DNA of 64,000 bases from Tribonema minus (Eukaryota; Sar; Xanthophyceae; Tribonematales; Tribonemataceae): assembly GCA_017506865.1 (NCBI GenBank), contig JAFCMP010000046.1:1116001-1180000 (forward strand), given 5' to 3'. The notes under the pieces are model-generated. The model saw nothing but the letters and a program-made list of their open reading frames with translations, searched no databases and had not been told where the DNA came from. The translations under genes were made by a program, and so were the position numbers. Shown here piece after piece: positions 1 through 64,000 of this stretch; position 1 is the first letter of the stretch, and each line of letters begins with the position of its first letter.

Positions 1-367
1 GTCGCTCTAGAGTGGGTCACACAGTTTGTCGTTTTCTCAACAGCGCCAACAGATTCTGATGTTGTGCTCGTCCCCGTGCATTGCAGGTGCGGGTGGTACA
101 GCCATGTTCCTGCAGCATGTACATTGAGAGTGCACGAGTGTCAGAGCAGCTGCTTGCGCGCAGGGGAGTTCAATGTCAACTTTCTGAAAAATTGCAGTGC
201 TGGACTGCGCATTCCGAGCAAGGTGTATTGCGGCACCCGTGCTGAGGTCACGGGCTCGCAAAATCAATATCTTCAGTGGCGATCTTTGCCCCTGGCAGTC
301 ATCATTCGAATCTTCAAGCGGCTCGTCCGTCCCTGATTTTGGCGTCCGCTGCTGTACCGCTTTGCAG

Positions 368-917
368 ACACTGAAGCTGTCAAAGATCTTCACGAGATAT
401 GCCGCGGTGCGTGCCAAGTCGTGTAACTGTGGCCTGTCTCTTCTGAGCACTGCTGCAAGGTGTCTGCTGCGTCGTTGCGCAAGGTTGTAGAGAGTTGACC
501 ACCATGCATGCGCACGTATATTTTGAAGTCTTGCACCTCGTCGAATGAACCAGGCAGCTTGCAATCTCGAGCACTGTGCACTTCCTGCTTGCAGATGCTG
601 AGCACCCATCATCACCTTGATGGCGATCATCAACACACCGCGTCTTAGGGTGGTATGAGCTCCGCCACATGCTCACCCGACCAGGCAGTTGACAAGTTAT
701 GTTTCTGCAACGATGTTTGTGTTCGTGACTTTCGCAGGAAAAGAAACTGCAGCTCAACACGCTGCGCTTTGTATACGACGGGCAGACGGTCAGCTTGACC
801 CCGGACAGGACGGTCGCGGACATAGGCCTTGAACACAACGCACAACTTCAGGTCTTTCTTGAGCAACATGGAGGAGCACCAGGGACCAGCGCACATGCCT
901 GGGGCATGCACCGGTAG
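368..917 (+). CDS. SUMO-family ubiquitin-like protein, last two exons
   Basis: Two exons joined in phase 0: 368-406 and 738-917 (TAG at 915-917), with the intron 407-737 starting GTGCGT and ending TTTCGCAG. The spliced product gives a helix ending LSKIFTRYAA, followed by NTLRFVYDGQTVSL and then QLQVFLEQHGG plus a 12-residue tail. The distance from the helix tyrosine to the end of the NTLRFVYDG strand (17 residues) equals that in SUMO. The ending matches the SUMO EQTGG terminus, so a protease would have to remove the tail to expose Gly-Gly. SUMO-family proteins are conjugated to lysines of nuclear targets. The first beta strands should lie upstream; I could not fix that exon. A divergent Rad60-type SUMO-like domain is the alternative, but those usually lack Gly-Gly. 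Confidence 0.62.
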
Positions 918-2538
918 TACTATTGAGGTTCCGTTGTCATTTCTCCGCCAAGTGAGCGGAAGAAGGGGTTGATCTGCGCGAAAGGATCCGAGGAAGGTTT
1001 TAATATGTTAACTGACAGTGCTCAGTGAACCTGAGGATGGGTTTATATGTCAGCTGACAATGCTCAGTGATTGTGAGGAGTCATGCCCGCGTGCCGGCCG
1101 CGCATCTGCAAACTGCGTCAAAGCCGCATGGCTCCTAATTGTCAGAGATGGCGCTCCTAAGGCTATGCCTGATCCTCCCCTACGTTTCACCGGCAGCACC
1201 TGCAATGAAAGTGTGACGCTTGGTTTTCATGGGACTGCTTGTAGACTGCGGCTACACCTCGCACTACAAGGGCGCTGAGTGCAATAGTCAACTCTACGGT
1301 TTCAACAAGTGCAGCGCATTGTGTTTGTGCTTGCTGCATGCCTGCTTGTTGTGACCCATGCATTATCCAAGGCGTTGATGCTTGTGGCATTGCAGTTCGC
1401 GAGCATACATCGGTCGTACTTTGGCAATAGCGCTGTAACTGATGCCATGTTGACTCTGCACACACCTCCGCGCCCATTTGCATGAAACCGACTGTGCAAC
1501 ACAAAACTCCATCAATGCACGCACATGTGTCACGACAATGGCAAGATGAGCAGTTGTGTTCAGGACATGCGAGCACTGGCAATGGGCACCGCAAATGTCA
1601 ACGTCTCCACCGCTCGCAGCAACGCATCAATTGCTGTGGCATTCCAAATGATTGCCAAAGTGTGCACAAGCTACAGGAAGAGTGCAAACATGAGCTGGCT
1701 GCATGCGGCGCGGGCAAGATTTGCTTCAACATTGAAGTTGATGTCAGCCAGAGCCATGCTGGGCGGCCCAGTGCTGGCTCTTGGTGCGTATCACCACAAG
1801 GCCCGGCCTGAGCTTCTCAAGGCTCTTCAAAGGGGCTTGGGTCTTGAGTGTTGCATCCCGGTGGCCCCATGCCCAATGCAGCTTGCCTGTCATAGCAGCG
1901 GTGAGGGGAAGTTTGAGGGGGCGGGGGGGGGAGGGAGGGGGGCTTAGACTTCGGTTGCGTGTTACCAGGCCGCAATTGTAAACTTCTAAGAACTCGTAAA
2001 GCACTTGCGAAGTATTGGCAATGATGTATAGCCGCTGCAAATGCAATGCGCTGTATGTGGACGGACATCATGAGGTAAGGAGGCGTTAGACGTCAGTGAG
2101 GGTTAGCTTTAGGTGAGGTCAGGATGATTACATGCCGCTGTGGTACGCAATGCATAAAATGCATGCACCGTCAGCGCGTGCAACTGCACACGAGCTCTCC
2201 TCGCCTCTGTTCAGCGAAGCCGAAGACGAGGCAGGCTTGCATCGCAGCCTCATTGACAGCTTCTTATGGGGCTTGTGGTGGGTGTCTGCAGTGCACCGCT
2301 GTCTTACATGACATGGAAGCGATCCCCGGGAGGGGCATCTCGGCCTCTTGAGGCTGTTTCAGGCGAAAAGTCTCTGCTACGCCAAGTGATCAACTGTGAA
2401 GTATATGTTGTTAACTTCACTCAAGGTCGTCTGTCAGAGTCACAAAGCACTGCACTTTGGTCCAATAAATAAATCTGCAATCGGAATTCTGCTGCAAAAT
2501 CATTGTCGGTCAAGGTGTTTAAACAAAATGATGCTCAC
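918..2538. other. Intergenic, no gene recognised
   Basis: I see no exon with convincing family similarity on either strand. A G-rich tract lies near 1916-1942. Everything else is mixed sequence with scattered short open frames that lack splice-site support. Confidence 0.5.
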
Positions 2539-2854
2539 CAGGCAGAGCCTCCCCGGCTCCAAAAACTTCAAGCCGCTTCAGCCCCTTGCAGCTCTCCACC
2601 AGACACGCGAGAAAGCCACTCGGCAGAGACTTGCAGCCCGTCAGCGCAGCCAGTCTCAGCGGCGCCATGTTGCCCGCTGCAAGCGGCCAGGGCCCTAATA
2701 AGGGGCAGTGGGGGGCCACAAGGGAGCGCAGGCGGGGGGCACCCATGTCCAGGAGCTCCAGCTTGCGGCAGTGCCCTAGGGTTAGAGTTAGGAGGTGCGG
2801 TGCGGAGACTCGCGAGAACCCCTCCAGAGATCCACACCCGGATAGGTCAAGCTC
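2539..2854 (-). CDS. Leucine-rich-repeat exon, partial gene
   Basis: Minus-strand exon preceded by CCACAG and followed by GTGAGC (ends in phase 1). It encodes about 105 residues of short LRRs: ELDLSGCGSLEGF, then LLTLTLGHCRKLELL, LRSLVAPHC, LRLAALTGCKSL and LKRLEVFGAG. The alternating LxxLxLxxC pattern matches the LRR gene at 8.5-20.4 kb. It could be that gene's distal exon, or a separate LRR gene or fragment. The last upstream LRR exon ends in phase 1 and this one starts in phase 0, so at least one linking exon is missing. The stretch encoding LTLTLG is itself telomere-repeat-like DNA (2777-2794). Confidence 0.6.
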
Positions 2855-3321
2855 CTGTGGCAGTGGCGTGCATGCGCAGAACAGGACGGGTTTGGTTGAG
2901 CTGCCCTGCGAGAGTGGTTGAGGCAGCTAGGGCTTGTGCTTGGGCCATGGCAATTGCAAAGGGTTTGATATGGCAAGCCAGGGCTACAGCGCAGCTAAGT
3001 AGGTTTTGAGTTTAAGTCGAGCACACGGGTACAACCCTTTCAGGCCAGGTCAATCACTTTTGTAGCAGAAACATGTCAGGATTAGAGAAGGCGGAGGTCA
3101 GCGCTGCATCAAGTCCAGGCCAGGTGACTGTTGACATCAAGAGTCCGACAGCTCAGGATTGTTTTTTACAACGCAAAAAGGTTTGCCTGCGGCTGTGGTG
3201 CCATGAGCTGAAATGAATGCACACGCTTCAGTGCCGACACCCAGGAATAAAGGCAGCTCAACCTCCTGAATTCTTGATGCCACAAGTCAAAACATGACAT
3301 CGATGCAGCAAACATGGTAGA

Positions 3322-6300
3322 CTATAGCAAAGTGACAAATCCGAGGTGCGTGGCTTCACAAACTTGTGCACTCGCATACTCAGAAATGGTGCCGCGAGTG
3401 ATCCTCTTGAATCCGTAATTCGACGCAATGTGAACTGTGATGTGCAAGCCCGCACGAACCTCAAGATTTGGAAAAATTAGGTCCTCTCCGCCGTCGCCAA
3501 CTTCAACATAGCCCCCTCTTCCCCCTCTTGTACCCTGCTGCTGCTGCACCTGCGCACTGCTTGGTTCCGGGTGTGGCTCCGGTCCTGTATCGCAGCAATG
3601 ACCAGCATCGTTAATTGTTGTGGTGAATTGAGATCAGGTCATAATGGCACAGCGCTGAGGCGAAGTAAGCACCTTGTGTGATCAGTGTACCATGAGCATG
3701 TGCTATGGCGTGGAGATGCACCTCTTTTCCAGCATTGCAATGCTGCAACTCATGTGGGCGACCTGCCATCATATGACTACAACATTTGAGCACTGCTGCA
3801 CAATGCAGGTGCGCAGCCCGGGTTGCCTTCCGCCAACACCCACAACTTCAAGTGAAGGCAATGCTCAGGTGTCACGCGTCCACTGCTCAGCAATGCTGTG
3901 CGGCGTGTCAGCTTTCTTGTGTTTCTGACGATGGCTGCTGCACTCCAAATGGCAAACCCCTGCTCGCTGAGCTGTGTAGAGGGGCTTTCATCACACTGTC
4001 TGCATGCAATGAGGGCTGGCAAAACTTGAAGTTCTCACTAAGTGCAAAGAACTTTCGGTACGACATTCTTGAAGTCTGAGAAACTTGAAGTGTACATAGT
4101 ACCTTGCCCCAGTGCCTGCCTCTCCCCATCCCCATCCGCAGCAGCGCCCCCCCTCCCCCCCTTGCCCCCCTTACCCCCCTTGCCACCAGTCAGCACTGGG
4201 GTGCCCTGCTCCCCCCCCCCTCTTGACCCCTTTGCCGCCTTACGCTGACCCCCTTGCGAAGGCTCTATCGCACGCGCTACAGCCTCCAGCAGGGGCTTGA
4301 ACTTGGCCAGTTTCCCACTGTCCTTGTGCAGGGGCAGATGAGCGTATGCGCAGGCACCGGGGGCACTGCGGGGGCACAGTCCGCACGCAAAGCGCAGGCA
4401 GAGAGGGGGTCCCACGCGCCGCCCGTGCCTGTCCCTGATGAACAGCGTAGCAGCAGCGCGAAGGAGGAGGGGGTTATTTGTACCGTTTTGTGGGGCTTGG
4501 TGGAAAGAAAGATGGTGAGCACCGTGGTCGTGCACAAGGAGGACATGTACAGCTTCTGAGAAACTTTGACGTATATAATGTGGCTGCCTTCGGTCGCAGA
4601 TACATATTCATAATAATACTTTGAAGTGTAGTTGTGAGAAATTCACTGAGAAAACAGAAGCTGGTACTTTGAAGGGAGTATTCTTCAATGTGACATGTAC
4701 ATCCATCTCCAGCATCAAAATACATGTTGCTCTAACCTAACGCCAACATCAGTGCCTCCCCAAACCCTTTCAAGCACCTCCTTCCTACACTGGTCTTGAC
4801 TGGACTCCAAAAGCCACACACAATCACCAAGGGTTAGGGTTAGGGTTAGGGTTAGGGTTAGGGTTAGACAGCCACACACCGCAATGCGACTACCTCCTGG
4901 AAATGAGCGTGCACCCACAGCAGTCCACAGCAGTTCACAGTAGTACACAGCAGTTCACAACAGTTCAAGAGTACACACCTCGGCAATGTGCTTGCCAGCT
5001 TAGCCAGCTGCTGCTCCGTCCGCCCATCCATGGGCCCCATGTCAATCCCCTGCCATACATCAGCTTCACCCTCCCCCCCACCATCATCTGCCCCCTTTCC
5101 TGCCCCTGCTCTTGAGGTAGGGGCCGGGGGGGCAGGTATGCTCTTACTTTCACCCCTTTGATCCCCAGCTTTGCCCCTCTTGCCCTTCACAGCAAGTGTC
5201 GCTTCAGGTGGCGATGCTTCGCTGCTGGTAGGGTTTGTGGTGCGTGCCGTGTGCTTGTTGACAGAAACGCAAACGTACTGCTGCTTTGCAGTGCCGGTCG
5301 TGTCTGCCTGCAATGGCAACAAACAGCGACGACGCATGCTCCGTGAATATGGATGCATTGCTAGTGCCTGTGGGACCAATCTCGATACATACTGCATTGT
5401 TGACGAATGAAGATTTGTGTACATCAAGATGACAGACAGCTCTTCGATGGCGGGCACAGTAACACTGCCTGAGCGTTGCCAACACTTCACTGAGCGATGC
5501 TGCACCTGCTGTTGGGTTGAGCGCTGGCGACAGCTAAGGGGGCTGAACTCACCACCACTTCGAATGGCAGCACAGCCGCTGCTTGCCCTTGCAGCTTGTG
5601 GCCAGGTTATCAGTGTCATCATCTGTTTTCATCAAGGTCCTACATGGTGCCTGCGTCGTCCACTATGTACTAATGGTATGTCAGGAAACATAACATGAGA
5701 CATGCGCATCCACCGTGTGCTCGCATAGCACTCACTTGCAGACCCATAGCAGTAGCCTCCGCTACAATGCGAGCCTTCTGAGCAGGGGTGTGCGCCCCTC
5801 GAAACGTTACGGGCGGGCACCCTTCAACGTCCAGCAAGCCCTTCAGGCGCTCTCGCACCATCTCAAGGAACTCTGGGTGAATGAACTCCGCTTCATCGTT
5901 GGCGGCATCTGAAGAGAGGGTGTCAGGTGTTAGAGTCTAGCAGTAAGCAGTAGGGTTGGGGCCAGGGTGGGGTGATACAGTACCAACAGATGTGCACAAC
6001 AGGCCTACGGCGCGGACACTACCCTAATCCCCGATATACTCTAACAGCATTCGCCCATCACTATTTGCGTGGTGGAAGAAAGAACCAGAAACTCTGGAGC
6101 CTGGACCGTGGAAGAACGTGTGTCCAAAGCATGGCAGAGTACTAGAGTATTTAAAAGTGCGTATCAAAGCATTCAGCATGCTCATCATGTTCTCACAATC
6201 ATACACTCATTCATCTGCAAGTGCAGAGAATGATTCCGAGTGTATGCCTATGTTCGATTCCCAGCATACGCCCGCATCTGAACATCGAGCATGTCAAGTC

Positions 6301-6517
6301 ACACTGCAACACATGACTCCATAACTGTGCAGCCCCTTGTCAAGACAGGAAGGGGCCTACAACGCGCCTACGACATGCGGCAGCAATGCTGTTTACCATG
6401 GCAGCGCTCTGCTTGTTCAACTTGAGCATCAAGTTGAACATCGGGCTCTGCCTTCACGACATCGTTGCGCGTTTCAGGCTGAGATTCTGTCGCAGCGCTC
6501 AGCCCTTCTGCAGCCAT
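3322..6517 (-). CDS. R3H-like and CCCH-like zinc-finger protein
   Basis: Five minus-strand exons: 6397-6517, 5736-5908, about 4979-5184 (5' edge uncertain, up to about 5222), 4103-4434 and 3322-3584 (stop). Junctions keep frame except the acceptor of exon 3. The start is ATG at 6517 in a strong GCCATGG context; an open acceptor at 6588 would allow an upstream exon. Exon 2 holds an R3H-like segment (FIHPEFLEMVRERLKGLL ... ARIVAEATAMGLQ), but the His of R-x3-H is replaced. Exon 4 holds a CCCH-like finger, CLRFACGLC ... GACAYAH, with a long second loop. It is followed by Lys-rich and Gly/Lys low-complexity sequence; the last exon carries a QQQQ run and RGGRGG. R3H and CCCH modules bind nucleic acids, so an RNA-binding role is inferred. 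Length is about 370 residues. Family not identified. Confidence 0.55.
4831..4867 (+). repeat. Interstitial telomeric repeat, about six TTAGGG
   Basis: Perfect GGGTTA units in a row, inside an intron of the R3H/CCCH gene. Unlike other tracts in this window, I see no duplicated exon edge next to it. Confidence 0.95.
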
Positions 6518-6588
6518 GGCAGCTACAAAGCACTGGAGAGTCTCCGCTTGAGGTGCCGCCCAGTTGACGCTCGCATCGCGCCCAAGGG

Positions 6589-7222
6589 CTGACACGATAC
6601 CTGACCACTCACAAAACGAGACATGATGTTTGAATGATCAGTCGCATAAATGCATCAATTGCATGGCACAATGCACTGTATTGCTTTTGTCAGATACATG
6701 AACGTGACTCGCACTCGCAGAGACGCTTGGAGCCACTGTGTCATGCAAGGCGTGATCCAGCTCAGCGTGAGCAGAATTTTGGTGCGGCAGCTTGTGAATA
6801 TGAGTTCAACGCAAAGAAAATTCCATCACTGAGGATGCTTCTTCCATGCTGCTACCATCACATTTGCACGAAGGCATTACTGCGAAAAGGTATTTCATAC
6901 ATCACAGCATGTTGCATTCACACCACCATGAGTGCATAAACTCAGACAATGGGACCCAGTAGCTGCAACCCACAAAGGCCATGAATCACAAGAGCATTAC
7001 GAGCACGGATGAGGTAATGCCAGTTTGAAGGTTGGGATGTAACGTCACAAACCTAGGAGGCTACAGCCAATGGCTGTCATCAATGAGGACTACGACCAAG
7101 GCAGCACTCCGTTCCTGAACGGTGCCTCGAAACCAGCTTAATAAGCTCATGGGAAGCTCAGCGATGATAACATTCATTTCACAATTAAATGTTTTTTCAC
7201 AATGACACGAAAGCGATTCCTG
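6589..7222. other. Gene-poor stretch before the hAT element
   Basis: No exon recognised on either strand between the R3H/CCCH gene and the transposon. It may belong to a long intron of the LRR gene if 2539-2854 is its distal exon. Confidence 0.4.
7215..7222 (+). repeat. Left target-site duplication of hAT element
   Basis: GATTCCTG directly abuts the left terminal inverted repeat and is identical to 8376-8383 beyond the right end. Eight bases is the hallmark length for hAT insertions. Confidence 0.9.
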
Positions 7223-7679
7223 TAGGGTTTGGAATAGGCACCTAATATATTTGGTCCTAATACTGATATTCGGTTATTTGGGTAACAGGTAACAGGCTGG
7301 GCACCTGTTATGCCTGTTGTTGAAGTTTAACTTCAACTTCATCAAAAAGCTTGGTTGTGGCCCCAGTCAGCACAGTAGGACGCTATGGCGTCTGTTGGTG
7401 GTAGCGGTGGGGTAGAGGAGATCATAGACGAGGAGGAAGTCAACGCTGGTGCTGCTGCTGGTGCACAGGGCCCTGCTGCCCCAGCAGATCCTAAGAAGCT
7501 GGCAGCCACCAAGCGGCGCTTGGTTGATGACGCTGCCAAGTGGAAGCGGCACAAGCCAGTCAATGCCAGCGCCCCTATCTGGGATGTTGGCGAGGGCTTC
7601 AGTATTTACAGATCAAAAGCAGCTGAGGTCCAAGACATCGTGGTCTGCGAGACCTGCGTGTCAAAGCAGGACTTCCGCC

Positions 7680-7711
7680 ATGCTGAGTTCAGTTAATGCT
7701 GAGTTCAGTTA
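7680..7711 (+). repeat. 16-bp perfect tandem duplication
   Basis: ATGCTGAGTTCAGTTA twice in a row. Because 16 is not a multiple of 3, it breaks the transposase frame. Confidence 0.95.
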
Positions 7712-7800
7712 TGGGGCCAAGAAAAGCCTCACACTGATCAAGCAGCACCTCAAGTCCCACCACTTCGAGGAGCTCTACGTGCCGTTCCTTGCCAAGACTG

Positions 7801-7801
<1 letters not shown>

Positions 7802-7853
<52 letters not shown>
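7802..7853 (+). repeat. AGC trinucleotide microsatellite
   Basis: About 17 AGC units encoding polyserine within the hAT transposase remnant. Confidence 0.97.
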
Positions 7854-7855
<2 letters not shown>

Positions 7856-8375
7856 TCCACGAGGCCAGGGCCAACTTAACTTCAAGCCAGCACCCAACAC
7901 CTCGTGGTTGGAGCCGCTCTGCAAGTTCATGGTGCTCGACTTTCAGCCGCTCAGCCTCGTCGACAAGCCGGTGTTTCAGGACTTTGTGTACGCCCTCAAC
8001 CCTAAGGCGACGCTGCCCACGTCTAGGCGCCTCTTCGAGGTGCTGTGCGTCCACAAGGCCAACAACTTTAATACATCTTCTTTCATCACGCCACATACCT
8101 TACACCTTCTCAAGAGCTTGAAGTATTTTTCTTGCGCTTGCCATATGCGTTGCCTTGGCACTGCCCGTTGGCGGCAGCGCTGCACACTGCACAGTGCTGC
8201 AGAGCAGGATTTTGGGCCATATTTGGCGCCGGCAGCCTATTTGCCTAATAGCCTAATACCTCAAAAACAGGCGTATTTGGCAGTGCCGGGCACGCTGCCT
8301 GTTATTTGGTTTGATCGGTGTGGCTCAACAGCCTGTTATATATATTCGGTTTTGGTCCGCCTATTACGAACCCTA

Positions 8376-8383
8376 GATTCCTG
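8376..8383 (+). repeat. Right target-site duplication of hAT element
   Basis: GATTCCTG, identical to 7215-7222. Confidence 0.9.
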
Positions 8384-8464
8384 AGAAAAATTGCCACATG
8401 AAAGCAATTCTATTTATTAAAAAAATTGCCGCATACAAATATAAAACAACAGCGCTCAGCTCAC

Positions 8465-11400
8465 CGTGGATGCCGTGGCAGCTGGTGATGCTCAGTCGTT
8501 GCAGCGCGGGGAGCGCTGTCGCGAGCAGCGCCAGGTGGAACCGCGTCAGCGCTCGGCAGTGCGAGAGCCGCAGCTCGATCAGCGCTGCCGCCTCAGTGCT
8601 CAGCTGCGCAGTGCTCAGCGCCCTGAGACGAAGGGTTAGGGTTAGGGTTAGGGTTGGTGGCGTCATAGTACCAGAGCTGTACCGGATTTGCAAGTTGTTG
8701 AAGCGCTTTGTGACGAGAACAAGCACATTTGGCAAGTTCTCTGAGTGTAGGTGGGCAGCTCCACGAACGCAGTGGCCTCAGTGCTCAGCGCCCTGAGACA
8801 AAGCGTTAGGGTTAGGGTGTAGGGGCGAGGATGAGGGTTGGTGGCGTCACACCAGACATGAGGTCTAGGAAGCGAGAGAGAAATCACCAACTTGGGTAAC
8901 ATTCGCGCATTTCATGTTGGCAAAACACACATTTGGCAGATGCTCTGAGTCTAGGCGGTGGCCATGTGCTGGAGAGTGGCCACAGCTGCACAACCCCCCC
9001 GTCGTGCCCTGTGCTGCTTTGCACAATGCTCAGCAGAGCCTTGTGCAACGCACAACCAGTGGACACAGACGGTCGTGTAGGTGGCCGATATTTTCTTCGC
9101 TTGACGCCAGGCTGGATGTAGCCCCCACCAGCAGCATAATCGATTGATTGGAAAGGCGCAGGGTGCGGTTCTGCCATGGGGCTTACAGCTTGTTTACACT
9201 CATTCACCTCAGGAAAGTCCACAGCTATGCCGTCTCAAACAAGTTGCACATGCAAAATCAAGTTGTGCCTCTCGTCAGCGGCGACGGTGCGCCAGTTGCA
9301 CTTGAACTTCCCCATATCTTCCGCAGTTGATGCCTGCTGGTTTATCTGTAGACGCGGACGCGAACTGCGACACAAGCTCAAGACCGCAAAGCCGATCGCA
9401 AGCTCAGTGTAGAGCACACGCACACAGCCCGCAACGCATTACCTTCAGTACACCTGCTCATCATACGGCCTCAGCAATTATTTTTATGTCCCGTCCTGGA
9501 CCCTGCTGAATCCGGCTCATGTCAGCTGGCACCAAATGCAATGTTAAGCGTAAGAGCGAGAAAGGCGCAGGGCACAGCGAAGCCATGCTTCCACAAAGGG
9601 CAAGCTCAGCAGATCCGGCTGAAGATGCCCATTGACATGTAAGCTCAGCTAGGTGCCAGCTCAACCACGCAGAAGGCAACGCCACTGTTTGACATATTTG
9701 TTTAAGAACGTCATACTTTGACAAAACACAAATCATATTCCAACCTCCCCTGAGCGAGAACCTAGACAACAATTGCAAGTACACCCTCCAATTAGACAAA
9801 TGACAACACTGAAAACATGCTGCTCGGTCGGACTCAGCGTTTCTGAATTCAAGTGCACCATGCCGGGCGTGCAATCGCATACCTATACCTACATACCTGT
9901 ACAGCGCAAAGCCCCCGACGGCGCGACACCCCAGCAGGACCACCTCGCTGACAGCAGTGCTCAGCACACACTGGCTCAGAGCGCTGTCACCCATGTCACC
10001 ACAGCCAGAGGCGTCGACGCTTGTAATGGAGGGACAGGCTACAAGCAAATTCTTGATGGTGGTCTCTGTCAGGCCGGTGTGAGGCGCGCGCAGTGTGTGG
10101 AGGGAGGCTGAGGGGGGGGTGTCTCCCAGTTGAACCTGGGTGAGGTTGCTGTGCAGTACCGAGGCGGGGAAAGCAGACAGGCAATTGGGGGAGAGGCTGA
10201 TCAGATTACGAAATGCTTGACGTGTATGCTTCAGGCAGTTGAGGGCAACAGCTGGAGTGTCGTGCGGCAGCGGGTGAAGACCTGAGATGCGAATGTAGAT
10301 GCTGCGCATTTCAACAGTAGCTCCGCAAAACTGGCCACTGGCACTCTGGAGCTGACTGGTCGCCTTCATATGCATATGGAAATGATAACAAATGCAACAA
10401 ATTCGTGCACACACACGGTTGTTGGTGGTAAAGCAATGCGCAAGCAGCGGGCTAGAGAGGGGCAGCCTGATAATGCTGATCTGAGCTGAGGCAGCACAGT
10501 TTCCAAGCGTGTTTGGGTGCAGGGCACCAACAAGGTACCAGGCAATGTAAGGCGATTGGCGCTATCGCAGAACATTGGAGGGATTAATGGTAAAAATGCG
10601 CACAAGAACGTGGATACATAGAGCAACAAATGGCAGCATCAGCTTGCGACTTGAAAGTCCTCAACACATGCATAAAGTCGGAGTGAAGCTGGGGCTTGAA
10701 TGAACACCGCAGTTGGTCCTGTGGTCTTCATGACAAGATGCAGCAACATGTACCGTTTGCTCAGCCTGGGAGCTATCATCATTCAGATCGCAACAGCATT
10801 TTTTGAACCTCTAAACAAGATCAAGGAATTAATAAGCAACTGGCAATATCTCACCTGCAGCCAGCAAGCACCAGTGACTGAAGTGCTGGGCACGTCAGGT
10901 TCAGTTGGCCAAGGCCCCCTTCATTGCGCAGAGAGAGGTCTGCAAGGGAAGGCATGTGCACGCTTCTTTGCTGAGCATCACCTCTGCCCCCCCTTGTGCT
11001 GCGGGCGGGCAGGGCATAGAGAGTACAGGCACTGTTCAGCAATCAAAATGTGAGCACTGTGAACGAATGCACTGTGCACTGCAATGTGAAGTAGTTGAGA
11101 TGCTTGCGGCGTATTTTGCAGTATGGCATCATCAAAGACCAGGTTTGATGCGGTCATCGATAGGAAGGCATGGTGCGTGGGCAATAGCACCGAGAAACGC
11201 ACATGCAAACAAACATCAAGGCGCATTTGGGCACAAAGTTGGCCATCCTGAACCCGTAAGAGGGATGCGATACTTTTTTTGGGGGGGGAGTACAAAGGGA
11301 GCATAGGAGATGTGGGCAACAGAAGGCTGCCTTGAAAACATGAACTTCCCGTCTGTGGCAACAGCTTGGCGCGTTGTGGTCGACTGGTGGCACAGTCAAT

Positions 11401-14400
11401 TACATCTCTTCAGGGTTCCCGATGCAGTAGGGAGCATTTGCAGCATGTATTGAAACAACACCAACAGGATGAAATACGCGATTTGCTGCCCTGAGAGCCC
11501 TATTTCCAGCTAGGTTTTAATCGAAGCGCATGGTAAGAGGCGATGCCTGCGATGGCTCTGCTTCCCACATTCGCGCACATTGGCCTATATTATACTATGC
11601 TACTGTAGCTTCACGAGCCAGATTCCATTAATGCTTAATGGCTGCTTACCCGCCAGCGCTCTCAAGATGCAGGACTTCAAGAGCAGAAGGAGTGTCACCA
11701 CCTCCCCGACTTTGCTCCAAGGCCTCCAACACTGCCAGAAGCGGCAGAGTCGCTACGCAGACTACCTCCAGCCTCCGTAGTGCCGCGAACTGGAGCGCGA
11801 GGGTAGGGGTTGAAGTTGAAGTTGGTGGTGTGGGGCGTGGTTCAGGCACTGTGCTGGTTTCCAGCGGCAGATCCGACACCACATCTGAGAGAGCAGAGAG
11901 GGTGACATGACGAGCACAATTTTTGGTGTTGGTTAGCAAAGAGTCGCGGTCTTGGGTGTATGTACCTGTTCTGATATGTCGTGATGTGGCGATCCTGATA
12001 GATTGATTCACTTGAAGCAGCACGTGGCCTCAGTGTCGAGAGGATCACGTCATGTGGAGTGATGGAGTGTTCTGCACGAGCTTGCGCCCGAAAGTGTCGT
12101 GAAGGTCAGGTCAGCAATGTATTGCTGACGTGTAGGCATATCATGTTGACATGTCAAGGAGCAACACGTTGTGGAACATTCCTATGACCTGTCTATGAAC
12201 CCGAAACAAAGCTCGACGAGCGATGCTGACCATGGCATGCGCATTGACCCTTCAACTACTGCGGTAAAGGCTGCTCCTCTCACGGCGACTGAAGCTGTTG
12301 TGCAGCTGCTCTGCTTAGCTTTGAAGTCCACCAAGCAACCAGGCTCAGGTGGCGTGTTAGCAACCATGCCTGCTGACACAGTGGCGTGCGGTCGATAGTG
12401 CGGTGTTGCCACCATCCGGTGCTCCTCATGATGACCGACTGAGACAAAGCAGCACTGTGCAGAGCCAGTCTAGCAACCACGGTGGGTATTTATGGTGGTA
12501 CTGTGTGGGTGTAAAGGGGTGTTGAACATGTCATGCACACACCTGTCTGCAGATTGTTTAGAAACCCCTGCTGCCAGCGTGCAGTTAGCAACCAGGTGCT
12601 ACAGTGTAGTGCCTCACATCATGTGTTTCCCTATCTGTTGCACATGCATGCATGGCATGTATGTATGGCATGCCTCAACCTTTACCTGCCCCATTGTACG
12701 CCCCAGTCAAGCACACCCACATGCACGGATTGTACAGTGACGTCCCTAGTTGTAAGCACTTGGCCCCCGCTCTGAGGATCAGCGGCAATGCCACATGCAA
12801 AGTGACCAAGGTTGATTGCTCCCTGATTCATGAGGCCGGTATGGCCAAAGAGCCTTGGCAGATCCTGTCCGACCCTCCTGATGAGCACGTGCGTCTTCGC
12901 CTCATCGACTGCTCACATGCCTACTGAAAGCAACATGCACAAGTGCACCTTGGTTGTCGCTATCAGTGGACTCGCTAGGAGCGTCACTGCTGCTGCCGTC
13001 ACCAGCCCCCTGTTCTGCCCCCTGGAACCCCCTGGAAGAGTCCAGCAGCACAAGGGCTTCCAGATCGGGGCAGCGCTGCGAGAGGTGACACATGGCGGCA
13101 GATGACGCTGCCAAGTGGCAGCCCCCCTTGGTCTCGATGGACAGCGTCCTCAGGTGCGGTGGCAGGACTGCGGCTAGCTGACCGACGCTGAATGCTTGGG
13201 TTGCGGCGGACAGAAAGGGGGTATTAGTGAGCTGAGAACTGGTGATGAGAGCTGCTGGCAAGTCGGCTGCTGGATCGACACAGCACTTCAGCATGTATGT
13301 GTATATGATCAGCAAGCTACGCACAATTTACTCTGACATTTACCGCTATGATTGGGACAAGAGGGGGTTCATTGCAATTCTGTTTGTTCGCGTAGACAAT
13401 GACGCTGTCTGTACTTCAACAAGCAGGTGCTGGTGCAGTTGACAACAATCGTGTGCGCATCATGACCACATCGTGCCTTCACCTTGGCTTAGAGCGTGGA
13501 CGCAGGATCAAAGCAACAGAGTGATCATAACCATCAAACAATAAAATTATGTCTTTGAAGTATGTTTGAGACTTCGAAGTAGCATTAAATGCTTCAATGG
13601 TGGCACCACTGAGAGCGCGTGCCTCTGGCATAAGCGCAGCACAGCAAGACGCTCATCAATGAATGCACGACTCATCTGATACTCATCGACCGTACGACTC
13701 ACTTTATACTCATAAACAAGTGCACGACTCACGACTCACTTGCGCATGTGCCTGCCGCATCGTCACCATCCGCAAACGCCACATCCAGGTCGAGTGCCAC
13801 CAACTGGCATGCGAGGGTGCCAGAGCCCCTGTCTGCCAGGGGGTAGGGGGGCGGGGGCTGCTGCCCAGACTCTCCTGCACGTCACAGGCATGCCAGATGG
13901 CAATGGCAATGACGCCCTTCACACTAGCACATAAGAGTGGCTGGGATGTAGACCATTGGTGCATGCGATAGGAGATGTCGCTCACGTCAGTTAGTAGCTT
14001 TGGGCACTGTATGGCGCATCACAAAGCTCATCACAACCAATCGCATTGCACCTACATGTGTGCACTGCTTGACACAGCAGCGTGTCAATACCATTGCGCA
14101 TGCGGTCGCGAGCAAAGTAGTGAGCTGTTATTGCGAACATAGGTGATATCGACGTCTGGCGTGATCTTTTGATGCTGAGCGTTGCTGCAGCAGAATTGGC
14201 AAGCGCGCCTGCACATGGATGAGCAACAGCAATGCCAGCTGATCCTATCATTGAGGCACAAGCCGCACCGCATAGGGATGTCTCCATATATGCAAAGGCT
14301 AGAGTGGGCCACTGACGCCATTTACGGTACAAAGGGCGGGAGCTGAATACAAATCATACAACATATGGTGGGCGCTCAGCCATCAAGCCATGTGGAGGAA

Positions 14401-17400
14401 GCTGGCGGTGCGCGCAAGACCCGTCGCACCATAGCATCAGGCCTTGCTGGATGATCACATCCAAGATCTGACACATGTGATGGGCAGTTCATTGTGATTG
14501 TACCGCTGTGAAAAGGGGTATGCTGCACAGTCCGTGGTACTGTGATTGTACTGCGGCGCCTGTTCCGACAAATTCACCCAGCAGGCGTCACGACACAAGC
14601 GCAGTTTTCAACGACACCAAGGTTGAAGATCTGGCAACACTACATAAGCGCTCTCGAACCTTTTTGGGCCCAAGAAATGAAGGCAATGTGCTCGCACCTT
14701 CAAGGACATGAGTGCTGGACACAGCGGTAAGCGACGCTGGTGCCCCCTCTTTCTCTGGTGGTGGCGCACTGCAGCACAAACACACAGGACAGAAACCAGG
14801 GATACATGAGCTGAAAAAGCAGCACCTTGCACGCGCATGGCCATCACCACGTTTGTATTTGATGAGGCAGACCGACAGAGTTATAGGAACAGCCTAGATT
14901 TGAATCAATTGGAAATTCCACTGAGGCCCCGGAGTGGTTAAAGAGAATGGTTCTTGCTGGTTGTGTACATGCTGCTTCATGGCTATGCGTTTGCAGCCCC
15001 GTTGTTCAGCTATTCACGTCTGTAGACTACGCAATCTTTAAAAATATATATTTTGCAGTCATCATGAGGATCTCGTAGGCAGCTATTCGCTTATGGTGAC
15101 AAGGGCTTAGGGTTAGAGTTTAGGGTTAGGGTTAGGGTTAGGCATCTCAAGGATGGAGCGTGCAACGCATCAAGCACCCGAAAGGCAAGTGACACGATGT
15201 CATGTCATTGTTTGTGCATGGCAAGGTAGACTCAATCACCACAACGCCAACATCGCCAGCCACAGTGACTGAAGTGCAATTGTGGCATGACGGCAGCAGC
15301 GTAACATGACATGGCTGGGAGCTTGCAGCCTCGCAGTTCACCTCTTCGCATTTGCAGCAGACTATGCATTCTTCATGAACTCCATTCTACAAGTTATCGC
15401 GAATCTGGTATGCATCTGTTCACGTATGATGATGAGGGTTGCCCACTGTGTCACGCATGAGGCGTGCAATGCGTACAGCACCTCAAAGGCAAGTGAAATG
15501 ATGTTATGTCATTGATTGTGCGTGGCAACTCATAAGTCAATCACCACAACGCCAGCATCGCCAGCTGATGGACTGCAATTGTGCCGTCGCAACAGCAGCG
15601 CATCATGCCATTGTGTTACAATAGTCCTGCAGTCAGGCCCAGGAATGCCAATCTGTGCGAGTCGACTGGCAGCTCTGAACGTGCCAACCACACTGTAAAG
15701 CCACTGTTGAAGTGCAAGCATGATGTATCTCAACTTCAAGCACGACGCACCTCCACGCTCCATCGCCCTGCTTGATGAGCAATGTGCCAGCCAAGTTTGT
15801 CAACCGTGCGTGGCCAGTCCAATGCCACAGGCCTGATGGCGTGAGCTTCGGGCATTGTTTGCACGAGACACTGTCGAGATTGGGGCAGCCTCTGGAAAGA
15901 GCGCGCACCGCTGCATCGCTGATGCCTGCAAAGCGGGGGGGGGGAAGGGGGGCTGAGACTTGGCACAGTGCTTTCAGGCGCTTGCTTGCATTTGTGCTTG
16001 AGTGCGCTTTATGACATCATGTGGCATAATGCACTGAAAAGTTAAAGTACATGAGTTCATGAGCGAAGAAGGTAAACTCCAACTCTGTTTGATAACTGGG
16101 GATCGCGCCATGAATCAGAGCAGCCGCCGATGATAGCATGCACTGCATCATTGATACCTGCCGCATGGCGTCAAGGTGAGAGTGAGCGAGAAGCCACTTG
16201 ATCTTTTTTACCGACCTGGAGCAAACTATTATGTGTGATTCGTGCTGTCTAGAATATACTTCTACAGCATTGACCATCAACTAGGTGCATAAGCACAAGT
16301 GCAGAACTGTTGCATCTGGAAAATGAGATTGAAGCGTGGACGAGCATGGAAACGCTCAAGGGCATGAAAGTGGCCTTGCGACACGGTACGGGAATTTGCA
16401 TTGCTCGAGCCCACTGATTGAGATTGAGATGCATGCGCGCTCTGCGCAAGCGTTCAGAGCCGGCATCTGCTGTACAATGCCTCAAGAAATGTACTCTGAA
16501 GTAAAGCAGTGGCATGTGCTTTGCACACCGCCTCAAAATGCCATGAAGACAATCCATGACAAGCAATCGCACACAGTGTGTGAAACAAGACGCCGACAAA
16601 GAGGTGTCAAGCACCAGCCGCACATGCTCAGGACTGAATGAGTTCAATATTCATGTGCTGGTGTACAACTAGCAACTGCAGACATGCCACTGAGCTCCTG
16701 GCGTGCCTCTTGAGTGCTTTGACAGGATTTGACATGTAATGCAATGGTCTTGAAGTACGAAGGGACATGCATAGGGTCTGTTGAAGTACCTTCACACATG
16801 TCAAGCACCAGCAACCGCAGACAGGCTCCCCTTGACACCAGCGCTTGAATGGTGAGAGCGCCAATAGCACACCCAGCCACCTACATGATCAGAGCAAGTA
16901 TGCATCATGCCAGTGCTAAAGAAGCGTGCTTTGCAGTTTTGCACCAAGAGCATTGTTCAAGTATACTTGTATAGCATATCCAGCCACCCGCAGGAACGTA
17001 GGAGGCATGCACCGTGGCACTCCCGCCTTGATGTTTCGAGTGCACAGTTCCCAAACATTGTGCTTTGCTACTCATACCGTACATGTCAGCGCTTAGCAGC
17101 ATGGCAAATTGGGAAGGCATCATGCATCGTGTACCATATGTGCTGCACAGCATGAGGAGGCGCGAAAGCTCAAAAAACAGACATGGCAGTGATCAGCGGC
17201 TTGGCGAGGCTGAGCACTGGGTGAGCATATCGTGTACTACATCATGATGGAAGGGCAACAGCAGCCCAGTGGAGCTCTCGCAAACCATTTCAGCCACCGC
17301 CGTCACCCTCACTCCACCCCCCACCTGGTCTGTGCACTGGGGTGACACTGAAAGTCCCTTGTTAAAAACAGCCCACATCTTGGGAACTTCCACACCGCTG

Positions 17401-20400
17401 TCAGTATTGAGCAATGGCGCCAAATGAGGACACCGCCGCTGTTGGAAGCGCAAGAGCAGTTTCATAGGAAGAGCATTTTATGTACCTGCAAGGCGTGCAG
17501 CTGACCATTGGAGACGCACTCTGCTTCCTGCAAGAATGTGCCGATGACTGCGTCTTCCATGCCGCAGCGGCTGATAGAGAGCATCTGGGCATTAGCGAAA
17601 ACAAAGCAGAACAAGAGACCAATAAGTCAATGAAATGCATCGATCATTCGTGGCGTGATGCATGCAAGAAAAATGAAATGGAACCAAGCGTGTGGAAATC
17701 TCACATGCCGCGCCAACAGCAGGGATACTACCACCACTTGAAGTACGCGAGTGTGTGACAATTGTTGATCGTATGTGGAAAGCTGCGCACAGCTGTTTTA
17801 TCATCAATGAATCCCTGCATGAATGAAGACGTCAGTGCAACCATCAACAATGCTGCAGGCAGAGGCAGCTGGCAAGTTAGGCCATGACAACACAGGCTAC
17901 AGGGCCTGCAAGGCTCATTTGCGAGCTGCGAGTCATATGCAGGGCTGAATGCAATATGGGACCCCTTGTGTTACGGCATCGCCATTTAAAAAAGATGCAC
18001 CAGTCAATGTTTGTAAGCGGGCAGTGCTCAGCATTGACTGCTGCTGATGTATAGCACTGAACAAAGGTTATGTTTGTGAGTAGCTGGGACACCTAATGTG
18101 AATACGTGGTCCTGGTGCAGAGCGCTGAGCAGCATTGCTCAGTTGTACCTCTCATGATGCTCATGTAGGGTTAGGGTTAGGCGTCCAGTGGCCACAATGG
18201 GCAGGCACCCTCGGCTAGGGTGTCAGTTACACATTCTTATCTTCTGTCGCCACATATGTAACTCACACATCTTTTGGGTGCCGCTGACATGCCAAGTACT
18301 TCACGGCACATGATGATCTCAATCGTGTCTTGTAATTCACCCACTCCGCAGCAATGAATGTCTTGGTTGTGTGCCAGCTTCCACTGATTCCGCAGCAACA
18401 AGCAGGTGCATGCTACTGCTTGTTTCGAACAGATGATACCCCAGAGTACACAAGATGCGGAATTTCATGCTGCACAGTGTTGGTACAGCTGGCCTGGGTA
18501 GCCTGGTGCCGCATGCCAAATTTGATGCACCTGTTGCAACGCTGCACAGTCCTTGCACATACTGTTGGCACGGGCAGCCATACACCTTCTGCATCATACT
18601 AATACTAATGCTAATGCATGTAGTGCCTGCCTTGAGCTGCTGACAGCTGGTTCCCAATCTGGCCAGGAATCCCCCCCTGAGCCCCCCGCATTGGTCCACA
18701 AGCAGCTCCTGCAGCAAAGGCGCCATGGACACTGCAGCTCCTAGAACCCCATCGCCAACGCCAGACATGCCTCGCAGGTCCAAGCAAAGCAGCGGCAGGG
18801 AGGAACCGGGACGCAAAGGTTCCTCTGGTGCAGGGTGCAGGGGAGAAGAAGTGCTTGCGATGGTTAATTTGCTTCAGGTGCTCCTGCAAACTACTGCGCA
18901 GCGGTGGTGTCATGAGACGTTGCATGTGTGACATGTGTTTGTCTGCAGCAGAGTGTGCATCGGAAGTTTGCGAAGCACGCACACCGCAACGACATGCGTG
19001 CATCCACCTGTAAATCTGGTGCGATAGTGTCCAACCTTGTGCTAATCAATTTGGCAGGCCGAGTTGGGCTCATGCTGTACATTTTCGAATGCATCTACTG
19101 CAAACATTCCTATACTTTGTACACGTATGACCCATTTGCGGTGCAAAGTAGCCAGCAAAAGAGTGCTTCTCTAACCCCACAATGAGAGGGCAGGTAATAG
19201 ATCCACACATTCACCAGCGACTCATCAGGTCAGCCACAGGTCTTTACTGCCCTTCAAATTGAAGTTTGTGTGTCACTCAATGGTCCATGATCATTCAATG
19301 CATTGTCATCCCATCTGTCAATTTCTAGTTTTTTTGCCGGCAGTGATCAGCATATCTTGGTCTGGTGCATGTTTGCATCGGTAAGGCAGCCCAAGGCTAC
19401 CTCTTGCAACACATGCCATTACCTGCTGCGCTCTTCGCGTTTCCCTCCCCCCTGCTCGCCTCTGAAGCCCCCAGCACCAGTTTGTCCAGTAAGCGCGGCA
19501 CCTCGTCCTCTAGGCTGCTGCTGAAGCCGACCTGTGGGAACGGGAGTAGGGGTGCATGTGAGGCAACTGGCTATCTGATTGAGAAAGTCTGACCAGATAG
19601 TGCACAACCTTTTGTGGTACAGTTTGGAAGTGCCCCTGTCTTAACAGGTATGTACTTCGAAGTATATGGGTTTAGGGACAGGAGTGCAGCGTTGCCTGGA
19701 CAGGCACGAATTGTGTGACACTTGCCGCAATCGATGAGAGGAATGTGGCAGCAAGTCCTCATGCGTTGGTTCTTTGGGCAGCAGCAAGCAGGCGCACCAG
19801 GCAGCAAGGCAATTCGCACGTTGCTGTGATGGGCTTTGTTTCAGAAGCAGACTCCAGTGCCCCCGGGAGGCGGTTGACACCGCCTAAACTGGTCGCTGCT
19901 GCTGCCGACTGAGCGATTGGAGCATGCACCAATGCACAGTCAACGCAGCCCAGAAGATGATTCGAAATGCTGAATCATGCCAACTATCATGCAAGCATGG
20001 CAACTGCAGGCAGCACGACTACAAATCTTGTTGAAGTTGAACTTGAACGTGCAGGAAAGTAAACAGCCGCCGCACCCAGCCTGTCGTATGTAGACAACTT
20101 CTTTTACAGTCAGCAAGTCATAACATTATAAATAATCAGGTCTTCAAGATAAATCGTCTAAGTACGCTGCAGAGCTATCAGATCCAAGACTGAGCGTATT
20201 CGCTGTTTCGGTCGCGGGTCTTTTACCTCTATTGTCGCCAGAGCAGCACATTGCTTGGCAGTGAGCCTTTGCAATGAAGCCTCCGTGACTGCCACAGGGC
20301 ATTCACTAAGCTGCAGCCGCATGAAGGTGCCCCCATTCAGATCTTTCAGCAAAGAATCATCGCTGATCTTAATCCGCCTGGGGTTGCTGTTGATGCTCTC

Positions 20401-20409
20401 CAGCGCCAT
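8465..20409 (-). CDS. Large leucine-rich-repeat protein (AMN1/FBXL type)
   Basis: Fifteen minus-strand exons, about 850 residues: 20227-20409, 19798-19908, 19423-19531, 18631-18824, 17486-17584, 17325-17438, 16790-16880, 15751-15925, 13740-13874, 12949-13266, 11650-11884, 10855-10962, 10417-10480, 9897-10351, 8465-8622. All junctions keep frame except exon 8 to 9, where a small exon may be missing. The intron after exon 4 has a GC donor. The start MALESINSNPRR is the first ATG after an in-frame stop. Repeats include LRLLVLDMCEGISDAAVRAL, ALSRGCPNLDSVSCKQCPKL, LQSLVLAGC and LQRLSITSCHGI. This cysteine-type LRR layout is typical of FBXL proteins and of plant F-box/LRR 15, which are SCF substrate receptors. 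No F-box is visible, so the E3-ligase role is only a guess. The 3' end is uncertain: exon 15 ends in phase 1 at GTGAGC with no assigned successor. Confidence 0.72.
8632..8818 (+). repeat. Two telomeric tracts beside a duplicated LRR exon head
   Basis: TTAGGG tracts at about 8632-8656 and 8804-8818. Each lies just upstream, in the minus reading direction, of a copy of the same acceptor and exon head: the functional one (acceptor at 8623-8625) and a decayed one (8793-8795), 170 bp apart. The decayed copy reads GALSTEATAFVEL before diverging. A third, weaker echo of the unit's far end is near 8930-8955. Confidence 0.88.
15106..15142 (+). repeat. Interstitial telomeric repeat
   Basis: Slightly degenerate TTAGGG units in an LRR-gene intron. 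They end 16 bp before the first copy of a diverged tandem duplication at 15158. Confidence 0.93.
15158..15608. repeat. Diverged tandem duplication, about 304-bp period
   Basis: The unit starting at 15158 (GCGTGCAACGCATC) recurs at about 15462 (GCGTGCAATGCGTA). Both copies share long blocks such as CAATCACCACAACGCC and end near GCAGCAGCG. It lies within an intron of the LRR gene. Confidence 0.85.
18167..18181 (+). repeat. Short telomeric tract
   Basis: About two and a half TTAGGG units inside an LRR-gene intron. Confidence 0.85.
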
Positions 20410-20621
20410 GCTGATGATGGAGACGAAGTTGCCGTAATCAACAATCAGTATCGTCACCGCGTTCACACAGCTCTAAAGTACTATCACTCACACACGTTTT
20501 TTTTTTTTCTCACTACTCGAATTGAAGGTTTCCAGTTGAAAGAGTTGCAGCGAGAAAAAGAGCAGGAGCAGCCTCCGAGCAGGCCTCACGACACACACAC
20601 GCCGTTCAAGAAACGAAAGCC
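20410..20621. promoter_or_regulatory. Shared upstream region of two divergent genes
   Basis: 212 bp separate the start codons of the LRR gene (minus) and the cupredoxin gene (plus), so both promoters and 5' leaders must fit here or overlap. It holds a T tract at 20497-20507 and purine-rich leader sequence before the plus-strand ATG. No TATA box can be named with confidence. Confidence 0.5.
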
Positions 20622-23560
20622 ATGCTGGTGGGCGGCATGAAGCGTATTGCCGTGCTGCTGATGTTCTTCGCCGCTTGCGGCTACGCCGAGGTGAGCGGCA
20701 CGAGCGTGAGTCCGCGTTCAGCGATAATTTTCATGCTGGCTCTGTTGCTTGTTGCTCCCTGCAGCTTCTGTGCGCTACGTGTAAGCTTCATCTGCCGCAG
20801 CCCAGGACAAAAGGAGATGCATATCCCCGCTCTGGCCTTTGTGGCGTTGCCAGTGCCTCACGCCTTCAGAAACTGTCTCTTTTGATGCATGTCAGCAGCG
20901 TGAGTGTGGTGTGGTACTGTAGCTAACCTATGCCATTGCGTTCCATGTGCAAAAGCCTCCATGCGATTTCCCCCGTCGATACGCATGCAACTTCGTGTGC
21001 TCACTTTGCTCCGCTAAGCCTGATTGCACAATATACGCATTTTTCCGTGCTTGTTGAATTGGCGTTTCGCAACGTTGTAGCATGTATCAGTGTAGTCCAA
21101 CACTCAGCCAGTAGACCACCAGCTCTTTTGCACCAGACATAATGGGGCTGTTTCAGTGTTGTGCTGAAGCACGTGCCAGCGCAGTCCCACTAGAGCACCA
21201 GCTCTTTTGCACCAAACATTGCACGTGCTGTTGCAGTGGTTTTCAACGGTCTGGCTCTGTTAGGCGCTGAATACTGCTCTTAGTTCATCTGGTGGGTCAT
21301 TATGTGACGAGAGTATTGCAACACAGTCGAGCGCGTGGCAAGGCTCGTTGATTCTGCTGCTTGTCGGCAATCAAGCCCCAAATTGCTTCCACAATGACAG
21401 CATGAGGGAGCAAAAATTAGAGTCTTTGGGCCGCTGCTGCCAGTCCTTGCTCGCGCGCCCCTGCATCAAACCTTCACCATCGGCTCCTGCCTTGAACGTC
21501 CACTGGTGCTTGCAGCTACTGCGCTCCGACCGGGCTCTCGCCCTGAGCGCATGCGAACAAAAGTTTAGGGGGTGCAAAACCTGCAAAACGGACCTGAGCG
21601 CCTGCACACAGTGCAAGCCCAATCAGGCGACTTCCGCAACGGCAGCCTACAAGTCGTATGCATTGAAGGACGGGCGCTGCGGTGAGTTTTTTCTTTGTTG
21701 CTGATAGACGCGTTGTCGTGTGCTGGCTTGGACCCTGCACAATGGCACCATTGATGACCAAATACATACTGTAGTGGCAAACTGCAAAAGGACGCGCAGC
21801 AGGTGCGCCCTATCCTCTTTCATAGCACGCTGCCGTGACTGCCCATTGCCGTTGATTGTACCTAAGGTGCATGCAGTACTCCTGCCTGCGTGCTTCACCT
21901 GTGTACAGACTGCTGCCGTGGTTTAGATCGGGCATTGTGACACGGTGACGGCAGTTGATGACACATCATTTCAGCAGAAGGGCACATAGCTTGTGCTGGG
22001 CTGCAGTTGCGCAAACCGACCCCATCGAATACGCTGCATACACGCCAGAGTCAGGCAGCGGAGGTCACGGCAGGCACACATGCTCGGTGCTTGTGGCGAT
22101 GTATCAGAGCGTCATGTCTTGCAAGTCTACATCTGCTGTGTTCTGATGAAAACTAAGCGTCTAGGGCCCCCCCTCTGGTGGTCGGAAATCTGCAGACAGG
22201 CCATCATACCGTGCTGTGTCACATTCTCTGGTGGCAAAGTGCCAACCACAACGTCGGCTTCTCCTGCCGTGTTGGTCCCCTTTTGCCAAACGAATCAAGC
22301 TCTTACGACCGATGCGCCACTGACGTATACTCACCGCTGGCCTCTCTTCGTGCCGTTGCGCGCAGTGATGACCGTCAATAGGCCCTGGTACTTCGCCCCC
22401 GCCGCGATGCCGGTCATCAACTTGCTTGCGGGGGACAAAGTGAAGTTCATATGGGCTGACTCCAACCCCCACAACGTTTGGAAGGTCCCCTCTGGTGCGT
22501 ATGTGGTTGGTATTGCATGTGTGTGGTACTTCGGAGTACTGAATTATCGCTTGTGAGATTGCGTAACCACATTCATAGCTTGCAGGGATCACGACACAAC
22601 AGTTGCCTTTGGCTGTGCGGCAAAAGCCACTGCTGTTGTGTCAGGACAGCCCAATCGCGAGTGCAGCCATGGCGCTGACTACCTTGACTGGCTGTTTTTG
22701 CCATACAACGACCCTTGCGTGACCAAAGCATCACCAGACTGAGCAATAGATGACTTTGAGGGTCTCTTGACAGTTGTGCACAACTATAAAACATCCCAAA
22801 GCACATCTGCAAAAGCGCCACTTCACCAGAGGAAGTTCAAGCGCGCAGCATAACACAGCGGCCATAAAACAAACCTTAGTGTCCGCCAAGTGCTCATGGT
22901 AAACTTCAACTGTGCCCTGAACATATTTTCGCAATCTCATAGTAAGTGCGAGGAGCCCTGCCACACTGTAGCAGCACTGGCGGCGCTGCCGTTTGATTCT
23001 GATACCTGCCCAACTGCCAGTTGCAGTAGGCACAGGCGCTTTTCTTCTTGTTGTGTACTTCTCGAAGTACACTCCCCCATTGAGTGCAGGCCACAGGCCA
23101 TCACATAGCTACTTGTTATCGCAGCCCTACTTAGGGCATTTGATGGGGGGCACAAGAGGAAGAGCTGTCACAGGACGTCATTTATTCAGCGGAACGGCGT
23201 TTGAGTCGATGGTTGCGATGAGGGCAGTTGGCACCTTGAACAACTCTCCTGCCCGTGACTGCCACACACATTGCAACAGCGTTCTCAACCTCGTCTTCAA
23301 TGTTTCTTCCCAACAACCTGCTCTTCAATTTCTCGTGTCCCATCTCAGCCACGTGCGATTTATCTGCCACCGGCGCCAAGCAGCTGTACCCCAGTGCAGC
23401 CGGCACAACTGCTACGGCGTCCGGAACGACTGTTCCCAAGTTCAACACCGGCCCACTGGCCGCCGGCACCTACTACTATGCATGTGGCGTTGGTAGTGGA
23501 TACCACTGCTCCAGCGGATTCATGAAGGTCAAGGTGGTTGTGGCGGCACTGCCCGCATAA
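20622..23560 (+). CDS. Secreted Cys-rich plus phytocyanin-like blue-copper protein
   Basis: Four exons: 20622-20690, 21516-21681, 22366-22494, 23349-23560; phases agree and give 191 residues. Exon 1 is a signal peptide (KRIAVLLMFFAACGYA). Exon 2 is a small Cys-rich module (CEQKFRGCKTCKTDLSAC ... DGRC) like the CxxC repeats of algal extracellular proteins. Exons 3-4 form a cupredoxin domain: GDKVKFIWADSNPHNVW supplies the first His ligand, then PSATCDLS, then GTYYYACGVGSGYHC and SGFMKV supply Cys, His and Met of a type-1 copper site. Loop spacing is Cys-x6-His-x5-Met, longer than the usual x4/x4 of phytocyanins. It should carry single electrons or bind copper outside the plasma membrane; no partner is indicated. 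It ends LPA with no GPI-type tail. Confidence 0.82.
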
Positions 23561-25451
23561 TTCTTCAGTTCCAAGCCTAAGTAGACAGGGGACAGAAGGG
23601 GGAGGGGGGGGCTAAGCATGACAGCGGCCTGGCTTGCTGGCATGTGCCGATACGTGCAGTGAACGCAAGCATCTAGAATTTTGATTGTACTTCAGAGGCT
23701 TAATGGCAGCCCCCCCCCCCCCCCCCCCCCCCTCCAGAGTCACTCTTTTATGAAGTAGGTCGTAACTCGCTGTTAAATGCTGCTTGTGCCACAAGCGCAG
23801 CGCAGCGAGCACGGCTGCTGACTGGTCATAAGCTCATGCGTGGACAGTGTTGCTTATAAGTCCTGGGTGAAGGCGGCGTTATAGCCTGTTGGCGACTTGG
23901 TTTGCCCATTAGAGCAGTGCGCCCCAGTTGCAACTCTGGCTGATGTCGTTTTGACCATTTATTTGCTTCTTTTCTATTATCACTGGCGGCAGCGATACAT
24001 CATTGCTCAGGAAGGTGGGCCCTGCGCCAACCCTACTACTGCTGCAGACTTATGAGGCAGAGTAGTCTGCAGAAGCGCTCTGCTCACGACCACAGTCATG
24101 CTGCTGGCGGGCAGTGTAATGTAGATCAGGTTAATTGACCCACTGCTGTCGCTGCAAAGACACCTATAGAAATTTTAAAACTCTCATGCTGTGCAGTGCT
24201 CACCTTCACATTATGTTGCCACGTCTACATGCACGATATATGCTTGTCACTTATGATATGCGTGGCATGTGTCCATGAGCACCATAGGTCCACATTGACC
24301 ATATACGTATTCAGTAGTGTAACCACAAACGCTCATGAAGCTGTCTACCGGCCTCCCTATGTCATGGCGCAATGCTTTGTACCTTGCACTGGTGTTGACA
24401 AAGCACGATTGTTTGCACGTTGTGCTCGTGCTGACTAAGCACAGACGCACAAACTAATTCTGTGGTGAATGACATTGATAACTTATTTAATGACACGCTT
24501 CAGAGAGCTACACTTAACGCAAACATGTACCACCTACTCTTCTGAAGTATGACTGGCAACAGAGGCTATGCACATACTTGACAGCCATTGAACGACAAGC
24601 ATTTTTGTGATGCAGACATTCCATGAGCATTGTCTCACCAGAACGCTGATCCCAGAAGCAGATGCTATACAGCACATGCATACTTCTACACGGAACTGAG
24701 AGGTCCATGAACAAACAGACCTTGAAACAAGACGGAAGAAACAGCCATAACTCCACATGATCTGTGGAATCCGTTCATGGCAACTCGTGCTTGTTGCCAA
24801 AGCGAGCCCGAATCCCAGCTACCATCATTGCTTTTGGTACAGCTCCTTTCATTTGCTGCTCTACTTCTCAAATGAAAATTTTCAACTGCTTCTGCGTGCA
24901 GCACGCCCTGATCAGTGGCAGCTGGTCACACAATGCTTGCAGATAGAATTTCACAATGTTTTCTTTGCAGCTCCACTGTGGCCAGCATGCACACCACTAG
25001 CATGCGCAGCTAGCGATACATGCCTCTCTTTTGCAGCTCTGCCAAGGTGCTGGTCATCAAGCATTGCTTGAGCCTTCGCGGGTGTGTGCTGCTCGTGAAT
25101 GTCACTCAAACGCGCCTGAGCAGAGCTTGCTGCCACGTCTCCAGCTGGCTACCGGACGGGAACCCCTGTGCTGGGGCAAGCCTGGCAAACGCATTGCACG
25201 CTTCCAGAGGCATCTGATCGGCAGTCATGCGGAGTCAGCTACGTCGCGTGCAAACTCAGTTTGCGATGCACCAGTGCAATTGCAAGGCACCACCCGCTGG
25301 CATGCGCGCAAGCAGCACCCCCCCCCCCCCCTCCCGCTTCCCCGTCATGCCAGGTCTCAGTGCTCAATGCCCCTGCCGCCCCCCCTTATCAGGTGTGCGC
25401 GTCAGCGCTCCATTGCAACCCCCCTGCGAGCGCTGAGCACTGCTGCATGTC
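23561..25451. other. Convergent intergenic region
   Basis: Between the 3' ends of the cupredoxin and coiled-coil genes. I see no gene. It contains a pure C run at 23710-23732 and short open frames without similarity. Confidence 0.5.
23710..23732 (+). repeat. 23-bp poly-C tract
   Basis: Uninterrupted cytosines downstream of the cupredoxin stop codon; the true length may vary between reads. Confidence 0.95.
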
Positions 25452-28400
25452 TCACAGGAAGTCGTCGTCATCTGCGAATGCAGGGGCCGCCGGCCTGCGC
25501 ACCACAGCGGACCGCGGGTCTGGCGTGTAGTCAAACTCGTCATTTCCAAAGCCGCCATACTCGCCGTTGTCGCCACCGCGCTGCGGGGTCTTCCCATTCC
25601 CCTGCCTCCCCCTGTTGTCCCCCTGGCCAGCCCCCCCGCTGCCTCTCGGCACGTACCCCAGATACCCCCCCCTGTCGCTCCCAAAGCTCGCTGCGCCCCC
25701 GCCCCCCTGCTGCGCGCCATACGCCTGGCGTCCGCTGCCGCTGCCTCCCACATTTGAGCGCTGCTGCTGTTGCGGTGCGTTGCGCCCGCGCTGGCTCTGC
25801 GTGTCAGGCGTCACCATACCATGCCCCTGCATGCTGCTGCTGGGACCGCCGCCAGTGCCACCGCGGCCTCCGCCAGTGCTGCCGCCGCCGCGGGCGTATC
25901 CACTGCTGCCGCCACTGCCAACTGTGTAGTTACTGCCGCTCTTGCCAGCGCTGCTGCTGCTGCCTCCACCGCCGTAGCCGCCACGCGGCGCGTCATAGAC
26001 AGCGTTTGAGTAGGGGTTGTCGGCTGCAGCGCTGTTGCTGCGTGCCGGTCCTGCGCTCCTTCCAGATGGCCCAGAGCCGTGCAGCAGCTGCAGGCCCTGG
26101 GGCTGTGGAAGGTTGGGCAAGTGTGTGCGCAGACATGAGCTCTGGGTCCTCATGTTCTCATGATATGTCTGGCATTGGTGGCGCATACCCTAGCAGTTGC
26201 CGATCTTGTGTTCACGCCCGTGCAGCGGGTGTACACACGCAGCTTGAGAAATGCAAGCAGTTGAAACATACACAAAGTACGAGCGCAAGCATCACTTTGA
26301 CGACACTACTACGAACTACACTGATGCAGCCATCCATCACAGCGTTGTGCTAGCGGTTCTTGCTCCACACAGAATTGCTCGTTGTCATGTCATGAAATGG
26401 CAATGTCGTTCTCTTGTTGGTCACATCGTGCACATCCACAGTGACCAGAGGCTTGTGGTAATGCTCGTCTTTCGTGAAGCCATCATCAGCCTCTTGTTGC
26501 TGTTGCAATGCCCCTGCTCCTCATGCAACACACACCCTAAAAGCCTCACTACTGTGACATGAGCAACTACATATGCAACCACATGTACATACATACCTGC
26601 ATGGGCCTCCCCCTGGCTGTCGAGAACGCCCCCCGCTGCCGCTCCATCTCCGGCGATGGCGATCGCACGCGCTTGGCACCCCCGCCCCCCGCCTGCCACA
26701 ATGACCCCCCGCCCCTGCCACCACCGCTGCCGTTGCTCGGGGACCGCCGCTGCGATGAGCCTCTGGAAGCGTGGCTAAGGGAGTCAGCATCTCTCGATGG
26801 TGGAGCGTTGCCGCGGCCCCCCCTGCCCCTCCCCCTGCCGCGCGCAGTGCTGCCGCCGCGCACTGGAGTCGGGGCAGCCGCACGGTGCGAGGGGGACGGA
26901 CCGTCGCCATAGTCGAAACCGCCTGTGACCAGAGGGGGTGTATGTATGCATTCTGTTGTCACTTGATGCCTGTGCTCAAATGGCAGTTTGCCAGGCAGAG
27001 TGTGCACAAGTTGAAACTGGTGAGTTGCTGCCCACATGTGACGGCACTGTAGAGACCATCGGATTGTCCATATGGATATGTAAAGCTCACAACTCGCACG
27101 AACGGCTCAGTCAATAAAGTGCAAAAGTCAGAAGGCAAACACACGCGACCACAGATTAATGGACAAGCTAGTGCAATGCTGTTACTGGCGGTCGCCACTG
27201 ACACCTGTTTGAACCCAGCACCACTGGAACTGCCTGCTAGCACATGAGGACTAAGACTTGTCCTCAGGGAAGAATCTTGCAAGTTGAAACTGAAATGAGG
27301 GCTGGTACTTCATTCACACAGGCATTCGAAACATGGCACCCACGAGAGAATAGTGCACAGCTTCATTGCACCTTTCAAGAGCATAATCCATTGCCTGATG
27401 CCAGTGACATACACTCGACCAATATGTGAACAAGACCACAATGCCTATGCACGCTGAGCCAACGATGGCATACGATGGCATACAACTCAGCATTCACCAT
27501 TCAAAGGCTAAAAACACGGTGCGTACCTTGGTCCATCTGCTGCTGCTGCTGCTGCCTCGCTGTCTCCCCCTTCCGTGACTCACGGCTCAGCACGCGCACC
27601 TCATTCTGCAAATCGGAGGCAGTTTGCACGCCCTTGTGTATAACATGTCACCTAGAGCTCTACGATCTTTTGATTCGTTTTCGTACAGTATATAATGCTG
27701 CCCGTAACAGGCGCAACTGAGAGATGGCACATGAACGGTCCGGCCCGTACTCAAGAGCGCTCTGCATCGTGCCAAAATTGCTCATTTGTGTATGTAGTTG
27801 AAGCATTCTGGACCAGCAGTACATACCGCAGCCTTGACTATGACGCTGCACTGCAGCCTGTAGGATTACTGATGGCAAAGTATGGGCTGACGTTGTGTGC
27901 TTCATGAATGGCGCTATTAAGGTACAGTAGTCATTGAGGACTTGCATGCATATGGACATACTGTTCGACACGGGTAGATGAAATTTGGACTGCTAAGCGT
28001 ACAGCATGCTGCAATCCACTTGTGCAAGCCACGAATGTCCTTCACAGTATTGAAAACAACGCACTGCGCACTGCTCATTACGTAATATGTCATCCCTGTC
28101 CATGGATAATTATGAGCACCTGTGAATGTGTGAGTCACTGCACTGCACCTGCATCACGCTGTTCTTCTTCCGCAGCCCATCCGCTATGGCCAGAATCTCC
28201 TCGAGCGTCTCCGCCGCCTGTGTAGGGGCATCACAAGGCGTCAAAAGTCAAGTCTTCAGCAAGAACTACAACAATTCTTCGTTTATGTCTTGAAGCCATG
28301 GTTTCATGGTCACAAACAACACCACTGTTGGGTGCACTGTGCAGGTGCTGCTGCCAGTAGCCAATCGGCAACAGCAAACTCAATGACGGTACTTGCAGAT

Positions 28401-30012
28401 GTCAGGTACTGCGCCATGTTTTGCAAATCTACCATTGGGAGCTTGCATATGACATCACCTGTGCGGTCTCTGCCTCTATCGTAGCCAGCTCCTCACGGCG
28501 TGCCATGTTCGCTTCCTCCTGCGCACGCAGTGCAGACACAAAAATAGAGACATCCAGATTTGAACGAAAAATCGATGAAAAGCAACGTGAGATACTGTGT
28601 TTGAGGAGCGCCGTTTCATGAGGCTCTCAACAACAAGAAATTGGTACATGTTTGAGATCATGCAAGCAACAGCGGCACAACCATGTGTGTCCTAACTCTA
28701 ACCCTAACCCTAATCCTAACCCTAAGCATTTATGACTCGTCCCCTGAAGGCTTGAAGAAAAGGCAGAGTATGCTGCAAGCTTTGGTTACGACAAGCACAT
28801 CCAGGTGCATCACTTGCTGTGTGTCGGTACTGTTTGCGCAACATCAGGACGGCCTGCTTCCCCCACAGCTGCTTGTCGTGCCTCGCAAAGCAAGCGCTGC
28901 TGGCATATGTACTGATCAGGTATGCTGCGCAGCTAGTTCTGACGGCATATTGACCAGTTTCCAGAAGGCTATATATGGTCATGAGCGCTGACCTGCTTGG
29001 CTGCATCCGCTTCCACCTTCTGCACCTCGCCCCTCTTGCACTCTATCTGGGCAAGCACCGCATCGCGCTGGCGCTGGAGAGACGCCACCTGTCCGCCGCC
29101 AAAGCACCGGGTCAGTTATGTTGGATTTTTATCTCTGGTGATCTGCCAGCTTCAACGCTGTTGTTATGTAGTCACTATCGAAACAGGCTATTGGAATTGG
29201 ACACAAGCCATGCGCGCTGCTGTTCATGTTGCAGGCGGCCGGCCGAGAGGCCAAATTGATATGTGATGCGTCATAATCGATACCTGCCTGCAGCACTGCT
29301 TGAGAAGGCATTCACGCGAGTCTTGTGCCCAGATCATCAAGCAGATGTTCCTTGCCAAGACAAGCAGAGACTCATCGGCGAAGAAGACCATCACCACATG
29401 ATCACTCACCTGTTCTTCTGCCCTCTCAGCGGCACGGCGGGCAAAGTCCACATCGCCTCGCTTCGATGCCACGCGCTGGTGCAGCTGCAGCACGCGCCGC
29501 GTCGCCTCCTCGCAGGTAGCTCTGAACCCCTCTCCCTCGGCCAAGAACTGGCCGAATGCAGCAGAGAGAGAACTGATGTCTCCCTGAGCATCCTGGTGCA
29601 TGCGGCTCAGCCTGCAGAAAAAAGTCATTTGAGGCAGTTGGTGAGGTCGACGCTGAGCTATGCATTTCAACGGGCACACACCAATGCATTCGCCCTTTGA
29701 TCTGGGATGCACACGCCAAACATGCGCACTTCCCAAATTGACACATGAGGACTGCGCCACTTACTTGAGCGCCAGCGCTCTGCAGCGGGTTTCTGCAGCC
29801 TCCTTTCCAGCGGCTGCCTCAGCTCTGGACGCCGCCAGCTTCTCCCTTCGAGCATGCAGCTCAGCTTCAGAAGTGGTAAATCTCTCCTTCAGCATCTTGA
29901 TCCTGGAACGCAGGTCTCGGTTTTCGGCCTTGCGAGTGGTGACCGCGGCGTTGGCTGCATCCGCTGCCTCCCGCAGCTTGTCCAGCACATCTGCGACCTC
30001 CTGCGTCGCCAT
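25452..30012 (-). CDS. Coiled-coil protein with RG/Gly-rich tail
   Basis: Eight exons with fully consistent phases, 576 residues: 29765-30012, 29410-29611, 28993-29088, 28459-28518, 28149-28217, 27527-27605, 26597-26922, 25452-26102. Residues 1 to about 245 are almost continuous coiled coil, for example MATQEVADVLDKLREAAD, SLQRQRDAVLAQIECKRGEV and ETLEEILAIADGLRKK, ending in a polyglutamine run before MDQ. Residues 250-576 are low-complexity Gly/Ser/Arg sequence with ARGRGRGRGGRG, and the protein closes with AFADDDDFL. The tail resembles RNA-binding or condensate-forming RGG proteins, and the coil implies oligomers. I do not recognise the family. It is divergent from the 2-oxoglutarate dehydrogenase gene, with 335 bp between starts. 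Confidence 0.8.
27647..27682 (+). repeat. Dispersed 36-bp repeat, copy 1
   Basis: GTCACCTAGAGCTCTACGAT followed by CTTTTGATTCGTTTTC, in an intron of the coiled-coil gene. Related copies are at 37333, 47021 and 52112. Confidence 0.75.
28690..28726 (-). repeat. Interstitial telomeric repeat (CCCTAA strand)
   Basis: About six CCTAAC units with a few changes, in an intron of the coiled-coil gene. Confidence 0.93.
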
Positions 30013-30347
30013 CAATACCAAGAAGACGGTGTTCAACTTCAATAGCTAAAAGCTGCAAGGGCCCGGCGTTGCGTTGTTGCCACAGCAGGCCACAGGTCTC
30101 AATGAGGGCAAGGCCTGAGAGCTCTGCACTCGGAAAGCGTCGTGTGCAGCGGGGAGGCGCGTGCGAATGTTTTTGAATTTTTTGCGTGAAATCTGGAAGG
30201 CCAGACCCACTTTTAATAACCTGATATGATCTTCCTCGGAAGTAGGCATCTCGAGGTGTGTGTGTGGAAGGCAGTGGGGAGAGGAGTGTTTTATCCAGCT
30301 ATTACGTTACAGCGGAAGAAGCTGGAGGAAGGAGGAGTGGTGCTGCT
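30013..30347. promoter_or_regulatory. Shared upstream region of coiled-coil and OGDH genes
   Basis: 335 bp between divergent start codons. It must hold both promoters and leaders. A TTTTTGAATTTTTTG stretch near 30171-30185 is the only clearly AT-rich part; the last 100 bp before the OGDH ATG are purine-rich (GGAAGAAGCTGGAGGAAGG). Confidence 0.5.
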
Positions 30348-33300
30348 ATGTCTCGCCAGGTGCTGGCTGCGGCCAAGGGATGGGGTGCCATGGGTGAGTT
30401 GCATCTGCAGTTGAAATTGTTATCGATTGCTTGTAGACGCTGGTGTCGCCACTGAGAGGGGAAGAGCCCACGAAGCAACGAATGCAGGCGACCACTTCAT
30501 TCCGTCTTGCCGGTTCCAAGGCACCATCTGCGTGATGAGTGGATCATCGTTCCGACGCGTTCAATTCGTGGGTGGGCGAGCGGCGCCTGCTGCTCACTCT
30601 TCTGGGACTGGCTTATAGCACACTTACTAATCTCGATAAAATCTATAATGATACGTCAACAGTATAAAAAATACTGTCATTATAGTGCAGGCCCGCTAAT
30701 CCTTGTGAGTCAACCAATGCATTGCTTGCGCCTTCAGGATCGCTGGATCTTTTTGTGTGTCACTTGTCAACATCCCCGCTCTTGCTGCACTATGCGGCTG
30801 GAGCTCGCTGATGACTCTATTTGTGGATGAAAACTATTTGGCGGACCTGGACATTGGCTCACAGCTTATCTCAGATGTGGAATGCATGAATTGCTGAGCC
30901 TCTAGGCAGCATTGATGGAAAGGCCAGACGAAAAAGCGTTGCAAGAACAGGATACAGGATTAATATCAGCTCGTTCAAGTGCTGTTGAAGTTGACAGAAA
31001 GTACCAGTTATGCATCTGAGGCTTTGGTGTTGGCCAGCTGGACTTCACTGCCTCTTGTGCACTGTGCGGCAGGCTGAAGTGCCGTGCAGTGCTATGCATC
31101 TGCTGCTCAGTAGTGCCTGCCTGCGCAATTATTGACTGGCACGTACAGGCTTCTCGTGGGCTTTCTACGCATGTATTTGTTGTTTTGTGCACCATTTCAT
31201 GCACCAAAGCCCCTCTCCAGCACGCATGCTGCGAGAGGAACCGCACGACCATGTTTTGGGTGTCTGAGATCTAGGTTCAATTCGGCTCAGGCTCGTTTCA
31301 GCTCGACAAAACTTTGTTGTGCTATGTGAGGTTCTTGGTGGACGCTGATCCACGTGCAACCTTCAGTTGGTTGGCCTCCTTGAGCTACACAGACACCGCA
31401 GTGCTGCCAACTTGCTGCCAATCGCTCAGTGTGACTCCGTAAGCGGGATGCTGTTACCTGACCAGCGTTGAAGTGGTGCCAAGAGTGTTTGACTGTCAGG
31501 CTACTTTGGGAGGCTGTCTTGTAGCAGTACTTGAAGTTGAATTTTCTGGTAGTACGTGGCTTTCGCTTACGTTGAAATTGGCCTGCAAGAATTGATTTCC
31601 ATCGTCATACATTAGTATGGGGCACCGCATCTATGGCAGACGCGTCGACCAGAGTCAGATGTACTGCTGAGTGCAAACGGGCTCGCTTCGCGGCCCTCAA
31701 ACCCAAAGTTAAAATGCGGATTTGTGCCCCCAGGTCTCGCTTTGCCATTGCATAACACCACCAGGGCTGCACACACTCGTGCTAAAGTATTATTTGAGCA
31801 CATGGCTTCCACTTGTGTTTGTTACCTGTGCAGGCGCCCGCTGCGGCACGCGGTTCCAGCCCAGTGGCGTCGCTGCTGCGCGCCTGAAGGCTTCCAGGCG
31901 CTGGCTCAGCGCTCAGCCTTCCGACCAGGATACATTTATGCAGGTACGCCTGTTACTGTAAGGTTGGCAGTTACAAAATGATGCGATAGCGTCCGATCAG
32001 GATACATTTATGCAGGTATGCCTGTTACTGTTGGGTTGGCAGTTACAGGATGACCCGAGAGCGTCGATGGCGGCACGGGCATAGCACCAAATGTGCTTGC
32101 AGCGCGAAGTGCGTCGACTGAGTACGCTGATGCTAGCAGCAGCTACACGCCAGCGCCAGGCTTATGAAATGGCAACTCCATGCACAGCTTGCACACACAG
32201 CTATCACTATCATGGCTTACACTACGGCATCCACCGTTGCTGACAGTGTCCGCGTTGGGTACAGGTCAATCTATCATCAAGCCCTCTTTAGATCAAAACG
32301 TACGAATGCGTGCATGCCATGCTCATCAACATGCAAACACTCGGCAGCTACTCTGAAGCGGCCTTGCCTCGCCATTGAGCTTGGAGGGCGGCCAGTACGT
32401 GACGCACAACTTGAGCTGAGCGCTGCTGCAGCAGGAGGAACAGCAAATGAGCGTGTCAAATGGGCAGTGTGAACCTGCAAATAGTGGTACACCGCGCGCA
32501 AATTGCGAAGGAGTGATCAGTATCTTGCGATTGTCTTGCGGCATACGTCACATTATGAATTGTACACTCCATTGCACTGCACGTGTGCAGTGTTTTTGGT
32601 TATATTCTGCAAGAATTTGTGCTACAATTTCGGGACTGTAATGCGAGTTGTTTCGCCCACCCATATTCGCTGCCATCACTCCTCTGGGCTCTCCTCACAG
32701 GGTCCCAATAGCATTTACGTGGAGAGCATGTACTCCGCCTGGAAGTCGGACCCTAGCAGCGTCCACAAGAGCTGGGACGCCTACTTCAAGAGCATTGACA
32801 AGGGCCAGGTGGCATCGCAGGGGGCGTTTGTGGCACCGCCCAGAGTCTTGGAGGTGTGTGTTCCCCAGTATCTGCGTAGCTTGGTGGTTCGGGCCGACGT
32901 AGTGACGTACATGCACAGATCACGTGTGAGTCACCGTTGAAATACTGCAGCAGGCTGATGGTGGAACGTGACTGCTCTTGAGTGATGTACCAGTATCAAG
33001 TAGTGAGCTGTCTGCACATGCGCTGTTGATAATTCAGTCAGGTTCATCCAGTCAGGTTTGCTTCAGCTTATCAATGGCGAAGTATGTCATCAATTGTATG
33101 TCGCTGGCAGCATATCCCTGTCATTCATTGCAGTTACTGTCGGCATAACCTGCTGACCTTGTGGTCGCAGGCACTGCATTTGCAAGATCTGATGTATGCT
33201 AGTGCGCCGCCCAACATAAGGGATCAATGCCTACAGTCACACAGGAGTAAAGCTCTGGTCATGGTGCCATGTCTGCACCTAGTTTGCCCTCATGGTGCAT

Positions 33301-36300
33301 ATTCATTCCTTTGTGCATGAAAGCAGGTGCCCACGTAATACCTACAGTCTCGCATTTGACTACGGCTCTGCCACAGTCTCATCATGTTTGCCCTCATGGT
33401 CTCATGGTTTACGTTCATTCATCAGTTCAGTAATTCATCCTTTCATTCATTCATTCATGAATGCAGGTGCCAACGGCTCACACGGCAGCTGCCCCCAGTG
33501 GCACCCCACAGACAGTTTCGGACTCCTTGGGGCTGTCATACCTCATACGAGCCTATCAGGTGATGCCCTGATACGTACAGGCCTGTGCTTTTCTGGGGTG
33601 GTGCTGTTGTTTTTCCCGGGTCCAAGGGCAGTCGTTTTCTGCCATTTCAAGTGGTGTATCAGATCGGCACCAGTGGCACGTTTGCATTTAGCGTAGCAGT
33701 TTCCAGCAATATTGAAGGACTGCCGCCATATTGAAGGGTTAGAGTGCTTTCGGGATTGATTACACTTATGAGGCGTAAACGCATCATGCGCAAGCACCTC
33801 AAGCTTGACATGTTTGCCTGTGTACAAGTGTCAACTATTTGAGGCAGTTGTTGATTGCATATCTGCTGCAGTTTGACACCACGTTTTTATACTACGGATT
33901 TTGAAGAAATGGCAAATTTAGACGTTTCTTCAAACATAGATGAAATTGAAGCAATCAATGAAGAATTTCGTGTTGATTATAATCAACATCATTTTATCCG
34001 AGAGTGCATGGTCATGCCCCAATCTTGAACTGGGGGCTTCACATATTTGTCAAATCTATTCTGATTGCCACATTTCCCACTTGGTGCAGGTGCGCGGTCA
34101 TGAGGCGGCCAAGCTGGATCCCCTCGGACTGCACGGCTGGCGCCCTCAGGCAAGTCTAGTTTTAGGGTCACATTTAACTTAAGTGTAACCCTCAAACGAT
34201 GATCTGTCCCTAGCAACATCTGTGACACCCTGATGCACCAGAGGCAGCGCTGACATTTGCGCATGTTCCCTGTCGGCAGTACACTGTCAGCAGGTGTGTT
34301 TTGCTGATTGTTCAGTAGGAGCACACAGTAGGAGCACACGAGTGCAATGTGGCGGCATCTGCTTGCTGGCATCATGCAGAAATGCCGTCCAAATTCTGCT
34401 TTACGCACTGCAAATGATAAGCGTTCAGCTGGGTGCGTCGCACGCACCAGTGTCCTGTTCGGAAAACACACAACAATATTTCATGCAAGAGCGATTCACG
34501 TCCTTCACGCTAGAAATTAAGAAAGACTTTTCAAAGTTTCATCTTTAGTCTAGTGGATCAAGAATTAGAATAGCATTAACTTTGTGGTTGCTTGCCAAAC
34601 TTAATCAAAACCATTTACAAATGTCTGTTTTAGTTTTCTATTTGCTTGTTTTTTTTGTTCGTTACTCGGTAAAATCTATATTATTGTAAAGTACAAAACT
34701 GTTGTCGTACGCACGTGTGAGGTGCTTCACATGTGAGGTCCTCAACCGTAGACGGATTTTCCTACCCTGCATATACGTATTAATGCAGTAGCTGATGCAA
34801 TTTCTTGAGGGCTACTTCAGCGCCGCACATGATGATCTCCTCTTATGACGGTCCCCTCACTGTCATCCACCTGCACACACGCACACATAAATGCCACTGG
34901 TCTATGCACTGCCTGTATGTACGGCTACTTCAGCGCCATACATGATGATAGGCTTCACAGTCAAGGAAGCCGGACAGTTAATGACCAACCACGATTCAGT
35001 CATCTTTGTGTTATTCTTAATGCAATTACTTGTAAACACCCCGTTTTTTTCTATGGAGCTCAAGCAGAACTGAAAGAGACGCCTCAACCCAACTGGTCTC
35101 CTCTTATGGTGGTCCCCTCACTGTCATCTGTTACCATTGGCGCCGCTGCAGGCGCCCCCTCCTGAGCTGGACCCCAAGTTCCATGGATTTGAACAAGGCG
35201 ACATGGACAGGGTGCTGAACCTCATGGTGAGCTACACCTGCGCGTCGAGAGTCTGTGCTCTCACAACCTTGGTTTTTTATCGGATGGCGTGAGGTGTATC
35301 TTTGCGTACGCGTTGCGTGTTGACATTGTGTTTTGTTGCGAGCATAGCATTTGCGCTCACATGATGCTCATCCTCAGCAGAGCGCGCCGATGTTGAAGTT
35401 GTGGAATGATGGATTGCGCGTCATTGTCTTGAGTGGCATGTCAAGCAGCAGCACTCTTTTGATATGTTCCGGCAACACCGCTCAGTAATGCTGAAGTTGA
35501 AGTTTTTGATTGCTTCCCGTACGTGATCACTATTTGCGATGAAACCTGCAGGGACGGAGCAGCGGTGGTATGGTCGGTTACCTGGAGGAGCTAACACAGG
35601 CGCCCAGGTCTGCATTGCTCATGATACTTCAAGTCCTCACTGTTGGTGGCACTAGTATGTCAAGTGATGCCACGCGCGAGCCATGTGCATTGGAATGACA
35701 GTTTGCCCATGCTCTCATTGCTTGCTCGCATTGCTCATGATTGTCGTGCTTTGTGCGGCTGTTGAAATATTGACAGCATGTGCGCTCGGTCACACCACGC
35801 CTGTACGTGTTTGCGTGCCGCCGTTGCGTGGCAAAGCACCACCTCTCTATCAAAATGCACGCATTCTCCTGTGTAGTGTGCCTGTACTGCAACTTCCACC
35901 AACAACGCTCCTGTGTATGTCTGCTGAGCGCTGCTGCAGGGTGACGCTCCGGCAGGTGGTAGCGCGGCTGGAGCAGACCTACTGCAACACGCTGGGCGTG
36001 GAGTACATGCACATGCGCAGCAGGGAGAAGTGCAACTGGATTCGTAGAAAGGTGCGCGCTGATGCTGAGGGTGCACAAGTCGACATTGCCGAGTGCACTG
36101 TTGCACGTACACATGTACGTGGGATTGCCTCTCAAACTAGACATCACTTGCAAAAACCACTGCATGCTGAGGTATGCTCTGGTCACTGTAGTGAGCCAAT
36201 GAAATGCTGGCCACTCACAAAAATGTTATGCACATGAGCCAGCTGCTGTCCAAATCTTACACACAGAGCACAACCTCCATTGCGACAAACACAACATGTA

Positions 36301-39300
36301 ATGACAGGGGAATAATGCGATGCTCAACATGTGTTATCCATTGTTGTGCGGACAGCATGGCTGCAACATGTTTGCCGTAGCGGCGCCGTTTGGGAGGCCA
36401 ACTTCAACATCTTTGCATCAACGCACCACTCTTGGTACTGGCTTGCATACGTTGGAAGCGCATGTACAGCTTTCATCACACCTGCTCCTGTTTGTCACCC
36501 GCAGGTCGAGAATCCCGCGTGGTGCAAGTATGCCAATTATAACAACCGTGCATTCATGCATCACTCTCGGTACCAGCTTGCCTTGATTGAAGTGCAAGCA
36601 CACCTGTTCCTGTTTGTCGCTCTCAGGTTGAGAATCCCGCATGGCTCAAGTACACCAAGGAGCGCAAGCTGCACATCTTCGAGCGCCTGTGCTTTGCGGA
36701 CACCTTTGAGAAGTTCCTGCAGAACAAGTACAACACCGTCAAGCGCTTTGGCCTGAACGGCGGAGAGTCCGTCATCCCTGCCCTCAAGGTGAGCTTGCTG
36801 ATCGCTGCCACATGCGAAGTTCAACACTGTGCACAGGTGTTGAAGTAGTACAACTGAGTATCTGCAACTTGAAGTGTGAGCATGCTGATGGCTGCCTCTG
36901 CTGCAGGTTCAGCGGTGCGCACAGCTGCTGATGCACTGTCGCTTGAGCACTGTGACACAAGATTGTGCTGGCGTTTCTCGTCGTTATGCAGTTCAATCTG
37001 AGCACAGGGACTCGAAGTGTGGCAACATGCCTTCATCATGATGGTGTGTTTCTGTGCACAGAAGCCAGAGGTCATTTGCTCGCAGTGCACACCACTACAA
37101 AAATCCACTAAGAATGCTGAACCTCCTGTGTGTGTTGGGCTACCAGCTGGAGCTGGCCTACCGAACACGTGAGACCTTTCCATAGTGAACACCATGCCTC
37201 GAACGCTGAAGAAGCTTGCATACAGAAGTCTTTCGACTACTTTGGATATGATGGCACCCTTTGACTCGTGGCCAATGACTGCAGCAGCGGCGACCACGGT
37301 ATGTGGAAGGCACTTGCAGCATACCACACTTTGTCAACCAGAGCTCTACGATATTTTGATTCATTTCCACAAAGCTGACAGTCTAGAAACTCTCTTGATG
37401 TTTTGTGTCCCTTGCGTGTTGCACAGGCCATGGTGGACAAGGGCTCCGAGCTGGGCATCCAATCGTTTGTGTTTGGCATGCCGCACAGAGGGCGCCTCAA
37501 CGTGCTGGCCAACGTGCTGCGCAAGCCCATGCCGCAGATCTTCAAGGAGTTCCAGGGTAAGTCCATCAGGAGCAGTGTTTGGCCGTCTCGATATTCGGTT
37601 CGAGTCGCCATGAATGCAATGCGGTAGACACGGTGCTTGCACTCTGCGAGGTCTCTGATTATGACTGCAGTTGCTGTCTCTGCCTTTCGTGCGGCAAGGG
37701 GTGAGCTGGCCCAATCCTCACTCCAAATGATGGTGTGAGAGCCGGGTCGCCAATCACCAGCGGTTGGCCGTTTGAAGTAATGCAATGCAATAATGCAAAG
37801 TTGGTGCTGGGCGTGCAAGTAAACATAAGCAGCAGCTCATACTTGCGCACCATTTTTAACATGTAGAGTAAAGCGCATGCTCTCTAGGGTATGCGTGTAT
37901 GTGACCTATTTACTGTCACTGTGCTTTCTGGACATAAGCAACACTGATCACTAGTGAGCCACCAGCATGACACTTGCCATCACCGTTGTAACTTGGCAAT
38001 GAGCATGCAAACAGCCTACCCGTTACCAATCATACCCCAACAATTGGCCAGTCGCACTTCAACAACTGACATCTGAGCACTGCTGTCAGCGGGCGCCATT
38101 GCAGGCACGCACCGCAACCTTGAGTCCAACAAGAGCGATGATTGACCTTCTTGCCTATATATAATCATACTTCAACAATCCGTCAATCATGCTTCAACAA
38201 CTGCTTCTGAGCGCTGCTCAGGTACGCACTACAACCTTGAGTCCAACAAGAGCGATGACTGGTCATCCAGTGGCGACGTCAAGTACCACCTGGGCACCAG
38301 CATGGACCGATCCTACCCCGATGGCCGCAGAGTTCACCTGTCGCTGGTGGCCAACCCATCGCACCTGGAGGCAGTTGACCCAGTCGTCGTCGGAAAGGTC
38401 AGTCGTGCTTTGCATGTATATGTGTGCTTGTTGTACACATCGTGTCGAGTCATGCTTCACTGCACGCTTGGTCCGAACGCGCCAAATCTCACTGATCACT
38501 CATGGCCAACCCATCGCACCTGGAGGCAGTCGACCCATTCCTTGTCGGGAAGGTCAGTTTTGCTTTGGGTGTACGCGCGTCCTTGTTGTGCACCTTATGT
38601 TCAGCTTATCAAGTGCACACTGTTTTGTTGCGTGCTTGGTCCAAACGCATCAAAGCTCACCTACCACTGGTGGCCGATCCATCGCACCTGGAGGCAGTCG
38701 ACCCAGTCGTTGTCAGGAACGTCAGTCTTGCTTTGCGTTTACATGCAGCAGTGGCCAGTCTGTCCTTGTTGTGCCCGTTCTGTCGAATAATGCTTCACTG
38801 TATGTATGACCCGTATGCTGTAAAGCTCACCTGCTGCCATTGGTCATCGCCTCTTTAAATGGCAGTGAATATGACACCTAACATTGGTCCAGATGATTTG
38901 CAGTGCGGTGCACGATACACACACATCTAACCTCTTGCGTGAAAACTGTAACCCCCTCATGTTGGTACAGCGCTGAACTGGCAGCGCTGCATACATTCAT
39001 TGTCATCAGGATGGCGCATCTGTTTTGCTTACTTGCCACTTTCTGGATCCTTCTTGTTGCTGCGCTTGTTGTGCCTCAGACCCGCGCTGCCCAGTTCTAC
39101 AACGGTGACACCGTGGAGAGCAAGCTCAAGGCCATGGCAGTGCTGCTGCATGGCGATGCTGCATTTGCTGGGCAGGCAAGCTTCAAGTGCAAAATTGCAC
39201 TTCTGTGTAGGGAGGCTTAACTGTAATGTGTGCTGCTGTTTTGTACGCATGTTGCAAGGCCACTTGCTGGCATGAGACATTGTTTCTGCATATGTGACCT

Positions 39301-42300
39301 CCAGCTTGCCGCAAGTCAGTGTGACCAGTTTCTGATGTTGCCCAATAATAATCGGTTAGAGTGAGCGACAGAAGCACCGTTTCCGCTGGCGGCACCTGTT
39401 CAAGTCTAGATAATTGTGGTACCCCCAGCATTGCTCACAATTCCGAGGTTGTCACTGTGCATCGCTGAGCCTAGAGGTTAGAAACGGAACGGAACCGAAA
39501 CGGAAAACGAAATAAAAACTCCGTTTAAGATAGGACACGGATACCTCTTCAGGTCCACTAGCATACTCACAAGACGTGTTCAAATTATCACGTTCTAAAA
39601 CTGGATTTAAAAAAAAAGAAAAAGGAAACGGAAATTGTCCAGGAAAACTGTGTTTGAACTGTGTTAAAACGGACCGAAAAACGGAAACGGAATACGGAAA
39701 AACGGTTCCGTTTCATGCGAGTTTAGCCGCGTTTGCGTGCTTGTGTGGTGCCAGACATCGTCCTGGAGGGTGCACTGCACATTGTGCAGCATGACGATGA
39801 TTCAGGCATTTGCTCTACTTGACCAAACCGAACCGCGGTAAACAAGTTCAAGTGAAAGTTGAGGTTCAGTTTTTTTTTCGCAAAAATGCAGGCAGTGCAG
39901 TGTCTGGACCACAATCCTACAACTAACGCCTGTGCCTGAGACTGCTTGTCAGGGCGTTCCGTAATTGTCGGTCGCCCCTGCAACTAGCTGTCTCAAATGC
40001 GCGGTCACCCCCGTTTTACTGCCGTACTGTGCCGCAAATGCTGGACAGAGTCCATTGTATCGGATAGACGACATGTATGACATGCCATGTACTTGCAACC
40101 TATTTCGCCTTGCTTGCCCACCCAATGGGGTTAAGCAGGACCATAGTGTTAGCAGCATTTGTGCATGTCGTGGTGGTGTGCAGCGACTCAAAACGCCACC
40201 AAAACAAAACGAAACACGGTTCTGTTTTTCCGTGTTCCGTTCAACACGGAAAACGAAACGGAAACGGAATGCGCGTGGGGCCGAAACACGGAACACGAAA
40301 CGCAGGCCCCTGAACATTCCGTTTTTAACCTCAGCCTGAGCCACAGTGAGGCAGCATTGCACACTTTTTGCTGGATTGGTGCTGCAATGAATGTTGGCTT
40401 GTAATCATTCATGTGCCTTTTTTTCAACATCCGTCTTGCCGCTTGAAGTGTTGTCGATGTGCGCCCTCCCACTTCAGCAACATATTTAAACATCATCTTT
40501 CTGTTATCAGCTTCAATATACCACACAGCTGCCATTTTCACACGTCAGATACAAGCGTCAGTTCGCTCAATTGCCCTTATTTTGCCTGGTGATGTGAACA
40601 GGGCGTGGTGTATGAGACCATGCAGCTCATGCGCGTAGCTGACTACAGCACTGGTGGCACCATACACGTCATCGTCAACAATCAGGTAATAACATGTGTT
40701 GGTCAGTAGTTCGGTCATACGTTTCAGCAGGCTTCACCTGCGCCATATCTCCAGCCAGTTCTACATCTGGCATCATGGAGCTGTCAGGTGGTGCTGATGT
40801 GGTACTTAACAAGCATGAGCATTTATGCAGCAATGATGGGTGTCTACAGCACTGGTGGCACCATACACGTCATCGTCAAAGATAAGGTAATCATGTCTCA
40901 AATAGCCTGTGCTACTGCTCCAGCTAGTCTTGTGCGGTATACAAAACGACCTTCAGCTTCAGCGAGGCTGGGTCAAACTCAGGGTTAGGTAGCTAAAGTT
41001 TGGGTAAGCGTACCCCTAATTCTATTACTGTTCAACTTCGTTGGGCTGCCATGCGCGGCTTGCATTTGTGGCTAGGGTTAGAGCAGGAGAGAACGTTTTG
41101 TACCTGAAGGCGTGGTGTAATGTACCTTAGGGTTAGGATTAGGGTAGTAGTGCACAGTGCCGAGCATTGTTCGAGTTAGGGTTACGGTTAGGATTAGGGT
41201 TACGAACCACATACCAATGCGCCAAGTGATGCTTTGTCCACTACATTGTGCTGTACGTCCATTCAAGTCATCGAGTGACCACATGAGCATGCATCTGGTC
41301 AACGATGGCTAAAGCATGGGTAATGGAGGTTTTGGAACTGCGGTTGTTATGGTGTGCCGGATGAAGCTTAGGGGTAGCTTGGGTAGCTTGGAACAGCGTG
41401 GTTACCAGTACCAAGCCAACTTGCGCACACAGTCTCACTGAGGCGCTTTTCATTTGAGCAGTACTGACATACTTCAAAGTAGTTGCTCAATGCTGACTCC
41501 GGGGAACAGGATCATTGGAGCACTTTCTTCTGCCTCTAGACTGTAACGCAAGTTTGTGCGACATGCATCAGCTGCTGCGCAAGTACCCAAAGACGTGCAC
41601 GGTGGCACTAATGCGCGCCACCCTGGCGGCCTCACCACCTGCTGCATGTCTCCGCATAGATGTGGGCTTCACCGCCTGACAGTCATCACATAGTCAAGCA
41701 GCATCTTCTCAGACCAAATCACTTTACACTGACGCTTCCCCCGCTTCAACTGAAGTTGCTCGGTACTGACGCTACACATTGCGTGTGCCCAGGTGGGCTT
41801 CACCACCGACCCCGAAACAACCGCAGCACTGACTACTGCTCAGACCTCGGCAAGACACTAGTAGTCATGCAGTGTCTGCTTTGGCCACATCACTTCATAT
41901 CGATGCTTCTGCGCGCAACCGCTTCAATTACAGTCGCTTTGCACTGACAATGCGGGTTCAATCAAACTCACCATACACTGACGCTGCACACTGCGTGTAT
42001 GTGCCCAGGTGGGCTTCACCACCGACCCCGAGAACGACCGGAGCACTGACTACTGCTCGGACCTCGGCAAGACGTTTGAGATCCCCATCTTCCACTGCAA
42101 CGGCGACGATCCGCTATCGGTGTGCACCGCCTTGGAGCTGGCCGTGGAATGGCGTCAGACGTTCGGAGAGGACTGTATCGTGGACATGATCTGCTACAGG
42201 CGCATGGGCCACAACGAGATCGACCAGCCGCTTTTCACGCAGGTGCGAACAACGCGAGTGAGCTAACCGTAACCCTAACCCCAACCCGAAAACCCTAACC

Positions 42301-45300
42301 CTAACCCTAAGACATGATCTGCTACAGGCGCATGGGCCACAATGAGATCGACCAGCCGCTCTTCATGCAGGTGCGCGTGCGAATGATGCGAGTGAGACCG
42401 ATTGTGGCTTGAGTCGTTGGTGCTTGAATTGTTGAGCACTTGCGGTTCGGGCAGTGGAGGTGCCCAGGGGGCAGCGCCATTTTTGAATCATCGTGATGCA
42501 TTGCGCGCAGGCACCTTGTGCTGCATGCAAATGGTCTGCACTGATAACTTTTGGTATGTTCAAATCAGTAACACCAGGGTGTCATCTTTCCACTTGTTTT
42601 CACAAGGTCAAGTTGGTAACCAGCAACAGCTCTCTTTCGAGCGCCTTTTGAACAGCAGTGTTACTGGCGGAGGGGCTCAAGGGTCGCCCAGTGTCTACGA
42701 ATGTGTTTGCTGCATGGACACCCTTGCAGTGCGCTTGAAGTAGTCGACACTGCATGCACAAGCATCTCTGCTCTCTCTTCTCTCTCGTCTTGGTACTTAT
42801 TTTCTCTACCTTCCCCCCCCCCCCTCCCCCCCTCAGCCCACTGTCTACAAGAAGATTGCGAATCACCCCGACACGGTGTCCATCTTCGAAGCGCGCCTTC
42901 TGTCAGAGGGCGTTGCCAGCAAGGAAGAGCTGGACGGCATCAAGGCCTTTGTGCAAGAGTCGTACGAGCGCGACTTCGACGCCAGCAAGACGTGGGAGAC
43001 CTCCAAGGATGACTGGCTGTCGTCCAAGTGGTCGGGCTTCAAGTCGCCCCGCCAGCTGGTGAGTCACTCGCTTGAAGTTTGCATATTGAAGTTTGCATGT
43101 GCAAAGTGCTGTGCAGTGGCAATGCATGTGGTGTTCAAGTGGTCAGGCGTTTTGTCGCCCCGCCAGCTGGTGAGTCACCTGCTTGAAGTTTGCATGTTGA
43201 AGTTGGCATGTGGAGAGCGTTCCGAAGTGGCAACGCAAATGCTGATCCTTGTTGCGAGAAGTGATTGTGTGACAATGACCATGCTCTGCCACAACTTTTG
43301 AACTGGCTGTTGGATGCATTACGATCATTGTGCCCAGCGAAGTGCAGGGCCTATCTGTCGCTTTGACGTGTGTTGAAAGCGGTCTGGTGAAATGCGTAGC
43401 GCATCTCGTCGTGTGTCTGTTTGTCCTACCTCAGGATCAAGACGAAGTTCATGACCAATCCAACACTTGCACCTATGCAATGGACTCCAAAGTAGAATAC
43501 TACAAGCGCGGGCAAGCAACAGTGTACACCTGCGCCTATGCACTCCGCCTTGACAATGACTTGCCGCTGCTGGTGTTATGCTGTTGTGTTGAGGTTTATG
43601 TTGATACTGATGTCGGTGTTCATGTCGGTGTTGATGTCTGTGTTAAAGTTGGTGTTGGGGGTTGATGTTTGTGTTGATATTGATCGTTGATGTTGATGTT
43701 GCTGTTGACGTTGTGCAGTCGCGCATTCGCCAGACCGGCGTAGACCTCAAGGTGCTGCGCGTGGTGGGCGAGAAGATGACCACCATACCATCCAGCATCA
43801 CACTACACCCTCAGGTACAGTACTCAGTGGACTTCGATGTATCCAGCATTACCCTACATTACCCTACACTCTCAAGTACAGACTATACTTGTCCAGCATT
43901 ACCCTACACCCTCAGGTACAGTAAATAGACTTCTGATATATCCAGCATCACACTACACCCTTCGGTACAGTAGGCTTTACATTGAGTTTCAGTTGAGACA
44001 TTTCTGTGCAATGACATACTTCTAGAAGATGACCACCATACCATCCAGCATCACACTACACCCTCAAATACAATACTCAGTAGAGTGTGATATGTCAGGT
44101 ACAGTTGTCAGTATGATATATCCAGCATCACCCTTCACCCTCAGGTACAGTGCTCAGTAGACTATGATATATGCAGCATCACCCTACACCCTCAGGTATA
44201 GTACATAAGTAAACTATGAAGTGAGACATACTTTGATAAGATGAATACCATACCATCCAGCATCACCGTACACCTTCAAGGACAGTACGCAGTAGACTTC
44301 GAAGTGAGACAACCTTTTCGTGGTGTACTTGATTGATGTATGCTTGAAGAGCAAAACCTGCCATGTTGGTGAGGCAACTTTGTGTGATGTACTCTGTTCA
44401 GGAGCACAAGATCATGTGTTTTGCATGTACAGTAGGTAGGTTGGAAGCTACACCCAGTTCGGAACACTGGACTAAGCACGTACGGTACACTTCAGCCTGG
44501 ATCAGCACAAATACTTTCCTGTGAGTCAATAGTGTGGAATGCATTACACTGTCCTGCACGTCTCAGCGCATGTGTGTGCTGAAGATGTCAGCATACCATG
44601 TAGCATCACTCTGCTCCCTCAGGTAATTACTGCGCACTGAGGCAACTGTGTGAATGGTACTACGCGTCAGTAGCAGTGTTTGCGCGCTAGAGACAGTGGC
44701 TACACACCTGTCGTAATAAGCTTCACTGGCTCACTTACAAACTCAGTAGTTGCATATTCGCCTTGGCCCTCCGCTGCCCTCCTCCATTGGGCAGTGAGTG
44801 GCAGTTGCAGTCGTTGATGCTCAGTCTGCCACATATGTACGAAGCGCGTTGTCGAATTGTGCTGTACACTATGGGAAGGCATCCAACTAGTTCACAGTGG
44901 GCCCCGTGCGCAATGTGTAGCACATGGCGCATCTTTCAAATACGTACCACCTGCGATCAATACTCATAAGTTGCTGCTTGGCAGACGCGCATCATGAACT
45001 GTCACTGACGCCTGCACACGTGGTGCATCGCATTGGCTGCAGCTGGTCAAAATCGTCAAGGCGAGAGCGGATGCTGTGTCAGGTGAGTTGTTGAGGTAGG
45101 ATTTTGAAGTGGACCATGACTTAACCATTACAGTGACTAGATTATGGTAAAGATCTTCACACCTTGCAATTGCCCTTTTCATATCGCGGCGATATAATTA
45201 TGTGATTCAGGGCCCAAAAGCATTATTATGAGGAATAGCTGCCGCTTCATCTACGCTAGCTGCTGGTGTGAAAGCAACAAATATAGCAAACACCGACTGC

Positions 45301-48300
45301 TTTAGCAGACGTCAATGCTGAAAGCATCACTCTAACAGCGCCCGGGTGTATGTGTATGTATCATGCGCCCAGAAGTGATAACGTTGACACTCTGTTGTGT
45401 CGGACGTGCATCACGGCCCAGCTGTGCGTGCCCATCACACCATTCTTTGATCAATAGCAGTTGCTATGCAATTTGTGGCCCATTTGCAGTGGGCAAAGCA
45501 ACCGTCAAGACTCCTCATGATGTAAATTGACATGTGCTTGTGTGTGATGCTTTTTGCCGCAGAGGGCCACGGCATCGACTGGGCCACAGCAGAGTCGCTC
45601 GCATTTGGCACTCTATTGCTCGAGGTACGTCAAAGTGTTTGGTCACCATGCATCACATGTGTTCCGTAGTTGACATTGAGAGGAACGACAAACTGTTTGT
45701 TCATCATTTGTCGTGGTTCTATCCAGCAATGATCATTGAAAACAATTGACCAATTGAAAGCGCTCATGCCCGACAAAGTGCGTGTCATTACATTGTGCCT
45801 TGAAAGCTTCGGGAAGCGCCGCACTTGTGCCATCCAGTCTCATGCGTGGTCATTGCACGATGATACGCCTGCTCGCCTTTCATTCAGTTTCTACAAGGTG
45901 CCACTGGCATTATCATATACGGTGACAATGGCGGAGATGCCAACCTCTGCTATACTTCAAAGTATGTGTTTGACGCTCAGCCCAATGCTTACGTTTTCTT
46001 CTCAGGGCAACCACGTGAGGTTGACGGGCCAAGACGTGGAGAGGGGCACCTTCAGCCAGAGGTCAGTGATATGACTTTGGTGTGTGCTTGAGGCTCAATG
46101 TTCAACTTCTACAATGGAACACAACGTGTGATCTGAAGAATAAATTTGTTCCAGAAAACATAATTGGGCATAAATGAGGAGAATTGAAGTATCAATGAGA
46201 CGGTGGCTTGTCCACTGCACGGACTGTCCGGCTGTGGATATTCATGAAAAGTCAAGCTACGGTAGTGCGTGCATGACTTTTGGCAACATGGCAGAGCCCT
46301 TCGAGCCAGAGGTCAACATGTACTGTGCCTGCACCAGACAGAGTTTGGGCATTACCAGCCTGGGTTTCTGTATGTTACGGCGAGGGCCCGACAGGGCAGA
46401 GGAAGTGTATGTGAGATATTATTAACGCTTCATCACGTTTAGTGGCGGCACACCACAGCACGCAGTCGTCTGGTGATGCCTCTGTGTGCAGCACAGCATG
46501 GTGGAGCTTTGTTCGCTTTGGTTTGGTCTGCGCAGCACAGCACGCAGTGGTTTGGTGGAGCTTCGATCAGACCGCTGAGTGCTGTGGTGCACGGCCACTG
46601 AACGGTGTAGGGTTAGGGTTAGGGTTAACTAACCCTAACCCTAACCACTGAATGGTGTGCTGCACAGCCACTGAACGTGACGAAGCGTGAATAACATTTC
46701 ACATACACTTCCTCTGCCCTGTTGGGGGGGCCCTCGCCGTAGCATACAGCAGCGGCAATCAACACAGTGGAGGAAGTCTTGGTATGGTGCATTCGTGTAC
46801 TTTATGTCACAGTCCTCTCCGAGCAATGATCCGTACAGCTCGATCTTGTTCGCTTTGCACGTGCAGCGCTCGATGATCGCTACCGTGTTGCTGTACCTCA
46901 AAACTTGCCAGCACACGTTTTCGCCACTGCCATTGCATCAACAATGCAACTCATCAAATACGCTGAACGCTGAACCATACTTCGAAGTACATACATACAC
47001 TTTGAAGTACTTCTACATATGAAAAACGAATCAAAAAGATCGTTGAGCTCCAAGTGACAAGGGATGGTTAGCCGCAAGTGCCTTCCACCAATAACATATA
47101 TTTGTATTGGTGCCGGAGCTCATGTACACGCACACCCGGTGCAGCTCTGCGCTCTGCACACATGTCAGTTACACTGTCTGAAACTGTCATTGTACAACTG
47201 GCGCTGACTGGCCAAACTGCAGGCACAGCGTGCTCCACTGCCAGCAGACCAACCACCAGTACACACCGCTCAACCACCTGGCCAAGACCGCCAACCCATC
47301 CATGCCGACTGCCACGCTTACGTACGCACCCGAGGCTCAGGCCAAGGTACGCTTGAACCATTCAGCTGCACGCTGCATTGGCTGTGACGACTGTGGAGTT
47401 GTTTGTGGGTAGTTTTGCCACAAGTGGGCTGTGAAAATAGTTTCACAGCCTACAAGCATAGCATGCGGATTTATTTTTTCTGCAGCAGTGGTGAGCAAAG
47501 CAGCAATCCCGTACTGTCGACCCTTGAACATGCCATTTCAGTGCATCTTGGACCAGGGCATTTGCGTGAAGTGAGTGGTTAATGCATACTTGTTGCTAGT
47601 TGATCTTTCGCGGGGATTGTGCGTAATTGATGGCACGTGTGTAGGGCAGTAAGTAGTACTCATGCTGGATGTCTGCTACTTGCGGTTGGTACCTGGATAC
47701 AGCTGCCATCTTGCTCTTTGCTGTGATTACGGAACCCAGTTCATGTTGCACCCAATCGCATACGGACTACTTGCTGTCAGCTTGACGCATGCGGTGCCGT
47801 TGACTCGTCTGTCATCGCACTGTCGTGTACCCAAGAGCAGCTTCACCGCGGAATGCGTCAATCCTTGCGCCACGGGCTGTTGTTGCCCCATAAGCACTAC
47901 CAGCGATAGCGCCATGCTTTTGCCATCACTTTTGGATCATCAACATCAAGCTCTTCGTCACATTTTGGTACATCATGCTGAGAACTGTTACATGGTGCTC
48001 CTGCTTGTTGTTGCCGCAGTACACCGTGCGCAACTCCATCCTCAGCGAGTTTGCGGTTCTGGGTTTTGAGATGGGCTACTCACTGGAGAACCCTAACGCT
48101 CTCGTGCTGTGGGAGGCTCAGTTCGGCGACTTCAGCAACGGCGCGCAGGTACGTACACAAGATACTTACTGTACTTCCACGTGATCATTATACTGATTCC
48201 ATGAGTTTATGTGATTATGGCGCTGCGCTACAGGCTGTATACCTGTTCTGCATCATCACATTGGTCAGTGCACTGAAGACAATGTCTTGTTGTAGTGTTG

Positions 48301-51300
48301 TAGTACATGTAGGATGCCGGTCGTAGGGAAGCCGTTATTGCACAATACGAGGTTGAGCAGTTGCTGGACTCAGATGGACAACTGCAGGTATTTGGTGTGC
48401 ATCTGCCGAGCTACGCAGTCTCTACGGACATCGAATTTTCTGCGCTTGCAAGGATGTATGGCCATGTAGCTGCGGACGTCGAATTCTTTGCTGGAATTCA
48501 CGACTGTTTTCAGCTCTCAATTGCCTCAGTTTGCTTATTCATCATCACCTTCAGTCCATCACGAAACACTTGTCATGCAGTCAATAACTTCAGTCCATCA
48601 CAAAACACGTGTCGTGCAGTTAATGCTCACCTATCACATGACGCTCATTCCATCACTTCTACATCGTCACTTCGTCGTGCAGGTGATGATCGACCAGTTC
48701 ATCTGCGCTGGCGAGGACAAGTGGCTGCGGCAGTCGGGCCTCACGCTGCTGCTGCCGCACGGCTACGACGGTCAGGGCGCGGAGCACAGCTCGTGCCGCA
48801 TGGAGCGCTTCCTGCAGATGTGTGACGATGACCCGGATACCGTGCCGCAGCTGGCCTTTGAGCAGCGCATGCAGATCCAGGTATGTATGTATGCGCACGT
48901 ACCCTCTGGGTGTGCCATCAAAACGCGGACATGATACCGGTTCATGAGCAGCAGAAGTTGACCTTTCCTTTTGATGACAACATGTAACAATTAGGAAATG
49001 GTCCTCAAGTGCACACTTTTATCGATGAACACATATAGGTACCTAGTCCAAGCTGGCCTTTGAGCAGCGCATGCAGATCCAGGTGTGTTTGTATACGCAT
49101 GTACTCCTTGGATGAGCAATCATGATTCAGACATAATACCAGTTTTGGGTTGATTAGCAGCAGAAGCAGACAATTCCTTTTTTCAAGATGAAGATGTCAA
49201 AATCAGAAATGATTTTTCAAAGCAAGCGTTTATTGATGAATACATATAGGGAGTCCAATCTGAGTTTTGCGCAGCGCATGCAGCTCCAGGTATAAATGCA
49301 TGCATGTATGTGTGTATGTATGGGTAGGCACTCTGAACCGCGCGCGTGTTGCTTTTGATGTGGTACATAGTGCAGGCACGGATGAGCCCTCTGGCATTTG
49401 TGATAGAAGGTTCACAGTCACCCCTGCTGCCGCTTGTATGCAGACAAGCTTGTGCATGTAAGGTGGGAAGCGAGCATAAGCATACGCAGTGTGCATGTTG
49501 ATTTACAGGGATGCCATCGCAACACGCCTCAAGCAATGACGAATGTTCAGAACAAAGTCCCTGAATGTATATATATATCACGTCTTTTGATGGTTCTGAG
49601 AGTCCGATAATGAGATGCCCACACTTGTTGCATGTTGTGTTCACGATGTTGGTACGCCTTTGAGCAGCATGAAAATTCATGTACTTTTTATTCATTCTCG
49701 CTCAGGGCGCGAAAAAGCCCAGATGAATGGCATCTGACTTGAAGCTTGCTGTACGGAATCTACATGTCGTGTGACAGTTTGAAAGTGTCTCCATGACGAC
49801 CACTGTTCATGTAGTTCTTCCAAGTACGTCCCACATTTTTCCGGCAGGCTTGCCTTTGCTTGGGCGGTACTTCACAAAACCCTGCAATTGTTCAGCCTTT
49901 GCACACAGACATGCCCTCACTTACTCTGCCTGTTGCGTGGCCTGTTGCAGCATGCCAACTGGCAAGTGGTCAACTGCACCACGCCTGCCAACTACTACCA
50001 CGTGCTCAGGCGACAGGTGCGTGGCCTGCAGCGTCTCACATACATGCATACATACCCATGCGTTCATACGTTGCATGCGTGTGTTGTGGAAGTAATATGA
50101 GATGGGAGCAACCTAGCTAGTTTATTGTAGCATGGTGTGGTTAATAAGCACTGGTCATGCGAGGCGGTGATCAGCTGCACTTTAGCATGCTTTCAGGGTA
50201 AACAGCACGTTGCATTCACACTGACTATGCATCTTGTTTATGCCTCGTTCAGACTGGTGCACGAGCTGAGTGCGGCTCTCATCGTCATGTGTAGGTCATG
50301 TATTTGACATGTGCTAAATCATTTCATGATGCTGCGCACTGTTGTGTTGTGGTGGTGCGTCACAGGTGCACCGCGAGTTCCGCAAGCCCCTGATCGTGGT
50401 CGCTCCTAAGAGGCTTCTCAGGCTCAAGGTCAGTCAGCTGCCTGACACAGCTCACAACATAGTCCACTTGCGTGACTCCTTACACACAGCATGAAACACG
50501 CTTCCTAATGTGCTACTGCTTTGAAGAAGGAAACAGTGGCAAAATCGTTTCATGTGGTTATACTTGAGAAAAAGGAAACAGGTGCAGAATGTTCATGTAC
50601 TTGTGCTGTGATGATACATAGTCACACGCTCTAACGCGCTCAGTCTTGCCCTAACCCCAACCCCAAGTACTGTCCCCTGTCAATCCGGTTGCACTATTGT
50701 TGATAGCTCTGGCAACTGCAGATTTGAAGTTGCAGTGCCTCAGGCTGTTAATGGTTCGGCGTCAGAGGCTGCATCTAGTCAAAGAATTTTGGTTTTGACA
50801 CAGCGGGGCATTCCTGCTTGGTGGAAGTGTGTCGTTGAAGTTGCAGGCTGAAGTCACAAACTGCTGCATCCTTGCGGCAATGCGCATGCCCCTCCTGCTT
50901 CAGCGCTTCAGCCTTGAGGACTTCTTGCTAGCATACCTGCCCCCTCTGCGCGCCCATTGAACACCGCTTACACATTTGCAGGGGCTCACCATTTGCTCAT
51001 CACCACAATTGCCAACGTGATGATTGAATGGTTCTGCAACGCAGGCTGCAGCGTCCACACTGGATGAGATGGGTGCGGGCACCATGTTCCAACGCCTCAT
51101 GCCTGAGGAGAACGCAGAGATCATTTCTGAGCCTGCCAACGTCAAGAAGCTCATCTTCTGCTCTGGCCAGATCTACTACGACCTAATTGCGGAGCGGGAA
51201 AAGGTGCGTATGGTATCTCTGCAGTCCCACTAGTTTTGCAACACTTCTCTCCAAATGGAACTATGAAGTATGCCAGTCGAGATCAGATCTGACAGCAGTG

Positions 51301-53315
51301 CTACTGCTGTGAAGTACATGATGTAGGGCATGCACACATGGCCATAAACATCGTAAAGCACAGTGCGCACCATTCCGTCTGCAAAGCACTTTGGCCCATG
51401 GTTCAGAGCAGTACGCAACGAGTAGGCAATGAGTAGGCAATGGCTGGGGCTCTTCGTCAGGCCTGGTCTGGTATCATGACACTACATGAGCCAGGCAAAA
51501 GCAGAACTGGTGCACGTGACCCCTTTGACATGCGCTTTAGGTCTGTATTCGCTTGTGGCATCATGGCACGTTGGTGTTTCAAGTATACCTTGCTGACAAA
51601 ATGCCCATGAAATATACACTGACGTGCACCCGCTTTTCTCTCTTTCTCCTTTAGAATATGACTGTCCTCTAACATGCAACGCGTGTGGGTGACAACAGGT
51701 GTGCTCAGAGAGTTGGTCTGTCTTGCCTAGTCAACGATGCACTTTGCAGGAGGAAACACTGTACATACTAGAAAGCAGATGCTCGGCGGTGTATGGTGCA
51801 ATAGGTCTTCAAGCCTCTCGGCACCATCACCGACAATGCGCAATGCCGAGGCAATACATGGGCAAATGCTTCGAAGGACACAACATCATGAAGTCATCAT
51901 AACACGGCAAATGACAAACCCAACTCTCTGTCGACTTTGTGTGCCTGCAGATTGGCCGCAACGACATTGCCATCGCGCGTGTTGAGCAAATTGCGCCGTT
52001 CCCCTTCGACCGCGTGGCTGAGGAGGCAGCCAAGTACCCTGAGGCAGATGTGCTGTGGGTGCAGGAGGAGCCCAAGAACATGGGTGCCTACAGGTATGCA
52101 TCAATAAAAATGGAAACGATTCAGAAGATCGTAGAGCTTTAGGTGACAATTATCAAGTATTATTACTGTCTGAGAGAGCACACATGTACAGCATGTTGTA
52201 CACTTAGGCAGGGTGCTCTACGCTCGACTGCAGGTGTGTGTTCAAACACGGTACCCTGCTTGCTTGCTTGCTCGAGTCGTGCTTTACTGTACGATGTTGT
52301 GTGACGGCTTGTCGTGGACGATGGTGCTGCATGATCTAGGTGCATCATTTGTAAGCACCTGGTCTTTCCCTTTGCCACATGCCCTAAATGCCCAATTTGC
52401 ATATGGCTGTTTCAGCACTGCGCGCTGCTGTCATCAGCATTGCACATGCCCCCCAACATTGTCCCGAATGCGCGCTCAACCTCTGCATGAGAGCGTCTTA
52501 CTTCTGTTTGGCAGCCGCCTAAAACCGCAGTACACACCAGACACTGATTTTTTATTGCGCTGCGTCATTGGTGCTGCAGCTACGTGATGCCGCGCATGAT
52601 GACGGCCACACGTGACATCAACAACCACGAGAAGCGCCCTATTTACGTTGGCAGGGACACCTCCGCTGCGCCCGCCACCGGCATGGCCAAGGTAATGATC
52701 GAAGCGCATCATGCAAGACAATGCAGAGCTCGACATGAGCATGCTTCCTGTTGCAGTATGCGGCCTGCACCTGCCTTTGTATCTTGTACTCGAAAGCTTA
52801 CATGCTGATTGGCTTGAAAAGCTGTCAGGTTGATGCCATGCATTTTTTTCAGCTCATGTGTCGGTCAATCCTTCACAACGTCCATCCTAATTAAGGTTGT
52901 GCCCCTCCTCGACTGGATTATGTCCGAGCGAGTGAGCAAGTGACGCAAAAGGTGCTCCTGATCCTATGGTCGACTTCCAGGCGACCTGTAACCACAGCTG
53001 TTGCCCGGTTGTTGCCAGCTGCCAACTGCCAAGTGCTCCGAGCTGACACGCGTGAACATATGCAACATGATCTACGATGTCTGGCAATCAAGAAGCACCG
53101 CTCAACAAGAAAATGACAGTCAAGACAGCCTGAGGTGACATGTTAGCACGCTTTCTACGCCCTCCCCTCCTCGTATGGCCCTGATTAGCATGCGTCTGAC
53201 CGGTTCGGTCTCAATGCGACAGCACGCTTCTGATAATGCCCTGCTCTGTCTGGCCCCAATGCAGGTGCACGTGGCCGAGCTTGAGGCTATCCTGCAGGCC
53301 GCCATCCACTCATAG
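30348..53315 (+). CDS. OGDH: 2-oxoglutarate dehydrogenase E1 component, mitochondrial
   Basis: Complete gene, 28 exons, 3108 coding bases, 1035 residues, every junction in frame. Exons: 30348-30393, 31834-31943, 32701-32853, 33467-33559, 34090-34149, 35152-35226, 35552-35607, 35940-36051, 36627-36788, 37427-37556, 38222-38397, 39080-39175, 40602-40685, 42009-42242, 42837-43058, 43719-43814, 45043-45082, 45563-45624, 46006-46061, 47223-47346, 48020-48148, 48683-48880, 49951-50016, 50366-50428, 51045-51203, 51951-52093, 52580-52691, 53265-53315. The start [15 protein letters not shown] and following Arg-rich sequence form a mitochondrial presequence. [20 protein letters not shown] marks the family N-terminus. 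[12 protein letters not shown] (about residue 305), HGDAAFAGQ (415) and VIVNNQ (446) form the substrate and thiamine-diphosphate site; [17 protein letters not shown] (670) and [14 protein letters not shown] (797) follow. It decarboxylates 2-oxoglutarate in the TCA cycle with E2 and E3. Introns after exons 5 and 12 use GC donors. Confidence 0.97.
31919..32061 (+). repeat. Tandem copy of OGDH exon 2 tail and donor
   Basis: Period 72 bp: CAGGATACATTTATGCAG with donor GTACGCC (cag at 31941) recurs with GTATGCC (cag at 32013). Both are followed by TGTTACTG and GGTTGGCAGTTACA. The second copy lies in the intron. Confidence 0.93.
33324..33486 (+). repeat. Upstream echo of OGDH exon 4 acceptor
   Basis: The acceptor-exon head GCAGGTGCCAACG (exon starts 33467) has an upstream echo GCAGGTGCCCACG (starts 33327), period 140 bp, with TCATTCAT-type repeats between them. 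Confidence 0.6.
36480..36665 (+). repeat. Tandem copy of OGDH exon 9 acceptor and head
   Basis: CACACCTGCTCCTGTTTGTC plus CAG then GTCGAGAATCCCGCGTGGTG at 36505 recurs 122 bp later as the functional exon start at 36627 (GTTGAGAATCCCGCATGGCT). Confidence 0.93.
37333..37368 (+). repeat. Dispersed 36-bp repeat, copy 2
   Basis: Shares AGAGCTCTACGAT and TTTTGATTC with copy 1; lies in the OGDH intron before exon 10. Confidence 0.7.
38102..38265 (+). repeat. Tandem copy of OGDH exon 11 acceptor and head
   Basis: CAACCTTGAGTCCAACAAGA with an upstream AG appears at 38105 onward and again in the real exon from 38222, period 117 bp. The first copy soon hits an in-frame TGA. Confidence 0.93.
38341..38730 (+). 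repeat. Triplicated OGDH exon 11 tail and donor
   Basis: CATCGCACCTGGAGGCAGT and the following donor occur three times. Donors are at 38398 (functional), 38553 and 38721, periods about 155 and 168 bp. Copies 2 and 3 lie in the intron; the third carries AACGTCAG instead of AAGGTCAG. Confidence 0.95.
40643..40895 (+). repeat. Tandem copy of OGDH exon 13 tail and donor
   Basis: TACAGCACTGGTGGCACCAT through ATCGTCAA and a GTAAT donor recurs 201 bp downstream (donors 40686 and 40887). Confidence 0.95.
41069..41210 (+). repeat. Degenerate telomeric tracts
   Basis: Scattered TTAGGG and variants (TTAGGA, TTACGG) over about 140 bp in the OGDH intron after exon 13. Confidence 0.85.
41655..42075 (+). 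repeat. Repeated OGDH exon 14 acceptor and head
   Basis: GTGGGCTTCACCACCGACCC occurs at 41793 and, 216 bp later, at the functional start 42009. A weaker third copy, TGTGGGCTTCACCG, is near 41661. The 41793 copy keeps about 70 bp of similarity. Confidence 0.94.
42188..42395 (+). repeat. OGDH exon 14 tail duplicated, telomere repeats between copies
   Basis: GACATGATCTGCTACAGGCG through the CAG/GTGCG donor is repeated with a 128-bp period (donors after 42242 and 42370). CCCTAA units (about 42266-42311) run right up to the second copy. Confidence 0.96.
43020..43230 (+). repeat. Tandem copy of OGDH exon 15 tail and donor
   Basis: TCGCCCCGCCAGCTG plus GTGAGTCAC recurs 111 bp later (donors 43059 and 43170), with the following GCTTGAAGTTTGCAT also duplicated. 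Confidence 0.95.
43588..43716 (+). repeat. Imperfect GTTGAT minisatellite
   Basis: Repeated GTTGAT/GTTGGT-like hexamers run up to the acceptor of OGDH exon 16. Confidence 0.85.
43785..44640 (+). repeat. Array of OGDH exon 16 tail and donor copies
   Basis: The exon end TCCAGCATCACACTACACCC plus TCAG and GTACAGTA is followed in the intron by about eight degenerate copies near 43838, 43893, 43941, 44035, 44120, 44174, 44251 and 44598. Spacing is irregular (about 50-95 bp, last one farther). Several keep a plausible GT donor. Confidence 0.93.
46585..46680. repeat. Head-to-head telomeric repeats
   Basis: Three TTAGGG units meet two to three CCCTAA units around GTTAAC (46624-46629), total 46608-46647. 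CACTGAACGGTG on the left and CACTGAATGGTG on the right flank it. It lies in the OGDH intron after exon 19. Confidence 0.95.
47021..47058 (-). repeat. Dispersed 36-bp repeat, copy 4
   Basis: On the minus strand: GTCACTTGGAGCTCAACGAT then CTTTTTGATTCGTTTTTC; OGDH intron after exon 19. Confidence 0.7.
48848..49300 (+). repeat. Triplicated OGDH exon 22 tail and donor
   Basis: CAGCGCATGCAGATCCAG plus a GT donor ends at 48880 (functional), 49082 and 49289, periods 202 and 207 bp. A fourth remnant, CCTTTGAGCAGCATG, is near 49658. Confidence 0.95.
50648..50666 (-). repeat. Short degenerate telomeric tract
   Basis: CCCTAACCCCAACCCC in the OGDH intron after exon 24. Confidence 0.7.
52112..52147 (-). 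repeat. Dispersed 36-bp repeat, copy 3
   Basis: On the minus strand: GTCACCTAAAGCTCTACGAT then CTTCTGAATCGTTTCC; begins 18 bp after the donor of OGDH exon 26. Confidence 0.72.
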
Positions 53316-54963
53316 GCCCCCTTTTGCAAGGTTGCATGAAGGCTGCCTCACAAGGCAACAAGCTGACTGAGTGCGAGTGGGCAAGTGTTTAGACTTGCAC
53401 CGAAGCACGTGTAAATCGCCAGCCCTGCACAGGTGCACCCGGTGTCCAACCAACTGATTCCACACCAGCTTTTTTGAATGATCGTGTTGGTGCCCATTGT
53501 AGCGACCGGGGGGTGGGGGGGGCTTTTTACGCCAGGCATGGGGGGTGGCTTGCTTGGCGTTGCATCTTGGGCTGTAGTGCATGGTGGATGTGGTGAGCCC
53601 CTGTATATCGTTCTCTTCATACGAATAAGACTTGCCCTCACGAGTGGGTCTCTTTTGACAGTGCAGTGTCAGCTGCTGTGTGCTCTACTCTTTCTCATGT
53701 GGCGCTATGTATACCCAATGTACCTGTCCAACAGCAGCCCAAAGGTTCACACAGCTGCCACCTGGTTAATGCTCAGCACACAAGAACTATACTCTGCCCA
53801 GGACCGAAGCTTAACTAGTGCCAGTCGAGGTGGCACTTGATGTGCCCTGACGAGGGCTTTGATTTTGTCCAGCTCAAAGCTGCCCCGGGCCGTCTTACAG
53901 GTATACACGGGATAATAGCAAGCTCAAGCTTTGGAAAAACAGCTATGGTACGCTCATAGGTAGGCATGAATGGTGCTGTCATGCGACGTCATACTTCTGC
54001 TCAGCTGCAGGATTTCCAACCTCAATCAGCAAAGGCCGCTGATGGTACGTCAAGCCGCTTACTTTAAAAACAACGACTCCAGCTCTGCAGAGTGCTGCAC
54101 GCATATCTGCAGCCCCCCAATCTGCTGCTGTACATCCCGCGGCAGCAATTTGTCTCCAGCTTTGAGGTGCACTGCTCCCCACCCCACCGCCTACTTGGAA
54201 CTTTCAGACGTGAACTCAGCACCAAATGTTAGCTTCAGCTCAGTTCAAGTTCCGAACCCGAATAGATCAGGTCTGCTCCTGCTGCAGTCAGCCTCAGCCC
54301 AGGTCTCCGCTTTAGCTGGCTTGAGGGCCAGAAGAAGTCGCACCGCCGCTGCGGCATGCGCGTCGCTGAATGACGGAGCTCTGAAAGAGCACTGTAGCAT
54401 GTCTCGTGCACATCCCGGTTGCAACTGGGCATGCTGACCGCAGCGTTCTGTCGAGTGTGTTGCCGCAGCGCTGCTGCCAGCGGAGTTACCGTACTCGGCA
54501 TCTGTTACAGGCTCAATTGGATGTGGCGAGTCACACTCCCTGAACACAACCCTCCCGTGACAGACACCAACCTTTTTTTTGTTTAAAGGGATCGGCTCCA
54601 GTGCTGAGGCGGCAGGTCAGTGAAAGCAAAGAGCCTCTCAGTGTTCTCTGATGAGGCGGGTGGCCAGAGCGCAGTGCGGCTGATTGTTGAGGAACACTTG
54701 TGTTTATTCCTGCTGCGTCAGCATATACAAACTGCCATCGCACCAGACCACACGCACAGCTGCAGCAGCGAAACTAGCACCGTTTCATACCATCAACAAT
54801 AGTGAGATCACATCCATGGCCACCTTACAAGCTCGTCATCCATCAAGCTTCCAAAGCTGTTTTGTCCTCTTTGGTACTGTACACTCGCCTCCTTCTCACA
54901 CCAATTTCACTCTACTTTGCTCCTTCGCTGCAGGCAGCGGAAGGGCTCTAGTGGTACCTGAAC
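53316..54963. other. Intergenic with possible minus-strand exons
   Basis: The 3' flank of OGDH. On the minus strand, about 54063-54172 reads VHLKAGDKLLPRDVQQQ ... ELESLFLK with a strong GTAAGC donor, and a nearby frame reads RPLLIEVGNPAAEQ. I cannot assemble a gene or name a family. Confidence 0.35.
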
Positions 54964-55545
54964 ATGAGGGCGGCGTTTCTTGCGCTGTTCATCCCCACTG
55001 TTGCCGTGGTTGTAGATAGCTTCGTCCCACACGCCGCAGGGCAGCTGGTACGCCACTGGTCTGGCAGCAGCAGCATCAACAATGGCAGCCAGCAGCAGCA
55101 GCAACAGCAGCGACAGCGGTGGCTGCTCCGTGCCGGTGTCACAGAGTGGACGGCTGACGAAACCGGTTCAGCTGACGAGTTGAGAGACGATGATTCAGCT
55201 GGCTCGGCGGACGCTGGCATCATTGCTACATTAAAGGTGCTGCTGGCCGCTCATCACAACGACATCAGGAACGACATTGAAACGCGGCACGTCGGCATCA
55301 AGACGGACTTCAACGAGCTGCGCGCTGACTTCGCCGAGCTGCGCGAAGACTTCAAGGATCTGCGCGATCACTTCAACGATCTGTGCCGTGATTTCAATGA
55401 TCTACGCAGTGACTTCGCTGAGCTGCGCGGGGACTTCAACGAGCTGCGCAGTGACTATAACAAGCGATGTGATGATATCAACGCCAATTTAGGCAGTGCG
55501 AGAAAGGAGATTATTAGTGCAATCCACAAGTCCCGAAGAATCTGA
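54964..55545 (+). CDS. Secreted heptad-repeat coiled-coil protein, hypothetical
   Basis: Single open frame of 193 residues. Residues 1 to about 27 are a hydrophobic signal-peptide-like start (MRAAFLALFIPTVAVVV). A QQQQQQQ run and an acidic stretch follow. Residues of about 113-180 are nine near-perfect seven-residue repeats of the form DFxELRx (DFNELRA, DFAELRE, DFKDLRD and so on), an unbroken parallel coiled coil. I do not recognise the family. The same 5' flank and signal peptide recur in broken form at 55913-56010, and the coil recurs inverted at about 56005-56170, so it belongs to a local duplicated family and could be part of a mobile unit. Confidence 0.6.
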   Translation: MRAAFLALFIPTVAVVVDSFVPHAAGQLVRHWSGSSSINNGSQQQQQQQRQRWLLRAGVTEWTADETGSADELRDDDSAGSADAGIIATLKVLLAAHHNDIRNDIETRHVGIKTDFNELRADFAELREDFKDLRDHFNDLCRDFNDLRSDFAELRGDFNELRSDYNKRCDDINANLGSARKEIISAIHKSRRI

Positions 55546-55557
55546 TATGTCTGCCGA

Positions 55558-55910
55558 GTGAATCGTAACCGCGCTCTGGCCGAGCGGCTCAACCAGGACA
55601 AATGGCGCATTGAGTATGTGGAGTTGCCAGATGCTGGAGAGCTCAATGAGGGCTTCATTGCCGAGCCGCACAAGAGCGCAGCTCATTCGCTGGTGCAGTG
55701 GGACGGCCTGGTGGCCGCTACAAAAGTAATCAATGGCATACAAAGAGGCAGCGCTGCTTGAAGCAGGCAGCAGCTTTGAGGCCGTACTTGAAATATCACG
55801 CACCAAAGCTGCTGTCACATGTGCTTGCGGAGCGCCTCAAGCGATGTGTTGACGTGGGCACAATGCGTGCGTATTTGCGGCACACGTTGCTGCTGGAATA
55901 TGGAGATTAG
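55558..55910 (+). other. Two overlapping open frames after the coiled-coil ORF
   Basis: Frame 1 (to 55761) reads ALAERLNQDKWRIEYVELPD ... and frame 2 (to 55910) ends LLSHVLAERLKRCVDV ... LLLEYGD. Codon texture looks coding and the two would join with one frameshift, so this may be a broken second gene or a 3' part of the unit. No family recognised. It stops exactly where the repeated flank GGGCTCTAGTGG begins again. Confidence 0.35.
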
Positions 55911-55912
55911 CA

Positions 55913-56239
55913 GAGGGCTCTAGTGGACTAGCTGCGATAGTGGTACATGAACATTTTGGCGGCGTTTCTTGCGCTGTTCATCCGTACACTGATGATAATC
56001 TGACTCGGTTTTTCCAGATTCGCATTGACTTTGTCGCGCTGCTTGTCGAAGTCATCGCGCAGCTCGTCGAAGTCCATCTTGATTTTGCTGCGCACTTTGT
56101 CAACGTCGTTCTTGATGTCGTTGCACTGAGCGGCCAGCTGCGCCTTCATCGTAGCGATGACACGCCAGCCATCTCGCCACGCCAGCCAAGCAGCGCTGCC
56201 ATTTGTATGCAACGTCAAGTTGCATCTATGCGAGCACAT
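55913..56239. pseudogene. Broken direct and inverted copies of the coiled-coil gene
   Basis: Plus strand: GGGCTCTAGTGG and CGGCGTTTCTTGCGCTGTTC repeat the flank and start of the 54964 gene but reach a stop after about 17 codons. Immediately beyond, the minus strand encodes VIATMKAQLAAQCNDIKNDV and KIKMDFDELRDDFDKQRDKV, related to the coil of the intact gene, in inverted orientation. Confidence 0.6.
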
Positions 56240-57547
56240 GGCTTGTGATCACCACGAGGCGCCAGATGCTGCGACCAAGTCGCGCGCGCAATACTCAGAA
56301 CGTCGGGTGCGCCCCATTGACGCGTAAACACAATGCAGGAGTTGGGCAGGGCTCAGGCGTGGGTGAACGAGCAAGCGTGCGTGCGCCGCGGCGGTATGTC
56401 AACCGCATCCACATGTACACGATTGGCGGCCCCATGTATAACACAGCAGCATTGGACGTTGCCATTGCCCATGGCTTCTGAGTCGATGTTTGTATAGGAC
56501 GAGCCCCACCGTCCATATAACCATCATACAGGGCTGCAGGGCATCACGCTGCGCGCACTGCATGCTCATTCACTTACGCCAGAGCCCTGCGGCCTAGCCT
56601 GTGGCGTGGCGCAACCAGGAGAGCGCCACGGTCGCCAATCGAGCGCAGAAGGGGAGCCATTACTCGAATATTGGCGCGCTACACCATCACAGCGTGCCGA
56701 TGCCGTGGACTTTTGGCGCAGTCGTGAAAGAGCAGCCTGGCACTTCACCTGATGAAGTAAGCCGACCTTGGTGCACGCTTTCGCTGCGGCAAGTTTCGCC
56801 GCTCTTGGCTGCAAGATATTGCGATTTTTTTGTGTCGCCTATCATAATGGCGCATGCACTGGTGAAGCTGCAAAGCCGCCATGTATGCTCGCCTGAGTAG
56901 AAGGTAATGGGTGTTGTGGACAGCTGACAACAGACATAATGAGGCATCAGATAGAATTAAGCAACTCGAAGTTGATCTTCAGATTTTTGGCTAATTGATA
57001 TACGCTGGCTTAGTCTACGCAGTATAGATTACATATGCGTTGTACATGTACGTTTTATGCATTACATATATTCTCATGTACGCGGATTGGCAACCATACA
57101 ATGCTGATCGCATAATCCCCCATGAAGTATTTGACTTGATGATGCTACATTGTCGGCACATCTTCAGATGCGATGCGTGTGTTGGTCACTCGTGAGATGG
57201 CAGTAGCATGTTGGCAAAGACTGGAAACCGTGCAACAAACACACTGGCACGGCCTGTATCATGCACAAAACGGCATGCAGGCAGCAGCCAGGGAATATAC
57301 CGTTTACCCCATCTTTTCTTGCCTAACATCAACTGCAAGTTCATTGTAACCGGGCTGCCTCAACTAGCGATCAGCCCCCTGGCGTGATGTGTGTAGCTCA
57401 TGCGAAGCCTCGCGTGGCTGAAGTCAACTGTAACAATTGACCGCCACAGTGGGCTTGCCAGTGCACAGCTGTGGGGAGAAACCATTGTCCAAAACAGGCG
57501 CGGCCACCACAGGCTGTGCCCATACGTGGCTTGTGCCATGACAAAAT
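56240..57547. other. Intergenic, no gene recognised
   Basis: Downstream of the NFU gene. No supported exon on either strand. Confidence 0.5.
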
Positions 57548-60500
57548 TTAGGCGAAGTCCACGAACTTGACTTGGTGCACCAGCGGGTTGTCCTTGCACG
57601 CCAGCTCAATTCCGTACTTGATCTTGGGGCTGCCACTGCACGAGCATGAACATCAACACCATGGTTGAACAAACATCAGCATCAGAGAAGTGATCCCTCA
57701 GCAAAACACAGTTGAAAATGAGTGTGTGTGCAAGTCAAACATGCACCAGAGTTGTCTGAATGCAGTAATCACTGTGCTCAGTGTCTACAACTTGAGGAGC
57801 GCTGCCTGTGTGTGAGCCAGACTTCAAGACATGAGACCACTGAAGTATACAACCATCATTGCTGGTAAGGCAATGTTGACAAGCGTGATGATGTACTGCA
57901 TTGGACGTCCTGATGCAGCTTCAAATGATCTGAACATCAGTGTGCCATTCACAAAGCTCAAATAAGAGAGAACACAGTTGATTCTTGTGGTTCAAACGCG
58001 CAACTTCAGTGTTGACGCAAGTAAGTGAGCAGGCTCATTTCATGGCAAGCTTGGCATTGTTCACTTGTGGCAGCAAACACTAGAACATCATGCTAGATGC
58101 TTGCAGTTGACACTGCGCCACACCTGACATCACCCCGCACCATCAAAGGTACATCACTATGACATCTCAAGGTGTGATGCATTCCCTTTCAGTGATTTGC
58201 AAAACTCCAAAATTTCATGCCGCATGCTAGCGATGCTAAACCCTGGCTCCAACTCACCTGTACCCTAGGGTGACGACGCCATCAAACACGCTGACCACCT
58301 TCACCTGGCCATTCATGGCCTTAATGGCAGGTCGGATGGGTTCCAGAATCGACTCCACCACGTCTGCCGTCACCTGAGCAAGGCCACCTCCATCCTCCTC
58401 CACACGCACAACCTGTGCAGCAAGAACACAAGATTGTCAGGCATGACTCAATTTGTAGAAGTAGAGCTAACGAGTATTTGTTGCAGAGGACTAGGTATGC
58501 TTTGATGTTGAACTAGTATGCATCCATTTCAGTGGTGTACAAACTGCCCATCAACCACACATGATGATCAGGAAGGGTGGCAAGTTAGTTGGTCCACATT
58601 AATATTCTGGAGGCCAACTCATCGAAACGCCAGGTGCTTGCAGATAGGCATCCCCAAATGCATTGGCTGCTGCCACGTCGTGACTCAACTTCAACACAGA
58701 CAAGTTCAACATGGACAACTCTCCACCACAATCACGCGTCATGTTACACCTGGGCAAGGGCACTCCTGTTCTCGCATCATTCAAGACTCAGCAGCAAGCG
58801 TTGAGTGAGAAACCAACCGAATACTCCAGGAAAAATGTTCTTTTGGTACCAGACAGCAGCTTTACGCCCACTGCCTGCAAAGCGGATTAGTCTACCTCAC
58901 GGTCAACACTCTCATGAGTTATTGATACTAGCACTTATAAAACATGCAGGACAGCACTCGATCGCACTACAATTTTAGTTAGGTAGGCATCACCAAAGGT
59001 TAACTAATTTTTAATGATACGCACCCCGCCAAGATTCTCGAAGTTCTCCTTGAGCACCCTCTCAATGCCCATCTGCATGGTCACCGTGCTGCTGGGGCAG
59101 CTGCCACAGGCGCCCTGCAGTGCCAGCGAAACGACCCTGCAACAAGACAACGGGCACAGTTTCATCGGTGAAAGGTGAATGCTGAGCCACCGTGCATTGC
59201 ACGCACTTGACGAGGTTGCAACGCCGGAGAAACGACCCTGCAGCAAGAAAATGAGCACAGTTTCATCGGCGGACGGTGAAAGCTGAGCCACCATGCATTC
59301 CACGCACTTGAGGAGATGAACTGCGTTTGTGTGCGGGCATGCAGATGAGCATCATCAAGCACAGGCACGTTTGTGTGCAGCTGTGTGCAAGCCACTAGGG
59401 CGGCGGTACGTATACCAAGTAAACACAAGCTAATGCAGAAGTGGCACCATGCATAAGACAAGCATTCGAATTGCTGTTTGTGAAGTTGAGGTTGCACACA
59501 GTCACAGCCTCTGTCAACACTCCGCTGCAAAGTTCCACTGCAAGGTGATGAAGCGGCGGAGCCTGTGCCGTGCCGCCAAGGAGCGGTGCACAAATTACTG
59601 TGTGTCTTCTTGCTGTGAATTTCAGTGTTCAACACCACTGCGTATGAACCAAACATGCGCATACCTGGTCTCCTGGTCCACCGCCACCACTCTGCAGTTG
59701 CCCCCATCGGCAATCAGGTAAGGCCGCACTTCATCCAGCACCTGCATACGATGTGATGGCGTGAACGTTCAGCGTGCAGTAAGTTCAAGTTAAAGTTGCC
59801 AATCACGTACGGCCGTATCCAGCACCTGTGCGACACATGATAATGAAGTGATGGAGTGCAGTTTCAGCACGTGCAGTAACTTCAACTGAAGTTGCCTGGT
59901 GCGACGCGATGCGAGCGCGACGTCCAACCAGTACTGCATGGCCCGGAAGCGTTGCGCCCTCAGGCAGCTCAAGACACCATGTATAAGATACAAGTGTTGC
60001 GCTGTCGCAAGTACAAATTCCAGCTCTGTTGCTTCCACAGCTCCCACTGGTCAAGCGGTAAGCTTAGCACGCAGGCGTGCATCTTCCAATGTCGTAGGCA
60101 AGACAAAATCTTAGATCCGAGCACACTACTCAGCAACAGCTGCCAGCTCGTGTCATACTAAACCATAGAGCCTGATGTTGACGTTCTGCCAAGCTTCAAT
60201 GAGCATACACCTGCCCCCGCACTGGCAATGGCGCCAGCGCACCGAGCCTGGTCGAGAGTGTTCACAGCGCAGCCAAGAGCACATTCTAGTCAGCAGCTGC
60301 AACCTCAAGACTCCAGGGATGACCAGACTGACAGTATACATACGGCACGCACCTTGTCCACATTGTCAATGGTGAAGTCCAGCGCCCTGCACTCCAGTGG
60401 CTCCGCGCCAGTGCCCAGCAGCTCCTGAGGCGTGGTCATCTGCTGAGGCGTGGTGACCTCCTCTGGGCGCGGTGTGACGGTTGCTGCCGTCTGCTGGTTG

Positions 60501-63500
60501 ATCACTGCTGACCAGTCGTCGTTCTCCACTGACGCCTGCAGATTCGCCCTCCTGGTTTCGCTGTCAAGGTCTTGCGCCTCCAGCTGCATGTCATGAAACA
60601 AAAGTCAATGAGGTTGGACTTGGCTTTAGCATGCAGTGCCAATAGCTTGATGACATTTGCGTTGCTGACAAGTTGCACTTGATGCTGCATGAGCTTTTTG
60701 CGCAGTTGTTGCAGCGTCTGTGTATACATATCAAAGCGCACACACACGTTTATTCATGAAAGCAGCAGGACACACAGGGCACTCGTCTATCATCACAAGG
60801 CACCTATGCGCTCAAGGACTGTCTTCAACACGCTGAGTTGTTGGCATGCAATACTTGCAAACACTGCAGGGTAAACTGGGGCAGAGGTACGCTGTTTGGC
60901 ATATAGAATGTCGAGTGATCTCAGGAAATTTCTCACCTCATCCACCAGCGATGTGTCAGCGATTGCCTTCCTCATCTTCAACTTCATCTCCTCGTAGGAG
61001 CCCCGCTGCTCAGCAGCCATTGCGGATGCTGCGTCCTGCTCGAATTGACATCAACATATACCAATGACATGTATGTCGATATGTCACCGTCAGTACACAC
61101 AACAACAAAACTATACGGGAGTGCAGTGGTTGAGGCTGGTCATGCTTCACACGCAAGCAAGTACACAGGTGCTAGACCATGCTTTGCCTGCACCAACAAG
61201 AGACCGTTGCACAGGTCGTGAAATTGCTGACATGGCGAAATCACTGTAAAGGGAAGCCTAACAAGCATTGGCGCATCCATGAACAGAGCTGTAACTGTCC
61301 TGCTTCTTGACCTGCACTCTGAGGCTTGCTACACATGCTGAGCATAAATGCCATCCTTCTGATGCCAACAAAGTGTCAACTTTGGCCCTGATAATAAACG
61401 TAGCGGACTCCAGCAAAGTGTCGTGTTGGCCGCGCACGTTGCACCCATGTGGTATGTGACATGACACATGACGAACCCCTGCCCTTTCACGTTGCACAGA
61501 CAAGTCTTTTCTGCCCCCCAAGCAACATGACATTGATTGAACTACGAGCTGCAGCCACCATATGCAATGGCATTCACCCTCATTGCATAACCTCAGAGGT
61601 CTGCGCCTCCTCTGTCAGTATCTACACGCATGATTCAGCCTCGACACACCACAAATTCATGAATTTACTTGATTGTCTGCGCCCATTCATCGCCCCGCGC
61701 GTTGCCTGCAGGCACCTCCCAGCACAGCATGAATTCATGAATTACCTTGATTGTCTGCGCCCATTCATTGCCTGGCGTGTTGCCCTCGGGCACGTCCTCA
61801 GCAGCCGCCAGCCACTGCTCGCGCAGCGCTTCCATCTCCGACCGTTTTGGGTAGCGAAACGACTGGATCCTGGCCAGTGCCACCTGGCACACATTTGAGC
61901 AGTGTAATGTGTCATTATTTACTGTAGTTTGAATCTGGTGTAAGAAGCATGTGGCATGCTTGCATACCCGTACATTTGAAAATTGGCGACAATGGTGCCG
62001 CAGTGCTTATATACATACCATAAGAAGGCTATATTTCCGGTTTACAAAAGCGGGTTGTTGTGCGCCATGTAGGTGAGCTGTTTGACACAAATGTGTACTG
62101 TCATATACAACCAGCCAGTCCGGGCACTGCTAGTGCAGACATGCGACCGTGCTCAAAATGAAGTTAGAGCAGACAGCAGCGTGGAAATCTCTATATGATT
62201 AATGACATACACACGACAGTGCAGTGTGAATGCACAATCAAATGCATGAAGCAGACTTTGAAGCATGAGGACACCAGCAGTGATGCAATGGCGTGAACTA
62301 CCTTGTTGGGGCCTTCATTCTGGAGGTGGCACTGCAGGCTGATTGCCACGTTCCGTGACATGCCAACAAAGGCCAGCTTCCCGTTTGCGCCGATCACAGA
62401 GTACACAGCTGCTATCTTACTGTTGCCATACTGCTTCAGCCACTCCGTCACACTGAGAAGGCAAGAGCGCGAGCAGAAATCATGAGCATGCATGCGTCAC
62501 GTCAAAGAAAATGGATATACAGAGGGGAAAGGGATCTGGATCACTAACCCGTCAAACCATTTTGAGACAACAGCTCAAGCTGATGCATTGACTGACAGAC
62601 GTTGATTGTGAAAAGTCTGACCTGCTCGTTACCAATGTCCAGCAATGCCAGCATGCATGCATAATGCTCCGCACACACAGATGGATTGCCAGCCTCTTTC
62701 TTGAACAACATTTACTGTGTAAACGAAGCGACCCTGGGAATTACGACAAATCTAATTGTTGCCGATCATCAGTAGGCTTCGACAGGAACCTGACATGTGT
62801 AGGTGCAAACAGCCATCACCAGATCCGCCATCGCAAGCACTCATGACAGAGTGCCATGTGCAGTTCTCGGAAGCACCGCATCAATGGGTTATCCGCTGCA
62901 TGAAGTCGAGGCCACATGGATGCCCAGTGCTGAGCAGACCTTCCTACAGGACTGCCATGTCGCGCCTGCATCTATGGTCTACACGTGCATGTTGAACGCG
63001 GCCTCCAAGCACACTGAAAGGTGACTTCAATGCACACCATAATGCAGATAACAAACTATGATGTAAGCAACTCCTTAGGCGCAATTTTACCCATAGGGCA
63101 CCACCGCATTGTTTCAGCTTTGTTGCACACTCTATGCGCAATCACCCAGTGCAGTTACCAGCGGCTGCAAGACCTGTCATTGCACTCAACTTGTGATAAT
63201 TTATTCTGTGCTTCTGATTGATGATTTTTGCACATATAGCAAGACACAAGTTTCATACACATTGCTGGTGGTGCTGCAGTTGTGAAAACACACGGCTGAT
63301 TGACCTCAGAAGTGTGCAAGCTCTCTATATAGTCATATCCAAACTTAGGTGGCAAGAATCCAAATTACAAAAGTACGCTGCTGATGCAACCATGACCCAG
63401 AGGTTCGCTGTCACCATAATTTGGATTCACTGGGAGCCACGCAACCACATGTAATCATCCCTATGATACCGCTGAGGTCACATAGCATACACACTACGCA

Positions 63501-63601
63501 CCTGTAGGACCTGTTGCCAATGAACTCCTCCCCCCCCGCTGCTGCGCCTTTGCTGGTTGCGCCGTGGTCCTCCTGGTCGCCATAAAGGAAGTCATGCAGC
63601 C
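57548..63601 (-). CDS. GIY-YIG domain plus NFU iron-sulfur scaffold protein, 5' partial
   Basis: Nine exons, all in phase, about 383 residues visible: 63502-63601, 62302-62452, 61746-61883, 60937-61035, 60353-60583, 59665-59741, 59025-59136, 58258-58412, 57548-57635 (TAA). Exons 1-3 give a degenerate GIY-YIG domain, IAAVYSVIGANGKLAFVGMS then RNVAISLQCHL, ending EDVPEGNTPGNEW. This resembles the N-terminal domain of plant GRXS16 (VPPGN-x-GN). After an acidic, Thr/Pro-rich linker comes an NFU domain: VLDEVRPYLIADGGN, then LQGACGSCPSSTVTMQMGIE with the CxxC cluster ligands. A second NFU-like domain lacking CxxC follows (ILEPIRPAIKAMNGQVKVVS), ending VKFVDFA. The tandem domain with a degenerate second copy is typical of plastid NFU1-3, which pass Fe-S clusters to photosystem I and other targets. 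The transit peptide should lie beyond 63601. Confidence 0.88.
59125..59320 (-). repeat. Tandem copy of an NFU exon acceptor region
   Basis: GAAACGACCCTGCA and AGCACAGTTTCATCGG/GGCACAGTTTCATCGG recur with a 101-bp period (junctions at 59137 and 59238). It spans the head of the CGSCPSS exon and the adjacent intron. Confidence 0.93.
59712..59830 (-). repeat. Tandem copy of the NFU VLDEVRPYL exon head
   Basis: CAATCAGGTAAGGCCG ... ATCCAGCACCTG recurs as CAATCACGTACGGCCG ... ATCCAGCACCTG, 84 bp apart; the copy lies in the intron. Confidence 0.88.
61650..61790 (-). repeat. Tandem copy of NFU exon tail and donor
   Basis: On the minus strand, GAATGGGCGCAGACAATCAA plus G/GTAATTCATGAATT recurs 78 bp downstream as the same block with the donor changed to GTAAATTCATGAATT; functional donor at 61745. 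Confidence 0.93.
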
Positions 63602-64000
63602 CTGCGCAGGAAGCACATCGATAGCATGACCATGTACCATCAGTCCAGCGGGACAGCTGATGAACGGACAGATGATGGTGCTCCAGCACAAGCATGAATA
63701 TATTTGGATGGACTTCAATAGTCTTCAATAGTGACTGCAAGTGCCGCCCGTCTGTCTCATGCCAACCCGTGATCTGCTGATGTGCTATCGTCCAGAAAGA
63801 CAGGCAAAAATGTCTAGTCTTTGCAGAGAAGCGTCACTGTGTAGCTGTGGCACTTCAACTCCACTCGCGGCGCAGGGATGCGAAGAGAAAATCCACCAAA
63901 GATGAACACTGGCAGCTGTTCATGATGATGCTTGAGATTGTGATCAAATTGGTGCTGATTTGAGTGAGGCTTCAGGTCCAAGCAACAGGTCTCTGGAATG
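63602..64000. other. Upstream intron of the NFU gene, no exon seen
   Basis: The first visible NFU exon starts in phase 1, so a coding exon must lie further upstream. I could not recognise it in these 400 bp. Confidence 0.4.

Follow-up and report, generated by a model that had tools for sequence, protein, structure and literature searches.

Tandem copies of exon edges in the adjoining introns of Tribonema minus genes

The OGDH, NFU-like and LRR loci

The 64,000-nucleotide stretch of DNA analyzed here, from the intron-rich genome of Tribonema minus and referred to below as the window, carries on its forward strand a gene for the E1 component of 2-oxoglutarate dehydrogenase (OGDH) at 31834–53315. 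Twenty-seven exons were rebuilt, which are exons 2–28 in the numbering of the first-pass annotation, and this numbering is retained. In the resulting model, one of the three reading frames is open up to a lone stop codon at its end. The protein obtained with the gene finder matched the four OGDH domains of Pfam (PF16078, PF00676, PF02779 and PF16870). Edges are denoted by D for donor or A for acceptor, followed by the exon number.

The first-pass annotation reported tandem repetition of blocks spanning splice junctions, and a direct copy was found nearby at all ten OGDH edges that it named, D2, A9, A11, D11, D13, A14, D14, D15, D16 and D22, all on the forward strand. The two members of a pair mostly lie head to tail, abutting or almost so, with periods from 72 to approximately 250 bp in gapped alignment. 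At D2 (31920–32063) the functional exon tail and donor occupy 31920–31991 and the tandem copy 31992–32063; this 72-bp unit has mismatches at 1/24 positions of the exon part and 8/48 of the intron part. D11 (38328–38828) has a functional unit at 38328–38490 and two downstream copies (38489–38658 and 38651–38828) with a period of about 155 bp. D13 (40640–40896) pairs 40640–40697, the functional segment, with a copy at 40841–40896, giving 58 bp at 90% identity with weak and non-significant intron-side homology (p 0.49). For D14 (42183–42400; functional 42183–42269, copy 42311–42400) identity is 95% over 65 bp, the intron-side homology is borderline (p 0.052), and a TTAGGG-like tract (42263–42311) lies between the copies. 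The D15 pair (43022–43236), with functional segment 43022–43125 and copy 43133–43236, has a 111-bp period and 83% identity. The functional donor segment of D16 (43771–44305), at 43771–43843, is followed by four decayed downstream copies (43882–43948, 44024–44096, 44120–44188 and 44235–44305). D22 (48849–49404) consists of a functional segment at 48849–49039 and copies at 49051–49250 and 49266–49404, the first of which differs at 0/32 exon and 32/154 intron positions.

At acceptors the copy lies upstream. The A9 array (36398–36652) has its copy at 36398–36530 and the functional acceptor with exon head at 36533–36652; that of A11 (38028–38242) has its copy at 38028–38125 and the functional segment at 38163–38242, and both have a period of 135 bp. 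At A14 (41691–42073) the copy at 41691–41856 precedes the functional segment at 41862–42073, with mismatches at 3/64 exon and 19/102 intron positions. In all ten OGDH arrays the functional edge is indeed the outermost copy, as had been stated, since it is through the outermost copies that the open frame passes.

An NFU-like gene with eight exons is predicted by the gene finder on the reverse strand at 57548–63601, and its internal edges are GT-AG. The NifU domain (PF01106) corresponds to residues 182–247 of the protein, with a structure match to PDB 2z51; it spans the exons at 59137 and 59742 and excludes the exon at 61745, and the exons beyond the domain are predicted. NFU junction coordinates in the first-pass annotation differ by one base from those used here. 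The acceptor edge at 59136 (previously 59137; array 59116–59315, functional segment 59116–59214, copy 59217–59315) is duplicated with 85% identity over 99 bp by BLAST. The acceptor edge at 59741 (previously 59742; 59721–59905) has a copy rich in indels, missed by BLAST and recovered in gapped alignment only, with a score of 73 compared to a null 99.9% level of 45.7; 1/1870 null comparisons scored as high. The donor edge at 61746 (previously 61745; 61645–61803, functional segment 61723–61803, copy 61645–61724) gave 83% over 81 bp by BLAST and falls outside the homology-supported part of the gene. The LRR example on the forward strand (8609–8824) is a 46-bp direct match at a candidate junction at 8623. 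Almost half of this match is a TTAGGG tract, into which both copies run, and no homology-supported exon edge was found there. In all, 13 of the 14 named junctions have a nearby copy.

Excess of edge-crossing duplications

The survey covered 314 kb including the window, or approximately 0.2% of the 158-Mb genome. OGDH, IPMDH and NFU, with 40 introns, were checked by hand. A strict filter gave 186 introns (298 under looser rules), 165 of them 150–2500 bp long; junctions beyond the three hand-checked genes come mostly from our own gene finder, which was trained partly on OGDH. Events crossing an edge by less than 8 bp (3/94) were assigned to neither class.

In the three genes, 17 duplications cross an edge and 5 are interior, a count that excludes NFU 59742, that has one IPMDH exon start entered one base off (5418), and in which one IPMDH event counted as interior seems to represent two decoys of a donor array. 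Simulation of uniform duplication on these 40 introns at two settings gave 27–30% crossing (p 1e-6 and 6e-6). In the gene-finder sample 51 of 71 duplications cross an edge in the 165 introns, and 61 of 91 in all 186; of the ten edge events that lie outside the smaller set, 8 flank predicted introns of under 150 bp, a setting in which decoys were frequently mistaken for exons, and 2 are in introns longer than 2500 bp. Equal density away from junctions had been named as the outcome that would count against the first-pass proposal. Across the 314 kb the density was unequal, junction-spanning units being several-fold denser. That DNA straddling exon edges has been tandemly copied into adjoining introns beyond random expectation is confirmed as an observation. 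Inverted repeats are scarce and have no edge bias (7 interior, 3 edge).

The most serious alternative is that duplication is uniform and that the frozen exon copy keeps edge events recognizable longer, while interior events decay or vanish. We consider it improbable, and several results are in its favor. The bias is real, since the exon part diverges more slowly; intron parts alone were re-detected in just 20 of 51 edge events; and, of the two classes, that at edges is older than that in interiors (Mann-Whitney p 0.003). The edge excess is about 5–7-fold, with a recall-corrected rate ratio of 6.6 (bootstrap 3.9–12.6), and the most conservative correction for the frozen exon copy, with recall taken from the intron part of edge events (13/38, 0.34), leaves a ratio of 2.5, the lower bound of which is 1.2 (1.2–5.3). 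When this formula was applied by hand to three uniform settings it returned 0.38–0.52, whereas 1 was expected. It therefore over-corrects, and 2.5 is kept as a lower bound. Against the alternative, ten uniform settings, all with a frozen exon and indels and seven with a quiet recent period, gave 26–37% crossing compared to the 67–72% observed. The excess is also seen in intron-only windows, which gain nothing from a frozen exon: 19% of these were duplicated near edges vs. 10% in mid-intron (128 introns, sign-flip p 0.0001), and five uniform settings produced a slope opposite to that observed. In addition, intron interiors have 0.24 events per kb of opportunity, close to the 0.26 per kb of sequence in predicted intergenic DNA, which indicates that interiors are not specially depleted. 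A reading of the edge excess as an effect of the frozen exon alone was not upheld by these simulations.

The copies extend into intron sequence. Among the 51 edge events, 31 pairs have at least 20 aligned intron columns, and in all of these the intron-side homology has p < 0.05, with p < 0.01 in 20. Overall, intron homology at p < 0.05 is present in 40/51 events; among the other 11, a simple tandem structure may not apply to every copy.

The outer breakpoints cluster 20–80 nt within exons. On the donor side there are 21 at exon positions –60 to –20 (about 3.2 per kb) vs. 8 at intron positions +20 to +450 (about 0.14 per kb), and the exonic reach is shorter than under uniform placement (51 events, KS p 0.0004). 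Pairs with one breakpoint in exon and one in intron are several times commoner than pairs with both in noncoding DNA. Duplicated donors outnumber duplicated acceptors among the 186 introns (42 vs. 19, p 0.004); the raw counts in the 165-intron set are 32 and 19. Predicted stop-codon edges are duplicated about as often as splice edges (6/38). Since these look similar and have no splice site, splicing is perhaps not the cause, and the edge preference more likely stems from some feature of DNA that is coding or transcribed. Neither GC nor GC skew differed between duplicated (31) and other donors (134), so that these comparisons revealed no sequence cause, and exon length did not separate them. 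Intron length did differ (p 0.018), as would follow from the lengthening of introns by duplication itself, and AT skew nearly so (p 0.051).

Decay and age of the spare copies

At donors, the mismatch between copies is 10.9% in the exon part, 12.6% at +1 to +6 and 22.6% at +7 to +30. This pattern is that of a frozen copy compared with a drifting one. At acceptors the figures are 14.6% for exon (116/793) vs. 18.5% for intron (140/757); the two-to-one ratio of intron to exon divergence is a result for donors. The expectation that the other copies decay was borne out, as donor divergence and the retention of decoy dinucleotides both indicate drift at about the neutral rate.

It is very unlikely that the extra copies were retained as working alternative or decoy splice sites. 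GT is still identical in 25 of 32 decoys and AG in 16 of 19, as such retention might require, but these values approximate neutral expectation: decoy positions +1 and +2 have 12.1% mismatch, close to that of the exon part, and in this comparison the decoy splice signal was no more conserved than its surroundings. Furthermore, in 13 pairs the OGDH decoy exon parts have 25 nonsynonymously and 19 synonymously changed codons and 7 exonic gaps. The suggestion that duplication is a source of decoy splice sites holds in that decoys are present at birth; thereafter they are lost at nearly the neutral rate. Several decoys were predicted as exons by the gene finder. The copies thus mislead gene finders, and the annotation of such genomes may hold false repeated peptides.

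The exon parts are less diverged than the intron parts, as alleles would be, which might suggest an artefact of assembly or the tandem joining of two haplotypes. This is hardly credible. Differences of 10–20% between copies make an assembly artefact unlikely, and a 261-bp OGDH query had, among the best candidates scored in the genome, no match other than its own sequence and the tandem copy of it. The gaps in exon parts and the mostly nonsynonymous changes also rule out the spare OGDH copies as diverged working alleles.

A common age is compatible with the ten OGDH duplications (chi-square 6.3, 9 df, p 0.71) and nearly so with all 33 measurable edge events (p 0.058), but not with the interior events (p 5e-15). 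This homogeneity is partly forced, since detection truncates old ages, and D13, with its doubtful intron homology, is among the ten. Intron-part divergence below 10% was found in 1/33 edge events vs. 7/30 interior events. The youngest duplications have no edge excess, a pattern not expected of a steady mutational preference and one that counts against the reading preferred below. The shared age of edge events, together with the donor bias, is consistent with a former burst of duplication at exon edges, roughly synchronous, that was linked to transcription or splicing, for example through breakage at R-loops or at sites of pausing or through repair templated by nascent RNA, and that has since ended. 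This reading is unlikely in view of the truncated detection and of the stop-codon edges, which are duplicated without a splice site.

Proposed mechanism and known systems

The reading we prefer, with a probability of about 0.55, is that tandem duplication during break repair favored coding edges and was followed by a selection filter, the spare copies resembling harmless remnants in decay. Head-to-tail units of roughly 70–250 bp would arise between a breakpoint lying 20–80 nt into an exon and a second one in the adjoining intron, probably when DNA breaks that are staggered or close together are repaired. When the unit covers a donor, the original donor would stay upstream, and when it covers an acceptor, the original acceptor would stay downstream; the mRNA could therefore stay unchanged and the duplication persist. 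The preponderance of donor over acceptor edges would be as expected from a filter on signals met first. As the divergence shows, purifying selection then maintains the functional edge, reaching at donors to about intron base +6, and drift in the spare copy and in the intron parts is approximately neutral. Introns already present would thereby lengthen, and decoy splice sites would be supplied that then decay.

A bolder version is also conceivable, though improbable. In an ancient, roughly synchronous wave, the breakpoints of tandem duplications may have been aimed at exon edges, perhaps at the boundaries of coding blocks in general, including those at stop codons, by break repair linked to transcription, splicing or RNA, remodelling introns genome-wide. 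If this is true, a conserved exon copy beside a drifting one would serve as a built-in clock for the age of the event and for the reach of splice-site constraint. The pairing of frozen and drifting copies is a natural experiment within one genome, from which the end of purifying selection at donors, near base +6, can be read without a second species. Should the edge preference prove real, mutation in this genome would be sensitive to gene structure on a scale of 50 bp, a point relevant to how introns grow and to why decoy splice sites appear in the places they do.

Tandem genomic duplication across AGGT has been described as a mode of intron gain in which an exonic unit is duplicated and yields an intron of one unit length (PMC3443670), and cases of intron gain by tandem duplication are described in Drosophila (PMC2891723). 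The present arrays resemble this model in being short intragenic tandem duplications that copy splice sites, and tandem duplication over splice-like motifs is certainly present. Here, however, the duplicated segment straddles the edge of an intron already present, and most copies include intron sequence. The similarity of donor flank to acceptor flank exceeded the null 99.9% level in 0/182 introns (means 12.98 and 12.87) in an ungapped test that old events would escape. The proposal of a route to new introns was not upheld, and birth of introns in this way is extremely unlikely; the copies lie within introns, and the outcome is growth of existing introns, not intron origin.

Small tandem duplications also arise at DNA breaks through fill-in by Pol alpha-primase (PMC8355091). 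These too are short head-to-tail units; the abstract of that study does not mention exon edges, and the present system is known from its sequence, in which the breakpoints were judged too decayed for microhomology to be legible. Introners likewise bring repeats into introns across whole genomes, but they insert copies into many genes (PMC9860276), whereas the copies here are local. In a self-comparison of the window (40 pairs, of which those at ≤3 kb or >60 bits were all local) no copies common to introns of different genes were found. Among the matches listed in a literature search, no title concerned duplications concentrated at exon-intron edges.

Interstitial telomeric sequences are described as being inserted during break repair (PMC2246262, PMC7215372). 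Short TTAGGG tracts are likewise frequent here, some of them beside arrays; insertion at breaks belongs to those systems, whereas here there is only a weak association of tracts with arrays, 14 of 62 lying within 30 bp of a duplication array compared to 12.1% expected (p 0.015). The gene models yielded one further minor observation. Some predicted N-termini resemble plastid-targeting peptides, presumably those of a secondary-plastid alga.

Duplicated exon edges and the decay of their copies

The OGDH gene (31834-53315) was rebuilt exon by exon; it has 27 exons, and the predicted protein gives Pfam matches. The window comes from a genome of 158 Mb in 554 contigs. Self-comparison of the window revealed a direct copy in the adjoining intron at all ten OGDH edges at which the first-pass annotation had claimed a duplication (D2, A9, A11, D11, D13, A14, D14, D15, D16 and D22, where D is the donor and A the acceptor edge of the numbered exon). 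The copies lie on the side it had given, downstream of donors and upstream of acceptors. Weaker OGDH pairs, at E <=0.05, were seen at A4, a possible eleventh edge, beginning at donor 9, and within introns at 34810, 34833, 43588 (TGTTGA-rich), 46448 and 46571 (TTAGGG-rich). Copies are likewise present at all three edges cited in NFU, one being detected by gapped alignment only. The example from the LRR gene has a direct match but is doubtful, because a TTAGGG tract makes up nearly half of it.

Two of the 26 OGDH introns begin with GC instead of GT (34150, 39176). Intron 19 holds an imperfect inverted repeat (46368-46749; arms of ~105 bp, 82%) with a TTAGGG/CCCTAA palindrome between its arms (46611-46646). 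Elsewhere in the window there is a minisatellite of seven copies of 21 bp (55306-55456), with an inverted partner near 56034-56186.

In gapped alignments most OGDH copies prove to be tandem duplications arranged head to tail, with a period between 72 and ~250 bp. Over 13 pairs at the ten edges, excluding A4 and D9 and summed by hand, mismatches number 56/560 (10%) on the exon side and 211/986 (21%) on the intron side. The outer copy is under purifying selection and the spare copies decay almost neutrally. In a wider sample, described below, donor events gave 222/2122 (10.5%) in exon and 469/2350 (20.0%) in intron, and acceptor events 116/793 (14.6%) and 140/757 (18.5%), so that only donors clearly show the two-to-one ratio. 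Mismatch at donors, by position, is 10.9% over exon bases -60 to -6 and 7.8% over the six bases that end the exon; in the intron it is 12.1% for +1 and +2, 12.8% for +3 to +6 and 22.6% for +7 to +30. At acceptors the exon shows 11-15%, the AG 10.5%, positions -3 to -6 17.6% and positions -7 to -20 21.4%. One selected and one drifting copy yield just such a pattern, which puts the end of donor constraint near +6. Of the spare copies, 25 of 32 at donors and 16 of 19 at acceptors retain the identical splice dinucleotide, about what neutrality predicts. Mismatch between OGDH copies by codon position is 8.1, 5.9 and 16.0%; 25 of the changed codons are nonsynonymous and 19 synonymous, and 7 gaps occur. 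Since the first two positions fall below half of the intron divergence, slight constraint or alignment bias is possible.

An excess of duplications at exon edges

Twenty-five stretches of 10 kb were sampled from the genome, and a small custom splice-aware gene finder, seeded with OGDH, was retrained on the 314 kb that include the window. In its last round it recovered exactly 25 of the 27 OGDH exons, OGDH itself being in the training set. Ten of ten predicted proteins scanned had a Pfam family match, which is not a success rate because they were selected for looking conserved. One is isopropylmalate dehydrogenase (IPMDH; Pfam 414 bits; PDB 5j32, E 1.2e-116), in which arrays of two to four copies at exon edges were read by eye. 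Directly past its stop codon lies a tandem duplication of 60-bp period (stretch L006, 4007-4113) with the motif TTTGTAACTGCC in both copies.

Self-comparison of the sample gave 125 local direct duplication clusters, and the process thus extends beyond the window. In 186 strict introns, 42 events cross donors and 19 acceptors, 30 are interior and three marginal; for the 165 introns of 150-2500 bp the counts are 32, 19, 20 and two. The edge-crossing share is therefore 51/71. When uniform duplication was simulated forward in time, with exons frozen and substitutions and indels allowed, the crossing share was 32-37% (three settings), 33-36% (four) and 26-28% (three, large indels). A simulated four-fold edge preference gave 63% (one setting) and a 2.5-fold preference 48-49% (two). 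In the hand-checked genes (OGDH 26, IPMDH 7 and NFU 7 introns) 17 events cross and five do not, compared with 27-30% crossing in two simulations on the same introns (p 1.2e-6, 6.2e-6).

Windows of 50 bp lying wholly in introns provide a test without help from the conserved exon copy. They were duplicated in 19% of cases near edges vs. 10% in mid-intron (128 introns >=450 bp, sign-flip p 0.0001), and in 20% vs. 12% when the window itself was excluded (91 introns, p 0.003). Five uniform settings put near-edge duplication below mid-intron, opposite to what was observed. Nor was equal density seen away from junctions; the 46.8 kb of predicted intergenic sequence hold 12 events, a density similar to that of intron interiors. 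Edge duplication is real and widespread in the sample, and it exceeds what a neutral uniform model explains. Local tandem duplication itself is already known; here it comes with a preference for exon edges.

For planted duplications, recall reached 0.89 in intron interiors and 0.94 across donors; corrected for recall, the edge/interior ratio is 6.6 (3.9-12.6). It falls to 2.5 (1.2-5.3) with a recall of 0.34 derived from real edge events, using their intron part. On three uniform large-indel settings the same formula returns, by hand, 0.38-0.52, so this correction is too severe; dividing 2.5 by these values gives an edge excess of about 5-7.

Shape and age of the preference

Donors account for 42 events and acceptors for 19 (p 0.004). 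Donor-side outer breakpoints peak 20-60 nt into the exon at about 3.0-3.4 per kb; in the intron they number 0 to 0.25 per kb at +20 to +450 and 0.42 at +450 to +700. The acceptor-side peak, between -40 and -20, is lower (2.1 per kb) and blunter. Exonic reach is <=70 nt in 88% of events vs. 61% expected under uniform placement (KS p 0.0004; BLAST trims old copies). At edges defined by the gene finder alone, 6/38 stop codons have a downstream copy, with ~1.1/38 expected at the intergenic rate, and 1/33 starts an upstream one (stop vs. start p 0.11). If the predicted gene ends are right, the preference would be a property of coding edges, not of splicing.

Intron-part divergence is homogeneous over the ten OGDH edge events (p 0.71, one pair per edge, including D13, whose intron homology is doubtful); the lowest value is ~9%, at D16 (3/32, exons set by hand). 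The 33 measurable edge events are nearly homogeneous (p 0.058) and the 30 interior events heterogeneous (p 5e-15). Divergence is below 10% in 1/33 edge vs. 7/30 interior events (Fisher p 0.022). A steady edge preference should have produced young edge events, which are scarce here. Either the duplications belong to a past wave, or young ones were weeded out or missed by the strict gene models.

Origin of the duplications and of introns

The first-pass annotation had also linked the duplications to intron birth. If an intron had arisen by duplication across AGGT, its donor flank should resemble its acceptor flank. In an ungapped test no intron of 182 passed the null 99.9% level, and mean similarity was 12.98 vs. 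12.87 for the null; the link is therefore unsupported at the ages visible to that test.

The duplications probably originated in break repair, and edge units would persist since the functional donor is encountered first. Small tandem duplications are known from break repair (PMC8355091). There are 62 short interstitial TTAGGG-like tracts in the 314 kb (in the window, for example, at 4829-4868, 15118-15143, 28691-28725 and 42263-42311), or 67 under a counting rule that gives 0-7 for permuted and other hexamers. Their association with arrays is weak (14/62 tracts, p 0.015). Such tracts may be left over from frequent break repair, and together with this association they would fit, without proving, a genome with many repaired breaks.

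Predicted introns also contain tandem duplications of 290-330 bp that are 99-100% identical (L007, 2746-3407; L018, 4982-5565), either recent events or assembly errors. In L003 (6357-9766) a predicted protein consists of two near-identical halves of ~220 residues each. GC content ranges from 49 to 67% across contigs (L025 67%, L016 63%, L017 61%), with contamination or compartments as possible sources.
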